Assembly: GCF_003634315.1 (NCBI RefSeq)
Contig: NZ_RBXL01000001.1
Location: 3,886,501 to 3,950,500 of the forward strand
DNA from: Thiocapsa rosea
GTDB lineage: Bacteria; Pseudomonadota; Gammaproteobacteria; Chromatiales; Chromatiaceae
Direction of reading: 5' to 3'
DNA length: 64,000 nucleotides
In this document: one piece after another, positions 1 through 64,000 of the stretch
Position numbering within the stretch: the first letter of the stretch is position 1
Layout of the letters: the number at the start of each line of letters is the position of its first letter
Translations under genes and position numbers: made by a program
The notes under the pieces: generated by a model
Database searches by the model: none
The model's input: the letters and a program-made list of their open reading frames with translations, nothing else
Told to the model about the DNA's origin: nothing

Positions 1-447
1 ATCGTCTCGAGCGACAGCGATTTCACCCGGCTGGCGTCGCGTCTGCGCGAGTCCGGCATGACGGTGTACGGCTTCGGCGAGCAGAAAACCCCGGAGCCTT
101 TCGTCGCGGCCTGCGACAAGTTCGTCTTCACCGAGGTGCTGCGCGAAGGTGCGGGCGGCGACTCGACGACGCGCAAGAGCGGCAAGGATCTGCAGCGCGA
201 CGCCAAGTTGGTCAACCTGCTGCGCGCCGCCCTGGACGGTGCCGCGGACGACACCGGTTGGGCCGGACTCGGCGCCGTCGGCTCGGCGATCGCCAAGCGC
301 AGCCCCGAGTTCGACTCGCGCAATTACGGTTATGCCAAGCTCAGCGGACTGCTCAAGGCGATCCAGCTCTTCGACATCGAGGAGCGGCAGGTCGGGCGCG
401 GTCCGCACAAGGCGTTGTTCGTGCGGGATCAGAAGACGACGGCCTAA
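1..447 (+). CDS. NYN (PIN-like nuclease) / OST-HTH (LOTUS) protein, 5'-truncated
   Basis: The reading frame is open from the first base, so only the last 148 residues are seen. The fragment begins in the last part of a NYN/LabA-like PIN nuclease fold: the SDSDF motif near residues 4-8, then a strand ending in VYGFG. After a short linker, roughly residues 68-140 look like an OST-HTH/LOTUS domain (LVNLLRAAL at its start, LFVRD at its end). This architecture is known from bacterial LabA/MARF1-like proteins and is linked to RNA binding and cleavage. The substrate is unknown. Stop is TAA at 445-447. Confidence 0.75.
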   Translation: MVSSDSDFTRLASRLRESGMTVYGFGEQKTPEPFVAACDKFVFTEVLREGAGGDSTTRKSGKDLQRDAKLVNLLRAALDGAADDTGWAGLGAVGSAIAKRSPEFDSRNYGYAKLSGLLKAIQLFDIEERQVGRGPHKALFVRDQKTTA

Positions 448-554
448 GCCGCGTCTGCCGCGTCAACGGACGGGCTTCGGGTGGGTCTGTGTTGCGCGCA
501 TCTGCGGTGTCTGAGCGGACGCGGTTTGAGGTGATTTCCGGAGGAATCCGTACC

Positions 555-633
555 TGTAGGTTGTGCTGAGGGTAGGAAGCACAACTTCAGCGGGCGGTTC
601 GTTGTGCCTTGCACGGCTCGGCACAACCTACGG
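555..633. repeat. Palindromic GTAGGTTGTGC...GCACAACCTAC repeat
   Basis: The segment opens with GTAGGTTGTGC and closes with GCACAACCTACGG. It has further internal GCACAAC and GTTGTGC arms, so it can fold into nested hairpins. A related arm (TTGGGC...GCCCAACCTACGG) occurs near 5370-5400. It is the only notable structure in the first part of the 466-base gap between the NYN gene and tatD. Confidence 0.6.
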
Positions 634-689
634 CCCCGCACATTCCTGGTTGTCCCTCACGCCGTACGTCGCGAGCAAACCGTCGCAAA

Positions 690-806
<117 letters not shown>

Positions 807-913
807 TCGATCAGCGACGTGCGCAACGGGTCTATGAGCCAGGTCTGTCGAGGCGCGTTCGGATGTGTACTTCCATGCCTCGCGAGACGGCGATGCCGTG
901 CGGGATGCGATCT

Positions 914-1741
914 ATGATCGATACACACTGTCATTTGGATGTCGCCGAGTTTGATGCCGATCGGGATGCGGTGCTGGCCCGGACGCGTGGGGCCGGCGTG
1001 GCTGCGATCGTGGTCCCGGCGATCCATGCGCAGGGTTGGGACGGTCTGCTCGCGCTCTGTGCCTCGGCGGACGATCTCTATCCGGCGCTGGGTCTGCATC
1101 CGGTCTATCTCGACCGTCACCGTGCGTCCGATCTCGATGCGCTGGAACGGGCGATTGCGGAGCGTCGTCCGCTCGCCGTCGGCGAGATCGGTCTGGACTA
1201 TCGCCTGCCCGAGCTGGATCGAGCGGGTCAGCAGACGCTGTTCGAGGCGCAGTTGTCGATCGCCAGGTCCGCGGATTTGCCGGTGCTCCTGCATGTGCTC
1301 AAGGCCCATGACGAGGTCCTGGCGACACTTCGGCATGCTCGGGTGAAGGGCGGCATTGCGCATGCCTTCAACGGCAGTCTCCAGCAGGCACGGCAGTACC
1401 TGGATCTGGGGTTCCGGCTCGGCTTCGGAGGGATGTTGACCTTCACCCGCTCCTCGCGTCTGCGCCGTTTGGCGGCCGAGCTGCCGGGCGAGGCGATCGT
1501 GCTCGAGACGGATGCGCCGGATATGACGGTCGCCGCGCATCGGGGCGAGCGCAACAGCCCGGAGTATCTCCCGGATGTGCTGCAGGCGTTGGCGGATATC
1601 CGCGGCGAGTCGCCCGCCGCGCTGGATGACTCGACCACGCTCAATGCGTGCGACGTCTTGGGGCTTGAGATCGACGGCGCTCGCGATCGATCGACGTCCG
1701 ATCATGGCACCGATCAATGGAATGAATCATTGACGCCATGA
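914..1741 (+). CDS. tatD: TatD-family metal-dependent hydrolase
   Basis: A 275-residue protein of normal TatD length. It starts MIDTHCHLD, the first metal-binding HxH motif of the family. Later family signatures include GEIGLDY near residue 92, LLHVLKAH near 127, and ETDAPDMT near 199. TatD proteins are TIM-barrel nucleases/hydrolases that use divalent metal ions. The ATG at 914 is chosen because the HxH motif directly follows it; in-frame codons upstream (from 863) have no family match. The gene ends 53 bases before the SulP gene, so co-transcription is possible. Confidence 0.88.
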   Translation: MIDTHCHLDVAEFDADRDAVLARTRGAGVAAIVVPAIHAQGWDGLLALCASADDLYPALGLHPVYLDRHRASDLDALERAIAERRPLAVGEIGLDYRLPELDRAGQQTLFEAQLSIARSADLPVLLHVLKAHDEVLATLRHARVKGGIAHAFNGSLQQARQYLDLGFRLGFGGMLTFTRSSRLRRLAAELPGEAIVLETDAPDMTVAAHRGERNSPEYLPDVLQALADIRGESPAALDDSTTLNACDVLGLEIDGARDRSTSDHGTDQWNESLTP

Positions 1742-1794
1742 ATCTTGAGTATGCTTGGGGCCTTTTGAATCGATCGTCTCGAGGATCCTAGTCC

Positions 1795-3552
1795 GTGCCA
1801 CATGCCGTATCCGCCGGTCGCCGGTTGTTCGCTCGATTCTTCCCGTTTCTGGCCTGGGCCGGCGAGGTTCGGCATCCCCTGACGTTGCGGGCTGACCTGA
1901 TCGCGGGGATTACGGTGGCCCTGGTGCTGGTCCCGCAGTCGATGGCCTACGCCCAGCTTGCCGGGTTGCCCGTGCAGTACGGGCTCTATGCGGCCTTCCT
2001 GCCGCCAATCGTGGCGGCGTTGTTCGGCTCGTCTCGGCAGCTCTCGACCGGGCCGGTCGCAGTGGTGTCCTTGATGACGGCGGCGGCGCTCGGGCCGCTG
2101 GTCGCTACGAATCCCGAGGGCTACGTTGCCTATGCGGTCCTATTGGCCTTCATGGTCGGACTTTTTCAGTTGATGTTGGGGTTGCTTCGACTCGGCGTGC
2201 TGGTGGACTTTCTATCGCATCCCGTCGTGGTCGGATTCACCAACGCCGGTGCGCTCATTATCGCCACCTCTCAGATCGGCAAGCTCGTCGGGGTCAGCGT
2301 GTCGGGCTTCGAGCACCATTACGAGACCGTCTGGTACACCGTGCAGGCGGCGATGACGCAGACCCATCTGCCGACGCTCTGGATGGGCATGTTGGCTTTT
2401 GTGATCATGTTCGGTTTGCGCTCGGCTGCGCCGAAGGCCCCGTCGGTCCTGATCGCGGTCGTGGCGACGACGCTCCTGGCCTATTCCACCGGTTTCCAGG
2501 AGGCGGGCGGACGCGTGGTGGGGGAGATTCCGGTCGGACTGCCCGGGATGACGCTGCCGTCGTTGGATTGGCCGGTGATGGTGAGTCTCATCACGGCCGC
2601 CGTGACGATCGCGCTGATCGGCTTCATGGAGGCGATGTCCATCGCCAAGGTCATGGCGGCACGCAGCCGCCAGCGTCTGGACGCCAATCAGGAGCTGGTG
2701 GGGCAGGGACTGTCCAATATCGTCTCCGGTGCCTTTTCAGGCTACCCGGTGTCCGGCTCATTCTCGCGCTCGGCGGTCAATTTCAACGCCGGGGCGGTCA
2801 CGGGCTTCTCATCCGTGGTGGCCGGTTTAGCGGTTGCCGTCGCATTGCTTTGGCTGACCCCGCTGCTGTATCACCTGCCGCAGGCGACCCTGGCCGCAGT
2901 CATCATCCTGGCGGTGGTGAACCTCTTCAAGATCGCGCCGATCATTCATGCCTGGAAGGCCGAACCCACCGACGGCGTGGTTGCCGTCGTGACGTTCGGG
3001 TTGACCCTGTTGTTCGCCCCGCATCTCGATCAAGGCATCCTGGCCGGTGTCGGTCTCTCGCTCATCCTTTTTCTGTTCCGGACCATGCGCCCGCGTTTTG
3101 CCGTTCTGTCGCGGTACGAGGACGGCACCATGCGCGATATCGCCGTGCATCACCTGCCGACCAGTCCCAAGATCTCGATCGTACGTTTCGACGGCTCGCT
3201 CTATTTCGCCAATGCAGGCTATTTCGAAACCCGGGTCTTGGCAGTGGTCGCCGACAACCCGGAGCTGGAGTACCTGATCATCGACGGGGAGGGCATCAAC
3301 CAGCTTGATGCCACCGGCGAGGAGGTGCTGCATCATTTGGCCGAGCGACTGCGCGAACGGGGGATCGAGGTCCTGGTGGCACGGATGAAGAAGCAGTTCA
3401 TGGACACGATCCGGCGTACCGGCCTGATCCACATCATGGGCGAGGATCACTTCTTCTCGCGCGTGACCTATGCCTTGAACTACGCCTGGGACCGCCTCGG
3501 CGACCGTTATGACCGTACCACCTGCCCGCTGCGCAGTCCGGCAGTGACCTGA
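1795..3552 (+). CDS. SulP-family anion permease with STAS domain
   Basis: A 585-residue inner-membrane transporter. The N-terminal part (about 30-430) is strongly hydrophobic and carries SulP family motifs: LVPQSMAYAQLAG near residue 45, GPVAVVSL near 85, and SFSRSAVN near 323. The C-terminal 130 residues form a cytoplasmic STAS domain (IVRFDGSLYFANA; IDGEGINQLDATG). SulP proteins move sulfate, bicarbonate or other anions; the substrate cannot be read from sequence. Sulfate or bicarbonate would both suit an autotrophic sulfur bacterium. Start is GTG at 1795; no convincing Shine-Dalgarno is seen. Confidence 0.9.
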   Translation: MPHAVSAGRRLFARFFPFLAWAGEVRHPLTLRADLIAGITVALVLVPQSMAYAQLAGLPVQYGLYAAFLPPIVAALFGSSRQLSTGPVAVVSLMTAAALGPLVATNPEGYVAYAVLLAFMVGLFQLMLGLLRLGVLVDFLSHPVVVGFTNAGALIIATSQIGKLVGVSVSGFEHHYETVWYTVQAAMTQTHLPTLWMGMLAFVIMFGLRSAAPKAPSVLIAVVATTLLAYSTGFQEAGGRVVGEIPVGLPGMTLPSLDWPVMVSLITAAVTIALIGFMEAMSIAKVMAARSRQRLDANQELVGQGLSNIVSGAFSGYPVSGSFSRSAVNFNAGAVTGFSSVVAGLAVAVALLWLTPLLYHLPQATLAAVIILAVVNLFKIAPIIHAWKAEPTDGVVAVVTFGLTLLFAPHLDQGILAGVGLSLILFLFRTMRPRFAVLSRYEDGTMRDIAVHHLPTSPKISIVRFDGSLYFANAGYFETRVLAVVADNPELEYLIIDGEGINQLDATGEEVLHHLAERLRERGIEVLVARMKKQFMDTIRRTGLIHIMGEDHFFSRVTYALNYAWDRLGDRYDRTTCPLRSPAVT

Positions 3553-3702
3553 GGCGAGTCGGACGCAGAGGCGAACCGAAGCCGGTCTTGGTCATCGACC
3601 CGGCCACCTCCCCGATCGCATCGGGTGGACGAGCGTCCAGAGCGAGATGCTCATTTTCGAGTCAGTTCGACGCTTGGTGCATTCACGGCCCTTGGCGGGG
3701 GT

Positions 3703-3818
3703 GCGGTTTAAAACCATAGATTTTTTAATATCTTAAACCGCGCCGGCTCCGGCGATCGTCAGGTCTGGCCGGGCCGATCCCATCCAAAACCTCGCATATC
3801 GCGGTGGGCGCGGTTTAA
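3703..3818. repeat. TTTAAACCGCG palindromic repeat, A module (copy 1)
   Basis: An A module runs from TTAAACCGCGCCGGCTCC (3733) to GCGCGGTTTAA (3818). It is preceded by an AT-rich spacer and a remnant GCGGTTTAAA (3703). The outer end supplies the TAA stop codon of the photolyase gene, which reads on the minus strand (3815-3817). The rest of the 262-base gap before it shows nothing else. Confidence 0.85.
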
Positions 3819-5266
3819 TCCGCCCTGGCCGCCGTCTTGACGACCTCGTAGGCCGCTAGGGCCGCCTCGCGCGACGCCTTGAGATCCACGATCGGGGCCG
3901 GGTAGTCGCGCCCGATCCGAATGCCGGCATGACCGAGCAAGGCGGCCGGGGCGGTCCAGGGTTGATGGATGTATTTGTCCGGCAGGCGGGCCAGCTCCGG
4001 GCACCAGCGTCGAACATAGGTTCCTGCCTTGTCGAAGCGCTCGCCCTGCAGGACCGGGTTGAAGATGCGGAAATAGGGCGCGGCGTCCGCACCGCAGCCG
4101 GCGCTCCACTGCCAGCCGAGGCTATTGGCGGCGAGATCCGCGTCGACCAGGGTGTCCCAGAACCAGCGTGCGCCGGCCTGCCAGGGCAGGCGCAGATTCT
4201 TGGTCAGGAAGGAAGCGACGACCATCCGCACCCGGTTGTGCATCCAGCCAGTGTGCCAGAGCTGGCGCATGCCGGCATCGACCAGCGGGATGCCGGTCTC
4301 TCCGCGCTGCCAGGCCCGGAGCATCCGCTCGGCGTCGTCTTCGCGCCAAGGCAGGGCGGCGAAGCGCCGATCCAGCGGCTCGTCCGTGGTGTGCGGGTAG
4401 TGATAGATCAGATGGTGGGCAAACTCGCGCCAGCCGATCTCGCGCACGAAGGACTCGACCGGATCCGCGGTCGGGTCGTCCCACTGCTCTTTGACCATGG
4501 CGATCATCCGACGCGGACCGATCTCGCCGAAGTGCAGGTGCGGCGAGAGCTCGGATGTCCCGGCTTGCGCCGGCAGGTCGCGCACGGTCGCGTAGCCCCG
4601 GACGCGGTCTCGCAGAAAGGTGCGCGCATGCTCGAGCGCGGCGGTCTCGCCCGGTGTCCAGGTCTCGCGCAATCCCGCGTCCCATGGGATGGTCGGGAGC
4701 AGGCCGAGGCGTTCGAGGGGGAGCGAGTCAAGCGACTCCGGGGGCGGCGGCAAGACCGCCGGAGCGGGCAGGGGGCGGACGTCGGAAAGTCGAGCGGCGC
4801 AGCGGCGCCAGAAGGCGGTGAAGACCCGGTAGGGCTCGCCGGTGCCGGTGGCGATCTCCCAAGGCTCGAACAGAAGCGATGCGTTGTGACTGTCCACCCG
4901 CAGGCCATCGGCCCGCAAAGCTTGCTTGATCCGGCCGTCGCGCTCGCGTGAGGTCGGATCGTAGAGGCGATTCCAGTGGATCCGGGTGGCGCCGGTCGCC
5001 GCGACGATACGCCGCAGCTCGGCCAGGCTGTCCCCGCGTGCGATCAGGAGCCGACTGCCGAACGCCTGTAGAGCCTGGTCGAGGCTCGACAGGCTGCCGT
5101 GCAGCCACCACCGACTCGCTGCACCCGGTGCCCAAGGCGCTTCCGAGTCCGGGTCGTAGACATAGACGGGTACGAGCCTGGCGCAGTCGACCAAGGCCGC
5201 TTGAAGCGCGGGGTTGTCGTCGAGACGCAGGTCGCGACGAAGCCAGAGGATGGCGGTGCTCGGCAT
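3815..5266 (-). CDS. phrB: Deoxyribodipyrimidine photolyase (class I CPD photolyase)
   Basis: A 483-residue flavoprotein of the photolyase/cryptochrome family. Residues 1-130 form the antenna-binding Rossmann-like domain (ILWLRRDLRLDDNPAL). The C-terminal FAD-binding domain carries the family signatures TSELSPHLHFGEI, WREFAHHL, and DAGMRQLWHTGWMHNRVRM, then WQWSAGCGADAAPYFRIFNP. These are typical of class I CPD photolyases, which repair UV-induced pyrimidine dimers using blue light. Length is normal. The stop codon lies inside the end of a palindromic repeat. It is apparently transcribed alone. Confidence 0.93.
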   Translation of the reverse strand: MPSTAILWLRRDLRLDDNPALQAALVDCARLVPVYVYDPDSEAPWAPGAASRWWLHGSLSSLDQALQAFGSRLLIARGDSLAELRRIVAATGATRIHWNRLYDPTSRERDGRIKQALRADGLRVDSHNASLLFEPWEIATGTGEPYRVFTAFWRRCAARLSDVRPLPAPAVLPPPPESLDSLPLERLGLLPTIPWDAGLRETWTPGETAALEHARTFLRDRVRGYATVRDLPAQAGTSELSPHLHFGEIGPRRMIAMVKEQWDDPTADPVESFVREIGWREFAHHLIYHYPHTTDEPLDRRFAALPWREDDAERMLRAWQRGETGIPLVDAGMRQLWHTGWMHNRVRMVVASFLTKNLRLPWQAGARWFWDTLVDADLAANSLGWQWSAGCGADAAPYFRIFNPVLQGERFDKAGTYVRRWCPELARLPDKYIHQPWTAPAALLGHAGIRIGRDYPAPIVDLKASREAALAAYEVVKTAARAD

Positions 5267-5432
5267 TGCGGGGTCCGGTCTCGGGTCGGTTTGAATTCGG
5301 CTGCGGGCTCGATGCGAGGGAGCCGATGGGTCTCTCGCGCCGGGTCGGAGCGACCGCCGGGGTTGTTGGGCATCGCTCCCGCTCGGCCCAACCTACGGCG
5401 AATGCATTCCGGATTGCAAGCAACCGATCTCC

Positions 5433-5517
5433 TGAACCGCGTCGCCACCGACCGTGACGAGCCGTACAAAGGCGATCCTAAACGCCAAGTCTGCATGCGC
5501 CCGCAGGACGCGGTTCA
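5433..5517. repeat. Diverged B-type member of the AACCGCG palindromic repeat family
   Basis: It runs from TGAACCGCGTCGCC to GGACGCGGTTCA, with internal AAAGGC and AAACGC matching other B modules. The third base of the terminal TTTAAA box is changed, giving TGAACCGCG. The outer end again supplies a stop codon: the TGA of the dienelactone hydrolase gene on the minus strand (5515-5517). Confidence 0.65.
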
Positions 5518-6300
5518 GTCCGCGAAGACCTCGTCGAAGAACCCCTGCATCAACGCCCAAGACCGCGCATCGGCCTTGGGGTCATAGGCGAGTGCGTCGA
5601 TCCCGAACGCGGCGGCGTCCGGGTTGGTGAAGCCATGGCGTGCGCCCGAGTAGACGATCATCTGCCAATCGGCCCCGGCCGCGTCGAGCCCTTCCTTGAA
5701 GGCGGCGATGCGCTCGGGCGGGACAAAGCTGTCGGCCTCGCCGTGGGCGATCAGGATGCTTGGCTTGATGGCGCCGGGCTCCAAGTTTTCGGCTGGGGGC
5801 AGGGAGCCATGGAAGCTCGCCACACCGTCGAGATCGGCACCGGCATAGGCCATCTGCATCACGGTGGCGCCGCCGAAGCAGTAGCCGATGGCGGCGAGCT
5901 TCTCGGTGTCGACGCGGTCGCTGGTCTTCAGGGTTTCGAGCCCGGCCAAAGCGCGCTGCTGCCAAGCGGACTGATTGGCGGTGATCTGCTGCATCCAGCC
6001 CTGGGCGTCGGGCGCGTGATCGGTGACCTTGTTGTCACCATACATGTCGGCAGCGAAGGCGACATAGCCAAGCTCGGCGAGCATCTCCGCGCGTTTCTTG
6101 ATGTAGTCGTTCAGGCCCCACCACTCGTGAATGACGAGCACGCCGGGGCGTTTGCCCTCGATCGAATCGTCGTAGCTGAGATAGCCCGTGAGGACGGTGT
6201 CGCCGTCGCGGTATTCGACACGCTCGGTCTGGATGGCGGCGCCCGCGACGAGAGGGGCGCAGAGCAGCAAGGCGGCCATGTGAGTCGATGGTCTTCTCAT
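5515..6300 (-). CDS. Exported dienelactone hydrolase family protein
   Basis: A 261-residue alpha/beta hydrolase. The N-terminus (MRRPSTHM, then a hydrophobic run ending AGAA) looks like a signal peptide, so a periplasmic location is likely. The catalytic nucleophile is the Cys in GYCFGG. The Asp follows in HGEADSFV and the His in GARHGF; this Cys-Asp-His triad defines the dienelactone hydrolase family. The native substrate is unknown. The ATG at 6300 is preferred because it is preceded by GGAGAG and starts a signal peptide; upstream codons to 6387 look non-coding. Confidence 0.88.
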   Translation of the reverse strand: MRRPSTHMAALLLCAPLVAGAAIQTERVEYRDGDTVLTGYLSYDDSIEGKRPGVLVIHEWWGLNDYIKKRAEMLAELGYVAFAADMYGDNKVTDHAPDAQGWMQQITANQSAWQQRALAGLETLKTSDRVDTEKLAAIGYCFGGATVMQMAYAGADLDGVASFHGSLPPAENLEPGAIKPSILIAHGEADSFVPPERIAAFKEGLDAAGADWQMIVYSGARHGFTNPDAAAFGIDALAYDPKADARSWALMQGFFDEVFAD

Positions 6301-6511
6301 GAGTCTCTCCGATCCGGTGATTGACTGAGCTTTGGAATGGGTCCTGTGCGCCGGCCTGGAGCCGCCGAAGAGGCGGGAGGCCGACACGGTTTGCGAAAGG
6401 TCAGGCCATGCGGCCCGGATGACAACCCCGAGTCCCTCGGTTCAGCGCAGCGAGCCGTCAGCGTGATTGTCACGCGATCGGCATTGCGACAAGCGCGGGA
6501 CCTCTCTATCC

Positions 6512-6703
6512 TAAACTGCGCCCGGAGCGATATGCGTCATTCTCACGTTGTGTTTGGCCTTGTAGATATCCTCGATCTCGGTGAGATGCGGTTTAAAATT
6601 TAATTTTTTCAATATCTTAAACCGCGCCGGCTCCAGCGGTCGTCAAGTCTTCCGAGGCCGATCCCGTCCAAAAACATCGCAGACCGCGCTGGGCGCGGTT
6701 TAA
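6512..6703. repeat. Composite palindromic repeat, two modules plus AT-rich spacer (copy 3)
   Basis: The first module runs from TAAACTGCGCCCGG to GATGCGGTTTAAA (about 6598). An AT-rich spacer follows, then an A module from TTAAACCGCGCCGGCTCC (6617) to GCGCGGTTTAA (6703). This fills most of the 472-base gap between the dienelactone hydrolase and deacetylase genes. I see no gene in the rest of the gap. Confidence 0.85.
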
Positions 6704-6772
6704 TGCTGCGATGCAACAGGTTGCCGGGAGGCATTTCTTGATCCCGACCGGATCTGCTTCGCGGCGAGTGCA

Positions 6773-7705
6773 TCACGCGTGTCCGATCAACTCATCGACG
6801 TGCGCACTGACGCTGCGTCCGAGCGCGGACAGACTGTAGCCGCCTTCCAGACAGGACACGACACGCTCTTGTGCATGCCGGCGTGCCAGCAGGTGGAGCT
6901 CGCGAGTGATCCAGGCATAATCGGGCTCGCGCAGATTGAAGTGCGCCATATCGTCCTCGACATGCCCGTCGAACCCCGCCGAGATCATGACCAGCTGTGG
7001 TGCGAAGGCGTCGAGCTTGGGCAGCCATGCGGCCTCCACCGCGGCCCGAAAGGCCGCCCCGTCGGTCAGCTTGGGCAGCGGCAGGTTGAGGATGTTGGGC
7101 ACCTTGGTGTCTGCGCCGCATCCGGGATAGAAGGGGTGCTGAAAGCTCGAGCAGAAGAGCACGCGCTCGTCGCCGCTGAAGATCTCCTCGGTGCCGTTGC
7201 CGTGGTGGACGTCGAAATCGACGATGGCGATCCGCTCGATGCCGTGTTCGGCCATCGCATGTGCGGCGCCGACGGCGACGTTGTTGAAGAGGCAGAAGCC
7301 TCCGGTCGTGCGCCGCCCGGCATGATGGCCGGGCGGGCGAACGCAACAAAAGGCCGCATGATGTTTTTCGCTCATCACCAGGTCGACCCCGAGGATGGCG
7401 CCGCCGGCCGCGCGCAGTGCAGCCGGCAAGGTATGGCTGTTCATGGCGGTGTCGCCGTCGACCCAGACCAAGACGTCGTCGACCTCCGGGGCGGCATCGA
7501 GCAGCCCCTGGACATAGTCCGCATCATGCACGCGTGTCAACTGCGCCACGCTCGCCTCGGGTGCGTCGTAGTGGGTGACCAGCATCTCCATCCCGGAGGC
7601 AATCATGCGATCCTGGATGGCGTAGAGTCGCTCCGGACACTCGGGATGGTGCGCACCCATCTTGTGCTGTTGACAGGACGGGTGAGAGATGAATGCGAGG
7701 TTCAT
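6773..7705 (-). CDS. Histone deacetylase family protein (class II-like protein or amine deacetylase)
   Basis: A 310-residue zinc hydrolase of the HDAC/AcuC/APAH family. Motifs in order: HPECPERL near 20, RPPGHHAG near 125, FCLFNNVAVGA near 140, VDFDVHHGNGTEEIF near 165 (zinc ligands D and H), and SAGFDGH near 250. Such enzymes deacetylate lysines on proteins such as acetyl-CoA synthetase, or small acetylated amines. The start at 7705 is preceded by GAGGA and opens directly into the domain. It is divergent from a Pat-type acetyltransferase gene 258 bases away, suggesting a writer/eraser pair for protein acetylation. Confidence 0.9.
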   Translation of the reverse strand: MNLAFISHPSCQQHKMGAHHPECPERLYAIQDRMIASGMEMLVTHYDAPEASVAQLTRVHDADYVQGLLDAAPEVDDVLVWVDGDTAMNSHTLPAALRAAGGAILGVDLVMSEKHHAAFCCVRPPGHHAGRRTTGGFCLFNNVAVGAAHAMAEHGIERIAIVDFDVHHGNGTEEIFSGDERVLFCSSFQHPFYPGCGADTKVPNILNLPLPKLTDGAAFRAAVEAAWLPKLDAFAPQLVMISAGFDGHVEDDMAHFNLREPDYAWITRELHLLARRHAQERVVSCLEGGYSLSALGRSVSAHVDELIGHA

Positions 7706-7963
7706 GCAATGGTCCTCAAGGCATTGATCGCACGCGGGAGACGGATCGTGCCCGGGCAATTCTCGTTGTCGTTCGGCGCGTTGCTGCGCCCGTGTCGAAT
7801 CCTTGAATCCACTCTTTCGAGCTTTTTGGTCTTCGAAACGCGTCTACGCCGACCCGGCGGATGCATCCGAGGCATCACCGATCCAGCACCCGGGCGTGTC
7901 ACGCCCGACGCGTTTCGAACGCGGTTTAGCTTAATCCTTTTTATTGCCCGGGAGGGCGATTCC

Positions 7964-10642
7964 ATGCGCGTATCCGATATCGAACAACTCTTCACGCCCA
8001 CCGCGGTTGCGGTCTTCGGGGCCAGCGACAGCGAGGGGTCGATCGGCGGCATCGTGTTTCGCAATCTGCTGGCCGGTGGATTCAAAGGCAATGCCTATGC
8101 GATCAATCCCAAGTACAAGGAGGTGGCCGGGGAGCCCTGCTATCGCGACCTGGACCAGCTCGACAAGCATGTCGACCTGGCGCTGATCGCCACGCCCGCC
8201 GATCGCGTCCCGGAGATCCTCAATCAGTGCGGCGGCTACGGGGTCAAGGTCGCGGTGGTCCACTCGGCCGGTTTCGGCGAGTACGGCGAACGCGGGATCA
8301 ATCTCCAGGAACGCATGGTCGAGGCGGCGCGGAGCAACCGTATCCGCGTTCTCGGACCCAACTGCATCGGGGCGATGCGCCCGCAACACGGTCTGAACGC
8401 CAGCGTCGGACAGGATCTTCCGCGCCGCGGCAACGTGGCCCTGGTGTCGCAGTCCGGTGCGATCTGCACGGCGATGATCGATTGGTCCGAGCGGCGACGT
8501 ATCGGTTTCTCGGCGATGGTCTCGCTGGGCGCGGCAGCCGACGTCGACTTCGGGGACGTGCTCGACTATCTCGCTCTGGACAGCCAGACGCAATGCATCC
8601 TGCTGTACGTGGAGGGGATCCGCAACGCGCGTCACTTCATGAGCGGGTTGCGTGCGGCGGCGCGGCTCAAGCCCGTGGTGGTGGTCAAGGCCGGGCGACA
8701 TCCGGCCGGAACCCGCACGGTCAAGTCGCACACCGGCGCCTATGTGGGCTCGGCGGACGTGTTCCGCGCCGTCACGGAGCGTGCGGGCGTGGTGCAGGTC
8801 TCCAACCTCGATCAGCTGTTCGCGGCCGCTCAGGTCTTCGGCACGCGTCGGCGTCTGGCCGGCGACCGCATCGCCGTCATCACCAACGGCGGCGGACCGG
8901 GTGTACTGGCTGCGGATCGCATTGTGGAGTTGGGTCTGTCGCTCGCGCAGATCAGCGACACGACGCGTCAAACCCTGGAGAAGGGGCTGCCTGACCATTG
9001 GTCCCACGGCAACCCCATCGACATCATCGGCGACGCCCCGCCGGAGCGTTACCGGCTGGCTTTGGATGCCTGTCTCGCCGATCCGGAGGTCGACGGCGTG
9101 CTCTGCATCCTGGCGCCCTTGGTGTTCGGTGATCCGGTCGCCACGGCCGAGCAGGTCATCGCGGCAGCCAAGGACAGCCGCAAACCGGTGCTCGCCTGTT
9201 GGATGGGCGGAAAGCGGGTGGCCGAGGCCCAGGAGCTGCTGGCCGAGTACGATGTGCCGCATTTCGACAGCCCGGAGGTGGCGATCGACGCCTTCTCCTT
9301 CCTCGCCACCCACCAACGCAACCAGAAGCTGCTGATGCAGTCGCCGGGCCCGCTCTCGCAGGAGGATGCGCCGGATGTGGAGGGCGCGCGCCTCATCATC
9401 GAGGGCGTCATGGCCGAGGGGCGCAAGACGCTGGGCACGGTCGAGGCGAAGGCCATCCTCTCGGCGTTCCGCATCCCGACCATGCAGGCGGTGTTGACCC
9501 GCACCCCGAACGAGGCGTTGATGGCCGCCCAAGCCCTGGGATTCCCGGTCGTGATGAAGATCAACTCGCCGGACCTGGAGCATAAGTCCGATGTCGACGG
9601 CGTGCGTCTGAACATCGACGATGCCCAATCGGTGCGCCGGACCTTCACCGAGATCGTCGAGCGAGCCAAGCGGCTGCGCCCGGATGCACGCATGGAGGGC
9701 ATCACGGTCGAGCACATGGCCTCCACACGTGCCGCACGCGAGATGATGATCGGTGTCACCCGGGACCGGATCTTCGGTCCCGTGATCAGTTTCGGTGCCG
9801 GCGGCACCAAGGTCGAGGTCCTCGAGGACCGCGCGCTCGGTCTGCCGCCGCTCAACGCCTTCATCATCCAGACCATGATTGACCACACCCGGATCGTGCG
9901 TCTGATGGGCGCCTTCCAGCATATGCCGCCGATGAATCGCGTGGCCTTGGCCAAGATTCTTCAACGGGTTTCGGAGATGGTCTGCGAGCTGCCCGAGATC
10001 ATCTCGATGGACATCAACCCGCTCATCGGCAACGACAAGGATGTCGTCGCCGTGGATGCGCGCATCAAGGTCGACTATCGCCCGCCCCAGCAAACCACCT
10101 ACGGGCACATGGCGATCCACCCTTATCCGAGCCACCTCATCGAGCGCGTCCAGTTGCCGGACGGCAAGGATCTGGTGATCCGCCCGATTCGCCCGGAGGA
10201 TGCCCAGATGGAGCAGGAGTTCGTTCGGGGGCTTTCGGAGCAGACCAAGTATTTCAGGTTCATGCAGGCGATCAAAGAGCTGACGCCCGAGATGTTGGTG
10301 CGCTTCACCCAGATCGACTACGACCGCGAGATGGCCCTGATCGGCGTGGTCGAGCACGACGGGGCCGACGTCCAGGTCGGCGTGGCCCGCTATATGGCCC
10401 GACCGGGCGGCGAGGCCTGCGAGTTCGCGATCGTGGTCTCCGATACCTGGCGAAACCTCGGAATCGGCGCACGATTGATGCGTTCGCTCATGCAGAATGC
10501 GCGCTCGCGCGGCTTTCGTGTCATGGACGGCGAGGTACTCAGCGCCAACAATCGGATGCTGGCCTTGGTCAAATCGCTCGGATTCCGCATCGAGAGCGAC
10601 CCGCAGGACATGGCGGTCAAATGGGTCAGCAAGGTGCTTTAA
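7964..10642 (+). CDS. Pat/PatZ-type lysine acetyltransferase: ADP-forming acyl-CoA synthetase-like domain plus GNAT domain
   Basis: An 892-residue protein. Residues 1-460 match the CoA-binding and ligase parts of NDP-forming acyl-CoA synthetases (VAVFGASDSEGSIGG; VSQSGAICTAM; KSHTGAYVGSADV). Residues 480-700 are an ATP-grasp domain (FPVVMKINSPDLEHKSD; MDINPLI). Residues 725-890 are a GNAT domain, with the acetyl-CoA loop RNLGIGA. This is the layout of bacterial Pat/PatZ, which acetylates and inactivates acetyl-CoA synthetase. A His is present in the SHTGA loop, so residual synthetase activity cannot be excluded. ATG 7964 has GGAGGG upstream. The TAA stop is inside a palindromic repeat. Confidence 0.9.
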   Translation: MRVSDIEQLFTPTAVAVFGASDSEGSIGGIVFRNLLAGGFKGNAYAINPKYKEVAGEPCYRDLDQLDKHVDLALIATPADRVPEILNQCGGYGVKVAVVHSAGFGEYGERGINLQERMVEAARSNRIRVLGPNCIGAMRPQHGLNASVGQDLPRRGNVALVSQSGAICTAMIDWSERRRIGFSAMVSLGAAADVDFGDVLDYLALDSQTQCILLYVEGIRNARHFMSGLRAAARLKPVVVVKAGRHPAGTRTVKSHTGAYVGSADVFRAVTERAGVVQVSNLDQLFAAAQVFGTRRRLAGDRIAVITNGGGPGVLAADRIVELGLSLAQISDTTRQTLEKGLPDHWSHGNPIDIIGDAPPERYRLALDACLADPEVDGVLCILAPLVFGDPVATAEQVIAAAKDSRKPVLACWMGGKRVAEAQELLAEYDVPHFDSPEVAIDAFSFLATHQRNQKLLMQSPGPLSQEDAPDVEGARLIIEGVMAEGRKTLGTVEAKAILSAFRIPTMQAVLTRTPNEALMAAQALGFPVVMKINSPDLEHKSDVDGVRLNIDDAQSVRRTFTEIVERAKRLRPDARMEGITVEHMASTRAAREMMIGVTRDRIFGPVISFGAGGTKVEVLEDRALGLPPLNAFIIQTMIDHTRIVRLMGAFQHMPPMNRVALAKILQRVSEMVCELPEIISMDINPLIGNDKDVVAVDARIKVDYRPPQQTTYGHMAIHPYPSHLIERVQLPDGKDLVIRPIRPEDAQMEQEFVRGLSEQTKYFRFMQAIKELTPEMLVRFTQIDYDREMALIGVVEHDGADVQVGVARYMARPGGEACEFAIVVSDTWRNLGIGARLMRSLMQNARSRGFRVMDGEVLSANNRMLALVKSLGFRIESDPQDMAVKWVSKVL

Positions 10643-10725
10643 ACCGCGTCCGGCAGCGTAGGTATTGCCTTGAGTGGACAGCGCATTGGGCGCCCATGTG
10701 TGAGGCTGGCGTCGACGCGGTTTAA
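10639..10725. repeat. TTTAAACCGCG palindromic repeat (diverged single module, copy 4)
   Basis: It runs from TTTAAACCGCGTCC to GACGCGGTTTAA. The interior differs from the A and B modules but the ends and the 87-base length are conserved. The left end provides the TAA stop of the Pat-type gene (10640-10642). Confidence 0.75.
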
Positions 10726-10736
10726 GTCAATGGGGG

Positions 10737-10826
10737 GCTGAAGTCGGTGTGCCGGTCTTCGGGTTCGCCGGTTTCAACCGGCCCCGGGGCAGGCGGACTT
10801 CAGTCCGCCGAGACCAACGATCGGAA
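10737..10826. repeat. GCGGACTTCAGTCCGC / CCGGTTTCAACCGG hairpin repeats
   Basis: A string of small palindromes: a CTGAAGTCGG half, GCCGGTTTCAACCGGC, and GGCGGACTTCAGTCCGCC. The same units recur in a longer array at 33057-33195, so this is a second dispersed palindrome family. Confidence 0.75.
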
Positions 10827-10883
10827 TGGTGTTCTCGGGAGCCGAGAAAGGACGAATGCGCCGACGCTCGTGACTCCGCTTAC

Positions 10884-11159
10884 CTACCCGGACGGGTTCT
10901 CGGGCGTTTCACGGAGCTTGTGCCAGAGCACGATGGATGCGAGGACAAGGGTGACTGCGTTCGCGGCGATCACGGGCCAAGAGCCGATCAGAAGCCCGTA
11001 AAGGCCCCAAAGCGCGACGCCTGCGCTGAAGAGCGCATACATCCAAAGAGAGATGGCCCGCGTGTCGCGGGTGCGCAAGGTGCGCACCACTTGAGGTACG
11101 AAGGAGACGGTGGTGAGTGCCGCCGCAGTAAAGCCGATGGTCTCGACCCACAGCGTCAC
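10884..11159 (-). CDS. SemiSWEET-type (PQ-loop) small sugar transporter
   Basis: A protein of about 91 residues with three predicted membrane helices. The first helix carries TTVSFVPQVVRTLRTRDTR, the PQ-loop signature of bacterial SemiSWEETs, and the second carries SLWMYALFSAGVALWGLYG. SemiSWEETs dimerise to pass sugars across the membrane. The start is uncertain. GTG at 11159 gives the usual family length, while TTG at 11240 would add 27 residues with no family match; neither has a clear Shine-Dalgarno. It stands alone. Confidence 0.75.
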   Translation of the reverse strand: MTLWVETIGFTAAALTTVSFVPQVVRTLRTRDTRAISLWMYALFSAGVALWGLYGLLIGSWPVIAANAVTLVLASIVLWHKLRETPENPSG

Positions 11160-11286
11160 TGCGAAGGTCGCCCCGGCATAAGCACAGGCATCCGGCACCC
11201 ACCAGGCCCGGGACCGAAAAATCGACCCCGCGCGAGCCAATAAACGGAACGAGCTTTTCCGGTGATCTCGTTGCTTTTAATCGTCA

Positions 11287-11374
11287 TTTAAACCGCGCCG
11301 TCTCCAGCGGTCGTCAAATCCGCCGGGGCCGATCCCATCCAAAAACATCACATACCGCACTGGGCGCGGTTTAA
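11287..11374. repeat. TTTAAACCGCG palindromic repeat, A module (copy 5)
   Basis: A clean 88-base A module, from TTTAAACCGCGCCGTCTCC to GGGCGCGGTTTAAA, with the internal block GCCGATCCCATCC shared with the copy at 3703. Its right end supplies the TAA stop of the minus-strand transglycosylase gene (11371-11373). Confidence 0.9.
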
Positions 11375-12930
11375 ATGCTGACCTTGAGCTTCTGTCCCGG
11401 ACGGATCTTGTTGTCGTCGGGCCGCATCTTGTTCAGCCTGCGCAGCTCGTCGACAGTGATGCCGTTCTGAACCGCGACGCGATAGAGCGTCTCCTGCGGC
11501 TTGACGACATGGTAGCGCGCTGCGGTCGCCGGCTTCTTGGACTGCTGCGCGGTAGGGGCCTTTGCGATCTGCTTCGCGGGCGCTTTCGCCACGGGTTTCG
11601 TCGCTGTCGCCGCGCGGGTCGTCGTTGTGGCAACCGGCCTCTCGACCTTGGCGATTGCCTGACGGGTCGCCGGCGATGCCGTGGACTCGGCGCGGGCGAC
11701 CATAACGTTCGAAACGGGCGGCGGGTGGCTGGCGACGCGTCGTTTGGTCCCGGCCGGGAGCCAAACCGTGCTGCCGGCGGGCAGATGCGCACGGCCGTCG
11801 CGTGCACGGTCGCGCCAATGCATGTTGAGGTCGGCGAGGCTGTAGGGAGTCACGCCATAGTGTCCGGCGACATGGTTCACCGGCATGGCGTGCTGGAGGA
11901 CCAGGCGATCATGCGGCCAAGGCTCCTCGCGGCGGACACCCTCCGGGAAGTAGCGATCGGCGTTGCGTGTCACCTCGCGGGCGGCGATGAACTCGGCGTA
12001 GAAATTGCGCGAGGCGAAGCCGAAATATTGACCCCGATAGTTCTTCACGATGCCGCCGATGTCGTCGCCGAACTGGGCCTTGGCGTTCGCCATCCCGCCT
12101 TGACCATGGTTGTAGGCGGTGATGGCGAGCGGCCAACTCCCGAGCCGACGATGGGCTTGGGACAGATAACGAGCGGCACCGTCGGCGGCGATGATGGGAT
12201 CGAACCGATCGTCGATGGTGTCGTTTACATTCATGAACATGCGTCCGGTCGCGGGCATGAACTGCCAGACGCCTGCAGCGCCGACCCCGGATCGGGCATT
12301 GGTCTGAAACGAGGATTCCACGTGCGGGAGATAGGCGAGATCCTCCGGGACCCCGTGACTGCGCATGATCTCGCGGAAGGCCGGGTCATAGCGCCCGCTG
12401 ATCTCCACACCCCGATGGAAGCGTTCGCGCAGCCCGCGTTGACTGCGTACCCGATCGGCAGCCCCGTAGACCGCGGCGCGACCGCCGGCCTGCTCGAGCT
12501 TCGCGAGCAGCGCCTTGTCGCTGCTGCTCAGGCTCTGACCGGTTCGTACGCGCTCTTCCAGAAGGCGCAGCTGGCCCTTGTAGGCGTCGGTGCGGTCACG
12601 CACCAGCGAGCGTTGCGGGTCCGTGTAGCCCTCTTTGATGGGCGAGGGAAGCTGGACGACCTCGTAGATCACGCCCATGTGCTCGTTGTCGTGGATGGCG
12701 ACTTCGCCGCGACTCCAGATGCCGTAGACGTGGCGCCAGAAATCCACATTCGGCTGGATCTCGGCCGGAACGGGAAAGGTGTCCGAGCCGGCGACAAGAT
12801 CGCCTCGCGTCCAGCCCTCTTCCGAGGCGGTGCGTTGGCCTCCGTTGCTGCCGCAGCCCGCCAAGCCGAGCAGGGCAAGCGACAACAGCAGGAACGACAA
12901 ATACCTGATACTGATCGGATAGTTCTGCAT
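11371..12930 (-). CDS. mltD: MltD-type membrane-bound lytic murein transglycosylase with LysM domain
   Basis: A 520-residue lipoprotein. The signal peptide ends in LALLGLAGC, a lipobox, so it is likely membrane-anchored in the periplasm. A soluble-lytic-transglycosylase-like domain lies at about residues 190-330, with catalytic-Glu motif HVESSFQTNARSGVGAAGVWQFMP and AITAYNHGQGG. A Thr/Ala/Lys-rich linker follows, then a single LysM peptidoglycan-binding domain at the C-terminus (YHVVKPQETLYRVAVQNG). It cleaves peptidoglycan glycan strands to anhydro-muropeptides. E. coli MltD has two LysM domains, so one fewer is seen here. Start at 12930 follows GAGAGGA. Confidence 0.9.
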   Translation of the reverse strand: MQNYPISIRYLSFLLLSLALLGLAGCGSNGGQRTASEEGWTRGDLVAGSDTFPVPAEIQPNVDFWRHVYGIWSRGEVAIHDNEHMGVIYEVVQLPSPIKEGYTDPQRSLVRDRTDAYKGQLRLLEERVRTGQSLSSSDKALLAKLEQAGGRAAVYGAADRVRSQRGLRERFHRGVEISGRYDPAFREIMRSHGVPEDLAYLPHVESSFQTNARSGVGAAGVWQFMPATGRMFMNVNDTIDDRFDPIIAADGAARYLSQAHRRLGSWPLAITAYNHGQGGMANAKAQFGDDIGGIVKNYRGQYFGFASRNFYAEFIAAREVTRNADRYFPEGVRREEPWPHDRLVLQHAMPVNHVAGHYGVTPYSLADLNMHWRDRARDGRAHLPAGSTVWLPAGTKRRVASHPPPVSNVMVARAESTASPATRQAIAKVERPVATTTTRAATATKPVAKAPAKQIAKAPTAQQSKKPATAARYHVVKPQETLYRVAVQNGITVDELRRLNKMRPDDNKIRPGQKLKVSI

Positions 12931-13316
12931 GGTCCGCGTGTCCTCTCGAGCGTGATCCGGGCGCGCCGAAGTTCCTGCGACGGGGTATGACCCCGATGAG
13001 AGCACAGGCTCGTTCGGGGAAAGGGCGATGCCAAGTGAATGCTCGGCGACATCACCGGCTCGGTGCGTGCGCTCCATGCGGTCTGTTCGACGACCATTTG
13101 ATCTTGGCTCACGAAAGCTGACTTTGCAATGGCCGATTGCAGAGAAAACATGTCCTTTCTTGATCCGCTCGGTAGGGCGCATATTCTTGAAACGGCTTGA
13201 GTTATTGCTATCGAATATCATGTTTGTCAGTGTTTTATATCAATTGATCATTGCAATGTATTGCTATTTTTCTCGGCTTGCCCTTGATTGAAATCGATCC
13301 CGTTTTATCCGCTTGG
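12931..13316. other. Intergenic region, AT-rich in its right half
   Basis: A 386-base gap between the starts/ends of two minus-strand genes. The right half (13120-13310) is clearly more AT-rich than its surroundings and may hold the promoter of the transglycosylase gene. I see no credible gene, hairpin or repeat family member in it. Confidence 0.5.
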
Positions 13317-13952
13317 TCAGGCGCGAAGCGGATGCATGCCTTCCGCTTCGAGTAATGAAACCAATCGGATGAGAGGCAATCCGATCAAGGTATTGGGATC
13401 GTCACCTTCAAGCCGCTCGAATAACGCGATACCGAGACCCTCCGATTTGAAGCTGCCGGCGCAATCGAAGGGCTGTTCGCGATCCAGGTATCCTTCGATC
13501 TGTTCTCGGTCGAGGCGTCTAAAATGCACGCGAAAGGGTTCGACGAGGGTCTGCGCGCGACCGCTGGCCGTGTCGAGCAGACATAAACCGGTCTGGAAGA
13601 CGACCATCCGCCCGGACGCCCGCTCCAGTTGAGCGATGGCGTTCGCGCGGCTCCCGGGTTTTCCCAAGACATCGTCGTCGATACAGGCGACTTGATCCGA
13701 CCCGATCACGAGTGCGTTCGGATGGGTCGGCGCGATCGCCCGTGCCTTGGCTTCGGCCAGTCGCAGAACCAGGACCTGAGGCGATTCGCCGGGTCGGCGT
13801 CGTTCGTCGACATCGGGAGCTGCAGTCGTAAAGGGCAGTCCCAAGCGCTCCAGAAGTTGGCGCCGGTAGGGCGAGGTCGAGGCAAGGACGAGCGCGGGGG
13901 CAGGCACGGTGTCGGGATCCTGATGCGGTTTCCGGAGGTCGCCTCGAGGCAT
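13317..13952 (-). CDS. yceF: Maf-family nucleotide pyrophosphatase, YceF-type
   Basis: A 211-residue protein. The family signatures are LVLASTSPYRRQLLERLGL near residue 22, APDVDERRRPGES near 45, and the catalytic GSDQVA near 89. The C-terminal GLGIALFERLEGDDPN plus LIGLPL fits the YceF subgroup, which in E. coli hydrolyses 7-methyl-GTP. YceF usually lies beside rpmF and fatty acid genes; that context is absent here. The ATG at 13952 leaves about 20 extra N-terminal residues; a later start is possible. Confidence 0.87.
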   Translation of the reverse strand: MPRGDLRKPHQDPDTVPAPALVLASTSPYRRQLLERLGLPFTTAAPDVDERRRPGESPQVLVLRLAEAKARAIAPTHPNALVIGSDQVACIDDDVLGKPGSRANAIAQLERASGRMVVFQTGLCLLDTASGRAQTLVEPFRVHFRRLDREQIEGYLDREQPFDCAGSFKSEGLGIALFERLEGDDPNTLIGLPLIRLVSLLEAEGMHPLRA

Positions 13953-14002
13953 TGACGTCAAGGTCGGGCGCTCGGTCGGTCGGTCGGCCTGAAGTATAAA
14001 AC

Positions 14003-14032
14003 AAAAAAGCCCTCGCAATCGATTGCGAGGGC
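14003..14032 (-). terminator. Rho-independent terminator of ftsH
   Basis: A perfect 12-base stem, GCCCTCGCAATC / GATTGCGAGGGC (14009-14032), is followed on the minus strand by TTTTTTG. It lies 54 bases past the ftsH stop codon. Confidence 0.9.
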
Positions 14033-14085
14033 TTGAATTGATCTGCCCGGCCGATGGCCGGGCGTGCATGGTCGCAGAAGGAAGG

Positions 14086-16017
<1,932 letters not shown>

Positions 16018-16267
16018 TCTCAGGCTGTCCTCGTTGACCATCGCTCGGCTGGAGCTCGATGCTCTGCCTCGCGGCATTGGCGGGTACATCGGGGCATGGG
16101 TCCGAAAACCAACGGAAACGCTGCCGCGGTCGATGACTCGACGGAGCTTATCAGTTTTGGAGGGGCGGCGAGTAACCGCACCGTCGTTCTGCGGTGCGAG
16201 CCGGACGGGAACGCGGCGGATTCATTGCGGTCGCAGGCTCACGTCCAACCTACCGAGATCCCCTGCA

Positions 16268-17179
16268 ATGCAACCAGCCGTTCCCTTGTTGTCAGCCGGC
16301 TTTGCGGCCGGTGCCCTCATCGGCGTTGCCGCCGTCGCCGGCTATCTCGTCATGACCGAGCCGCAGCCGCCGGCCGCGTCCGATGCCGAACGCGTCGCCG
16401 AGACGGCCTCGCCGACGCCGCTCCCGACCGCGCTCCCCACGGCGCTGGGTGTGACCCTGGATGCCGATTCGGAGCCGGTAGCGCCGTCGGCCGAGTCGGG
16501 GCTGCCCGACCGCGACGCGCCCACGCCCGCGGCATTGCGAAGTTTGGAGTCGCAGGTGACGGATCTGCGTGTTCGACTGGCGAGCGTGGAGCAGGCGATG
16601 AACCGCGTCCTGAGCGCCTCCACAGCGGCCGCGAGCGTGGTCGAGGAGGTCAGGCCACCGGCCCCGCGTACCGCCGAGGAGCGGCGCAATGCACTCACCG
16701 CCGCGGGCGTCGATCCGGGGCTGGCCGAGGAGTTGATCTTGAAAGAGGCGCAGCGCTCGCTCGAGCGGCTCTCGTTGCGGGATCAGGCGATTCGCGAAGG
16801 CTGGCTCGGCAACGCCGAGTATCGCGAGGAGCTCGCGCGGATCAACGCGGACACGCGCTCGCTTCGCGAAGAGATCGGCGACGACACCTACGATCGCTAT
16901 CTTTACGCGACAGGTGCAGACAATCGCGTAAGGGTCGATTCCGTCATCCCCGGATCCGCTGCCGAGATTGCGGGGCTGCAACCGGGCGATCTGATCGAGG
17001 CCTACGCCGATGAGCGCCTGTTCGATTTCTCGGAGTTGCGCAGCAAAACAACCGAGGGCGAGTACGGCGAGCAAGTCGAGGTGCAGGTGCGCCGCGCGGG
17101 CCGCGTGATCGAGACCTGGGTCCCGCGCGGGCCGCTCGGCGTCACCTTGGATTCAGCACGGGTCGGGCCTTCGCCCTGA
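16268..17179 (+). CDS. Membrane-anchored PDZ-domain protein of unknown function
   Basis: A 303-residue protein. Residues 5-28 are a single hydrophobic anchor, followed by a Pro/Ala-rich linker. Residues 85-115 look like a short coiled coil (LESQVTDLRVRLASVEQ). Residues 220-295 are a PDZ domain (RVDSVIPGSAAEIAGLQPGDLI, here split as RVDSVIPGSA and AGLQPGDLI). No protease domain is present, so it is not a DegP-type enzyme. It may be a periplasmic scaffold. The ATG at 16268 is chosen because the membrane anchor follows at once. The 250 bases upstream, shared divergently with ftsH, hold a GCACCG...CGGTGC hairpin near 16177. Confidence 0.7.
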   Translation: MQPAVPLLSAGFAAGALIGVAAVAGYLVMTEPQPPAASDAERVAETASPTPLPTALPTALGVTLDADSEPVAPSAESGLPDRDAPTPAALRSLESQVTDLRVRLASVEQAMNRVLSASTAAASVVEEVRPPAPRTAEERRNALTAAGVDPGLAEELILKEAQRSLERLSLRDQAIREGWLGNAEYREELARINADTRSLREEIGDDTYDRYLYATGADNRVRVDSVIPGSAAEIAGLQPGDLIEAYADERLFDFSELRSKTTEGEYGEQVEVQVRRAGRVIETWVPRGPLGVTLDSARVGPSP

Positions 17180-17194
17180 GCGCCGTCGCAGAAC

Positions 17195-17316
17195 TATTCG
17201 TTGTCGTTGTCGTTGTCGTAATCGGATTCCGGACGACCACGAACACGACAACGACAACGACAACGACAACGAGTAGAGCCTTGGATCACTTTTCCCGATT
17301 CCGGCTCTGCCGGTAG
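17195..17316. repeat. GTCGTT/AACGAC microsatellite hairpin, copy 2
   Basis: Same order of parts as at 690-806: GTCGTT units, GTAATCGGATT, AACGAC units, then AGAGCC...GGCTCT. The flanking bases GAGTAGAGCCTT also match the first copy (GAGAAGAGCCTT), so the unit is larger than the microsatellite. Confidence 0.75.
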
Positions 17317-17343
17317 ATCTTTTTCCGGAAGTCACCTTACCCC

Positions 17344-17919
17344 TCAACGCAGATCCTTGGCGACGTCCTGCATCAAGACCGCCAAGGGACCGGCAACAGC
17401 GGGTTGGCCCGGCGGCACCTTGCAGTCCCGACAGGATGCGGTGTAGACCCGATCCAGGCGTACCCGGCCGGTTTCGGGGTCGCTTGCACGGATGCGCATC
17501 GCGATGGATCCGCTGCGCTGATTCGGTTGGGTCCAGCTCAGTGCCGTCAATGCCGGTTGGATGAGCAGTCCGCCCTCGTGAGCCTCGGAGGCGTGCTCGA
17601 GCGGAATCACCCCGGCGAAGAGGTCGCTTCGGTCCAAGTCCTCCACCATGAGCTTCTGGATCCACCACGCCGAGACCTCCGGCGACGCCGACGTACGCCC
17701 GTCCACGACCGGGGCGATCGCGAGGGCCGGGGGGCCGTCGTAGATCTCTCCGGAGGCGGTTGCCTTGGGCCTGGCCGGAGCCGGCGTCCCGACGACAGTC
17801 GAGGGTCCGACCCTGGTCGAGGTCTGGACCGGAGCGGAGGTCGGACTGGATCCGCAGCTCGCAGTCACCAGGGCGACGACGGCGACGAGCAGCAGGTGTG
17901 AGAAACGGCGGGACAACAT
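17344..17919 (-). CDS. Putative lipoprotein of unknown function
   Basis: A 191-residue protein. The N-terminus is a signal peptide ending LVTASC, a lipobox, so it is probably lipid-anchored in the envelope. The mature part starts with a Thr/Pro/Ser-rich linker. A folded domain follows from about residue 58 (IYDGPPALAIAPVVDGRTSASPEV), and two Cys sit near residue 165. In E. coli the penicillin-binding-protein activator LpoB is encoded near nagZ, and this gene lies next to nagZ (though divergent). An LpoB-like role is only a guess; I see no specific LpoB motif. Confidence 0.7.
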   Translation of the reverse strand: MLSRRFSHLLLVAVVALVTASCGSSPTSAPVQTSTRVGPSTVVGTPAPARPKATASGEIYDGPPALAIAPVVDGRTSASPEVSAWWIQKLMVEDLDRSDLFAGVIPLEHASEAHEGGLLIQPALTALSWTQPNQRSGSIAMRIRASDPETGRVRLDRVYTASCRDCKVPPGQPAVAGPLAVLMQDVAKDLR

Positions 17920-18253
17920 AGACGCGGACCTTTGCTGAGTTGGACGGACGAGGCGGTCGAAAGAGACGTCGGACGCCTGGCGCGGACATGCTTCGATGCC
18001 GTCCTGCGCGTGCGGAAAGCCGCCGACGGTGCTCTATCATAGCGGTCTCGGGCGTGCGCGCGCAGCCCCGCCGCGTTCAAGGCGCGGTGGCCCTAGGAGC
18101 GAGGCTGTTGCTGTGTTACAACAGCGGCCGTAGACGGATGCGAAGTCAGCGGTGGTGCCTATGAAGCGAGCAAGAGCGGGCCGGTGGATGCGATGTCGGG
18201 GCGAGGGTTTCAGGCCGGGGAATGGGCTCGGTCGGGAGGCGGGGGGCTAGCCG

Positions 18254-19330
18254 ATGTCATTGGGTTCCGTCATGCTCGATGTCGCGGGAACGGTGCTCGA
18301 CGCCGAGGATCGCGAGGTTTTGCGCCATCCCGCCGTGGGCGGGGTCATCCTCTTCGCGCGCAACTTCGTCTCGCCCGAACAGCTCGCCGAGCTGACCGCC
18401 GAGATCCACGCGCTGCGCGAGCCGCATCTCTTGATCGGGGTCGACCAAGAAGGCGGGAGGGTACAGCGCTTCCGCGAGGGTTTTACGCGGCTGCCCCCCG
18501 CGGGCCGTTTTGCCGATCTCTACGGTCGACATCCAAGAGACGCCCGCGCCAGTTGTGGATCCGTGGCCTGGCTCATGGCCGCGGAGCTGCGCTCGGTCGG
18601 CGTGGATTTCAGTTTCGCTCCCGTGCTCGATCTGAACCGGGGACTCAATCCCGTGGTCGGCGATCGCGCCTTCGGAAATCGTGCGCGTGTGGTCGGCGAC
18701 CTCGCGCTCGCCTGGCTCGACGGCGTGCGCCGCGCCGGCATGGCCGGAGTGGGCAAGCATTTTCCCGGACATGGCGGGGTGAGCGTGGACTCGCACCTTG
18801 AGCTGCCCATCGATCCGAGGCCCTACACCGACCTCTTGATGGAGGATCTCATCCCGTTCGAGCGCCTCATCGCGCACGCCCTGGAAGGGATCATGCCGGC
18901 CCATGTTCGGTACCCTCTCGTCGACGACCGCCCGGCCGGATTCTCGCCGGTCTGGTTGCGCGACATCCTGCGCGGTCGGCTTGGTTTCCAAGGAGTGATC
19001 TTCAGCGACGACCTCAGCATGGGTGCCGCGGCATCCGAGGGCGGTCCGGTCGCGCGTGCCCGAGCCGCTTCGGATGCCGGTTGCGATATGCTGCTGGTTT
19101 GCAACAATCGTCCGGCGGCGCTCGCGGTTCTCGATGCGTTCGTCGATCACCACGACCCCGCGGCCGAGCTGCGTCTGCTCAGGATGCACGGCCGCGGTCA
19201 GCATGAGCGAGCACGCCTGCACGAGCAGCCCGAGTGGCAGCGCGGCGTGCAGTGCGTGGCGCTTCTCGAGGGGCTCGAAACGCTCGATCTGGGCCTCCTC
19301 GATCCGACCGACCCGGAGGCAACCCGATGA
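18254..19330 (+). CDS. nagZ: Beta-N-acetylhexosaminidase NagZ
   Basis: A 358-residue cytoplasmic glycoside hydrolase family 3 enzyme of usual length. Signatures: GGVILFARNF near 28, the GVDQEGGRVQRFR substrate loop near 62, and the flexible catalytic loop GVGKHFPGHG near 170 with its His. The nucleophile Asp is in FSDDLSMGAA near 250. NagZ removes GlcNAc from anhydro-muropeptides in cell-wall recycling, which connects it with the MltD-type enzyme in this window. The stop codon overlaps the hpt start (ATGA at 19327), so the two are translationally coupled. The 334-base gap upstream holds only a GCTGTTG...CAACAGC hairpin (18104-18125). Confidence 0.93.
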   Translation: MSLGSVMLDVAGTVLDAEDREVLRHPAVGGVILFARNFVSPEQLAELTAEIHALREPHLLIGVDQEGGRVQRFREGFTRLPPAGRFADLYGRHPRDARASCGSVAWLMAAELRSVGVDFSFAPVLDLNRGLNPVVGDRAFGNRARVVGDLALAWLDGVRRAGMAGVGKHFPGHGGVSVDSHLELPIDPRPYTDLLMEDLIPFERLIAHALEGIMPAHVRYPLVDDRPAGFSPVWLRDILRGRLGFQGVIFSDDLSMGAAASEGGPVARARAASDAGCDMLLVCNNRPAALAVLDAFVDHHDPAAELRLLRMHGRGQHERARLHEQPEWQRGVQCVALLEGLETLDLGLLDPTDPEATR

Positions 19331-19878
19331 AGCTCGACCCGAAAAACTACGATGCCGTCGCTGCGCGCGCGACACAACTAGTCACGCCCGAGGAGATCGA
19401 CGCGGCCCTCGACCGAATGGCCGTGTCGATCACCGAGCGTCTCGCCGGCAAGGATCCGCTGGTGCTGTGCGTCATGACGGGAGCGGTCTTTGTTGCCGGC
19501 CTCCTGCTTCCGCGGCTGCAGTTTCAACTGCGGGTCGACTATATCCACGCCAGTCGCTACCAGGGCCGGACCAGCGGCGGGGAGATCGTTTGGCGCTACC
19601 GTCCGTCGGATGCCATCCGCGGCGAGCATGTCTTGGTGCTCGACGACATCCTCGACGAGGGCATCACGCTGCGCCAAATCGTCGATGCCTGCCATGAGGA
19701 CGGGGCTGAGAGCGTCCACACGGCGGTGCTGGTCTCAAAGGAGCGCGAGCACGCGTGCGAGGCCGATGTTGTCGGCGTGCAGGTCGAGGACCGGTATCTC
19801 TACGGATACGGGCTCGACTACAAGAGCTACTTCAGAAACGCTGCCGGGATCTACGCGGTGGCCGATGAAGACGTCTAA
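19327..19878 (+). CDS. hpt: Hypoxanthine-guanine phosphoribosyltransferase
   Basis: A 183-residue type I phosphoribosyltransferase. The PRPP-binding motif VLVLDDILDEGITL lies near residue 101, and the base-binding end carries VEDRYLYGYGLDYKSYFRN. It salvages hypoxanthine and guanine to IMP and GMP. It overlaps nagZ by four bases. The downstream methylthioinosine phosphorylase (20884) releases hypoxanthine, so the two act in sequence. Its TAA stop (19876-19878) forms the first bases of a palindromic repeat. Confidence 0.9.
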   Translation: MKLDPKNYDAVAARATQLVTPEEIDAALDRMAVSITERLAGKDPLVLCVMTGAVFVAGLLLPRLQFQLRVDYIHASRYQGRTSGGEIVWRYRPSDAIRGEHVLVLDDILDEGITLRQIVDACHEDGAESVHTAVLVSKEREHACEADVVGVQVEDRYLYGYGLDYKSYFRNAAGIYAVADEDV

Positions 19879-20068
19879 ACGGCGCCCGGTGCGGTATGCG
19901 TTGTTTGTTGGAGTGGCTTGGCCGCACCGGCTCCGACGACCGTCGGAGCCGATGCGATTTAAGGTATTGAAAAATATTAAATTTTAAACCGCGTCTCACC
20001 GAGTGTCGATGACACTCCGAAGGCAAACGCAACATGAAAATAACGCATGTCGCTCTAGGCGCGGTTTA
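19876..20068. repeat. Composite palindromic repeat, A' module + AT spacer + B module (copy 6)
   Basis: A reversed A module runs from TAAACGGCGCCCGGTGCGG to GATGCGATTTAA (19876-19962). An AT-rich spacer of about 20 bases follows, then a B module from TTTAAACCGCGTCTCACC to GGCGCGGTTTA (19984-20068). The outer end supplies the hpt stop codon. It occupies about half of the 402-base gap before the hemerythrin gene. Confidence 0.88.
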
Positions 20069-20121
20069 GGCGCGAAGGCTTTATGGGTATTTGTTGAAAC
20101 GGGAATATAAGTACCCGCTTT

Positions 20122-20148
20122 TTGACACCTTTTCCGCTTTGGTATACA
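20122..20148 (+). promoter_or_regulatory. Possible sigma-70 promoter for the hemerythrin gene
   Basis: A perfect TTGACA (20122-20127) is followed after 15 bases by TATACA (20143-20148). The spacing is short, so the -10 box may be shifted by a base or two. It lies in an AT-richer stretch 130 bases before the gene start. Confidence 0.45.
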
Positions 20149-20280
20149 TCCTGATCCGAGCGTTGCTTCAGCATGAACGGTCTTCCCGAGAGCGGCGGTG
20201 TCGTCGCCCTGCGGGACGCGTGAGCTCGGGGCTGCGGGGACGCGACGACCGCACAACCCATAACAATCGGAGGATGGTGT

Positions 20281-20757
20281 ATGCCGACCCTGGAAGACTA
20301 CCGCCACACCCACGGCGAGCTGCGTCAAATGATCGAGGATCTCAGATCGCTGCTCACGCCCGAGCAGCTGCGCATTCGCCCCAATGCCAAAACCGCTTAC
20401 GAGTTGTTGTGCGATCTGGGTACAAAGGTTCGCAGTCATCTCGCCGATGAGGATCGCAGTCTCTACCCGAGCCTTCTCATCCACGAAGATCCCAAGGTCA
20501 AGTCGATCGCTTGGGGCTTCATCAGCGGCGAGAAGCCATTGCGCAAAACCTTCGACGACTACCACAAGCACTGGCTGAAAAACTGCGATTTCAATTTCAC
20601 GGACGATTTTCTTGCCGAAACGCACGAGATCTTCGACATGGTCGACAAGCGCATCGATCGCGAAGAGCAGGTCCTGTTTCCGAAGCTGATCGAGATCGGC
20701 ATCTTTACCGATCGGCCCGCAAAGCGCGGCGCGAGCTCGTTCAACCCATCGGCCTGA
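20281..20757 (+). CDS. Hemerythrin HHE-type cation-binding protein
   Basis: A 158-residue, probably four-helix protein. Likely di-iron ligands include His in HTHGELR near residue 10, the HLADEDRSLYP motif near 60, DDYHKHW near 97, and the EEQVLFPKL motif near 130. Hemerythrin-like proteins bind O2, NO or iron, which would suit an organism that is oxygen-sensitive when growing phototrophically. Strong Shine-Dalgarno GGAGG precedes the ATG. It is followed by a terminator, so it is a single-gene unit. Confidence 0.83.
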   Translation: MPTLEDYRHTHGELRQMIEDLRSLLTPEQLRIRPNAKTAYELLCDLGTKVRSHLADEDRSLYPSLLIHEDPKVKSIAWGFISGEKPLRKTFDDYHKHWLKNCDFNFTDDFLAETHEIFDMVDKRIDREEQVLFPKLIEIGIFTDRPAKRGASSFNPSA

Positions 20758-20792
20758 GAAACGCTCGTCGGATCGCTCGACGAGACGATATC

Positions 20793-20815
20793 GGCGCCGT
20801 AAGGCGCCTTTTTTT
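20793..20815 (+). terminator. Terminator after the hemerythrin gene
   Basis: A GGCGCC-GTAA-GGCGCC hairpin followed by TTTTTTT, 35 bases past the stop codon. Confidence 0.85.
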
Positions 20816-20883
20816 GGCTTCCACGCCGCCCTCCGCTAGACTGCGCAGCCCATTTCGAGTCACTTGCCGGACGTGGTCAACGC

Positions 20884-21624
20884 ATGAGTCTTCTCGCCAT
20901 CATCGGTGGATCTGGTTTTTCGGACTTTCCGGCCTTGGAGGTCGAGGCATCGCGCCGCGTCGAAACCCCCTTCGGCGAGACCTCGGCGCCGGTGGCGATC
21001 GGGCGCCTGGACGGTGCGCAGATCCTGTTCCTCCCGCGCCACGGTGCCGGCCACCGCCTGCCGCCTCACCGCATCAACTACCGGGCCAACCTGTGGGCGC
21101 TGCGCGCCTTGGGCGCCGAGCGTGTCGTCGCACTGGCGGCGGTCGGCGGGATCGGCGCGCGCTTCTCCCCGCTCGCGCTGGCGGTTCCGCACGATCTCGT
21201 CGACTACACCTACGGACGTGAGCACAGCATCTACGACGGGGAGCAGGACGGGCTGGATCATGTCGACATGACCTCGCCGTATTGCGAGGCGCTGCGCAGG
21301 GTGTTGATCCGTGCCTGCGCCGAATCCGGCCATCCGGCGATCGAGGAGGGTGTCTACGCCGCGACCCAGGGGCCGCGGCTCGAAACGACGGCGGAGATCG
21401 CCCGACTCGAGCGCGACGGCTGCGACCTGGTCGGGATGACCGGCATGCCGGAGGCCGGGATCGCGCGCGAGCTGGGGCTGTGCTATGCGAGCCTGGCGTT
21501 CGTCGTGAACTGGGCAGCGGGAAAAGGCGAGGGCGTCATCACGATGGCCGAGATCGAGTCACATCTGCGCGAGTGTGTCGGGCGTGTACGCGCGGTGCTC
21601 GGGATCGTCGCGACCTCGGGTTGA
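20884..21624 (+). CDS. S-methyl-5'-thioinosine phosphorylase (MTAP/PNP family)
   Basis: A 246-residue purine phosphorylase. Family signatures: LAIIGGSGF at the start, FLPRHGAGHRLPPHRINYRAN near 43 (phosphate and ribose contacts), and EGVYAATQGPRLETTAEI near 156. The MTGMPEA motif near 187, together with location after nagZ and hpt, fits the bacterial methylthioinosine phosphorylase described in Pseudomonas rather than MTA phosphorylase. It would yield hypoxanthine for Hpt and methylthioribose-1-phosphate for methionine salvage. The substrate call is by analogy. Confidence 0.85.
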   Translation: MSLLAIIGGSGFSDFPALEVEASRRVETPFGETSAPVAIGRLDGAQILFLPRHGAGHRLPPHRINYRANLWALRALGAERVVALAAVGGIGARFSPLALAVPHDLVDYTYGREHSIYDGEQDGLDHVDMTSPYCEALRRVLIRACAESGHPAIEEGVYAATQGPRLETTAEIARLERDGCDLVGMTGMPEAGIARELGLCYASLAFVVNWAAGKGEGVITMAEIESHLRECVGRVRAVLGIVATSG

Positions 21625-21764
21625 TCCGCCCCTGGATGCTGGACCGGGCGCATCCGCGAGGCATGTCGATGCGCAAGAGGCGGGAGCGCAAGGTGTTTAA
21701 GTACATCAGGAAACTCTGATATCATTGTCGTCCCTTCCCCTTATCTCTCTCAGGAGAATCCGAA

Positions 21765-22796
21765 ATGGCCACCGAGGATACTGCTCCCAAACGCTCAGGT
21801 CTTGGTTGGATCCCGAAGCTCTCGCTTTGGGCGGTCGTGATCGCCTTCGGCTACTTGTATCTGAGTTCGGTCGACCCGGACACCACCGGCGATGCAACAC
21901 AGGCGGCGGTGGCCGGCGAGAGCGGCGTCGAAGCCGACGGGTTCCAGAAGATCGTCGACAAGCTCGGCGAGCTGACCGCCTCGGCCGAAACCGTGTTCGC
22001 CGATGTGACCGCCGCGGGCGCCAACGGCTTCAATAAGGTCGTCGATACGGTCAAGGATCTGACCGGCTTGGCGGAGACGGAAACAGCCGAGACGCTCGCC
22101 TCCGACGCGGCGCCGACCGAGGTCGCGAAGGCCGAGCCGATCGCTGCCGCGCCGGCGATCGTCGAGGCGAGCCCCGCCGTGCAGGAGCCCGCCGCCAAGC
22201 CCGCGCCCATGCAGGTCGCGGAAGACCGTCCGGTCGCCTCCGCGTTCAACCGCCATTCCGCCCCTTTGCCGGCGACCGCTTCAGCTCGCACAACGAGTCC
22301 GGAACCGGTCTCCGAGGTCGCGCTCGAAGGAACCGCTCCCGCCGTGGCGACCAGCGTTGCGCCGCCGATGAAGGACGCCGAGGCAGCCGTCTTTGCCGAG
22401 TCCCTGATGGGAGGCGAGTCACCCGCCGAGCCGGCGCCCGTGTCGGCCGAGGTCGCCGGGTCGGTGCCCGCTCCGATCCCGCAGGATTTCGCGCCGGTCC
22501 CGGTGGTACCCCGGCCCTTCGCACCGATCCAGAGTGCGCCTGCGCCGACGATGGCTGCGCCCGGTGCTCCCGCGTTCGATCGCCGTCAGGAGAGTGCCGA
22601 TCAGTATCGGGCGCGGATGATGGCCGAGTATGAAAACATGCGGCGTGCCGCCGACCAGCGTGCTCGCGAATACTGGGAGCGGATGCAAGTCCCCGGCCCG
22701 ATGCAGGTGCCCGGCCCGATGGCCGCGCCCATGGGATATCCGGCATACGGTCCGGGTTACGCTCCCGCATACGGCGCACCGGCCTACCCGCGCTAA
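21765..22796 (+). CDS. Membrane-anchored Pro/Ala-rich protein with Pro/Gly/Tyr-rich tail, unknown function
   Basis: A 343-residue protein with good Shine-Dalgarno AGGAGA. Residues 17-33 form a single membrane anchor. Residues 60-100 hold two related amphipathic segments (FQKIVDKLGELTASAETVFAD and FNKVVDTVKDLTG). A long Ala/Pro/Val-rich, low-complexity stretch follows. Residues 275-310 are charged and helical (YRARMMAEYENMRRAAD). The tail alternates Pro, Gly, Tyr and Ala (GYPAYGPGYAPAYGAPAYPR). The tail resembles the composition of purple sulfur bacterial sulfur-globule envelope proteins, but composition alone is weak evidence. Its TAA stop is inside a palindromic repeat. Confidence 0.65.
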   Translation: MATEDTAPKRSGLGWIPKLSLWAVVIAFGYLYLSSVDPDTTGDATQAAVAGESGVEADGFQKIVDKLGELTASAETVFADVTAAGANGFNKVVDTVKDLTGLAETETAETLASDAAPTEVAKAEPIAAAPAIVEASPAVQEPAAKPAPMQVAEDRPVASAFNRHSAPLPATASARTTSPEPVSEVALEGTAPAVATSVAPPMKDAEAAVFAESLMGGESPAEPAPVSAEVAGSVPAPIPQDFAPVPVVPRPFAPIQSAPAPTMAAPGAPAFDRRQESADQYRARMMAEYENMRRAADQRAREYWERMQVPGPMQVPGPMAAPMGYPAYGPGYAPAYGAPAYPR

Positions 22797-22990
22797 ACCG
22801 CGCCCGGTGCGATATGTGTAGTGTGTAGGATTGGCTTGGCCGCGCCGGCTCCGACGACTGTCGGAGCCGGCGCGGTTTAAAGTATGAAAACACAATAAAG
22901 TTTAAACCGCGTCGCGCCGAGATCGAGGATATCTCCAAAGCCAAACGCAAAGTGATCCGCACACTCGTCCAGACGCAGCAGTCTGACGCA
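22794..22990. repeat. Composite palindromic repeat, A' module + spacer + decayed B module (copy 7)
   Basis: The A' module (22794-22880) runs from TAAACCGCGCCCGGTGCG to GGCGCGGTTTAA and contains a strong inner palindrome, GGCTCCGACGA...TGTCGGAGCC. A spacer with an A-rich stretch follows, then TTTAAACCGCGTCGC starts a B module. Its far end is degraded (GCGGTGTCGCTCC) near the sprT stop. The left end gives the stop codon of the preceding gene. Confidence 0.8.
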
Positions 22991-23026
22991 CGCGGTGTCG
23001 CTCCGCGATCGCTCGCGGGCGGCCGT

Positions 23027-23575
23027 TCAGCATTGCGGCTCGGTCTCGTGACGTAAGGGCTGCCGGCAGCGGCGACACAGATAGACGGTCCCTTGTCGGC
23101 AGATTCGGTTGTGGCGAATGCTGCTGATCTCGTGTGTTCCGCAGCCGCAGCGATAAAGGAACCGCTGCAGGGATCGCGTGCGCAGCCTCGACACGTCGTA
23201 CCGATGGCAGCGCGACGGCTCGACGCCGAAATGACGCATGACGGCTTGCCACTCGGCGCCGTGCGGCCGGATGCGCCCGCCGTGCTTGGCGAAGGCCACG
23301 ACATGCGCGACCTCGTGCGGCACGGTTTCGGCGATGAACTGCGTCGGGTGCAGACTCAAAAGCACCGCGTTGTATCGGATGAGTGCGAACGACCCGCTTC
23401 GGATCCGCGCCTGCCCCGCAGCGGTTCCGCGAAGGTCGAATCGGATCTCGACCTGAGGCATGGCGAGGTTCAGCCAAGCTGCCGCCTCGCGCAGCAGCGC
23501 GCCGGTACGTGCTTTGGCGTGCTCGGGCGGAGAAAGGACCGTCCCGGTCTCGCCTGTGATCGTTTCGCGTGTCAT
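23027..23575 (-). CDS. sprT: SprT-family zinc metalloprotease-like protein
   Basis: A 182-residue protein. The zinc-protease motif HEVAHVVAF lies near residue 86 with the downstream HGAEWQAVMRHFG that defines SprT. The C-terminal third has four Cys in CGCG and CRRC pairs, a probable zinc ribbon. SprT/SPRTN-like proteins are thought to cleave DNA-protein crosslinks, but the bacterial role is not settled. ATG at 23575 has TGAGG upstream and is preferred to a TTG at 23593. Confidence 0.85.
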   Translation of the reverse strand: MTRETITGETGTVLSPPEHAKARTGALLREAAAWLNLAMPQVEIRFDLRGTAAGQARIRSGSFALIRYNAVLLSLHPTQFIAETVPHEVAHVVAFAKHGGRIRPHGAEWQAVMRHFGVEPSRCHRYDVSRLRTRSLQRFLYRCGCGTHEISSIRHNRICRQGTVYLCRRCRQPLRHETEPQC

Positions 23576-23598
23576 CGGAACCTCAAGCCTCAACGACC

Positions 23599-23627
23599 TT
23601 GCGGATCAAGGTCGAACCGGATACACT
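23599..23627 (+). promoter_or_regulatory. Candidate promoter of the small RNA at 23629
   Basis: TTGCGG (23599-23604) and TACACT (23622-23627) are separated by exactly 17 bases. Each matches four of six consensus positions. It faces the structured RNA that begins just downstream. Confidence 0.35.
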
Positions 23628-23628
23628 C

Positions 23629-23708
23629 CAAGGGCTTCGTAGATGAAGTCTACTACGAGCACCTTGAAGGTCGGCGTTTCTCAAGAACCCCTTCGATGGG
23701 GTTTTTTA
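23629..23708 (+). ncRNA. Candidate structured small RNA with its own terminator
   Basis: The segment begins with a long hairpin: CAAGG-GCTTCGTAG (23629-23642) pairs with CTACGAGC-A-CCTTG (23653-23666), interrupted only by single-base bulges. A short ACCTT/AAGGT palindrome overlaps its end. The terminator AACCCC-TTCGAT-GGGGTT followed by TTTT (23686-23707) closes it. No plus-strand gene lies upstream for this terminator to serve. No known family was recognised. The rest of the 373-base gap up to rimP shows only the leader hairpin listed next. Confidence 0.45.
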
Positions 23709-23908
23709 TCTCGGGCCTTTCAGCGCTGCCGAGCTTCAAGTCGGCGGTCTCCCTCGTAAGGTGGTCCGCCGGGTGTCACCTGTCCAGCGTCTCGCGTGTG
23801 CGGTCGGTTCTCATGATCCGGGATCGGATCGGTGCAGCGCCTGACCCCGGCGGGGCTGTCGTCTCGGTTCATCCGATCGTGTCGGGCAGGGGCGAACTCT
23901 TTAAGTCG

Positions 23909-23930
23909 TTGGGCCAATGGCCCAATTTTT
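23909..23930 (+). terminator. Leader terminator/attenuator hairpin before rimP
   Basis: A perfect TTGGGCC-AAT-GGCCCAA stem-loop followed by TTTTT, ending 18 bases before the rimP ATG. Terminator-like hairpins in the leader of the rimP-nusA operon are known in enterobacteria and fit NusA/termination feedback. It would also separate the operon from upstream transcription. Confidence 0.75.
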
Positions 23931-23948
23931 GTTTCTGAAGGGCGTGCG

Positions 23949-24407
23949 ATGGAGTCTGCGGACAGTCGTCTCAACCTGTTGGCCCGCGAGGTTGTCGAGC
24001 CTCTGGGCTATGAGCTCGTCGGTGTCGAGCTGTTTCAGCGCGGTGCGAGCGGCGCCACGCTGCGCGTCTACATCGACCGGGAGGACGGCATCGGACTCGA
24101 CGACTGTGCCGCCGTGAGCGACCAGTTGAGTGCAGTCCTGGATGTCGAAGACCCGCTCCAAGGGCGCTACGACCTCGAGGTCTCATCCCCGGGGCTGGAT
24201 CGGCCGCTCGTCTTTCCCGAGCACTTTCGGCGTTTCGAAGGTTCGCGCGCCAAGGTTCGATTGAGCGAGAAGCTCGAAGGGCGGCGCAGTCTGGAAGGGG
24301 TTCTCCGTGGATGCGAAGACGGCGTCGTGAGCCTCGAGGCGGACGGTCGTCTCTGGGCGATCCCCGTGAATCGGATCGAGATTGCCCGGCTCGTTCCCGT
24401 CTTTTGA
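23949..24407 (+). CDS. rimP: Ribosome maturation factor RimP
   Basis: A 152-residue protein of normal length. Motifs: LGYELVGVELFQ near residue 19, LRVYIDREDGIGLDDCA near 37, and YDLEVSSPGLDRPL near 77. It assists 30S subunit assembly. It is the first gene of the translation operon; start is set by GAAGG upstream and alignment to other RimP proteins. It is followed after 129 bases by nusA. Confidence 0.93.
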   Translation: MESADSRLNLLAREVVEPLGYELVGVELFQRGASGATLRVYIDREDGIGLDDCAAVSDQLSAVLDVEDPLQGRYDLEVSSPGLDRPLVFPEHFRRFEGSRAKVRLSEKLEGRRSLEGVLRGCEDGVVSLEADGRLWAIPVNRIEIARLVPVF

Positions 24408-24536
24408 TGTTTTGACGCGCCGGGCTTGGCGTCGTACCGGACCAACATAGCCGCATTCGGTCAAGTCGCACGTCGGTTGTCGGTGGCATCGCCCGACCCT
24501 GTTGCGAGCCGGATCTATTGAGTCGGATGAGGTGGA

Positions 24537-26039
24537 ATGAGTAAAGAGATCTTATTGGTCGTGGAGGCCGTCTCGAACGAGAAGGACGTCCCCGAAGGCG
24601 TCATCTTCGAGGCCATCGAGGCCGCGCTGGCGTCGGCCACCCGCAAGAAACACGGCGGGGAGATCGATGTGCGCGTGGCGATCGACCGCAAGACCGGCGA
24701 CTATCGCTCCTTCCGGCGCTGGGAGATCGTGCCCGATCCCGAGCTGGGTGTTCTGGATGCCCCGTCGCGACAGATCACCGAGTCCGCGGCACAGATTCTC
24801 GAGCCCGAGCTCGGCCTCGGCGATTTCATCGAGGAAGAGATCGACTCGGAGCTGTTCGGGCGGATCGCGGCCCAGACCGCAAAGCAGGTCATCGTGCAGA
24901 AGGTCCGCGAGGCCGAGCGTGCGAAGATCGTCGAGGCGTTCGGCGAGCGCAAAGGTCAATTGGTGACCGGCATCGTGAAGAAGGCCGAGCGCGGTACCAT
25001 TATGGTTGATCTCGGCAGCAACGCCGAGGCCCTGGTGCCGCGCGATCATGTGATTCCTCGCGAGTCGGTGCGCCCCGGTGATCGACTGCGCGGCTATCTC
25101 TACGATGTCCGCTCCGAGCCGAAGGGTCCGCAGCTGTTCGTCAGCCGCACCGCCCCGGAGCTGCTCATCGAGCTGTTCAAGCTCGAGGTGCCCGAGGTCG
25201 GAGAGGGGCTGATTCAGATCCTGGGTGCGGCACGCGATCCGGGCTCCCGTGCCAAGATCGCGGTGCGGACCACCGACCCGCGCATCGACCCTGTCGGTGC
25301 CTGTGTCGGGATGCGCGGCTCGCGCGTTCAAGCCGTCTCCAACGAGCTCAACGGCGAGCGTGTCGACATCATCCTCTGGGACGACAATCCCGCCCAGTAC
25401 GTCATCAACGCCATGTCCCCGGCCGACGTCGTCTCGATCGTCATCGACGAAGAGGCGCGCAGCATGGACGTCGCCGTCAAGGAAGAAAACCTTGCGCAGG
25501 CGATCGGACGCAATGGTCAGAACGTGCGCCTTGCCAGTCAGTTGACCGGCTGGGAGCTCAACGTGATGAACGAGGAGGACGCGGCGGCCAAAGGCGAGCA
25601 AGAGGCCGTTCGCTCCGTCCAGAACTTCATGGAGCAGCTCGGGGTCGATGAGAATCTCGCGGCGATCCTGGTCGAAGAAGGTTTCAGCACGGTCGACGAG
25701 GTCGCCTACGTGCCCTTGGTCGAGATGCAGGCGATCGACGAGCTCGATGATGAAACGATCGAGCTGCTGCGCGAGCGCGCAAACGATGTGTTGTTGACGC
25801 GCGCGATCGCGACCGAGGAGGACGGGGCTCGGGATCCCGAGCAGGGTTTGCTCGATATGGACGGGATGGACGAGCCACTGGCCTATGCCCTTGCGGAACG
25901 CGGCGTGGCCACAGTCGAGGATCTCGCCGAGCAGTCGGTCGACGACCTGCTGGATATCGACGGGATGGACCGCGAGCGTGCGGCCCGCTTGATCATGAAG
26001 GCCCGCGAGCCCTGGTTTGCGGACGCCCCGCAGGAATAG
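24537..26039 (+). CDS. nusA: Transcription termination/antitermination factor NusA
   Basis: A 500-residue protein with the full gammaproteobacterial layout. The N-terminal RNA-polymerase-binding domain starts [18 protein letters not shown]. An S1 domain lies at about 135-200, two KH domains at about 230-345 ([27 protein letters not shown]), and two acidic C-terminal repeats at about 360-490, the second with [16 protein letters not shown]. It controls pausing, termination and antitermination. It is separated from infB by 18 bases. Confidence 0.96.
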
Positions 26040-26057
26040 AGGAATAAAGGTCAGTTC

Positions 26058-28811
<2,754 letters not shown>

Positions 28812-28815
28812 GCGG

Positions 28816-29226
28816 ATGAAGGAATTCGACCGTACCGAACGCATCGGCGCCGAGCTGAAGCGTGTCCTCTCCACGTTGGTGCGCGACGAGGTGAATGATC
28901 CGCGTCTGGCCAACATCACGGTCCACGAGGTGCGGGTGACGCGGGACTTGGCGCACGCCAAGGTCTTCTTCACCTGCTTCCCGACGGACGACGAAGCCGC
29001 CGAGCAGGCGCGTCTGCTCAACGGGAAGCTCGCCGGCTTCCTCCGCCACGGGCTCGCACAGCGCGTGCGTCTTCGGACCATCCCTCAGCTGCATTTCGTG
29101 TTCGACGAGTCGATCGGCAAAGGCGAGCGCCTTGCGGCGCTGATCGCGCAAGCGGTCGGGCAGTCCGACACATCCACGCATCAAGACGCCGATCAGGAGC
29201 CGCAGGTTGATGGGACGCCGTCGTAG
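28816..29226 (+). CDS. rbfA: Ribosome-binding factor A
   Basis: A 136-residue protein, starting 4 bases after infB. Motifs: FDRTERIGAELKRVLSTLV at the start, DPRLANITVHEVRVTRDLAHAKVFF (seen as DPRLANITV and AHAKVFF), and RTIPQLHFVFDESI. It acts in 16S 5'-end maturation. The C-terminal 20 residues are a polar tail overlapping the truB start. Confidence 0.93.
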   Translation: MKEFDRTERIGAELKRVLSTLVRDEVNDPRLANITVHEVRVTRDLAHAKVFFTCFPTDDEAAEQARLLNGKLAGFLRHGLAQRVRLRTIPQLHFVFDESIGKGERLAALIAQAVGQSDTSTHQDADQEPQVDGTPS

Positions 29227-30127
29227 TACAGGCCGGGATGTCACGGGCATCCTGCTGCTGGACAAACCGCTGGGTCTGTCGTCGAACGACGCCCTGCAGC
29301 GCGTGAAACGGTTCTACCGCGCCGCCAAGGCCGGCCATACCGGGAGCCTCGATCCTCTGGCGACCGGACTCCTGCCCTGCTGTCTGGGCGATGCGACCAA
29401 GTTCTCCGCCTATCTGCTGGATGCGGACAAGCGCTATCGGGTGCGCGTGCGCCTGGGCGTGACGACCACGACCGCGGATGCCGAGGGCGAGATCGTCGCC
29501 GACGTACCCGTCGTCGGGATCGACGAGGCGCGCGTGCGCGAGGTGCTGCTCGGCTTTCTCGGCACCATCTCGCAACTGCCGCCGATGCACTCGGCCGTGA
29601 AGCACCAGGGGCAACGGCTCTATAAGCTGGCGCGCCAGGGTTTGGAGGTCGAGCGGACCCCGCGCGAGATTCAGATCTTCGCGCTCGATCTGCTCTCGAT
29701 GGATCTACCCGAGATCGAGCTGGACGTGCATTGCTCCAAGGGCACTTATGTGCGCACGCTCGCCGAAGATATCGGTCGCATGCTGGGCTGCGGCGCCCAT
29801 GTCAGCGGACTACGCCGCACCGCCGTGGGGCCTTACGCGGAAACCGCCGGTCCCTTTGTCGGTCTGGACCAGGTCGAAGCGATGGCCGGCGAAGACGACA
29901 TGGCCGGTCTGGATGCGCTGCTCCTGCCGCTCGACAGCGCCCTGGGTCACTGGCCGGCGGTGCGTCTCTCCGCCGACGCCGCGTTCTATCTGCGCCAAGG
30001 CCAGGCGGTCTTGATCCCGCAGGCGCCGACCGACGGACTGGTCCGACTCTATGATCCGTCGCAGATCTTCGTCGGTGTAGGCAGTATCCTCGACGACGGG
30101 CGCGTCCAGCCCAAGAGGCTGATTTAG
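29210..30127 (+). CDS. truB: tRNA pseudouridine-55 synthase TruB
   Basis: A 305-residue protein. The catalytic Asp is in GHTGSLDPLATG near residue 40. Other signatures are GILLLDKPLGLSSN, QLPPMHSAVKHQG, and KGTYVRTLAEDIGR. It makes pseudouridine 55 in the tRNA T-loop. Start at ATG 29210 has AGGAG ten bases upstream; a TTG three bases earlier is possible. It overlaps rbfA by 17 bases. Confidence 0.95.
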   Translation: MGRRRSTGRDVTGILLLDKPLGLSSNDALQRVKRFYRAAKAGHTGSLDPLATGLLPCCLGDATKFSAYLLDADKRYRVRVRLGVTTTTADAEGEIVADVPVVGIDEARVREVLLGFLGTISQLPPMHSAVKHQGQRLYKLARQGLEVERTPREIQIFALDLLSMDLPEIELDVHCSKGTYVRTLAEDIGRMLGCGAHVSGLRRTAVGPYAETAGPFVGLDQVEAMAGEDDMAGLDALLLPLDSALGHWPAVRLSADAAFYLRQGQAVLIPQAPTDGLVRLYDPSQIFVGVGSILDDGRVQPKRLI

Positions 30128-30321
30128 AGATTCAAAACCGCACGCGATGAGGCCCGAGCAACCCGCGATGCCGCGGTGTGAAGGCGGTGTGCGGGATCCA
30201 AGGAAACGTTTCAAACCCACGGTCCGATCCCCTGATGTCATTGTCGGGGTGATCCATCCCTCTCCCGAATCGGAGACGGACCAGGACCTTTTTTCTCCAT
30301 CACTGACCCGGGAGACCACCA

Positions 30322-30591
30322 ATGACAATGACCGCAGCCGAGAAGAAACAGATTGTCGAAGACTACCGTCGTGCCGATGCCGACACGGGGTCTCCGGAGG
30401 TGCAGGTCGCGCTTTTGACCGCACGCATTCTGCAGCTCACCGATCATTTCAAGGAGCACAAGCACGATCATCACTCGCGCCGCGGTCTGGTGCGCATGGT
30501 CAATTCACGTCGCAAGCTGCTCGATTATCTCAAGCGCAAGGATGTCGACCGCTATCGCGAGCTGATTACGCGTCTCGGCCTGCGCCGCTGA
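30322..30591 (+). CDS. rpsO: 30S ribosomal protein S15
   Basis: An 89-residue protein, exact family length. It contains [30 protein letters not shown]-like (here [16 protein letters not shown]), and [11 protein letters not shown]. It binds 16S rRNA and, in E. coli, also represses its own mRNA. It is preceded by CGGGAG and a 194-base leader. The rpsO-pnp order is conserved. Confidence 0.96.
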
Positions 30592-30773
30592 CACGCCTCC
30601 CGACTCGGCGATCGGGCGGTCGGGTTGCCCCCGATCCGCCCGCTCCCCGCGGAAGGGATGCCGCCGGCGGCACCGACGCACAGCCCTGTTGCCACAGCGC
30701 CTACAGGCGCGCCTAAGGTGCAGGGGCCCAAGGCCCGGCGCTACGACGGACCACATACCCCGAGGATCTACTT

Positions 30774-32873
30774 GTGATTCCCAAAGCTATCGTGAAGCAA
30801 TTCAAGCTCGGCGACCAGACAGTGACGCTCGAGACCGGCGAGATCGCGCGCCAGGCCGACGGCGCCGTGCTCGTCAATGTCGACGATACGGTTGTTCTGG
30901 TCACGGTCGTTGTCGACAAGCGCCCCGGCGCGGTGCGCGACTTCCTGCCCTTGACCGTCGATTATCAAGAAAAGACCTATGCCGCCGGCCGGATCCCCGG
31001 CGGCTTCTTCCGTCGTGAAGGGCGTCCGAGCGAGGTCGAGGTTCTCACCTCGCGTCTGATCGATCGTCCGATCCGTCCCCTGTTCGCGAAAGGTTTCAGA
31101 CAAGAGATCCAGGTGATCGCGACGGTCAAGTCGCTGAACCCTGCGGTCAATCCCGAGGTTCCCGCCATGCTCGGCGTCTCGGCCGCATTGGCGATCTCGG
31201 GCGTTCCGTTCAACGGACCGATCGGCGCCGTGCGCGTCGGCTACAAGAACGGCGAGTACATCCTCAATCCGGCGGTCGTCGGTGTGGGTCCGGATTCGGA
31301 CCTCGACCTGATCGTTGCCGGGACCGAGAAGGCGGTCTTGATGGTCGAGTCCGAGGCGCGCGGTCTCACCGAGGAGGTGATGCTCGGTGCCGTGCTGTTC
31401 GGTCACGAGCAGATGAAGCCGGCCATTGCCGCAATCCGCGAGCTGGCTGCCGAAGCGGGCAAGCCCCCGATGGACTGGACGCCTCCCGTGCCCGATACCG
31501 CATTGGCCGAGGCCGTGGCGAGTGCCTGTGGCGAGCGTATCGCCGAGGGCTATCGCATCAAGGACAAGCAAGCGCGCTACGCCGCCCTGAACGCAGTCCG
31601 CGCGGCGGTGGTTGCCGAGCTTTGCGCCGGCGAGAGCCCCGCATGGAGCGAATCCCAGGTGATGGGTGCGATCGAGAAGTTCGAGAAGACCACCGTGCGC
31701 AGCTCGATCATCGCCGGCAACCCGCGTATCGACGGTCGCGACAACGTGACGGTGCGTCCCATCACGATTCGCACCGGTGTGCTGCCCCGCACGCACGGCT
31801 CGGCGCTCTTCACGCGCGGCGAGACCCAGGCCCTGGTCATCACCACCTTGGGCACCGAGCGCGATTCGCAGATCATCGATGCCCTGGAAGGCGAGCGGCG
31901 CGAGCACTTCATGCTCCACTACAACTTCCCGCCCTTCTGTGTCGGTGAGACCGGTCGGGTCGGCACGCCGAAGCGGCGCGAGGTCGGCCACGGCCGTTTG
32001 GCCAAGCGCGGCGTGCTCGCCGTCATGCCGAGCATCGAAGAGTTTCCCTATTCGGTGCGCGTGGTCTCGGAGATCACCGAGTCCAACGGCTCCAGCTCCA
32101 TGGCCAGTGTCTGCGGCACCAGTCTGTCGTTGATGGATGCCGGCGTGCCGGTGAAGGCGCCGGTGGCCGGCGTGGCGATGGGTTTGATCAAGGAAGGCGA
32201 TGCCTTTGCCGTGCTGACCGACATCATGGGCGACGAGGATCACCTCGGCGACATGGACTTCAAGGTGGCCGGAACGTCCGAGGGCATCAACGCCCTGCAG
32301 ATGGACATCAAGATCGAGGGCATTACCGCCGAGATCATGGAAACGGCACTCGATCAGGCGAAGGCCGGCCGGCTGCACATCCTCGGCGAGATGAACAAGG
32401 TCATCGGTGCACATCGCTCCGAGATGTCCGAGCATGCCCCGCGCATCATCGAGCTGAAGATCCATCCCGAGAAGATCCGCGATGTCATCGGCAAGGGCGG
32501 CTCCGTCATCCGCGCCATCACGGAAGAGACCGGTGCCACCATCGACATCAACGACGACGGCGTGGTCAAGATCTTCTCGGTCGAGAAGGCCGCCGGCGAG
32601 GAGGCCAAGCGCCGCATCCGTCTGATCACGGCCGATGTCGAGGTCGGCAAGATCTACGAAGGCCGTGTCGCACGCCTGATGGATTTCGGCGCCTTCGTCA
32701 CCATCCTGCCGGGACGCGACGGGCTTGTGCACATCTCCCAGATCTGCGAGGAGCGCGTGCAGAGTGTGAGCGACAAGCTCTCCGAGGGCGATCAGGTCCG
32801 GGTGAAGGTCCTCGAGGTCGACAAGCAAGGCCGCATCCGTTTGAGCATGAAGGCGATCGAGCCGGGCGAGTAA
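30774..32873 (+). CDS. pnp: Polyribonucleotide nucleotidyltransferase (PNPase)
   Basis: A 699-residue enzyme. Two RNase PH domains lie at about 1-225 and 310-545, with [12 protein letters not shown] and [26 protein letters not shown] (given in parts: [12 protein letters not shown]). A KH domain is near 555 ([12 protein letters not shown]), and an S1 domain is near 625 ([15 protein letters not shown]). It degrades RNA from the 3' end by phosphorolysis. Start is GTG at 30774, shared context with other PnP (IPKAIVKQF). The 182-base leader contains GCCGCC/GGCGGC palindromes that could be an RNase III site as in E. coli. Confidence 0.96.
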
Positions 32874-32895
32874 TCCCCGGGTCTCGATGTGCATG

Positions 32896-32922
32896 AAAAA
32901 GGGGCTTATAGCCCCTTTTTTA
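32896..32922 (+). terminator. Rho-independent terminator of rpsO-pnp
   Basis: AAAAAGGGGC-TTATA-GCCCCTTTTTT, 22 bases past the pnp stop. The poly-A/poly-T arms make it potentially bidirectional. Confidence 0.92.
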
Positions 32923-32950
32923 TGCCGAGCACATGGGTGTTTTTCGTGAG

Positions 32951-33038
32951 TTAAACCGCGCCAGCTCCGGCGGTCGTCGGAGCCGCCGCGGCCAAGCCAA
33001 TCCAACAAACGACGCCTATCGCGTCGGGCGCGGTTTAA
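32951..33038. repeat. TTTAAACCGCG palindromic repeat, A module (copy 8)
   Basis: An 88-base A module from TTAAACCGCGCCAGCTCC to GGGCGCGGTTTAA, with an inner GGCGGTCGTCGG. It lies 77 bases past the pnp stop, so this copy does not form a stop codon. Confidence 0.88.
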
Positions 33039-33056
33039 TATGCCGATCGTTGCCCT

Positions 33057-33195
33057 GGGCGGACTGAAGTCCGCCTGCCCCGGGTGCCGGTTGAAACCGG
33101 CGAACCCGCGGGCCGGACCGCCGACGTCAGTCGCTCCCCCCCGGTCCGCCGACTTCAGTCGGCCCCCGGGTACGCCGACTTCAGTCGGCTCTTCG
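33057..33195. repeat. Array of GCCGACTTCAGTCGGC-type hairpins
   Basis: At least five small palindromes in series: GGCGGACTGAAGTCCGCC, CCGGTTGAAACCGG, CCGCCGACGTCAGTCG, GCCGACTTCAGTCGGC and CGCCGACTTCAGTCGGC. The units are shared with 10737-10826. They fill the gap before the molybdopterin-binding gene. No coding sequence is credible. Confidence 0.8.
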
Positions 33196-33278
33196 CTCGG
33201 CCGATCCTCAGCACCGGAAACACGCTGCGTCTGCCCGGTGGCTGAACGTCGTTCCTAATCAGTAAGGCCCATCACCTC

Positions 33279-34052
33279 ATGTCAACGCACCAACACCGCC
33301 CGCCCACTGCCTTCGGTCTCATCGTGATCGGCGACGAGATCCTCAAGGGCTCCCGCGTCGATGCCCATCTGCGCGCCTTCAAGGAGATGGTCGGCGAGCG
33401 CGGCCATGAGCTGGCGTGGCACTGGCTGCTTCCGGACGACCCGGAGGTGTTGGTTGCCCATCTGCGCTTCTCGCTGGGGCGCCAGGATCCCGTATTCGTG
33501 TGCGGCGGCATCGGCGCGACACCGGACGATCACACCCGCGCCTGCGCCGCGACCGCGGTCGGTCTGGATCTGATGCGTCATCCCGAAGCCAAAGCCCTGC
33601 TCGAGGAGAAGTTCGGTGCCGAGGTCTACCCCAACCGCATCCTTATGGCGGATCTGCCTGCAGGGTGCGATCTGATTCCGAACCCGATCAACCGGATCCC
33701 GGGCTTTTCGCTGCGCGGGCACTGGTTTCTTCCGGGTTTCCCCCAAATGGCCTGGCCGATGGCGCAATGGGTGTTGGATCGCTTCTACGGCGTCTCGGAC
33801 CTGGTGCAGGAGCGGGCCTTCGAGCTTTTCGATACCCCGGAAAGCAGCCTGATCCCCGTGATGCGCGATCTCGGCGACCGGTTCCCCGAGCTGAAGCTCT
33901 TCAGCCTGCCTCATCTCGGAGATGATGCCCACATTCGGTTGGGTTTTCGCGGGCGCAGCGGGATCGAAGCGGCGATGGACGCCCTGCGCGAACGCCTCGA
34001 GCGCGATGGGATTCCGTATCGCGAGGCTGCGCCGGATACCCTGCATCCGTGA
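33279..34052 (+). CDS. CinA N-terminal-like molybdopterin-binding protein
   Basis: A 257-residue protein. Residues 10-180 match the MoCF-biosynthesis/CinA N-terminal fold: GLIVIGDEILKGSRVDAHL near 13, VFVCGGIGATPDDHTRACAA near 71, and LPNP-like LIPNPINRIPGF near 130. No CinA C-terminal deamidase domain is present, so it is the short stand-alone form. Its function is unknown; the fold binds molybdopterin in MoaB/MogA. It appears to be a single gene between repeats and the signalling genes. Confidence 0.8.
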   Translation: MSTHQHRPPTAFGLIVIGDEILKGSRVDAHLRAFKEMVGERGHELAWHWLLPDDPEVLVAHLRFSLGRQDPVFVCGGIGATPDDHTRACAATAVGLDLMRHPEAKALLEEKFGAEVYPNRILMADLPAGCDLIPNPINRIPGFSLRGHWFLPGFPQMAWPMAQWVLDRFYGVSDLVQERAFELFDTPESSLIPVMRDLGDRFPELKLFSLPHLGDDAHIRLGFRGRSGIEAAMDALRERLERDGIPYREAAPDTLHP

Positions 34053-34098
34053 CGAAAAAAAACCGCCATCGCGGGTGTGTGGTGCGCCATGGCGGTCA
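34053..34098 (-). terminator. Hairpin with minus-strand T-run after the molybdopterin-binding gene
   Basis: ACCGCCAT (34062-34069) pairs with ATGGCGGT about 20 bases on. On the minus strand it is followed by TTTTTTTT. It would stop leftward transcription from the regulatory region; on the plus strand it lacks a T-run. Confidence 0.5.
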
Positions 34099-34207
34099 AT
34101 TGCTTGCTGCTGAATTCAAGCCTGAATGCGTGCCGGCCGAGGTAGGTTGGTCGGGAGACGATTCCAGGCTTGAACCTCTATCCTGCGCTTTACCCATCAC
34201 GAAAACA

Positions 34208-34223
34208 GTAAAGATCTGTAAAG
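34208..34223 (-). promoter_or_regulatory. CTTTAC-N4-CTTTAC-type direct repeat box, site 1
   Basis: On the minus strand the site reads CTTTACAGATCTTTAC: two half sites with a 10-base period. It lies in the 368-base gap before the receiver-domain gene at 34421, pointing away from site 2. No gene is seen in this gap. Confidence 0.6.
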
Positions 34224-34252
34224 GACGCAAGAGCCGCCGCGCTCGGGGGCGC

Positions 34253-34268
34253 CTTCACGAATCTTTAC
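34253..34268 (+). promoter_or_regulatory. CTTYAC-N4-CTTTAC direct repeat box, site 2
   Basis: CTTCACGAATCTTTAC, period 10. A weaker reversed half-like site, CAAAGATCTTGAAG, follows at 34275-34288. Upstream of the receiver-domain gene. Confidence 0.6.
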
Positions 34269-34420
34269 TTGCCCCAAAGATCTTGAAGGAGGTTAATTTG
34301 GGGAAACTCGTGTCGGTTGAATCTCCCTGCCGACCGCGCCGGTTATACGGAACTTGATCCATTCAGTCTGGGATGGACCTTAGGGACAGGTTCCGAAGGG
34401 TCCTTATCAGCGGAGTCACC

Positions 34421-35008
34421 ATGCATCCCACCGTCCTTGACGACGACACTCGTATCGAAGCTGGATCCGGGTGTTTTCTAAAGCCGATCCAAGGAATTAT
34501 GTTCGGTGCATCCGGGACTGCCGAGGAGCAGCGGCGGAACGTCACACCTTGCTTCGGACCTGTCGATCGGGTCCTGCGCCAGGCAGCGTTCGAGCAATCC
34601 TCGGGCCGCTATCCGGGTACCGACGCAGCTCGCATCATGGTCGTCGATGACGACCTGCTTCTGCTGCGTGCCACGTCGCGCCTCGCGATCTCCTGGGGTT
34701 ACCAATGTGAGACCTACAGCGAACCTCACCGCGCGCTCCTCGCTGCCGAGGCGAGCGCGCCTGACCTCTTGATCGTCGACATCTACATGCCCTACATCGA
34801 TGGGTTCGAGGTGATCAAACGGATGCGGACGATGGGCGGCGCAACCCGCATCCTCGCCGTCAGCGGGGATGCCGGTTACGGGCAGCGGACCCACGTGCTC
34901 GATATCAGTCGCGTCATGGGGGCAGATGCCGTGCTCGAAAAACCAATCGTTGCCTGGTTATTGCGGGCGACCGTCAAGCGCCTGATTGGTCCCGCCGATC
35001 GCGACTGA
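34421..35008 (+). CDS. Stand-alone response regulator receiver protein
   Basis: A 195-residue protein. The N-terminal 70 residues match nothing I recognise. Residues 74-190 are a receiver domain: MVVDDDLLLLRATSRLAISWGY, phospho-acceptor D120 in LIVDIYMP, and the conserved Lys in LEKPI. It has no output domain. The receiver is closely similar to the second receiver of the REC-EAL-REC protein at 50998 (shared WGY.CET, LLIVDIYMP, DGFE.IKRMR), so one copy likely arose by duplication. ATG 34421 has GGAG upstream. Confidence 0.85.
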   Translation: MHPTVLDDDTRIEAGSGCFLKPIQGIMFGASGTAEEQRRNVTPCFGPVDRVLRQAAFEQSSGRYPGTDAARIMVVDDDLLLLRATSRLAISWGYQCETYSEPHRALLAAEASAPDLLIVDIYMPYIDGFEVIKRMRTMGGATRILAVSGDAGYGQRTHVLDISRVMGADAVLEKPIVAWLLRATVKRLIGPADRD

Positions 35009-35064
35009 ATCCGGATCTCGGGCAATCGGAGCGCACGCGCGGTCAAGCATTTCCTCTGCTCCTT

Positions 35065-35080
35065 CTTCACAAATCTTTAC
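35065..35080 (+). promoter_or_regulatory. CTTYAC-N4-CTTTAC direct repeat box, site 3
   Basis: CTTCACAAATCTTTAC, period 10, about 145 bases upstream of the sigma-54 activator gene. Confidence 0.6.
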
Positions 35081-35224
35081 CCCTCGCGCGGCGCGGATGG
35101 TCCACCATTGGGAGGTTGAAGTTCATGGGGCCCGGGAGACCCAGCGGATGGTTTGCGCGACCAACGCGCCGAAACCGGACTTGATCCGGTACCCGAACGC
35201 CTACCCAAGCATCGGAAATCAACA

Positions 35225-36631
35225 ATGATGAACAAGGAAACGAACGATTGGTCGGACGTCATCCTTGTCGTGGATGACGACGACAGCATGCTGCGAATCC
35301 TGCAGCTTCTCCTTCAGCGTGCAGGCTATGGGGTCATCACGGCCCGTTCGGCGGGGGAGGGGCTGCGCCTATCGGAGACTTACGGGCCGAGTCTGGCGAT
35401 CCTCGACTGGAAACTGCCGGACATGACCGGGCTGGAACTCTTGCGTCAGCTCAAGCTCGCTCTCCCGGATCTGCCGGTGATCCTTCTGACCGGGTTCGCC
35501 AATCTGGAAGGCGCGGTCAGCGCCATCAAGGAAGGCGCCTACGATTATCTCGCCAAGCCAATGGGTAACAAAGAATTTTTAGCCAGGGTTCAGGGGGCGT
35601 TGGAGCATGATTCACGTCCCTTCCCGGTCATTGGGGGTCGGGATCCGCTGACCGAGCGGATGGGGACAAGCACGGCGATCACGCGAACCATCGAGGACAT
35701 CGAGCGGGTGGCACCCACGGACTTCTCGGTGAACCTGTTCGGGGAGACCGGCTCGGGCAAGGAGGTGGTCGCCCATGCGATCCACGAGGCCAGTCCCAGG
35801 GCGAAGCAGCCCTTCGTTGCCGTCGACTGCGGTGCAATCCCGGAGTCTTTGATCGAGAACGAGTTGTTCGGCCACGAGCGCGGCGCCTTTACGGGTGCGG
35901 ATCGGCAACAGGCGGGACGGTTCGAAGCCGCCGACGGCGGGACGCTGTTTCTCGACGAGATCACCAATTTGTCCCTATCGGCGCAGGCTCGGCTCTTGCG
36001 GGTTCTGCAGGAACGGGTCATCTACCGGGTCGGGGGCAGCACGCCGATCCCGGTCGACGTGCGGCTGATCTCGGCGAGCAACCGGCAGTTGGCCGATGCG
36101 GTGAGCGAGGGCGGTTTCCGCGCCGACCTGCTGTATCGGCTGTCCGACTATCGCATCGCGATCCCGCCGCTGCGCGAGCGGCGGGAGGACATCATGCACA
36201 TCGCCAACCAGTTTCTGGTCGATGCGAACAGGGATCTGCACAAACACATCGGTCATTTCACGGACAAGGCCGTCCAAGCCATGTTGACCTACCACTGGCC
36301 GGGCAATGTGCGTGAGCTCAGGAGCGTCGTGCGTCGTGCGGTCTTGATCGCGCAATACCTCATCGATGTCAATCACCTTGACCTCCCGGAGTCCGGGTTC
36401 CGAACCCAGTCGAATCCGCTAGGCGAGTCCATAGCCACCCAAATGGATCCGGACAGCGAAGGTTTCTCGCTCAAGGAGATCGTGCGCGCACGGGTCGAGC
36501 ATCTGGAACGGGAGGTCCTCTCGAGCGCCCTGCGACGCCACAACGGCAACAAGGCGGCGGTGGCTCGGATGCTCCAAGTGGACTACAAGACGGTTCACAC
36601 CAAGTTGAAGGCCTACGGATTGGGGGTGTGA
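35225..36631 (+). CDS. NtrC-family sigma-54-dependent response regulator
   Basis: A 468-residue regulator. The receiver domain spans about 12-125 with phospho-acceptor D61 (LAILDWKLPD). The AAA+ domain spans about 148-385: Walker A GETGSGKE, the sigma-54 contact loop GAFTGA, and TLFLDEI. A Fis-type helix-turn-helix ends the protein (NKAAVARMLQVDYKTVHTKL). It activates sigma-54 promoters from upstream sites. It heads an overlapping operon with two GvpF/L genes, a histidine kinase and a receiver protein, and a sigma-54-type promoter precedes gvpA. It is therefore the probable direct activator of gas vesicle synthesis (inference). Confidence 0.92.
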   Translation: MMNKETNDWSDVILVVDDDDSMLRILQLLLQRAGYGVITARSAGEGLRLSETYGPSLAILDWKLPDMTGLELLRQLKLALPDLPVILLTGFANLEGAVSAIKEGAYDYLAKPMGNKEFLARVQGALEHDSRPFPVIGGRDPLTERMGTSTAITRTIEDIERVAPTDFSVNLFGETGSGKEVVAHAIHEASPRAKQPFVAVDCGAIPESLIENELFGHERGAFTGADRQQAGRFEAADGGTLFLDEITNLSLSAQARLLRVLQERVIYRVGGSTPIPVDVRLISASNRQLADAVSEGGFRADLLYRLSDYRIAIPPLRERREDIMHIANQFLVDANRDLHKHIGHFTDKAVQAMLTYHWPGNVRELRSVVRRAVLIAQYLIDVNHLDLPESGFRTQSNPLGESIATQMDPDSEGFSLKEIVRARVEHLEREVLSSALRRHNGNKAAVARMLQVDYKTVHTKLKAYGLGV

Positions 36632-36638
36632 GGCGCCC

Positions 36639-37391
36639 GTGGACGCGTTCTATTGTTTCTGTTTCGCACCGGCCTGTTTGGCGTCGGATCTGAGATTCGA
36701 TGACTGCGGTTGGGAAGACCCGATCGAGATCCGGCGTCTTGCTGGACTGGATGTCATCCTCAGTCGCGTGCCTCTCGGGCGCTTTGCAGGTGCCGAGGCG
36801 GAGCAACGGCTCGCCGATCTCGAGTGGCTGGTGCCGCGTGCGCAGGCCCATGATCGGGTGATTACACGCACCATGGAACGGTCGACCGTGTTCCCGCTGA
36901 CCTTCGCCACCTTGTTCTCCTCGCTGCCGGCCCTTGCTCTCGAGGTGGCCGCGCGACGCCGTGCCCTGCTCGACTTCTTCGAGCGTATGGCCGGGCGTGA
37001 GGAATGGGCAGTCAAGGTCTCGATGGACCGCGAGCGGGTCATCGCCACGCGGATGCAGTCGCTCTATCCGGAAGGAGGGGACGTGCCCGCCGGGGGGCGC
37101 GGTTATCTCCTGAAACAACGGCGCCGCGGCGAGGCCGAGCAGGCCATCGGCCCCTGGCTGAAGGGACAGATCGGGTGTCTGGACGAGGCGTTGCGGCCGA
37201 GCTGCGAGACGCTCCTGATTCGGCCCCTGCGTGACGAAATGGTCGCGAGTCGGGCCTGTCTGGTTGCTCGCGATCTGGGTCCGTCGCTGAGCGAAGCGAT
37301 CGAGCGGAGCCGCGAGGCGTTCGCGGACCAGGGCCTCGACCTGCATTGCTCGGGTCCCTGGCCACTGTACAGTTTTTGCGGGACACCATGA
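36639..37391 (+). CDS. gvpF: GvpF/GvpL-family gas vesicle protein (regulatory operon, copy 1)
   Basis: A 250-residue protein. It has the GvpF/L arrangement: an N-terminal domain with VITRTMERSTVFPLTFATLFSS, a helical C-terminal domain, and the closing signature CSGPWPLYSF. GvpF/L proteins are minor vesicle components or chaperones that contact GvpA. It starts with GTG 7 bases after the sigma-54 activator, and its stop overlaps the next gvpF/L. Being inside a two-component operon rather than the main gvp cluster is unusual. Confidence 0.85.
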   Translation: MDAFYCFCFAPACLASDLRFDDCGWEDPIEIRRLAGLDVILSRVPLGRFAGAEAEQRLADLEWLVPRAQAHDRVITRTMERSTVFPLTFATLFSSLPALALEVAARRRALLDFFERMAGREEWAVKVSMDRERVIATRMQSLYPEGGDVPAGGRGYLLKQRRRGEAEQAIGPWLKGQIGCLDEALRPSCETLLIRPLRDEMVASRACLVARDLGPSLSEAIERSREAFADQGLDLHCSGPWPLYSFCGTP

Positions 37392-38149
37392 GCGATCGGC
37401 CCCGTCCGATGCTCCATTGCATCCTGCGTTCTCCGCCCGGGTCGATCGCGCGTGCGGAGGCCGGTCTGCGCTGGATCGAGCGCGACGGGCTCGCGGCCTT
37501 GGTGGCCGATCGGGAACCGAGCGAGATTGCGGGCGCGAGCAGTGTCGGGCTCCAGCGCTACGCGGACATCGTCGCGGAGATCCATGCGTGCGCGGCGGTG
37601 ATCCCCGTGCGGTTCGGTTGTCTTTTAGCCGGCGACGAAGCGGTCGGGAAACTCCTCCACAGGTCCCGCGATCGATTGCACGGACTGCTCGATCAGGTCG
37701 GTGATTGTCTCGAGTTCGGTATTCGACTGCTGCTTCCGGCCGACGCGCCGGCAGCGACGGACGACGACGCGGCTCCGAGGCTGCATGCGAATGCGCCGAG
37801 TGACCCGCGCGCCGATCCGGACATGGGTCCGGGCCTTTCGCATCTTCTCGCGATCCGTCACCGCCTCGATGTGGAGGCGAGCCTTGCCGCGCGAGCACGC
37901 GAGGCGCGCGAGGTCATCAAGGGCCGGGTAGCCGGGCGCTTTCGAGAGGTCCGCGAGGAGCTTGGCCAGATCGACGGACGATCGTTGCTCTCGCTGTATT
38001 TCCTGGTTCCGCGCGAGCAGGGCGAACACTTTGTCGAATGTCTGCGGCAGGACGCGTCGAGTCTGCGCGGGACGGGACTCTTGACCGGTCCATGGCCCCC
38101 ATACAACTTCGTTGGAGCCATCGATGACGATATCCGATCACTGGATTGA
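37388..38149 (+). CDS. gvpL: GvpF/GvpL-family gas vesicle protein (regulatory operon, copy 2)
   Basis: A 253-residue protein related to its upstream neighbour. Motifs: AAVIPVRFGCLLAGDEAV near residue 68, an Ala/Asp-rich insert near 125-150, and the C-terminal GPWPPYNFVGAI. The start codon overlaps the preceding stop (ATGA), and its 3' end overlaps the histidine kinase gene by 26 bases, so all are translationally coupled. Role as a vesicle assembly chaperone is by family. Confidence 0.85.
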   Translation: MSDRPRPMLHCILRSPPGSIARAEAGLRWIERDGLAALVADREPSEIAGASSVGLQRYADIVAEIHACAAVIPVRFGCLLAGDEAVGKLLHRSRDRLHGLLDQVGDCLEFGIRLLLPADAPAATDDDAAPRLHANAPSDPRADPDMGPGLSHLLAIRHRLDVEASLAARAREAREVIKGRVAGRFREVREELGQIDGRSLLSLYFLVPREQGEHFVECLRQDASSLRGTGLLTGPWPPYNFVGAIDDDIRSLD

Positions 38150-39662
38150 AACGGTCGCGGACGATCCCGATAGCCCGCGGCCGCTCGGTGGAATCATGTT
38201 TCGAACCCTTTTCGACGCCATCCCCTCCTCGATCCTGGTGGTGGACGGTCGTCTGCGGATCGTGATGGCCAACCGCAACTTTTTGCGAAAAGGCAATCGC
38301 ACCGACGCGGAGACCCTCGGTCGGCGTTTCGAGGAGGTCTTTCCGGCTGCAATCGTCGAGCGGACCGATATCCTCGACTGCGTGCAACGTGTCTTCGTGA
38401 ACAATGAGCAGAGCCCCTTCCGACGGATTACCTTCCGTGCCCCGGGGATGCCCATGCGAACCTATTATTTTCGGGCGTTGCCGTTGCCGGCGAAGGGCAG
38501 GGTTGCCCATGCCATGTTTCTGATGGAGGACATCACCGAGCAGGAGCGTCTCAGCAAGGATATCCAGCGTGTCGAGCGTCATCTCGCCAGCGTAGTCGAG
38601 AGCGCCAGCGATATCCTGGTCTCCACCGACACCGACGGGCATATCCTCAGTTGGAATCGCGCGGCCGCACGCCTGACCGGTTATGCGGCCGAGGTCGTGA
38701 TGCATCGCGGATTCTCGGAGCTCTTTCTGGAAACGGAACGCCCGGAGGTCGAGATGGCCTTGTCCCGGGCGACGGTGTTGCCGGGCAGTCTGAACGAAGA
38801 GTGGACGCTGGGCACGGTATCCGGGGAGGGGATCGCGGTGTCCTGGACCATCGCGCCCATGTTGAGCGAGGACGGAACCCTGATCGGGATGGTTGCGGCC
38901 GGTCGTGATCTGACCGAGCGCTACCGAATGCAGTCCGAGCTGCTGCAGTCCCAGAAATTGGCGGCGCTTGGTGTGATGGCGGGCGGGATCGCCCATGAGA
39001 TCCGCAATCCCCTGGCGGTCTGCTCCTCGGCAGCCCAGTTTCTGCTCGACGACTCCTTGGAGCCGGAGCTGCAACGCGAATGTGTCGAGAAGACGATCGC
39101 GGGTGTCAGCAAGGCATCCGAGATCATCGAGAATCTGCTGCGCTTCGCGCGCCCCTGCGCCGTGGAGAAGATGACCCTGGTGGAGCCGGTTGCACTGCTC
39201 GAGCGGGCCCTTTCGGTCGTGAGTCACCAGGCGCAGATCGCACGCATCGAGGTCGAGATGCAGGTCGGCGATCGGCCGCTCTGGGTGCGCGGTGTCCCGA
39301 GCCTGCTTGAGCAAGCGTTCCTCAATCTCTTTCTCAATGCCATGGCGGCCATGCCGGCGGGCGGTCGACTCTCCATCGCTGTCGACCAAGAGGTCGAAGA
39401 GGTTTCGGTGCGCATCAGCGACACCGGGGTCGGCATCCACGCGGCGCACATCGTCAGGATCTTCGATCCCTTCTACACCCGCTCGCCGATCGGGCATGGT
39501 ACAGGGCTCGGTCTGTCCATCTGCTATTCGATCATTGAACAGCATCGGGGACGGATCGACGTGCAAAGCGAGGTCGGAATCGGAACCTGTTTCTGCGTCC
39601 GCCTGCCCTTGGCCGAACCGCCGTGCCCCGGCGAGGGCGACGTCCGTTCGTGCCGTGAGTGA
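38124..39662 (+). CDS. PAS-domain sensor histidine kinase (NtrB-like)
   Basis: A 512-residue soluble kinase with no membrane segment. Two PAS domains occupy about 25-145 and 150-270 (SWNRAAARLTGYAAEVV in the second). The HisKA box has H291 in GGIAHEIRNPLA. The HATPase domain carries NLFLNAMAAMPAGG, DTGVGI and GTGLGLSI. It probably phosphorylates the sigma-54 activator three genes upstream and/or the small receiver protein downstream. Being cytoplasmic, it should sense an internal cue such as redox or energy state; the ligand is unknown. Confidence 0.92.
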   Translation: MTISDHWIETVADDPDSPRPLGGIMFRTLFDAIPSSILVVDGRLRIVMANRNFLRKGNRTDAETLGRRFEEVFPAAIVERTDILDCVQRVFVNNEQSPFRRITFRAPGMPMRTYYFRALPLPAKGRVAHAMFLMEDITEQERLSKDIQRVERHLASVVESASDILVSTDTDGHILSWNRAAARLTGYAAEVVMHRGFSELFLETERPEVEMALSRATVLPGSLNEEWTLGTVSGEGIAVSWTIAPMLSEDGTLIGMVAAGRDLTERYRMQSELLQSQKLAALGVMAGGIAHEIRNPLAVCSSAAQFLLDDSLEPELQRECVEKTIAGVSKASEIIENLLRFARPCAVEKMTLVEPVALLERALSVVSHQAQIARIEVEMQVGDRPLWVRGVPSLLEQAFLNLFLNAMAAMPAGGRLSIAVDQEVEEVSVRISDTGVGIHAAHIVRIFDPFYTRSPIGHGTGLGLSICYSIIEQHRGRIDVQSEVGIGTCFCVRLPLAEPPCPGEGDVRSCRE

Positions 39663-40050
39663 CGGGCAGCCCCCGACCTTCCTCACCGTCGATGACGAGC
39701 CCGCGATCAACTGGATCCTCGGGCGTCTGATCGCACGCAGAGGCTTCCCCGTCGACCACGCACTCAGCGGACGAGAGGCGCTCAGGCTCTGTCGTCTGAA
39801 GCGCTATCGGGCCGTCTTCGTCGATGCCAAGCTCCCGGATATCCTCGGCACGACCCTGGTGTGTCATCTCCGAGAACGCCTGGAGGATCCGGTGATCGTG
39901 CTGATCTCGGGTTATTTTTTCTCCGATGATCCGACGGTCGAAGAGTTGATTTGGACCGGCATGATCCAGCACTTCGTCGCCAAGCCGTTTCTGCATCACG
40001 ACATCCTCGACATCATCGATCGCATCGCCGCATTGCCGCCCCGGTCATAA
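39655..40050 (+). CDS. Single-domain response regulator
   Basis: A 131-residue receiver domain: acidic pair in FLTVDDEPA, phospho-acceptor D57 in VFVDAKLPD, and Lys in FVAKPFL. No output domain. GTG start overlaps the end of the kinase gene by 8 bases. It could act as a phosphate sink or pass phosphate to a partner. The acceptor loop DAKLPDILG is somewhat atypical. Confidence 0.85.
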   Translation: MSDGQPPTFLTVDDEPAINWILGRLIARRGFPVDHALSGREALRLCRLKRYRAVFVDAKLPDILGTTLVCHLRERLEDPVIVLISGYFFSDDPTVEELIWTGMIQHFVAKPFLHHDILDIIDRIAALPPRS

Positions 40051-40168
40051 ACTCGTCAAACCTACGGACCGGTCTTATTGAACACGGTTCGCGTCTTCAT
40101 CGATTTGAATCCTGCTTCATCGATACGGTGCCGTCCGCGATTCATCACTGAAAGAATCCCGAGCCTTC

Positions 40169-40358
40169 CAAACCGCGCCCGGTGCGGTATGCGATTTCTT
40201 TGGATGGGTTCGGCTGGCAGATTTGACGACCGCTGGCGATGGCGCGGTTTAAGAGATTACAAAATATATGATTTCTAAACGCGTTCCCGCTAAGGGCCGT
40301 GGATGCACCAAACGTCGAGCTCACTCGAAAATGAGTATCTCGCTCTGGACGCGGTTTA
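40169..40358. repeat. Composite palindromic repeat, A' module + spacer + B module (copy 9)
   Basis: The A' module runs from AAACCGCGCCCGGTGCGG to GGCGCGGTTTAA (about 40252). An AT-rich spacer (ACAAAATATATGATT) follows, then a B module from TAAACGCGTTCCCGC to GACGCGGTTTA (40358). It lies between the regulatory operon and the gvpA control region and may insulate them. Confidence 0.87.
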
Positions 40359-40394
40359 GCTCTTCAAAACGCGCAGGCGCCGACATGACTCCTA

Positions 40395-40435
40395 TTGATA
40401 ATTCGCAATTACTTGATTTGGATTGACAATTCGCA
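40395..40435 (+). promoter_or_regulatory. Two direct repeats TTGAYAATTCGCA: probable activator-binding (enhancer) sites
   Basis: TTGATAATTCGCA (40395-40407) and TTGACAATTCGCA (40423-40435) differ at one base and are 28 bases apart. They lie about 180 bases upstream of the sigma-54 promoter, the usual enhancer distance for NtrC-type activators. Binding by the regulator at 35225 is inferred. The rest of this 768-base gap (40051-40818) holds the repeat, this site, the promoter, and an ATGGAGC...GCTCCAT inverted repeat (40469-40504). Confidence 0.6.
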
Positions 40436-40609
40436 CTCTTAAAATGCTCGGTATGGCGCATCATCTCTATGGAGCGGCCGCCATGATTATGGTCTCTGCT
40501 CCATGCTTTTATTGCTTCGAACGCGCGAGTGACCAAATGCGCATCCAATTAAAACGAACAACCCACTGTTTTTCCGGTTAATAAATAATCTGCGTCGCTC
40601 TTTGAAATA

Positions 40610-40626
40610 CTGGCACGGCACATGCT
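40610..40626 (+). promoter_or_regulatory. Sigma-54 (-24/-12) promoter of the gvpA operon
   Basis: CTGGCACGGCACATGCT matches the sigma-54 consensus YTGGCACGRNNNTTGCW at every defined position but one. The invariant GG (40612-40613) and GC (40624-40625) are separated by the required 10 bases. It gives a leader of about 180 bases before gvpA. A sigma-54 activator gene lies in the operon immediately upstream. Confidence 0.8.
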
Positions 40627-40818
40627 CTATAAGAATCAAGCAACCCGACAGGCAGGACGCCGAACGAGGAGTCGCAAGGATCATCGAGGGTATCCGATGG
40701 CTGAACGACTTCGTTGGGGCCGGGGTAAAGGGAGCACGGGATTCGATCCAGGCCCGCCGGGTTCGCTTACAACGCACATTCCGTGCATTCGTCCAGACTC
40801 TTTATTAGGACAGAGATC

Positions 40819-41037
40819 ATGGCAAAAGTAGCAAATTCCACCGATTCCTCCAGTCTCGCCGAAGTCGTTGACCGGATCCTCGACAAGGGCATCGTGATCG
40901 ACGCGTGGGTGAAGGTCTCCCTGGTCGGCATCGAGCTGTTGGCGATTGAGGCCCGTGTGGTGATCGCCTCCGTCGAAACCTACCTCAAGTATGCAGAGGC
41001 CATCGGCCTGACCGCTCCGGCAGCTGCTCCGGCTTGA
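40819..41037 (+). CDS. gvpA: Gas vesicle structural protein GvpA
   Basis: A 72-residue protein. The conserved core runs [30 protein letters not shown], quoted here in parts, then [20 protein letters not shown]. It is the main shell protein of gas vesicles, forming the hydrophobic-inside ribs. Length and sequence match GvpA across phyla. AGGA precedes the ATG. It is the first gene after the sigma-54 promoter and is cut off from the rest of the operon by a strong hairpin, as expected for the most abundant product. Confidence 0.97.
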
Positions 41038-41055
41038 TCTAGGGGCTAGTACCTC

Positions 41056-41105
41056 GGGAGATGCCGCTCTTATGCTCGGGGCATCGCCTCGAGGCGGCAT
41101 CTCCC
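41056..41105 (+). promoter_or_regulatory. Intercistronic stem-loop between gvpA and the GvpC-like gene
   Basis: GGGAGATGCCGC (41056-41067) pairs perfectly with GCGGCATCTCCC (41094-41105). An inner hairpin CTCGGGGC-ATC-GCCTCGAG extends it. No T-run follows, so it would stabilise the gvpA message or partly block read-through rather than fully terminate. Similar gvpA-gvpC hairpins are known in cyanobacteria. Confidence 0.85.
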
Positions 41106-41205
41106 GCCGGGTCAGGCGGCCGTCCGCGCCGAGCCCGGTCGTCGGGTGGCGCGAAGGCCTGCTTGCTCGGGGTCGGATTCCGCAACCTGATACAAGGAGC
41201 ACACC

Positions 41206-41931
41206 ATGGGCCGTTTTACCGAAGACATGGGGCGGCTGCGCGACGAGATCGCATCGGACCGCACCAACCGTCATACCCTGATCGCCGAGACCCGCGAGGA
41301 GATTTCGGCCAGCGCGCTCGCTTTCATGACCAATCTGAAGGACAGCGTCGAGACACTCCAGAGCCGGTTCCACACGGATTTCGCCGAGATGGCGCAATCC
41401 GGCCGGGCTGACCGCAACGCCTTTATGACACAGCTGGGCAGCGAGGTCGCCGATCTCCGTGTCGAGGCCGCGGCACAGCGCGACGCGGCTCGCCGGTCCT
41501 TCGCCGAGTCGGCCGCCGAGGCGCGTGCCGAGCGAGCCAGCCAAGGCGCCGCGATGCGCGAGGATGTCTCCCGACTGCAGGATGGATTTCGGCAGGCAAG
41601 AGGCGAGATGGCGACCGAGGTACGGGCTGCCGGAGAAGCCTTCGTGGCCGACATCGTCGATGCCGTTACAGGCCTCAGGCGCGAGACCGTCCAACTGGTC
41701 GATGACCTGAGTCGCGAACGTGCCTCCGCCCGCGAGGCTTGGCGTGGCGGCATGGCGAAGGCCCGGCCACCGGCCTCGGCCCCCTCCCCCGCAGCGCGTC
41801 CGAAGGCGCACGCCAAACCGGCGCCGAAGCCGTTCGTTGCCGCCGATTCGATGGCGAAACCGGAGGACAAACCGGCCAAGCCGGAGCCGAAACCTGCTCG
41901 GGCCCGAGACGAGGGATTCAAGACCGACTGA
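41206..41931 (+). CDS. GvpC-like gas vesicle outer-surface protein (candidate)
   Basis: A 241-residue, strongly helical, charged protein. The segment AFMTNLKDSVETLQ (from residue 39) recurs as AFMTQLGSEVADLR exactly 33 residues later. Weaker repeats follow (AAMREDVSRLQ, AFVADIVDAVTGLR). A 33-residue helical repeat is the hallmark of cyanobacterial GvpC, which clamps the outside of the GvpA shell. The position between gvpA and gvpN also matches gvpC. Residues 180-241 are a Pro/Ala/Lys-rich tail. No direct sequence match to a GvpC was established, so the call rests on repeat period and position. Confidence 0.65.
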   Translation: MGRFTEDMGRLRDEIASDRTNRHTLIAETREEISASALAFMTNLKDSVETLQSRFHTDFAEMAQSGRADRNAFMTQLGSEVADLRVEAAAQRDAARRSFAESAAEARAERASQGAAMREDVSRLQDGFRQARGEMATEVRAAGEAFVADIVDAVTGLRRETVQLVDDLSRERASAREAWRGGMAKARPPASAPSPAARPKAHAKPAPKPFVAADSMAKPEDKPAKPEPKPARARDEGFKTD

Positions 41932-42018
41932 TCCGGCAGGACCGGCCGAGCGTCAAGGAATCCACCACTGTGCGGGGCCCGGGAGGCCCCGTGCCCAATC
42001 GATGCCAGGACAACACAC

Positions 42019-43017
42019 ATGAGCGCCAAACCCCTGCAAGATGCCAGCGAGGTCTCGGCCTTGAACAACGACAATGTGCAACCCGAGGCGAGCGATACCT
42101 TCGTCTGCACGCCGTCGGTCGAGGCGCTCGCGGAGCGGGCATCCGCCTATCTGCAGGCCGGTTACCCCGTTCATCTCGCAGGCCCCGCGGGAACCGGCAA
42201 GACCACCTTGGCCTTCCATGCCGCGGCAAAGCGCGGCCGTCCGGTGAAACTCATCCACGGCAACGACGAGCTGGGTCTCGCCGACATGGTGGGTCAGGAC
42301 AACGGCTATCGGCGCAACACCCTGGTCGATAATTACATTCACTCCGTGGTCAAGACCCAGGAGGAGGTTCGAACCTTCTGGATCGACAACCGGGTGACGA
42401 CCGCGTGTCTCAACGGCGAGACCCTGATCTACGACGAGTTCAACCGGTCCCGCCCGGAGGTCAACAACATCTTTTTGAGTATCCTCGGCGAGGGCATCCT
42501 GAATCTTCCCAACCGCCGTCATCAAGGCGCCGGGTATCTCGAGGTCCATCCGGAGTTTCGGGTCATCTTTACCTCCAACCCGGAGGAGTATGCGGGTACG
42601 CACAAGACCCAGGATGCCCTCATGGACCGGATGATCACCATGAAGATCGGTCATTACGACCGCGAGACCGAGATCCGGGTCACCCGGGCCAAATCGGGTC
42701 TGCCGCCGAGCGAGGTCGCCATCGTAGTCGATATCGTCCGAGAGCTGCGCGGGCAGAGTGTCAATCATCATCGCCCGACCTTGCGCGCCTGCATCGCCAT
42801 CGCGCGCATCATGGCGGATCGCAGGATCAGCGCCCGCTCGAACAACAGCTTTTTCCGCGACATCTGCCGCGACATCCTCGACATGGACTCGGCGAAGGTC
42901 CGCCGCGACGGCAATGCCTTGGGCGAATCGCCGGTGGACGATGTCGTCGCCAGCATCAGCGCTCGGGCGCGCAGACCCAAGATCGTCGAGCCCAAAGGTC
43001 TGCACAAGGAGATCTGA
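42019..43017 (+). CDS. gvpN: Gas vesicle protein GvpN (AAA+ ATPase)
   Basis: A 332-residue MoxR-like AAA+ ATPase. Walker A GPAGTGKTTLA lies near residue 53, Walker B ETLIYDEFNRSRPE near 133, and sensor-1 VIFTSNPEEYAGTHKTQDAL near 176. GvpN is needed for vesicles to grow to full width. A GGGGCC...GGCCCC hairpin (41973-41990) lies just before the gene. Its stop is followed one base later by the next start. Confidence 0.95.
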   Translation: MSAKPLQDASEVSALNNDNVQPEASDTFVCTPSVEALAERASAYLQAGYPVHLAGPAGTGKTTLAFHAAAKRGRPVKLIHGNDELGLADMVGQDNGYRRNTLVDNYIHSVVKTQEEVRTFWIDNRVTTACLNGETLIYDEFNRSRPEVNNIFLSILGEGILNLPNRRHQGAGYLEVHPEFRVIFTSNPEEYAGTHKTQDALMDRMITMKIGHYDRETEIRVTRAKSGLPPSEVAIVVDIVRELRGQSVNHHRPTLRACIAIARIMADRRISARSNNSFFRDICRDILDMDSAKVRRDGNALGESPVDDVVASISARARRPKIVEPKGLHKEI

Positions 43018-43018
43018 G

Positions 43019-43411
43019 ATGTCCAAGTTCACCCAACCCTCACGCAGCGTCCGGGACATCAAGACCCTCGCGGGCATGGCCGACGATGTGCGTGCCCCGC
43101 ACAAGATGTACATGCGCCTCTTCGCGCTCGAGACCGAGCGCCATCGTCGGCTCCAAGAGCGTGCCAGTGCCATGCTGCGGGTCGACAATATCGACGCGCG
43201 TTGCGCCGAGATCGCCGAGGAGATGGAGCAGCTGCTGCAGATCCTCGGCGTGGAAGCCGTCGCACCGGGTGGCCCTCCGGCCAACGCTCGACCGGGTTCG
43301 GGCCGCGTTCCGACGCAGCCCCATCGAGGACGGGGCAAAGGCACCGGCGCGGGGCGTCAGACCACCTCGGGTGAAACCTCGGTCGGCGAGGCCGTCAAGA
43401 TCCGCTATTGA
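43019..43411 (+). CDS. GvpV-like small gas vesicle protein
   Basis: A 130-residue protein. The first 80 residues are helical and polar (RSVRDIKTLAGMADDVR, then KMYMRLFALETERHRRLQERA, and EEMEQLLQILG). The last 50 are Gly/Arg/Pro-rich and disordered. Position after gvpN and the KMYMRLFALE segment recall the small GvpV-type proteins of cyanobacterial clusters, though I am not certain of the assignment. It begins 1 base after the gvpN stop and overlaps nothing downstream. Confidence 0.7.
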   Translation: MSKFTQPSRSVRDIKTLAGMADDVRAPHKMYMRLFALETERHRRLQERASAMLRVDNIDARCAEIAEEMEQLLQILGVEAVAPGGPPANARPGSGRVPTQPHRGRGKGTGAGRQTTSGETSVGEAVKIRY

Positions 43412-43455
43412 GCCAAGAAGGCACGGCGGGAAACATTCGAGCGAGAGGTCCAGAG

Positions 43456-44220
43456 ATGCAACAGGCGAAGCGGCAAGACGTGGCGGCGGGGCGTTACATC
43501 TACGCAATCATTCCCGACCGGGGCGATCACTCCTTGGGACGGATCGGGCTCGACGAGAGCGAGGTCTACACCATCGGCGATGGGCGTGTCGCCGCGGTCG
43601 TGAGCGATCTCTCCGGCGGGCGGATTCGTCCCCAGCGGCGCAATATGGCCGCGCACCAAGAGGTGCTCAAACAGGTGCTGCGCGAGGTCTCCCCCTTGCC
43701 TGCGGCCTTCGGCCTGATGGCCGACGACGAGGCCGCGATCATCCGCATCCTGAAGGACAACCAAGACGCTTTTCTGAATCAGCTCGAGCGAGTGGACGGC
43801 AGTCTGGAGATGGGACTGCGCATGTCCTGGGACGTCCCCAACATCTTCGAGTATTTCGTCGGCGCACATCCGGAGCTGCAGGAGCTTCGCGACGATTTCT
43901 TCCGCGACGGAAGCAACCTCACCCAGGATCAGATGATCACGCTCGGGCGAAGCTTCGAGCGTCTCCTGGAGCAGGATCGCGAGGAGTACACGGAGCAGGT
44001 CGAGTCCGTCATGCGCAGCTGCTGTCGCGAGATCAAGCGCAACAAGTGCCGTACCGAGAAGGAGGTCTTACACCTGGCCTGTCTCGTCGATCGCGATGCC
44101 GCCGGGCGATTCGAGCAGGTCGTCCTGCAGGCCGCGCGTCCCTTCGACAACAACTATGCCTTCGATTTCAACGGACCTTGGGCGCCCCACAACTTCGTCG
44201 AGATGGACATCCATGTCTGA
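43456..44220 (+). CDS. gvpF: GvpF/GvpL-family gas vesicle protein (main cluster)
   Basis: A 254-residue protein. Motifs: RYIYAIIPD at the start, LSGGRIRPQRRNMAAHQEVLKQVL near 60 in parts, VSPLPAAFGLMADDEAAI, and the C-terminal NGPWAPHNFVEMDI. This is the copy closest to canonical GvpF. ATG 43456 is favoured by the GAGAGG Shine-Dalgarno; a TTG at 43408 would add 16 residues. It is the third GvpF/L in the window. Confidence 0.92.
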   Translation: MQQAKRQDVAAGRYIYAIIPDRGDHSLGRIGLDESEVYTIGDGRVAAVVSDLSGGRIRPQRRNMAAHQEVLKQVLREVSPLPAAFGLMADDEAAIIRILKDNQDAFLNQLERVDGSLEMGLRMSWDVPNIFEYFVGAHPELQELRDDFFRDGSNLTQDQMITLGRSFERLLEQDREEYTEQVESVMRSCCREIKRNKCRTEKEVLHLACLVDRDAAGRFEQVVLQAARPFDNNYAFDFNGPWAPHNFVEMDIHV

Positions 44221-44293
44221 CGCCGCAACCTGTTCCGCAATCGGGGTCGCAGCGGTGCCGATGGTGCAACACTGGTCCCCTCGGAGGTAAACC

Positions 44294-44590
44294 GTGTTGA
44301 TCGTCGATGATCTTCTCGCTGCGCCCTTCAAGGGTATCATCTGGGTCTTCGAGGAGATCCATAAGTCCGCGACCGCGGAGCAGCGCGCCCGGCGCGACGA
44401 GATCATGGCTGCCTTGAGCGCCCTTTATCGCGCCTTGGAGCAAGGCGAGATCACGGACGACACCTTCGATACCCGTGAGCAGGCCCTGCTCGACGAGCTC
44501 GACGCCTTGGATGCGCGGGAGGATGCGAACGAGCTCGGCTCCGACGAGGATGAGGATGATCTCGACGGAGCGGGCGAGGACGCATCATGA
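44294..44590 (+). CDS. gvpG: Gas vesicle protein GvpG
   Basis: A 98-residue protein. It begins MLIVDDLLAAPFKGIIWVFEEIHKSA (seen as LLAAPFKGIIWVFEEIH), the typical GvpG start. A helical middle follows (LYRALEQGEITDDTFDTREQALLDELD, cited in part) and a very acidic tail. Start is GTG with GGAGGT upstream. Its stop overlaps the next start. GvpG is a conserved assembly accessory protein. Confidence 0.92.
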   Translation: MLIVDDLLAAPFKGIIWVFEEIHKSATAEQRARRDEIMAALSALYRALEQGEITDDTFDTREQALLDELDALDAREDANELGSDEDEDDLDGAGEDAS

Positions 44591-44802
44591 TGCTCGCGAT
44601 CGGCGAACACCCGGACTGCCCGGAAGAAATCCAAAGGGTCTCGCTGTGCGAGGCGCTCGATCGAATCCTGAACAAGGGAGCGGTGGTCTCCGGCGAGCTA
44701 ACCATTGCGGTCGCAAACGTCGACCTCTTGTATCTCAGCCTGCAACTGGTCATCACCTCGGTCGAGACGGCAAAGCGGGAGATGCTTTATGTCCGACACT
44801 AG
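44587..44802 (+). CDS. gvpS: GvpA-family minor protein, GvpS/GvpJ type
   Basis: A 71-residue member of the GvpA/J/M/S family. The core reads SLCEALDRILNKGAVVSGELT then LQLVITSVETAKREM. The NKG.VVSGE segment is more like GvpS/GvpJ than GvpA. Such proteins are thought to nucleate the vesicle tips. It overlaps gvpG by 4 bases and gvpK by 14, so it is tightly coupled. Confidence 0.85.
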   Translation: MMLAIGEHPDCPEEIQRVSLCEALDRILNKGAVVSGELTIAVANVDLLYLSLQLVITSVETAKREMLYVRH

Positions 44803-45172
44803 AACCGGCACGGCCCCGAGCAGCGCAGCCTCGGCCGCACCCGACACGTCGACCCTGCAGCGGGCCAACCTGCTGGCGGACCTCCTGGAGACCAAGGTCG
44901 CCGCCGCGGGCAGGCGCATCGATATCGATCCGGAACGTGTGCAGCGGGGTCTGGGTCAATTGGTCTTGACCGTCGTGAAGCTGCTCCATGTCCTGCTCGA
45001 GCGCCAAGCGATTCGCCGTGTCGACGGAGGCGATCTGGACGAGGACGAGATCGAGCAGCTGGGGCTCGCCTTGATGCGTCAGTCCGAAGAGATCGAGCGT
45101 CTGCGCCGACTCCTCGGACTCGAGGAGCAGGACCTAAATCTCGATCTAGGTCCGCTCGGCAAGCTCTTTTGA
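44789..45172 (+). CDS. gvpK: Gas vesicle protein GvpK
   Basis: A 127-residue protein. The conserved GvpK core is RIDIDPERVQRGLGQLVLTVVKLLHVLLERQAIRRV, seen from about residue 49 (quoted only as RIDIDPERVQRGLGQLVLTV), then LGLALMRQSEEIERL. It is required for vesicle formation; its exact step is not settled. The start at 44789 lies inside the upstream gene. Confidence 0.94.
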   Translation: MSDTRTGTAPSSAASAAPDTSTLQRANLLADLLETKVAAAGRRIDIDPERVQRGLGQLVLTVVKLLHVLLERQAIRRVDGGDLDEDEIEQLGLALMRQSEEIERLRRLLGLEEQDLNLDLGPLGKLF

Positions 45173-45182
45173 GGATGTAAGC

Positions 45183-45533
45183 ATGTCCGTTCAGCGCTCT
45201 ACACTCACCCATTCCACCAACAGCACCAGCGTTGCCGATCTGTTGGAACGTGTCCTGGACAAAGGGATCGTGATCGCCGGTGACATCCGTATCAAGCTGG
45301 TGGACATCGAGCTGCTCACGATCCAGCTGCGGCTGGTCATCTGCTCGGTCGACAAGGCCCGCGAGATGGGTATCGATTGGTGGTCCGACAACGCCATGTT
45401 CAAGGGGCTCTCGTCCCAAGCCTCTGCTGCCTCGTTGCCCGGCACCGCGGCGGCGTCGGGCATCGAAGACCGCCTCGCTCGCCTGGAGTCCCTATTGGTC
45501 AAACAGTCCGCCGCGGCCGAGACCGTCCTCTGA
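45183..45533 (+). CDS. gvpJ: GvpA-family minor protein, GvpJ type
   Basis: A 116-residue member of the GvpA family. The core is SVADLLERVLDKGIVIAGDI then LRLVICSVDKAREMGIDWW. It carries a 45-residue C-terminal extension (GIEDRLARLESLLVKQ) absent from GvpA, as in GvpJ. Probably a tip or nucleation protein. It lies 10 bases after gvpK. Confidence 0.9.
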   Translation: MSVQRSTLTHSTNSTSVADLLERVLDKGIVIAGDIRIKLVDIELLTIQLRLVICSVDKAREMGIDWWSDNAMFKGLSSQASAASLPGTAAASGIEDRLARLESLLVKQSAAAETVL

Positions 45534-45549
45534 GGGAGCGCGAATCATC

Positions 45550-46224
45550 ATGTCCGATCCAGCCGAGCACACCAGGACCCTGCAGGTCGCCCCGGACGCG
45601 ACCCGGACCCTCATCTACTGCCCCGTGATCCACAGCCAGGTGGATCTCGGCGCACTCCGCGCGCCCGTGCAATCGGCCACCCATACCGCCTTCGGCGCCG
45701 AGGCGTGGCGGCGGCGGGTGCACACGGTGGAGCAGATGTGGACCGAGATCGAGCAACTGATCGATGGCCTGGACCTGGATCCGACCCGGACCCGGCTTTA
45801 TCAGGACGGTCTTCCGATCTGCGGCCACGAGCTGGAGATCGTCAAGGAGATGACCTACAAGGGGAGCCGCAACCATCGGATCCTGCTGCGTCTTCATAGC
45901 CAGGGCGCAACCCTGATGGGCACCGAGTCCGGGCCGCTGCTGCTGCAGGAGTACAACCTGGCAAAACGCCTGTTGGACCCCGAGCAGCAGGGGTTGGACA
46001 GCGACGACCGCGACGCCCTGCAGATACAGGCCCGGACCCTGCTCAAGTTACGCGATTTCTTCATCGCCGGACGGATCAACGAGACCTTGAAGGCCGGCGA
46101 GGTCGGCATCCTCTTTCTCGGCATGTTGCATGACATCACGCCCGGGCTGACCTCGGACATCCGGGTCGTCTACCCGCTCGGCAAACCGGTCGGATCCGAC
46201 GGAGTGGCCGAGGCCGAGACCTGA
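45550..46224 (+). CDS. Conserved protein of unknown function inside the gas vesicle cluster
   Basis: A 224-residue soluble protein, starting 16 bases after gvpJ. Notable segments: TLIYCPVIHSQVDLGAL near residue 20, LYQDGLPICGHELEIVKEM near 80, and ATLMGTESGPLLLQEYNLAK near 115. It resembles a conserved hypothetical family I have seen in diverse bacteria outside gas vesicle loci; no function is known to me. It has no membrane segment. It might join vesicle assembly or have been carried in by the operon. Confidence 0.75.
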   Translation: MSDPAEHTRTLQVAPDATRTLIYCPVIHSQVDLGALRAPVQSATHTAFGAEAWRRRVHTVEQMWTEIEQLIDGLDLDPTRTRLYQDGLPICGHELEIVKEMTYKGSRNHRILLRLHSQGATLMGTESGPLLLQEYNLAKRLLDPEQQGLDSDDRDALQIQARTLLKLRDFFIAGRINETLKAGEVGILFLGMLHDITPGLTSDIRVVYPLGKPVGSDGVAEAET

Positions 46225-46309
46225 AGGCAGCACTTAGGCACCGCGTCCCGCGCAGCGACGGGCGCGCCCTCGGACATTCGATAACCCCCAGATCAAGAGG
46301 TCAGGAACC

Positions 46310-46852
46310 ATGAGCAGCAGCAAAGGCCGGGACGGATCCGTCGAAGGTTTCCTCGGGGGGCTCGCCAATCTCGTCGAGAAGCTCGGTGATCTCGCCGAGA
46401 AGGGCGAGCAGCTCAAACGCTCGGGCAACTTCGACGTCCAGAACGGAGGCAACACCCTCAAAGGGGTCTACGGCTTTACCGTGCGCACCGGTCTCGGCGG
46501 TGATCGCGACGAGGTCAAGGTCGAGCCCTTCGGCAACATCAAGCGCGACGAGGCGACCGGACACGCCGTGGTCCAGGAGGTCCGTGAGCCCGTCATCGAT
46601 CTCTTCGACGAACCCGACGAGGTGATCCTGGTCGCCGAGATGCCCGGTGTTTCGAGCCCCGATGTTCATGTGGATCTTGCGGACGACATCCTCACCCTGC
46701 GTGCCGGGGAGGGTGAACGCTCCTACTACAAGGAGATCGTGCTGCCTGCGCACTGTGTCGATCATGTCGCGACCATCTCCTGCAACAACGGCGTGGTCGA
46801 AATCCGCTGTCCAAAGGTCGCACCGCAACACACGGAAACCAAGCAAGAGTAG
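46310..46852 (+). CDS. gvpH: GvpH-type small heat-shock (Hsp20-like) gas vesicle protein
   Basis: A 180-residue protein. The N-terminal 80 residues have FLGGLANLVEKLGDLAEKGEQL and GVYGFTVRTGLGG, typical of GvpH. Residues 90-170 are an alpha-crystallin domain (VIDLFDEPDEVILVAEMPGV; GVVEIRCPK). It probably keeps hydrophobic Gvp proteins soluble before assembly. The gene lies 85 bases after the unknown gene and 4 before the AAA+ ATPase. Confidence 0.9.
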   Translation: MSSSKGRDGSVEGFLGGLANLVEKLGDLAEKGEQLKRSGNFDVQNGGNTLKGVYGFTVRTGLGGDRDEVKVEPFGNIKRDEATGHAVVQEVREPVIDLFDEPDEVILVAEMPGVSSPDVHVDLADDILTLRAGEGERSYYKEIVLPAHCVDHVATISCNNGVVEIRCPKVAPQHTETKQE

Positions 46853-46856
46853 CGCT

Positions 46857-49004
46857 ATGAGCGAATCCAACGAGCTGAGGCTCAAGGTCTCGGAGGCCTT
46901 GAGCAAGGATGTGGGGCGTGCCTTCGCACGGATGGATCCGGCCGACATGGCTCGGCTGGGCGTCGCGATCGGCGACATCGTCGAGATCGAAGGCAAGCGT
47001 CCCGCGGTCTGCAAGGTCCTGCCGGCCTTCAAGGACATCCGCGGTCAGGGACGGGTGCAGCTCGACGGGATCAGTCGGGACAATGCGGGCGCCGCTCTGG
47101 ACGAATTCGTCGTCCTGCGCGTGACCGCGCACGCCCCGGCGGATCGCATCACCCTGGCGCCGACGACGGTGACCCCCACCGATCGCGATCTGCCCTATAT
47201 CGGCAGCCTGCTCGACGGACTCCCGGTCCGTGAGGGAGACCGCGTGCGCGTCACCCTGTTCGGGAGCCGCTCGACCGATTTTCGCGTCGTAGCGACCGCT
47301 CCGCGCGGCACCGTGATCATCAACCCCACCACGCAGCTCACGATCAGCGGACCCAAGGGGCAAAAGGCGTCGGCGACCTCGGGAGCGCGCAACCCCGTCT
47401 CCTACGAGGACATCGGGGGACTCAAGCCCCAGCTTCAGCGCATTCGCGAGATGATCGAGCTGCCCCTGCGCCATCCCGAGCTCTTCGAGCGGCTCGGCAT
47501 CGATGCCCCGAAGGGCGTTCTGATGCGCGGACCACCGGGATGCGGCAAGACCCTGATCGCCCGCACCATCGCGGACGAGGCGGAGGCCAACTTCTTCGCC
47601 GTGAGCGGTCCGGAGGTCATCCACAAGTTTTACGGGGAGAGCGAGGCGCATCTGCGCAAGATCTTCGAGGAGGCGTCGGCCAAGGGGCCGAGCATCATCT
47701 TCCTCGACGAGATCGATGCCATCGCGCCGCGCCGCGAGGGCACCCTCGGCGAGGTGGAAAAGCGCGTGGTCGCGCAATTGCTCGCCCTGATGGACGGGCT
47801 CAGCCAGCGGCGCAACGTCATCGTGATTGCGGCGACCAATCTGCCGAACATGATCGACCCGGCCCTGCGTCGCCCCGGACGCTTCGACCGCGAGATCGAG
47901 ATCCCCATCCCGGACCGGGACGGACGCCTCGAGATCCTGGAGATCCACAGCCGCGGCATGCCGCTGGCCGAGGACGTCTCGATGCGACATCTCGCGGATG
48001 TGACACACGGCTTCGTCGGGGCGGATCTTCAGGGACTGTGCCGCGAGGCCGCGATGCTCTGTCTCAGGCGCCTTATGCCTGAGCTTGACCTGACCCTCGG
48101 GACCGTCCCGTACGAGCGTTTGGCGACCCTCGAGATCCGCATGGGCGATTTTCTCGCGGCCCTGCACGATGTGGAGCCGTCCGCCGTGCGGGAGGTCTTC
48201 GTCGAGATCCCGGACGTCACCTGGGAGGACGTGGGCGGCCTGCACGAGACCAAGGATCGCCTCAAGGAGGCGGTGGCCTGGCCGCTCAAGTATCCGGAGC
48301 TCTTCGAGCAGGCCGGTGTTCGCCCGCCCAAGGGCATCCTGCTCGACGGACCGCCGGGATGCGGCAAGACCATGCTGGCCAAGGCGGTGGCCAGCGAGAC
48401 CAAGGTCAACGTCATCTCGGTGAAGGGTCCGGCACTCATGTCCAAGTATGTCGGCGAGTCCGAGCGCGGCGTTCGCGAGATCTTCCACAAGGCACGCCAA
48501 GCCGCGCCCTGCATCATGTTTTTCGACGAGATCGATGCACTGGTGCCGGCACGCGGCGGGAGCGCCAGCGACAATCATGTGGGCGAACGCGTCTTGAGCC
48601 AGTTTCTGGCCGAGATGGACGGCATCGAGGATCTGCGCGGCGTGCTGGTGCTGGGGGCAACCAACCGGGCGGATATGCTCGACCCGGCGATCCTGCGGCC
48701 CGGCCGGTTCGACCAGGTCATCCGCATCCCGCTCCCGGACGACGAGAGCCGGCAGGAGATCTTCAAGGTCCATCTGCGCGGCAAGCCGTTGGGCGGCGGC
48801 ATAGATGTCGATGCGCTGGTCGCGGGGAGCACCGGCTTCAGCGGCGCCGAGGTCTCGGCGGTGTGCAGCCGAGCGGCGCTTGCCGCGGTGCGGCGCGCCG
48901 TGTCGTCCCTGGACGGGCCACCGGATTCCGAGCGGACGGAGCACATCGATGTCCGTATCGAGATGTCCGACCTGACGGATGCGCTCAGCAGCATGCGCCC
49001 ATAA
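46857..49004 (+). CDS. CDC48/VAT-type double AAA+ ATPase
   Basis: A 715-residue protein with the full CDC48 layout. An N-terminal double-psi barrel region (about 1-175) has VSEALSKDVGRAFARMDPADM. AAA D1 has Walker A GPPGCGKTLIA near 225 and IIFLDEIDAIAPRREG. AAA D2 has GPPGCGKTMLA near 498 and IMFFDEIDALVPARGG. Both second-region Arg fingers (RRPGRFDRE, LRPGRFDQV) are present. CDC48 proteins unfold or extract proteins. It follows gvpH by 4 bases, so it is probably expressed with the gas vesicle genes and may remodel or disassemble vesicle proteins (inference). Confidence 0.92.
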   Translation: MSESNELRLKVSEALSKDVGRAFARMDPADMARLGVAIGDIVEIEGKRPAVCKVLPAFKDIRGQGRVQLDGISRDNAGAALDEFVVLRVTAHAPADRITLAPTTVTPTDRDLPYIGSLLDGLPVREGDRVRVTLFGSRSTDFRVVATAPRGTVIINPTTQLTISGPKGQKASATSGARNPVSYEDIGGLKPQLQRIREMIELPLRHPELFERLGIDAPKGVLMRGPPGCGKTLIARTIADEAEANFFAVSGPEVIHKFYGESEAHLRKIFEEASAKGPSIIFLDEIDAIAPRREGTLGEVEKRVVAQLLALMDGLSQRRNVIVIAATNLPNMIDPALRRPGRFDREIEIPIPDRDGRLEILEIHSRGMPLAEDVSMRHLADVTHGFVGADLQGLCREAAMLCLRRLMPELDLTLGTVPYERLATLEIRMGDFLAALHDVEPSAVREVFVEIPDVTWEDVGGLHETKDRLKEAVAWPLKYPELFEQAGVRPPKGILLDGPPGCGKTMLAKAVASETKVNVISVKGPALMSKYVGESERGVREIFHKARQAAPCIMFFDEIDALVPARGGSASDNHVGERVLSQFLAEMDGIEDLRGVLVLGATNRADMLDPAILRPGRFDQVIRIPLPDDESRQEIFKVHLRGKPLGGGIDVDALVAGSTGFSGAEVSAVCSRAALAAVRRAVSSLDGPPDSERTEHIDVRIEMSDLTDALSSMRP

Positions 49005-49030
49005 GGAACGATTCAAAACCACCCCAAACC

Positions 49031-49359
49031 GTAGGATGGGTAGAGCGACAGCGAAACCCATCCTCCCCGCTCCAACGCTCCACTCCCGGCACCAACAGAG
49101 CGACAGCGAAACCCATCCTCCCCGCTCCAACGCTCCACTCCCGGCACCAACAGAGCGACAGCGAAACCCATCCTCCCCGCTCCAACGCTCCACTCCCGGC
49201 ACCAGCAGAGCGACAGCGAAACCCATTCTCCCCGCTCCAACGCTCCACTCCCGGCACCAACAGAGCGACAGCGAAACCCATCCAGCCCGCGCCAAGGGCA
49301 TCGGACCGAAACCCAGCAGCGCGGCGGTTTGGAGGATGGGTTTCGCTACGCTCTACCCA
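49031..49359. repeat. 55-bp tandem repeat grown from a GGATGGGTAGAGCG/CGCTCTACCCATCC palindrome
   Basis: Units start at 49042, 49097, 49152, 49207 and 49262: four full 55-base units, nearly identical, plus a partial fifth. Each contains AGAGCGACAGCGAAACCCATCC. The array opens with GTAGGATGGGT and ends with the reverse complement GGATGGGTTTCGCTACGCTCTACCCATC (49333-49359), so the whole can fold on itself. It fills the gap after the CDC48-type gene. Unit number may vary between strains. Confidence 0.92.
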
Positions 49360-49408
49360 TCGCGATCGGGTTTGGTTGACGGGGATGGTTTCCGGCGGTT
49401 CGGTTGGT

Positions 49409-50059
49409 TCAGCGCATCCGAAAGGGTGTGTCGCTGATGTGCTCGACCGATGGGCATCGGTGATAGAAGTCACGTTGTTCGCTCGCGCCGGCGTACACCC
49501 ATGCGACCAGCGCGTGCGCGACGGCAAACCGCACCGCGTCCTCGATCAAGGCCCGCCCCAGACCGTAGCGTCGCCATTCAGGCGCGACGAAGACGCTCAA
49601 ATGTGCGTTTCGCGGCCGTTCTGAAAATGGCTTGAACCAACGCACCAAGCTCCAGCCGAGGATCTCGCCGTCGCAGCGGGCCAAGAAGCACAGGGCTTGC
49701 TTGGGATGCTCGTGAAGAACGGCAAGCATGTGGGAGTCGCCGGTTCCGTCCGTCAGCATGCGCAGGCGGTGACGCTCCGATGGGGTCAATGCCGACAAGG
49801 GCTTTTCCTCGATCCGGACGTCGTATGTCGCAGGCGGTTCCACCGACGGGAGGACCGAGCCATTCGTGCGTGCACCGCCGAAGGGTTCCGGATCCCCGCA
49901 CGCGACACAATCCTCCTCACGCCGATCACGCTGTTCTACGGCGGACGAGACAGGCACGCTCTCGATGGGGCATCGCATCGGTTTCGGGGACGGAGAGTCC
50001 GTCGATGCGAGGCCGGCGACATGGCGCCGGGCAGGATGTACAATTTTCATGGTAGGCAT
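49409..50059 (-). CDS. GNAT-family N-acetyltransferase
   Basis: A protein of up to 216 residues. The GNAT domain covers the C-terminal 130 residues: LGWSLVRWFKPF, then LSVFVAPEWRRYGLGRALIEDAV with the acetyl-CoA loop RRYGLG. The substrate is unknown. The N-terminal 75 residues are not conserved-looking, so the start is uncertain; ATG at 50050 or 49978, or an internal start, are all possible. It is divergent from the OmpR-type regulator. Confidence 0.75.
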   Translation of the reverse strand: MPTMKIVHPARRHVAGLASTDSPSPKPMRCPIESVPVSSAVEQRDRREEDCVACGDPEPFGGARTNGSVLPSVEPPATYDVRIEEKPLSALTPSERHRLRMLTDGTGDSHMLAVLHEHPKQALCFLARCDGEILGWSLVRWFKPFSERPRNAHLSVFVAPEWRRYGLGRALIEDAVRFAVAHALVAWVYAGASEQRDFYHRCPSVEHISDTPFRMR

Positions 50060-50080
50060 TGGAATCCGCCGGATTCAGAT

Positions 50081-50097
50081 AAGGAGAGACGAGCATT
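50081..50097 (+). promoter_or_regulatory. Shine-Dalgarno AAGGAGAG and ATT start codon
   Basis: AAGGAGAG (50081-50088) is 6 bases before ATT (50095). An in-frame TAA at 50080-50082 rules out any start further up, and the next in-frame GTG (50134) would cut off the first strand and acidic pocket of the receiver domain. ATT is therefore the best start. Confidence 0.75.
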
Positions 50098-50781
50098 TCC
50101 GCCAGCATTATCGTCGTCGAAGACGATCCGCGCGTGGGTCGTGTTCTCATGCGTCATCTGACGCGTGCGGGTTTCGGGGTGTCGGTCGCCGCCAACGGCG
50201 CCGAAATGCGCCGACTCTATCGTCACAATGGCGCGGATCTCGTGCTCCTGGATCTCAACCTGGGTGCGGAGGACGGCATGGATCTGGCGCGCGAGCTCGT
50301 CGGCTCCACCCCCGTGGCTGTCATGATCGTGACCGGACGCGATGATCTGCAGGACCGCATCGACGGTTTGGATGCCGGTGCCGATGACTACATCACCAAG
50401 CCCTTCGAGGTCGAGGAGCTGCTCGCACGCATCCGAGCCGTTCTCAGAAGACACGCGTTCGAGGCGAGCGTTCACGACGCGATCCACATGGGCACGGTGA
50501 CGCTCGACCCGAGCGCCATGAGCCTGAGCGACGCCTCCAGCGGGGTCTCTCTGCGCTTGACCGAGACCGAAGCCCGCATCCTGGCGACCTTGATGCGTCA
50601 GCACGGACGGGCCGTCGGCCGCGCACAGTTGCTCAACCGCGAGCCTTTAATCCCCGAAGACCGCACGGTCGATGTCCACATCGGCAACATTCGGCGCAAG
50701 CTGCGTGACGGGGGCATCCTGAATCTCGTGATCTGGCCCGTGCGGGGCTACGGCTACCGTCTGAGGCTCGAGAACGACTGA
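50095..50781 (+). CDS. OmpR/PhoB-family response regulator with ATT start
   Basis: A 228-residue regulator. The receiver domain begins IIVVEDDPRVGR, with phospho-acceptor Asp in LVLLDLNLG and the Lys in YITKPFEVEELLARI. The C-terminal winged helix has LRLTETEARILATLM, then VDVHIGNIRRKLR and VRGYGYRL. It starts with ATT (see the separate entry), rare outside infC and a few others, which may keep its level low. It is the only receiver-winged-helix regulator in the window and so the best candidate to bind the CTTYAC-N4-CTTTAC direct repeats, one of which lies 73 bases past its stop codon. Confidence 0.9.
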   Translation: MSASIIVVEDDPRVGRVLMRHLTRAGFGVSVAANGAEMRRLYRHNGADLVLLDLNLGAEDGMDLARELVGSTPVAVMIVTGRDDLQDRIDGLDAGADDYITKPFEVEELLARIRAVLRRHAFEASVHDAIHMGTVTLDPSAMSLSDASSGVSLRLTETEARILATLMRQHGRAVGRAQLLNREPLIPEDRTVDVHIGNIRRKLRDGGILNLVIWPVRGYGYRLRLEND

Positions 50782-50853
50782 CCGATTCCGAGGGGGAACA
50801 CGCCGACTTGCGGCGATCCGCGCAGCCGGATGGCACAGTCGCACAAATAAGCC

Positions 50854-50869
50854 CTTTACAATGCTTTAC
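50854..50869 (+). promoter_or_regulatory. CTTYAC-N4-CTTTAC direct repeat box, site 4
   Basis: CTTTACAATGCTTTAC, a perfect hexamer repeat with 10-base period, about 130 bases upstream of the REC-EAL-REC gene. Confidence 0.65.
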
Positions 50870-50997
50870 TTGAATGAGTCGTGCTCGGTTCGGCCTAATA
50901 GGCTATTGTCTCGAATCGGCTTGACTCCGCCGGGTGCATCCGCCCCCGCCCGGGGGCAGGCCATCAGTCGAGACCATTTCCGACCGGGAGAGCCTCC

Positions 50998-52689
50998 ATG
51001 CGTTTGATGTGTCTCGACGACGATCCGCGAATCGAGGCCGTTCTGGGGCGTTTCCTCAAGCGGTTCGGGTATGCCGTGGATTTCCACGTGTCCGTTGCCT
51101 CCTTCAAGGCCGCGCTTGCGTCGGATCTCCCCGAGCTCGTCCTTCTCGATCTGGGTCTGGGCCGGGAGAACGGCATCGATGTCATCCATTGGCTCGCCGA
51201 GACCCACCCCGGGATTCCCGTCGTTCTCCTTTCTGGGCATGGCGACGATCTGCTCGATACCGCGCGACGTATCGCGCACTCGACCGGGATCCAGGTCCTC
51301 GGGGCGGTCTCCAAGTCCCGAATGGTCAAAGAGCTTCCCGCAATCCTGGAGAAGGGCGTCACGGCGGCACGGCAACGGCGGGGCCAAGACCCGCAAGCCG
51401 GTGCTGCCTTCACCCGGGAGGATCTGGAATGGCAGATTCGCAGCGGCGGTATCGTCGCGCACTTTCAACCGATCGTCTCGCCGGCCGACGGGCGGATGAA
51501 GGGTGCGGAGGTGCTCGCGCGTCTGCGGCTGCCGAGCGGACAGATCATCGGTGCAGCCGAGTTCATTCCCCTCGCCGAGTCAAGCGGGCTCATCTACGAG
51601 GTCACCGAGAACCTGTTCGAGCGTCTGATCGAGTCGCGGGAGACGCTTGCCGCGTCGGATCTGACCTTCATCGCGGTCAACCTGTCGCCGCTGATCCTGC
51701 AGCAGGAGCGGGCCTTGGTCCTGGTGCGCCGCTTGGTCGACGGGTTTGCGGGGATCTGCTCCGTCAAGATCGAGATGACCGAGAGCGCCGCCACGGCCTA
51801 CCCCGATGTCTTGCGCACCGTTGCGGCTCAGATCCATCTCATGGGGGCCTCGCTGGCGATCGACGATTTCGGGATCGGCTATTCCTCGATGCGGGCGCTC
51901 GCCGAGCTCCCGTTCGACACGCTGAAGATCGATCTGTCGTTCGTCTCGGAGATGTTCGACTCACCGAAGTCACTCAGATTGTTGCGCGCCATGATCAGCT
52001 TCGGCCAGACGCTGGAGCTGCAGGTCGTCGCCGAAGGGGTGGAAACGGAGGAGCAGCGTGGATTGTTGATTGAAGCAGGCGTCGATTTGGCGCAAGGCTA
52101 TCTGTTCGGAAAGCCCATGACGGCGGAGGCTTTGGCGAGCACCTTCTCGGTGCCGAACGGGGACGGCGAGTCCACGCGCGTGCCGGACCCGAGCCTGTCC
52201 GCCGGAGGACGCGATGGGGTCGAGAGCGGACCAACCATCATGGTCGTCGATGACGACCAGCGCATGCTGCATGCCACGGCTCGCCTGGTGATGGACTGGG
52301 GTTACCGCTGCGAGACCTTCGCGGATGCACGCACCGCATTGCAGATCTGCGAAGACGCAGCCCCGCGGCTTCTCATTGTCGACATCTACATGCCGCACCT
52401 CGACGGTTTCGAGATGATCAAGCGGATGCGCCGGATCGCCCCGGCGACGCTGATCCTCGCCGTGAGCGTTGATGTGATCCGCGGGCACCAGACCAATGTC
52501 CTGGACATGTGCCGAGCCTTGGGCGCGGATGCGATCCTGCAGAAGCCGATTGCCCCGGATCAGCTGCGGGCCGTGCTCGAGCGTCTGATCGGTGGACCGG
52601 CCGGGGGTGATTCGGACGGCGTGGCCGTCGCGTCGAGTCCGCAGCGCGTCGAGGAACCGCAGAGCGACGACCGCGCCCTGATCCAGTAG
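50998..52689 (+). CDS. REC-EAL-REC cyclic-di-GMP phosphodiesterase-type protein
   Basis: A 563-residue protein. Residues 1-115 are a receiver domain (CLDDDPRIE; Asp in LVLLDLGLG). Residues 140-385 are an EAL domain with the EVL variant of the signature (GAEVLARLRLP), the catalytic IEMTESA, DDFGIGYSS and EGVETEEQ. The key metal-binding residues are present, so hydrolysis of cyclic di-GMP is likely. Residues 415-535 are a second receiver, close to that of the protein at 34421. It is followed 16 bases later by the LOV hybrid kinase gene, a likely phosphate donor. Confidence 0.92.
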   Translation: MRLMCLDDDPRIEAVLGRFLKRFGYAVDFHVSVASFKAALASDLPELVLLDLGLGRENGIDVIHWLAETHPGIPVVLLSGHGDDLLDTARRIAHSTGIQVLGAVSKSRMVKELPAILEKGVTAARQRRGQDPQAGAAFTREDLEWQIRSGGIVAHFQPIVSPADGRMKGAEVLARLRLPSGQIIGAAEFIPLAESSGLIYEVTENLFERLIESRETLAASDLTFIAVNLSPLILQQERALVLVRRLVDGFAGICSVKIEMTESAATAYPDVLRTVAAQIHLMGASLAIDDFGIGYSSMRALAELPFDTLKIDLSFVSEMFDSPKSLRLLRAMISFGQTLELQVVAEGVETEEQRGLLIEAGVDLAQGYLFGKPMTAEALASTFSVPNGDGESTRVPDPSLSAGGRDGVESGPTIMVVDDDQRMLHATARLVMDWGYRCETFADARTALQICEDAAPRLLIVDIYMPHLDGFEMIKRMRRIAPATLILAVSVDVIRGHQTNVLDMCRALGADAILQKPIAPDQLRAVLERLIGGPAGGDSDGVAVASSPQRVEEPQSDDRALIQ

Positions 52690-52705
52690 GTGCGGAGCGA
52701 CAGCA

Positions 52706-55700
52706 GTGAACCAGCAGTCCAGCCCCGGCGCCACCATGAGCCCGATCCGCACCGTGGCGCTCACGGTCCTGCTGACCCTGCTCGCGGTGGTCGGCAACCA
52801 TTTCAATCTCTCGCTTTTCTTCGGTCTGCAGATCATCTTCGGATCTGTGGCCGTTCTCCTGGCCATTGTCTGGTTCGGGACCCGTGCCGGCCTGATCGTC
52901 GCCGCCGCCTCCGGTGCCTATACCTATTTCCTTTGGGATCATCCCTTTGCCCTGTTGATCTTCTTGGCCGAAGCGGCCTTCGTGGGCTGGCATCGGGATC
53001 ACGCGCGACGGCGAGGCCGCGCGACGCCGGATCTCGGTGTCTCGGTGATGCTCTACTGGGTCTTGATCGGCATCCCCTTGGTTCTGCTGTTCTACCGTGG
53101 TGTCATGGAGATGGTCTGGCACCAGACCCTGGTGGTCGCGGTCAAGCAGGCCTTGAACGGCATCCTGAACGCGGCCTTGGCCGGGCTGGTGGTCATGGTC
53201 GTGGCCGCGATGAGACGTCGCTCCGGCAGCCTCTCGGCACGGCAGGTGTTGTTCACGCTGTTCCTCTCGGGATTTCTGTTGCCGTCGATTCTCGTCGTTG
53301 CTTGGGAGAATTACGATCTCAAGGATCGTCTGGAGCAGGATCTTGCCGACCGCCTGAGGACATTCGGTGTGCTCACGATTCACGAGCTCGATACAGGTCC
53401 ACGTGGAACGTCCCCCGAAGCGGCCGAGATCCACCTGGATCATGTGCGGGAGATGGCCCGACTCTTCGGCAACACATTGCCTGAGTACGCCAAGCTCGAG
53501 GTGCGTCTGATCGGACCGGCCGGTGACCCCGGGCCTCCCGCAGGTGCGCCGAATGCCCGTACCGCCCGCACCGCGGCCGATGATTTGATGATCCTGGCAC
53601 CGGAGGATTGGCATCCCTCGCGGATGGCGTTCTGGTGGCAGTCGCGCTATCGCATGATCCTGCCGCTTGCTGAACCGACAGTCGGCGAGGGACTCTTGAT
53701 CGAGCTCAGCGCGGCTACGCTGGTCGACAAGCTGCAGCACACGGTGCTGCGTCTGCTGACGCTCCTGTTGGCGATCGCTGCGATCGCGATCCTGCTGGCG
53801 GACCGATTCGCACTGTTGCTGGTGCGTCCATTGAATCAGCTCGTTGGGATCGCTGCCGACTTGCCGGCGCGGATCGTCGCGGGCGAGACCCCGGCCATCC
53901 CGTCGCCCGGGCTCTTGGCCGAGGGCCGGGCCCTGACCGACGCCTTCGGTGTCATGTCCCGGGGTCTCTCCGAGAGCTTCGCGATGATCGAGCGTGAGCG
54001 CGATGCGCAATCCCGGCTGCGCTCCGTTCGTGATCTGCAGGCGAAGATGTTGGCCGGTTTGATGACGTCCGGGGAGGACGAACGCACGGCCGCGGAGCGC
54101 CTCTGTGCCCTGGTTGAAGGGATAGCCCCGGGATGCCGGTGCGTCTTGTTCAAGAAAGGCTTGGCCGATTCACGTGTGCACTTCGCCGGGGGCGGCCTCG
54201 GTGCCGGCGAGTACGCGGAACTGGAGCGCCGGGTGCGCGAACGGGATCCCGCAGGCGTGAGCCGGATGGACTCCGCCAGCCGGTTCTTTGTCGTGGAGTC
54301 GGCTCGGGATGCGACCGATAGGCGGCAGACCGACATCCTCTCGGCCGGGGGCGAGGCCTTCTGGTGGTGCTCCGACATCATCACGCAGGATAACCAGTGT
54401 GCCGGTGTGCTTGCGATCGGGCCGTGTCCCTCGCGCGAGCCCGACGCGGACGTACCCGAGATCCTCGAGGCGGCCGCGGACCTGGCCGCGCTGGCATTCG
54501 AGACCTTGCGCACCCGCCAACGGCATGCCGTCCTCATCAAGGCGTTGTCGCAGGCCGGCACCGGGATCGTCGTCGCAGGCCGAGTTGCCGGGGCCGATTA
54601 CCGCATCAGCTACGTCAACCAGGGCTTCGAGACGCTGACCGGCTATCGCGCGGACGAGGTGATGGGCCTGAATTGTCGTTTTCTCCAGGGCGATGACCGC
54701 GGTCAGCCGGAACGCGCGCGGATTCGGGCCGCGCTTGCGTCCGGCGAGCCCTGCCAGGTCACGCTGCGAAACTATCGCAAGGATGGAACGGCGTTCTGGA
54801 ACGCCTTGAATGTCGCCCCGCTGGTCGATTCGCGCGGCGAGGTCACGCACTACGTCGGCATCCAACAGGACATCACGGCGGTCAAGGAGGCCATGGAGCG
54901 TCTGGCCCGCAGCGAAGCCATGTTGCGCGAGGCGCAGGCGACTGCGCATCTGGGTACTTGGGACCTCGATTACGACAGCGGCCGAATCGAATGGTCCGAC
55001 GAGGCGTTTCGACTGCTCGGTTATGCGCCGGGCGCCGTGACGCCGAGCCTGGATGCGTTTTGTGCGGCTGTGCCCGAGGAGGATGCCGCGCGCGTTCGGG
55101 CGGAGATGGAGTCGGTCATCACCCGCCCCGATGGTCGTTTTGTCGTGGAGCATCGGGTGCAGGGTGCGAACGGCGTGCAGCGGATCCTCCGCGCGGAAGG
55201 TCGCGTCCATTTCGCCGATAACGGGACACCACTGCGTCTGTCCGGAACCGCCCTCGATATCACCGCGCAGCGCGCAATCGAAGAGGCCCTGCGCAGTCAG
55301 GAGGAACGGTACCGTCTGGTCGTAGAGAACATCGAGGATCTGGTCGTCCGCATGGATGCCGAGGGACGATTCGAGTACGTCAGTCCATCCTACTGCAGAC
55401 TCTTCGGTCGCGACGAGGCCGGGTTGATCGGGCATCACTTTTTGCCGAACGTCCATCCGGCTGATCGTGATGCAACGACTGCCGCGATGAATGCCCTCCG
55501 CCACCCGCCGTACACCTGCCTGTTCGATCAACGCGCCAGAACGGTCAAGGGATGGCGGTGGTTGCAGTGGGTCGATCGCGCTCTTGTCGACGGGGAAGGC
55601 CGAATCCACTCGATCATCGGAATCGGCCGAGATATTACCGAGCGCAAGACCGCAGAGCTCGCGCTGACGCAGGAGCGTCGCCGTCTCGCCGACATCATCG

Positions 55701-58700
55701 ACGGGACACAGGTCGGGACCTGGGAGTGGGATCTCGTCACGAATGACTTGACGCTCAATCCGCGCTGGGCCGAGATGCTCGGCCGCCGTCTCGAGGATCT
55801 GGAGCCGACCACGATCGAGACCTGGCAGATGTTCTGTCATCCCGAGGATCTCTCGAGGTCCGAGAGTGAGGTCGCTCGGCATCTCTGCGGCGAGACCGAC
55901 CATTACCGTTGCGAGCTGCGGATGTTGCACGACGATGGCAGTTGGATCTGGATTCAGGATCAGGGGCGCGTCTCGGCGCGCGACGCGCAAGGTCGGCCGC
56001 TGCGCATGGCGGGTATCCATGAGGATATTACGGTCCGCCGAGAGGCCGAGATCGAGCTGATGCGGCGCGAGTCCCTCGAGCGCGAGCTGCTCGGGCTGGC
56101 CTCGGATTTCGTCGCTGTCTATGATGAGAATCTCGACCCGCTGATCAACCGAACCCTCGAGCGGCTCGGCGGCTTTACCGAGTCCGATCGGGCCTATGTG
56201 TTCCGATTCGATCTGGTTGCCGACACCATGAGCAACAGCCATGAGTGGGTGGCCCAGGGGGTCGAGCCGATGATCGGTCATCTGCAATGCCTTCCGATCG
56301 ATCACTTCTCCGCCTCGATGCATCTTCTCAAGTCCGGACAGGCCGCCGTGGTCCCGCGTGTGGCGGAGCTCCCGGACGCCTGGGCCAAGGAGCGCGAGAT
56401 CCTGCAGTTCCAGTCGATCCTGTCGGTCGTGCTGGTGCCCCTGCTGCAGAATGAGCGCCTGATCGGGTTTGTTGGCTTCGACGCGGTGCAGGTGCCGCGG
56501 GACTGGTCGGAGGCGGAGGTCCGCTTTCTGCGGGTCTTTTCCAGCATCCTGGTGAGCGCATTCGAACGGGCCCGCACCTACGCGGAGCTTCGCGAAAGCA
56601 ATCTGCGCTATGACCAGCTCGCGTTGCATAGCCGAACCGTCAACTGGGAGGTGGACGCTGATGGTCTCTTCATCTATCTCAGTCCGACGGTCGAGACCGT
56701 TTGGGGCTACCGTTGCGAGGACCTGATCGGCCGGAAGCACTTCTTCGATCTGGCGCCCGAGGCGTCGCGAGACAGCCTTAAGGCCGAGACATTGCACAGC
56801 TTCGCGCGCTTGGATCACTTCACCGATTACGTCAATCCCATCCGTTGCGCCGACGGCTCGACGATCTGGGTACTGAGCAGCGGTGCTCCGGTCGTCGCCG
56901 AAGACGGCACGCTGCTCGGATACCGCGGCACGGATGTGGATATCACCGAGCGGCATCGGGTCCAGGAGCAGCTTGAGAAAAGCGAGGCCCGTCTGAGTGC
57001 GATCTTCGAGAATGCACCCCTCGGGATCTCGATCGTGGGTCCCAACCGGCGACTGCATCTGGTCAACCGCGCGCTCGGCGAGTTTCTCGGCTATTCATCG
57101 CAGGATCTGGTCGGAACGGGCATTGATGAGATCACCTTTCCGGATGATCTTGCGACGGAACTCGTCCTGTTCGGGGAGCTTATGGCGGGAAAACGCAACT
57201 TCTACCGAATGACCATGCGCTATCGCAAGGCCGATGGCTCGCTTGCGTGGGGTGATCTGCGGGTTGCCGTGTTGCCCGGCGGAAGCAGCGAGCGGCCCCT
57301 GACGCTCGCGATGGTCGAGGATATCACCGAGTTTCAGGCCGCGACCGAGCGCAAACGCGAACTCGAGGGGACGCTTCTGCGCTATACCAATAGCCTGGAA
57401 TCGCTGGTCGATCTGGCAAGCCAGGCATTGCCTGCGGCCGAGGAGCTGCTCGCTCTTCTTCAGCTCGGCTGCGTCGGTCTGGGCATGGACGCCGGAGAGA
57501 TCAGTGAGATTCGAACGGATCAGACCCCTCACCCGATTGTACGTTTTCCGCCCGCGGATGCACCCGGGAGCGCTTCCGAGGCCTCTATCCCGGAGGACAC
57601 GGCAGGGCAGGAGACGATTGACGCGGAGCCGGGCGTTCCTCATGTCCTGTTCGGAGCCGCGTTGCCGGCGGCGACAGCAAACGCGGGGTACCTCGTTTGC
57701 GTCCGTATGGCGTTGAGCTGGATCGGACCGAACGGTCGGGCCAACGACCTGGTGATCAGGTTCCTGGGTCACGCCGAACGCTCCGAGCTGTCCGGACCAG
57801 AGCGCGAGCTCGTCCGCCTGCTTGGCCAGCGCATCGTCGCACAGCAATACCAGAGGCAACTTCAGGCCGCGCTCATCAGCGCGAAGGAGCGCGAGACCAT
57901 CGGTCATCTGGCGAGCGGCGTGGCGCACGACTTCAACAACCTGCTCGGGGTGATCGACGCCAATCTCTATTATCTGGAAGCCATCCTGAGCGGTGAGCAG
58001 GGCGATCCGGAGGTGGCTCAGGTCATCGAAGAGACCCAGAGTGCGCTCGGTCAAGCGAAGGTCGTCACCTCGGGGATGCTCTCGCTCAGTCGCGCAGGCG
58101 GCATCGTGCTGGAGCGCGTGGCGCTCGAGAAGACGATTCGCGAGCTGGTGACGATCATCAGACAGGTCCTCCCGGCCAAGATCAACCTCGGGCTGGATCT
58201 CGAGCCCGGCCTCGCGGCCGAGAGCAATGCCTCATTCCTGCAGGCCGCGTTGCTGAATCTCGTGCTGAACGCGCGCGATGCGATGCCCGATGGCGGGGAT
58301 CTCCTGATCGCCGTGCAGACGGTCGTCTGGGATGCCTCCGTCCCGCTGGCCGTCGGTCGACTCGATCCGGGGGAGTATGTCCAGGTCCGGGTTGTCGACA
58401 CCGGGTGCGGGATGTCCGAGGAGGTTCTGGACAGGCTTTTCGAGCCGCTGTTCTCGACCAAGGCCAAACAACGCGGGCATGGACTCGGTCTGTTCATGGT
58501 GCAGGAGTTCGTCGTGCGCTCCGGTGCGGCCTTGGCCGTGTCCTCGCAAGTCGGCAAGGGCACCGAGTTCCGACTCCTGATGCCGATCGACCACCAAGAA
58601 TCCCCGCAGATCGACCGGATTGCGCCGTCGAACGCGCTTTCGATCACGCCCCTGCTGCGGGTTCTCGTCGTCGACGATGACCCGCGTGTCGCGGATTCCG

Positions 58701-59020
58701 TCGGGCGATTGCTGATGTTGGACGGCGCGCTGGTCTCGTTCGCCGAGAATGGCCAAGACGCCCTTGATCTCTTGCGACACGACGCCGACTTCGATCTGGT
58801 GTTGTCGGATCTGGCGATGCCCGTTCTCGACGGCGCTGCCCTGTGTGCCGAACTGACACAGGGGTTTCCGGATCTGAAGGTGATCCTGATGACCGGCCAG
58901 ACACCGTCGGCCTTCTCGCTCGATGCCTTGCCGTACGCGCCGCTCGTGCTGCGCAAACCCATCGATCACGGCGCCCTGAGGGCCGCGATCGCAGAGGCGA
59001 GCGCCCGAGTCGGCTCATAA
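52706..59020 (+). CDS. Giant hybrid sensor kinase with LOV photoreceptor domain, multiple PAS and GAF domains
   Basis: A 2104-residue protein. About seven membrane helices lie in residues 14-202. A periplasmic part (203-345), an eighth helix (347-370) and a HAMP-like region follow. Then: a GAF-like domain (455-601); a LOV domain (608-728) with the canonical GLNCRFLQG and photoactive C657, plus NYRKDGT.FWN and the flavin-switch Gln in GIQQD; PAS domains near 735, 862 and 995; GAF (1125-1288); PAS near 1298 and 1428; HisKA with H1741 (GVAHDFNNLL); an HATPase domain (GHGLGLFM); and a receiver with D2035. It should sense blue light among other cues. GTG start, GGAG upstream. It probably acts with the REC-EAL-REC protein. 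Confidence 0.93.
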   Translation: MNQQSSPGATMSPIRTVALTVLLTLLAVVGNHFNLSLFFGLQIIFGSVAVLLAIVWFGTRAGLIVAAASGAYTYFLWDHPFALLIFLAEAAFVGWHRDHARRRGRATPDLGVSVMLYWVLIGIPLVLLFYRGVMEMVWHQTLVVAVKQALNGILNAALAGLVVMVVAAMRRRSGSLSARQVLFTLFLSGFLLPSILVVAWENYDLKDRLEQDLADRLRTFGVLTIHELDTGPRGTSPEAAEIHLDHVREMARLFGNTLPEYAKLEVRLIGPAGDPGPPAGAPNARTARTAADDLMILAPEDWHPSRMAFWWQSRYRMILPLAEPTVGEGLLIELSAATLVDKLQHTVLRLLTLLLAIAAIAILLADRFALLLVRPLNQLVGIAADLPARIVAGETPAIPSPGLLAEGRALTDAFGVMSRGLSESFAMIERERDAQSRLRSVRDLQAKMLAGLMTSGEDERTAAERLCALVEGIAPGCRCVLFKKGLADSRVHFAGGGLGAGEYAELERRVRERDPAGVSRMDSASRFFVVESARDATDRRQTDILSAGGEAFWWCSDIITQDNQCAGVLAIGPCPSREPDADVPEILEAAADLAALAFETLRTRQRHAVLIKALSQAGTGIVVAGRVAGADYRISYVNQGFETLTGYRADEVMGLNCRFLQGDDRGQPERARIRAALASGEPCQVTLRNYRKDGTAFWNALNVAPLVDSRGEVTHYVGIQQDITAVKEAMERLARSEAMLREAQATAHLGTWDLDYDSGRIEWSDEAFRLLGYAPGAVTPSLDAFCAAVPEEDAARVRAEMESVITRPDGRFVVEHRVQGANGVQRILRAEGRVHFADNGTPLRLSGTALDITAQRAIEEALRSQEERYRLVVENIEDLVVRMDAEGRFEYVSPSYCRLFGRDEAGLIGHHFLPNVHPADRDATTAAMNALRHPPYTCLFDQRARTVKGWRWLQWVDRALVDGEGRIHSIIGIGRDITERKTAELALTQERRRLADIIDGTQVGTWEWDLVTNDLTLNPRWAEMLGRRLEDLEPTTIETWQMFCHPEDLSRSESEVARHLCGETDHYRCELRMLHDDGSWIWIQDQGRVSARDAQGRPLRMAGIHEDITVRREAEIELMRRESLERELLGLASDFVAVYDENLDPLINRTLERLGGFTESDRAYVFRFDLVADTMSNSHEWVAQGVEPMIGHLQCLPIDHFSASMHLLKSGQAAVVPRVAELPDAWAKEREILQFQSILSVVLVPLLQNERLIGFVGFDAVQVPRDWSEAEVRFLRVFSSILVSAFERARTYAELRESNLRYDQLALHSRTVNWEVDADGLFIYLSPTVETVWGYRCEDLIGRKHFFDLAPEASRDSLKAETLHSFARLDHFTDYVNPIRCADGSTIWVLSSGAPVVAEDGTLLGYRGTDVDITERHRVQEQLEKSEARLSAIFENAPLGISIVGPNRRLHLVNRALGEFLGYSSQDLVGTGIDEITFPDDLATELVLFGELMAGKRNFYRMTMRYRKADGSLAWGDLRVAVLPGGSSERPLTLAMVEDITEFQAATERKRELEGTLLRYTNSLESLVDLASQALPAAEELLALLQLGCVGLGMDAGEISEIRTDQTPHPIVRFPPADAPGSASEASIPEDTAGQETIDAEPGVPHVLFGAALPAATANAGYLVCVRMALSWIGPNGRANDLVIRFLGHAERSELSGPERELVRLLGQRIVAQQYQRQLQAALISAKERETIGHLASGVAHDFNNLLGVIDANLYYLEAILSGEQGDPEVAQVIEETQSALGQAKVVTSGMLSLSRAGGIVLERVALEKTIRELVTIIRQVLPAKINLGLDLEPGLAAESNASFLQAALLNLVLNARDAMPDGGDLLIAVQTVVWDASVPLAVGRLDPGEYVQVRVVDTGCGMSEEVLDRLFEPLFSTKAKQRGHGLGLFMVQEFVVRSGAALAVSSQVGKGTEFRLLMPIDHQESPQIDRIAPSNALSITPLLRVLVVDDDPRVADSVGRLLMLDGALVSFAENGQDALDLLRHDADFDLVLSDLAMPVLDGAALCAELTQGFPDLKVILMTGQTPSAFSLDALPYAPLVLRKPIDHGALRAAIAEASARVGS

Positions 59021-59044
59021 ACCAAGACGGATGCGACGGGGGCT

Positions 59045-59060
59045 CTTTACATTTCTTTGT
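59045..59060 (+). promoter_or_regulatory. CTTYAC-N4-CTTTAC-like direct repeat box, site 5
   Basis: CTTTACATTTCTTTGT: the second half site has GT for AC. Period 10. It lies 39 bases before the unknown gene at 59099. Confidence 0.5.
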
Positions 59061-59098
59061 TGGAGCCGCGCAGCCCCGTTCGCGTAGGCTAGCCGCCT

Positions 59099-59719
59099 AT
59101 GCTCGATTTCCTTCTGAACCGCCTGCGACGCAGCGATCGGGAACGATATGCCGAGACAATCGGTAGTCAATCCGATTGCGCGTCCTTGTATGCGGGAATC
59201 ATCGCCGCGTCGGCCGCTTATGTCCCCGTGTGCTCGGGGCGCGAGGTTCGGGTCCATCGCAATCTTGATTTCGGCGCCGCGCAGCGTGAGGTGATGTCAT
59301 CTCTCGGACGCCCGGACCATGCCGTTTACGCCTTAAATCCATTGACCGAAGCAATCTTGGTCTACCGTTGTCGGTTGGAAGCCTGTCGGATTCGTGAAGA
59401 GCTCCATTTCTCACGGCACGGTCTCTTCTATGTCAACCGGACCTTGTCATCCATGTTGCCGAGGCAGGATGAGTTGATCCTACGGATACTGTCGGACAAG
59501 TACCTCGACGGGCAGCCGTTCGACGGCATCGACACGAAGATCGTCGATTCGCGTGGTCGTGAAATCGTGACGACCTCGGGTCCGCCGTTCGTCGTCGAAT
59601 ACCTTGCTGCCCTCGATCCGATCCTCTCCAGGCTCAGGGCGGATGCCGTGATCGACTCCTCGCAGCCACCGGGACTCGATCGGAATCAAAGGGCCAGTGC
59701 CATAAGCAGCTTGCTGTAG
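59099..59719 (+). CDS. Unknown protein, paralogue of the protein at 62815
   Basis: A 206-residue soluble protein with no domain I recognise. It shares with the protein at 62815 the blocks LGRP.H, NP.T.AILVYR.RLE, RIR.E.HFS.HGLFYV, PFDG and KIVDS.GREI, over nearly full length. The pair flanks an IS-type transposase and RfaH. A CTTTAC box lies just upstream, as for the regulatory genes, so it may belong to the same regulon. Confidence 0.8.
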   Translation: MLDFLLNRLRRSDRERYAETIGSQSDCASLYAGIIAASAAYVPVCSGREVRVHRNLDFGAAQREVMSSLGRPDHAVYALNPLTEAILVYRCRLEACRIREELHFSRHGLFYVNRTLSSMLPRQDELILRILSDKYLDGQPFDGIDTKIVDSRGREIVTTSGPPFVVEYLAALDPILSRLRADAVIDSSQPPGLDRNQRASAISSLL

Positions 59720-59868
59720 GTCGCGACGCGACGCGTCCTGTCGTCTCCGAACCCGTGAACGGCGATGTTGCTGCGCGAGGCTTGAGCTTGCTCCTCCGCT
59801 CTGCCAGGTCTCTGCTCCGAGCGGTGGACAAACGCAGTAGGTTAATGGACAAGCACCATAGGGTAATG

Positions 59869-59931
59869 GGACAAGCGCAGCGCAGTCCACCAGCGTCGGG
59901 CAGGGAGAGGTGGACTGCGCTGCGCTTGTCC
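59869..59931. repeat. Long perfect inverted repeat (23-base arms)
   Basis: GGACAAGCGCAGCGCAGTCC plus ACC (59869-59891) is matched exactly by its reverse complement at 59909-59931, with a 17-base loop. Partial GGACAA/GTGGACAA echoes lie just upstream (59824-59855). It is in the 546-base gap between the unknown gene and the transposase; I see no gene there and no clear IS end. Confidence 0.8.
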
Positions 59932-60265
59932 ACCCTTCGGATTTCGTTCGATTTTAGACGCGGCACTCGATCATTCCAAGCCGGCGCATGGCTTGCTGGC
60001 TGTCGCTCTCGCCCGTCCACCCCGACGGTTCGCAGCCCCGAGGCTGCGGAAGGTCATCATACTAATTTGTGCTCGACCGAAAACCCCGTTTTTTCCCGTC
60101 CCCGCACCCTGTCCTGAATGGCGGCCGGGAGCGAGTGTATTCAATCGAGCCTCATTCTATGGTCATTCGCGCAATCAAGCCGCTTAAATGAGAACGACTC
60201 GCATCACCGCCATACGGCAGGCGCACCACTCCCCTCGGAGGAGGCGCCCGGCCCGATCGACAGGG

Positions 60266-61768
60266 TCAAGCCGCGCGTCGTCGACGCTGTCGTTCTCGCT
60301 CGCGTCGTGCTTCCTCGGCCTCCCGCGCCAGCAGCAGCGCGCCGATGCGCTGGAGGTTGCGCGCCACCACCGCCAAGGCGACGTAACGCTTGAAGCCGTC
60401 GATCCCGTGATCGCGACAGCGGTCGAGCCCGTGGACCTCCAGCGCGTTGATGGCGGACTCCACGGCGGAGTGTTTGCGGCGCAGCTGGATGAAGCGCGGA
60501 TCGCCTTCGCGTGCGCGCTCCGCGGCCGAGCACTTGCCCTTTTTCGGCAGCACCGGAAAGTCGATCACCTCGGCCAACCCGCGTTGGTTGGCGGGGCTGT
60601 GGAAGCCCTTGTCCATACTCGCGCTGGCGACCGTCGGGAAGCGCTCCAGGGTCTCCTCCACCAGGGGTACGGCGACCTGATCGTCGGTGATACGCACCAT
60701 GACCCGATGGTGCAGGATGAAGCCGTGCTGATCTTCGACGATCGCCACGCGCAGACCCAGCTCCACCGGCACGCCGGCCTTGCCTTTGCTGATCCACTCG
60801 GTGTGGGGCTGGAAGATCGAGAAGACCTTCTCGGCATGCGGGATGGTCTGACCGCCCAGCACGCGGCGGCGAATCTGATCGATCTGCCGCTCGCCGTGGG
60901 CAATGAAGGCATCGAGCGGTTCGAGCAGGACGTTCGGCAGCGCCGCGATCAGGTGCAGGCGGAGACGCGTCTCGCGCGCCCGCAGCAGAAAGCCGCCGGC
61001 CAACTCCAGATAGGCGGCATGGGCCGCTTCGATCTCGACACGCCGTGCGGCTCGTTTGTCCGGATCCTGCGCGGTGGAGTGCTTGAGGGTTTGCGCCCGC
61101 CGATAGGCTTTCTTCAGGCAGCGCACGTTGTAGGCGCTTTGCCGCCAATCGCTCAGGCCGGCGTCCTCGCACAGCCCGGCGCTGGTTTCGATGGCCTTGC
61201 GCACGGCGTCGCAGAGCAGGTTGATGTCGGTCGGATAATGGACATGGGTCTCGACCACGAAGGAGTCACACCGCACCGCGAGGGGCTCGTCCGGACTGCT
61301 TTTGACCAGCGCATGGCCGGCATCCACGACCGCTTGGTTGATGCGCTCGAGCAGCTCGGGCGTGAACAGGCTCAGGTTGTCCTTGAGGGTCTGCAGGCTG
61401 TAGGTCGTGTCGTCGGCCCAGTCGGCATGGCCGAGCATCTTGCGCAGGGTGGTGTGCTGGTTGGCCAGCTCGAGAATCCGATCGTAGTCGGCATTGAGCC
61501 CCAAGCGCAGCACCCCGAGCACCAGGATCGCCCACTGCGACAGACCGGGTCGGCCGGTCTCGGGACGGGCCTTGCCGTCCTCGCCGCCGCCCGGCGGGCG
61601 CACCTCGGCAAGGATCGCGAACACGGGTTCGCGCAGCTGCGGGAGGGTGTAGATGTGCTGCAGTCCGCGCAGCAATTGCGGGATGTCGTCGCGCGAGCGC
61701 AGATCCAGCGCGATGGCGGCGATATCCTCCTCGCCGAGTTTCAATTGCGGATCGATGACGTTGCGCAT
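60266..61768 (-). mobile_element. DDE-type IS transposase (ISNCY/IS1182-like length)
   Basis: A complete 500-residue transposase. Likely catalytic Asp residues occur in AVRCDSFVVETHVHYPTD near 165 and in VASASMDKGFHSP near 380, and the Glu in RRKHSAVESAINALE near 440. The spacing fits DDE transposases of the ISNCY group. The gene looks intact, so it may be active. I could not identify terminal inverted repeats or a target duplication, so the element's ends are unknown. It separates the two unknown paralogues. Confidence 0.85.
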
Positions 61769-61971
61769 AGCGGTTCGAATAGCGAAGTTGATGAAGGCTC
61801 ATGGCGTGCCCCGGCGAAAGTAGGCCGAGATCGCTGTCAGGCCATCGTAAAATCAATAGTTTAGAGTTTTACCTGGCGCTCTCGATCGAAAATCGGCGAA
61901 ATCTTCGATCATGGAGTCATATTATAACCGACTGTTTGAGAATAGGAAAGTTGGTTTCTGTTCAGGCACTA

Positions 61972-61987
61972 ATTTACATTTCTTTAC
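61972..61987 (+). promoter_or_regulatory. CTTYAC-N4-CTTTAC-like direct repeat box, site 6
   Basis: ATTTACATTTCTTTAC, period 10, first base changed. The AC-ATTT-CTTT core is the same as in site 5, upstream of the paralogous region. It lies 68 bases before the small membrane protein that precedes rfaH. The rest of the gap from the transposase (61769-62054) shows nothing else. Confidence 0.5.
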
Positions 61988-62054
61988 TGTAGGTTGGAAA
62001 CCCGTTCGCTTAAGCTGCTCGACGACACTTCTTCATGGAGTCCGGGTCAAGATC

Positions 62055-62237
62055 ATGCGGGTGCTTGCCTCACTTCTATCGACGTTGTTGGTCGTCTGGA
62101 TTTTTCTTCTCCTGATCGTTTGTTTCTACTTCGCGTCGCATCGAATCGTCCCCGGTCTGTTGCGTTGGTCATACCGTAAACGACGCAGCCCGCTCAGGTC
62201 TTTGGATCTCGAGTTGAACGAGAGGGAGGCCGGTTGA
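62055..62237 (+). CDS. Small single-pass membrane protein
   Basis: A 60-residue protein. Residues 4-30 form one hydrophobic helix (LLSTLLVVWIFLLLIVCFYF), followed by a basic cytoplasmic-type tail (RKRRSP) and an acidic end. No family is recognised. Its stop overlaps the start region of rfaH, so the two are translationally coupled; this supports it being real despite its size. Confidence 0.6.
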   Translation: MRVLASLLSTLLVVWIFLLLIVCFYFASHRIVPGLLRWSYRKRRSPLRSLDLELNEREAG

Positions 62238-62749
62238 TGAAAGAGGAGCAACCCGTCGAGTCTGCGCGCTGGTATGTGGTGCAGTCCAAGCCCCGACAAG
62301 CGCAGCGGGCCGAGATCAATCTCATGCGTCAAGGCTATGTGGTCTATCACCCGAGGATTCTGCTCGAACGCGTTCGGCGCGGAAAACGTCAGGCTGTCGA
62401 AGACTCGCTCTTCACGAACTACCTGTTCATTCGTCTGCGCCGCTGGATCGACGATTGGTCTCCGCTGCGCTCGACCTTCGGGGTCTGCCGACTGGTGTCG
62501 TTCGGGAACGAGCCGCTCGCTGTTCCCGACACGCTGATGGAGGGTATCCGACAACGCCTCGCGTCGGCGCCGGTTCAGCCCCTATACCAGCCGGGGCAAG
62601 TCCTTCGCGTCAATGCAGGGGTCTTGAATGGGCTGGATGCGATCTTTGATGCCTACGACGGCGAGGATCGTGCGCGTTTGCTGATCCAGATGCTCGGCCG
62701 GCCGACAGAGGTCGTGCTCCCCTTGTCTTCCTTGGCTCGGTCCGCCTGA
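62237..62749 (+). CDS. rfaH: Transcription elongation/antitermination factor RfaH
   Basis: A 170-residue NusG paralogue. The N-terminal NGN domain starts ARWYVVQSKPRQAQRAEINL and has LFTNYLFIRL near 58. It lacks the long extension of NusG. The C-terminal part has PGQVLRVNAG, then GLDAIFDAYDGEDRARLLI, the KOW-type region. RfaH helps RNA polymerase through long operons for surface polysaccharides or secretion; no such operon is visible here. ATG 62237 has GGGAGG upstream; a TTG at 62234 is possible. Confidence 0.9.
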   Translation: MKEEQPVESARWYVVQSKPRQAQRAEINLMRQGYVVYHPRILLERVRRGKRQAVEDSLFTNYLFIRLRRWIDDWSPLRSTFGVCRLVSFGNEPLAVPDTLMEGIRQRLASAPVQPLYQPGQVLRVNAGVLNGLDAIFDAYDGEDRARLLIQMLGRPTEVVLPLSSLARSA

Positions 62750-62814
62750 GTCATTGGGAAGACGCGTGAGGCATCCGTCAAGGTCCCTGTCGCCCCCTCA
62801 ATATCGGTTGAACT

Positions 62815-63435
62815 ATGTTTGAGTTCTTACCCATCGTTCGACGAAGTCGTGCTCGGATCCGCTATGAAGACCAGGTCAGAGAGCAATATGACTGTGTCTC
62901 CGCGTACTCGCAGTTGCTGGCATCGTCTTCCAGTTATTCTCCATTAATTTCGGGCCGTACCATCCTGATCCATCCCAAATTCGAGTTCGGCGAATCCCGG
63001 AAACGGGTCATCGACGTGCTCGGTCGTCCGGGACATTCGATCCATTCTCCCAATCCCGTGACGGCAGCGATCCTCGTCTACCGCTATCGGCTCGAGGATT
63101 ACCGAATTCGCGACGAGATCCATTTTTCAGCGCATGGGCTCTTCTATGTGAGTCGGAACTTCTCCTCCGTCACAACGCATAGGCATGCGGATGTTCTTCG
63201 GGCCTACTCCGAAAAGTATCTCGGCGGCTCGCCATTCGACGGCGTCAAGCAAAAGATTGTTGATTCGGGCGGACGCGAGATCTTGCCAACCTTGGCGCCT
63301 GCGTTCATCGTGAACTATGTCGCGACTTCGCATCCGGCCTTTCGGCAGATTGCCGACTACGCACGAGGCGCATCCTCGAAATATGCGGATCCCGACGACC
63401 TACAGAGGGACTCCGCGTTGCACGATTGGCTGTAG
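62815..63435 (+). CDS. Unknown protein, paralogue of the protein at 59099
   Basis: A 206-residue protein, the same length as its paralogue at 59099. Shared blocks include SGR near 47, LGRPGHSI, NPVTAAILVYRYRLEDYRIR, HFSAHGLFYVSRNFSS, and KIVDSGGREIL. No known domain or membrane segment was recognised. It lies 65 bases after rfaH and just before a PAS-domain gene. Confidence 0.8.
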   Translation: MFEFLPIVRRSRARIRYEDQVREQYDCVSAYSQLLASSSSYSPLISGRTILIHPKFEFGESRKRVIDVLGRPGHSIHSPNPVTAAILVYRYRLEDYRIRDEIHFSAHGLFYVSRNFSSVTTHRHADVLRAYSEKYLGGSPFDGVKQKIVDSGGREILPTLAPAFIVNYVATSHPAFRQIADYARGASSKYADPDDLQRDSALHDWL

Positions 63436-63470
63436 GCGCGGTCTCGTTCTCGAAGCAAACCCGGAGTTGG

Positions 63471-64000
63471 ATGGCTGAAACCGTGACCGATCTCGAACGG
63501 CCTAAGGACGATGGGATCAGTTCTGCGTCGAAAATGCAGCGTCTGATCGATGGTCTGCCCATCGCGGTCGCCATTTTGAAACTCGACGCCGAACGCAGGC
63601 TGGTCTTCCTCAACGAACAGTTCGTTCGCCAATTCGGCTATACCCTGGACGACCTCCCGACGACCGCGCACTGGGCGCTGCTCGCGTATCCGGACGAGGT
63701 CTATCGACACGAGGTCTTTTCCGTCTGGGATGCAGCCCTCGCGCGTGCGATCGCGACCGCGGGACAAATCGAGTCCATGGAATTCGTAGTCAGATGCAAG
63801 GATGGCCGCGCCCGCGACGTGCTGATCCAGGCCGTTGTCCTCGACGATGAGCTCCTGATCACGTTGGCCGACATCACGGAACGCAAGCAAGCCGAGGAGG
63901 ATCTGTGCGCCGCGCGCGAGTCACTGGAGAAGACCGCCTACGACCTCACCGAGAATATTCCGGTCGGAACCTACACCATGGTCCAGCCTCCGGATGGCGG
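63471..64000 (+). CDS. PAS-domain sensory protein, truncated by the window end
   Basis: The frame is open to the last base; 176 residues are seen. Residues 22-145 are a PAS domain with its C-terminal PAC motif (ITLADITERKQAEEDL), and a second PAS appears to begin near 160 (LTENIPVGTYTM). The output domain lies beyond the window; a diguanylate cyclase or histidine kinase would be usual. GGAG precedes the ATG at 63471. Confidence 0.85.
   Translation, partial: MAETVTDLERPKDDGISSASKMQRLIDGLPIAVAILKLDAERRLVFLNEQFVRQFGYTLDDLPTTAHWALLAYPDEVYRHEVFSVWDAALARAIATAGQIESMEFVVRCKDGRARDVLIQAVVLDDELLITLADITERKQAEEDLCAARESLEKTAYDLTENIPVGTYTMVQPPDG

What the first reader, a model, noticed from the sequence alone, without database searches (positions are those of the whole stretch)
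34200..61990. A six-site direct-repeat box, CTTYAC-N4-CTTTAC, marks a candidate regulon around the gas vesicle island
The sites are 34208-34223 (minus), 34253-34268, 35065-35080, 50854-50869, 59045-59060 and 61972-61987. All have two hexamers at exactly 10-base period, the geometry bound by OmpR/PhoB-type dimers. All lie in gaps upstream of a receiver protein, the sigma-54 activator operon, the REC-EAL-REC/LOV kinase pair, an unknown gene, and the small gene before rfaH. I saw none in the housekeeping half. The OmpR-type regulator at 50095 is the natural candidate binder. This would link motility or biofilm signalling, light sensing and buoyancy.
Basis: partly seen in the sequence, partly recalled or inferred. 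Interest (0 to 1): 0.8.

Follow-up and report, generated by a model that had tools for sequence, protein, structure and literature searches.

The report
Binding-site network around buoyancy genes
A short repeated DNA signal, probably the landing site of a neighbouring switch protein, sits in front of genes for flotation, second-messenger breakdown and sensing in a purple-sulfur-type bacterium and is kept at the same genes in related species, so one switch probably runs them together.

Summary
The box is real and far beyond chance. CTTYAC-N4-CTTTAC has four exact matches in the 6.11 Mb genome, all four in this window within 16.7 kb; the reversed control has none. In the genus the box recurs before the same genes and tracks the OmpR-type regulator at 50095: 8 of 8 genomes with a close ortholog have a box (up to 2 mismatches) before REC-EAL-REC. 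In 21 genomes of other genera with a relative of the regulator, 8 of 20 exact matches lie within 200 bp of its gene; the control has 19 matches in all. Averaged over sites, a -10-like hexamer follows at 22-25 nt, close to the layout of PhoP-activated rstA/ompX, so the sites look like activator sites. The 34208 site faces a probable small RNA, not the receiver gene. A sigma-54 activator operon probably links the box to gas vesicles. Binding is untested.

The parts
34208..34223 (-). box B, CTTTACAGATCTTTAC, in front of the candidate small RNA
   Evidence: exact match; exact at the same place in G003 and G005, 1 mismatch in G002; no good -10 at 22-25 nt here
34046..34185 (-). candidate small RNA (extent of the model match); hairpin plus terminator-like hairpin followed by eight T
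   Evidence: alignment of 4 genomes, model R1 over 11 genomes; no Rfam match at gathering score in 33000-64000
34253..34268 (+). box C, CTTCACGAATCTTTAC, upstream of the receiver gene
   Evidence: exact; TAATTT at offset 25; box before the receiver gene also in G001 (1 mismatch) and G005
34373..35008 (+). single-receiver protein (Response_reg); start may be 34421
   Evidence: Pfam
35065..35080 (+). box D, CTTCACAAATCTTTAC, upstream of the sigma-54 activator operon
   Evidence: exact; exact before the same gene in G001, 1 mismatch in G007, and present in G005 without the operon in the fetched stretch; no good -10 here
35153..36631 (+). sigma-54 activator response regulator (GvrA-like by layout); start probably 35225
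   Evidence: Pfam
36639..39662 (+). two GvpF/L proteins and a PAS histidine kinase
   Evidence: Pfam
40611..40626 (+). sigma-54-like -24/-12 site, TGGCACGGCACATGCT, before gvpA
   Evidence: only match in the window at up to 1 mismatch, 1.3 expected by chance; same element before gvpA in G001
40783..49004 (+). gas vesicle genes (two Gas_vesicle proteins, AAA protein at the gvpN place, GvpF/L, GvpK, GvpH and others) and a CDC48-type ATPase
   Evidence: Pfam
50095..50781 (+). OmpR/PhoB-type response regulator, the proposed box binder; apparent ATT start
   Evidence: Pfam Response_reg and Trans_reg_C; comparative linkage to the box
50854..50869 (+). box A, CTTTACAATGCTTTAC, upstream of REC-EAL-REC
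   Evidence: exact; box with up to 2 mismatches in 8 of 8 genus genomes with a close ortholog
50998..52689 (+). REC-EAL-REC protein (c-di-GMP phosphodiesterase type)
   Evidence: Pfam EAL and two Response_reg stretches
52706..59020 (+). PAS/LOV-GAF hybrid histidine kinase with GLNCRFLQ motif
   Evidence: Pfam, motif
59045..59060 (+). box E1, CTTTACATTTCTTTGT, upstream of unknown gene 1
   Evidence: 2 mismatches; identical in G001; TAGGCT at offset 24, second-best hexamer there
59099..59719 (+). unknown protein 1
   Evidence: no Pfam or NCBIfam match; 45% identical to the 62815 protein
61972..61987 (+). box E2, ATTTACATTTCTTTAC, upstream of the small gene - rfaH - unknown 2 group
   Evidence: 1 mismatch; kept in G001, G003, G005, G008; TAAGCT at offset 23
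62055..63435 (+). 60-aa protein, RfaH/NusG-type protein, unknown protein 2
   Evidence: Pfam NusG for the second, none for the others; paralogy

Best explanation
The boxes are binding sites of the OmpR/PhoB-type response regulator encoded at 50095. Phosphorylated, it binds head-to-tail as a dimer to the two CTTTAC hexamers, two helical turns upstream of the -10 element, and activates sigma-70-type promoters. Its direct targets are the REC-EAL-REC/hybrid-kinase operon beside it, a single-receiver gene, the sigma-54 activator operon (which then switches on the gas vesicle genes), two paralogous unknown genes, one of them behind rfaH, and probably a small RNA. Shown here: the sites, their conservation, an average phasing to a -10-like hexamer, and their linkage to the regulator gene. 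Inferred: binding, activation, the phosphate source (the adjacent hybrid kinase is the likeliest) and the signal.
For: Genome: 4 exact, all in 16.7 kb, control 0. Genus: 22 exact in 11 genomes against 3 in the control, 21 of them in the 8 genomes with a regulator of 79% identity or more. Same genes downstream in relatives. Other genera: 20 of the 31 regulator relatives outside the genus were fetched; with the G007 locus, 347 kb, they hold 6 exact and 12 one-mismatch boxes against 0 and 0 in the reversed control (23 against 11 at two mismatches). In all 21 such genomes 8 of 20 exact matches lie within 200 bp of the regulator gene; control 19 in all. Mean -10 score peaks at offsets 22-25: reached by 0 of 1000 shuffles for 21 sites and 0 of 2000 for 11 less related sites. 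PhoP boxes of rstA and ompX lie 21-23 nt from the -10 (PMC3335776, passages).
Against: No binding or expression data. The -10 is an average: the single best hexamer lies at 22-25 in 11 of 21 sites, and the six window sites alone peak at 34 with 22 almost equal (P 0.025); boxes B and D have no good -10 here. No box with up to 2 mismatches lies before the regulator gene itself in this genome. 8 of 20 fetched loci of other genera have no box with 0-1 mismatch, and 12 of 20 exact matches in those genomes are not near the regulator. In G009 the same box lies before a CpxR-like gene, so the motif need not belong to one protein.
Confidence: 0.76

Rival explanations
1. The boxes are bound by a CpxR-type regulator encoded elsewhere, and the 50095 protein is only a neighbour.
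For: Read on the other strand the box contains GTAAA-N5-GTAAA, the CpxR consensus (PMC12802237, passages). In G009 an exact box lies about 95 bp before a gene 47% identical to E. coli CpxR.
Against: A CpxR-like gene (best hit 40-47% identical) is in 11 of 11 genus genomes, including G004 and G010, which have no close 50095 ortholog and 1 and 0 exact boxes. No box with 0-1 mismatch lies within 8 kb of the 44% CpxR-like gene of this genome.
Confidence: 0.12
2. The 50095 protein binds the boxes but represses.
For: Sites alone do not show the sign of regulation; OmpR-type proteins can do both (recalled).
Against: The mean phasing of 22-25 nt upstream of a -10-like hexamer, in direct orientation, is an activator layout as in PhoP rstA/ompX.
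Confidence: 0.08
3. The repeat is shared promoter sequence or copies of a mobile element without a dedicated regulator.
For: In G001 three boxes lie in near-identical repeats (class F); a transposase-like reading frame sits at 60266-61768 here (my reading).
Against: Outside the box the six window sites have mostly unlike flanks; E1 and E2 share a CCCGTTCGC stretch. Linkage to the regulator extends to other genera.
Confidence: 0.04

Closest known systems
CpxR box and Cpx regulon (E. coli, Pseudomonas)
   Same: the GTAAA-N5-GTAAA direct repeat (passages) is what this box reads on the other strand; OmpR-family regulator
   Different: the 50095 protein scores 111.8 bits against the CpxR model's cut-off of 341; the genes behind the box are signalling and gas vesicle genes; a separate CpxR-like gene exists
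Salmonella PhoP box, architecture III promoters (rstA, ompX)
   Same: hexamer direct repeat in direct orientation, 21-23 nt from the -10 (passages) against a mean peak at 22-25 here
   Different: (T/G)GTTTA with 5-nt spacer against CTTTAC with 4; different regulator and targets
GvrA/GvrB/GvrC control of gas vesicles in Serratia 39006
   Same: an NtrC-like activator operon separate from a gvpA operon with a sigma-54 site (PMC4982088, passages)
   Different: here a putative OmpR-type activator stands above the GvrA-like operon and ties it to c-di-GMP and sensor genes; the passages seen mention no such box
Gas vesicle genes of Thiodictyon syntrophicum Cad16
   Same: Chromatiaceae with GvrA and GvrC homologs (PMC5944118, passages); genome G179 has a contig of the same length, 6,837,296 bases
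   Different: the passages seen describe no OmpR-type regulator or box; the fetched G179 locus has only a 2-mismatch variant, and its 4 exact matches are not near its regulator relatives

Membership tests
OmpR/PhoB-family response regulator (50095) | receiver domain plus winged-helix Trans_reg_C domain | tested here: met
   Pfam, 89.3 and 57 bits, both above cut-off
OmpR/PhoB-family response regulator (50095) | binds a direct repeat of two half-sites | not testable with these tools
   only sequence linkage was tested
CpxR | protein passes the curated CpxR model | tested here: not met
   111.8 bits against a cut-off of 341
CpxR | GTAAA-N5-GTAAA site | tested here: met
   met by 3 of 6 boxes read on the other strand (34208, 50854, 61972); 34253 and 35065 have GTGAA in one half and 59045 departs more
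PhoB | protein passes the curated PhoB model | tested here: not met
   161.6 bits against 296.2
Two-turn (architecture III) activator promoter | box in direct orientation 21-23 nt upstream of a -10 hexamer | tested here: inconclusive
   mean score peaks at 22-25 over 21 and 11 sites, but only 11 of 21 sites have their best hexamer there and the six window sites alone do not decide
GvrA-type gas vesicle activator (35153) | NtrC-like sigma-54 activator in a gvp cluster with a sigma-54 site before gvpA | tested here: met
   Pfam; TGGCAC-N6-TGC before gvpA in G000 and G001; the protein was not compared with Serratia GvrA
LOV photoreceptor | GXNCRFLQ flavin-cysteine motif | tested here: met
   GLNCRFLQ at residue 654 of the 52706 kinase; not found in the loci of every relative

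The most novel reading that the evidence does not exclude
A previously undescribed OmpR-type regulon in Chromatiaceae joins blue-light or chemical sensing, c-di-GMP breakdown, a dedicated small RNA and buoyancy in one activator circuit: the regulator, translated from an unusual AUU start, activates its sensor operon (positive feedback) and switches gas vesicles on through a sigma-54 relay, so that one signal chooses between attaching and floating.
Probability: 0.4. Interest if true: 0.75.

Novelty: new member of a known kind. Interest (0 to 1): 0.6.

Why it matters
How purple sulfur bacteria decide to make gas vesicles is not described in the papers and passages seen here. A short site list, one candidate regulator and a predicted relay make the question directly testable and would connect c-di-GMP signalling with buoyancy.

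Tried and rejected
Regulation by the CpxR-like gene: considered because the box is a CpxR consensus; set lower since that gene is in 11 of 11 genus genomes while boxes are not. More targets in the genome: of the 13 matches with one mismatch outside the island, against 16 control matches, 11 lie in stop-free frames of 270 codons or more; one of the 13 (L015) has a good -10-like hexamer at offset 26. The two extra hits of the degenerate pattern were not taken as sites. Family-wide scan: 57 exact matches in 96 genomes (own genome included) against 49 in the reversed control (my counts of the rows), so the box is not general in the family. A scan of named genomes with the regulator kept the best 80 of 587 relatives, all of 42% identity or less, and was not used. 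Plasmid similarity of the first 20 kb of contig 2, asked to name the organism, matched 26 records, and the 10 listed were IS21-type pieces or unannotated; the other fetched piece of contig 2 (L208) was not used. Fold of the unknown protein from two sequences: mean pLDDT 34.5, not used. Rfam at low threshold: ar7 at 16.5 bits against a gathering score of 60, E 0.44, taken as chance. Papers on this regulon: searches (86 papers hold two of the terms, 15 listed; 0; 1) listed none by title and abstract start; I read no paper whole.
Full report
Observation. The pattern CTTYACNNNNCTTTAC has four exact matches in the window. For independent sites, three more falling in the same 16.7 kb has a probability of about 2e-8 (arithmetic). 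At up to one mismatch the genome has 18 matches and the control 16, so outside the island such matches are chance-like. A degenerate pattern covering all six, written after seeing them, finds 8, six of them these, control 2.

Surroundings. Pfam gives a receiver protein, a sigma-54 response regulator, GvpF/L proteins, a PAS kinase, gas vesicle proteins, a CDC48-type ATPase, an OmpR-type regulator, REC-EAL-REC, a 2104-residue PAS/GAF hybrid kinase, and an RfaH/NusG protein; the hybrid kinase has a LOV cysteine motif. The unknown proteins at 59099 and 62815 are 45% identical without a Pfam or NCBIfam match; the first follows box E1, the second lies behind rfaH after box E2. The gene at 33279-34052 is called moaB/cinA-like from my reading; no family search was made for it.

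Genus. Eleven genomes were searched (own plus ten). Exact boxes: own 4, G001 7, G002 1, G003 2, G004 1, G005 5, G008 1, G009 1, none in G006, G007, G010; control 3 in all. A regulator of at least 79% identity is in 8 of 11 (own, G001 twice, G002, G003, G005, G006, G008, G009), a 58% one in G007; the best in G004 and G010 is 38-40%. In all 8 a box with at most 2 mismatches lies before REC-EAL-REC: exact in 4, one mismatch in 2 (G005, G006), two in 2 (G008, G009) (two-mismatch sites were shown there only if one half kept TTTAC). The other boxes recur at the same genes: beside the moaB/cinA-like gene in G002, G003, G005; before the receiver gene in G001 and G005; before the sigma-54 activator in G001, with one mismatch in G007; after the hybrid kinase in G001, G003, G005, G008, with a CTTCAT variant in G002 and G009. 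In G005 box D is kept although the activator is not in the fetched stretch. Not all hits fit: the G004 match and one G005 match (C62) have none of the window's genes in their 3-kb loci, the G009 exact box is before a CpxR-like gene, one G001 match (2779048) is near a gene only 37% like the activator, and three G001 boxes are in a near-identical repeat.

Beyond the genus. Relatives of the regulator at E 1e-50 or better are in 30 of 210 family genomes, 7 of 61 genera. I fetched stretches around 20 of the 31 matches outside the genus; with the G007 locus, 347 kb, they hold 6 exact, 12 one-mismatch and 23 two-mismatch boxes, the reversed control 0, 0 and 11. 12 of the 20 have at least one box with 0-1 mismatch; the rest have two-mismatch forms or none. 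Most lie beside the regulator gene, on the side of REC-EAL or kinase genes. A whole-genome scan of all 21 genomes of other genera with a relative found 20 exact matches and 19 control matches; 8 of the 20 (G111, G114, G115, G126, G174, G175, G178, G203) are within 200 bp of the regulator relative, and in G111, G114, G115, G126 and G203 it is the only exact match in the genome. The other 12 are not near it. Over 96 family genomes drawn evenly the box is at chance level (57 against 49).

Promoter geometry. With a recalled -10 matrix, the mean score over 21 sites peaks at offsets 22-25 after the box (0 of 1000 shuffles reach the peak); the single best hexamer lies at 22-25 in 11 of the 21. Several are related promoters; a reduced set of 11 gives the same peak (0 of 2000). 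The six window sites alone are weaker: offset 34 scores slightly above 22, P 0.025. In Salmonella, PhoP boxes of rstA and ompX lie 21-23 nt from the -10, and rstA needs the alpha C-terminal domain (PMC3335776, passages). I infer activation of sigma-70-type promoters.

Which protein. Read on the other strand the box is GTAAAG-N4-GTAAAG and so contains GTAAA-N5-GTAAA, the CpxR consensus (PMC12802237, passages). The 50095 protein is not CpxR by the curated model (111.8 against 341 bits). Its stretch DRTVDVHIGNIRRKL resembles DRAIDMHISNLRRKL of E. coli CpxR and is largely kept in the relatives aligned; that this is the recognition helix is recalled. CpxR-like genes are in 11 of 11 genus genomes whatever their box count. 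So 50095 is preferred; a shared ancestral site type would explain the likeness.

Gas vesicle relay. In Serratia the NtrC-like GvrA controls gvpA1, which has a sigma-54 site (PMC4982088, passages). Here the only sigma-54-like site of the window at up to one mismatch, 40611-40626, lies 156 nt before gvpA (1.3 expected by chance anywhere in the window) and is kept before gvpA in G001. The proposed chain is regulator, box D, sigma-54 activator, gvpA operon. Box D has no good -10 in this genome.

Probable small RNA. The box at 34208 faces the 3' end of the 33279-34052 gene. Between them a conserved stretch ends in a hairpin and eight T on the minus strand. A covariance model from four genomes matches those four strongly (E 1e-34 or better) and, with lower scores, places in G001 (two), G008 and G005 (E 5e-11 or better). 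Weak matches (E 1.4e-5 to 0.0055) lie about 200-580 nt from a CpxR-like gene in 9 of 11 genomes, own included. The model comes from four similar sequences, so covariation is no strong proof, and transcription is not shown.

Taxonomy. The tools name none of these genomes. G179 has a contig of 6,837,296 bases, the length of the Thiodictyon syntrophicum Cad16 chromosome, so the family is very likely Chromatiaceae.

Verdict. An ordinary kind of element, an OmpR-type regulon, but one that links gas vesicles, c-di-GMP signalling and sensing, with a strong comparative case for a prediction made from one window.

Noticed in passing
50095-50097: The regulator gene seems to start with ATT, with AAGGAG before it and an in-frame TAA five codons upstream; ATT is at the same place in the copies of G001 (two), G002, G003, G005, G006 and G008, ATG in G009. 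That infC and pcnB use AUU is recalled.
   Followed up: partly
34046-34185 (minus): Candidate small RNA under box B, conserved in at least four genomes, no Rfam match at gathering score.
   Followed up: partly
L255 1501-1580 (G000:C1:1825939-1826018): Similar hairpin and T-run element with GCAGCAAGC and loop ACACACCC, after a small ORF that diverges from a CpxR-like gene; the layout recalls cpxP/CpxQ of E. coli.
   Followed up: partly
59099-59719 and 62815-63435: Paralogous unknown proteins; relatives in 13 of 210 family genomes, two of them on either side of a regulator copy in L222 (G120:C31).
   Followed up: partly
59045-59099: The -10-like hexamer after box E1 lies so near the ATG that the mRNA may be almost leaderless (from; inference).
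   Followed up: no
60266-61768 (minus): Long reading frame between the two unknown genes, transposase-like by my reading; no family search was made.
   Followed up: no
L167 2230, L168 9248, L178 8012: Three near-identical repeats in G001, each with an exact box and TAGTTT about 24 nt after it.
   Followed up: no
L180 9792: In G009 an exact box lies in front of a gene 47% identical to E. coli CpxR.
   Followed up: partly
L220 7325, L224 7759, L226 5242: Genus g42 has a two-mismatch variant, (T/A)TTTACAGTTTTTTAC, near kinase and REC-EAL genes in three genomes.
   Followed up: no
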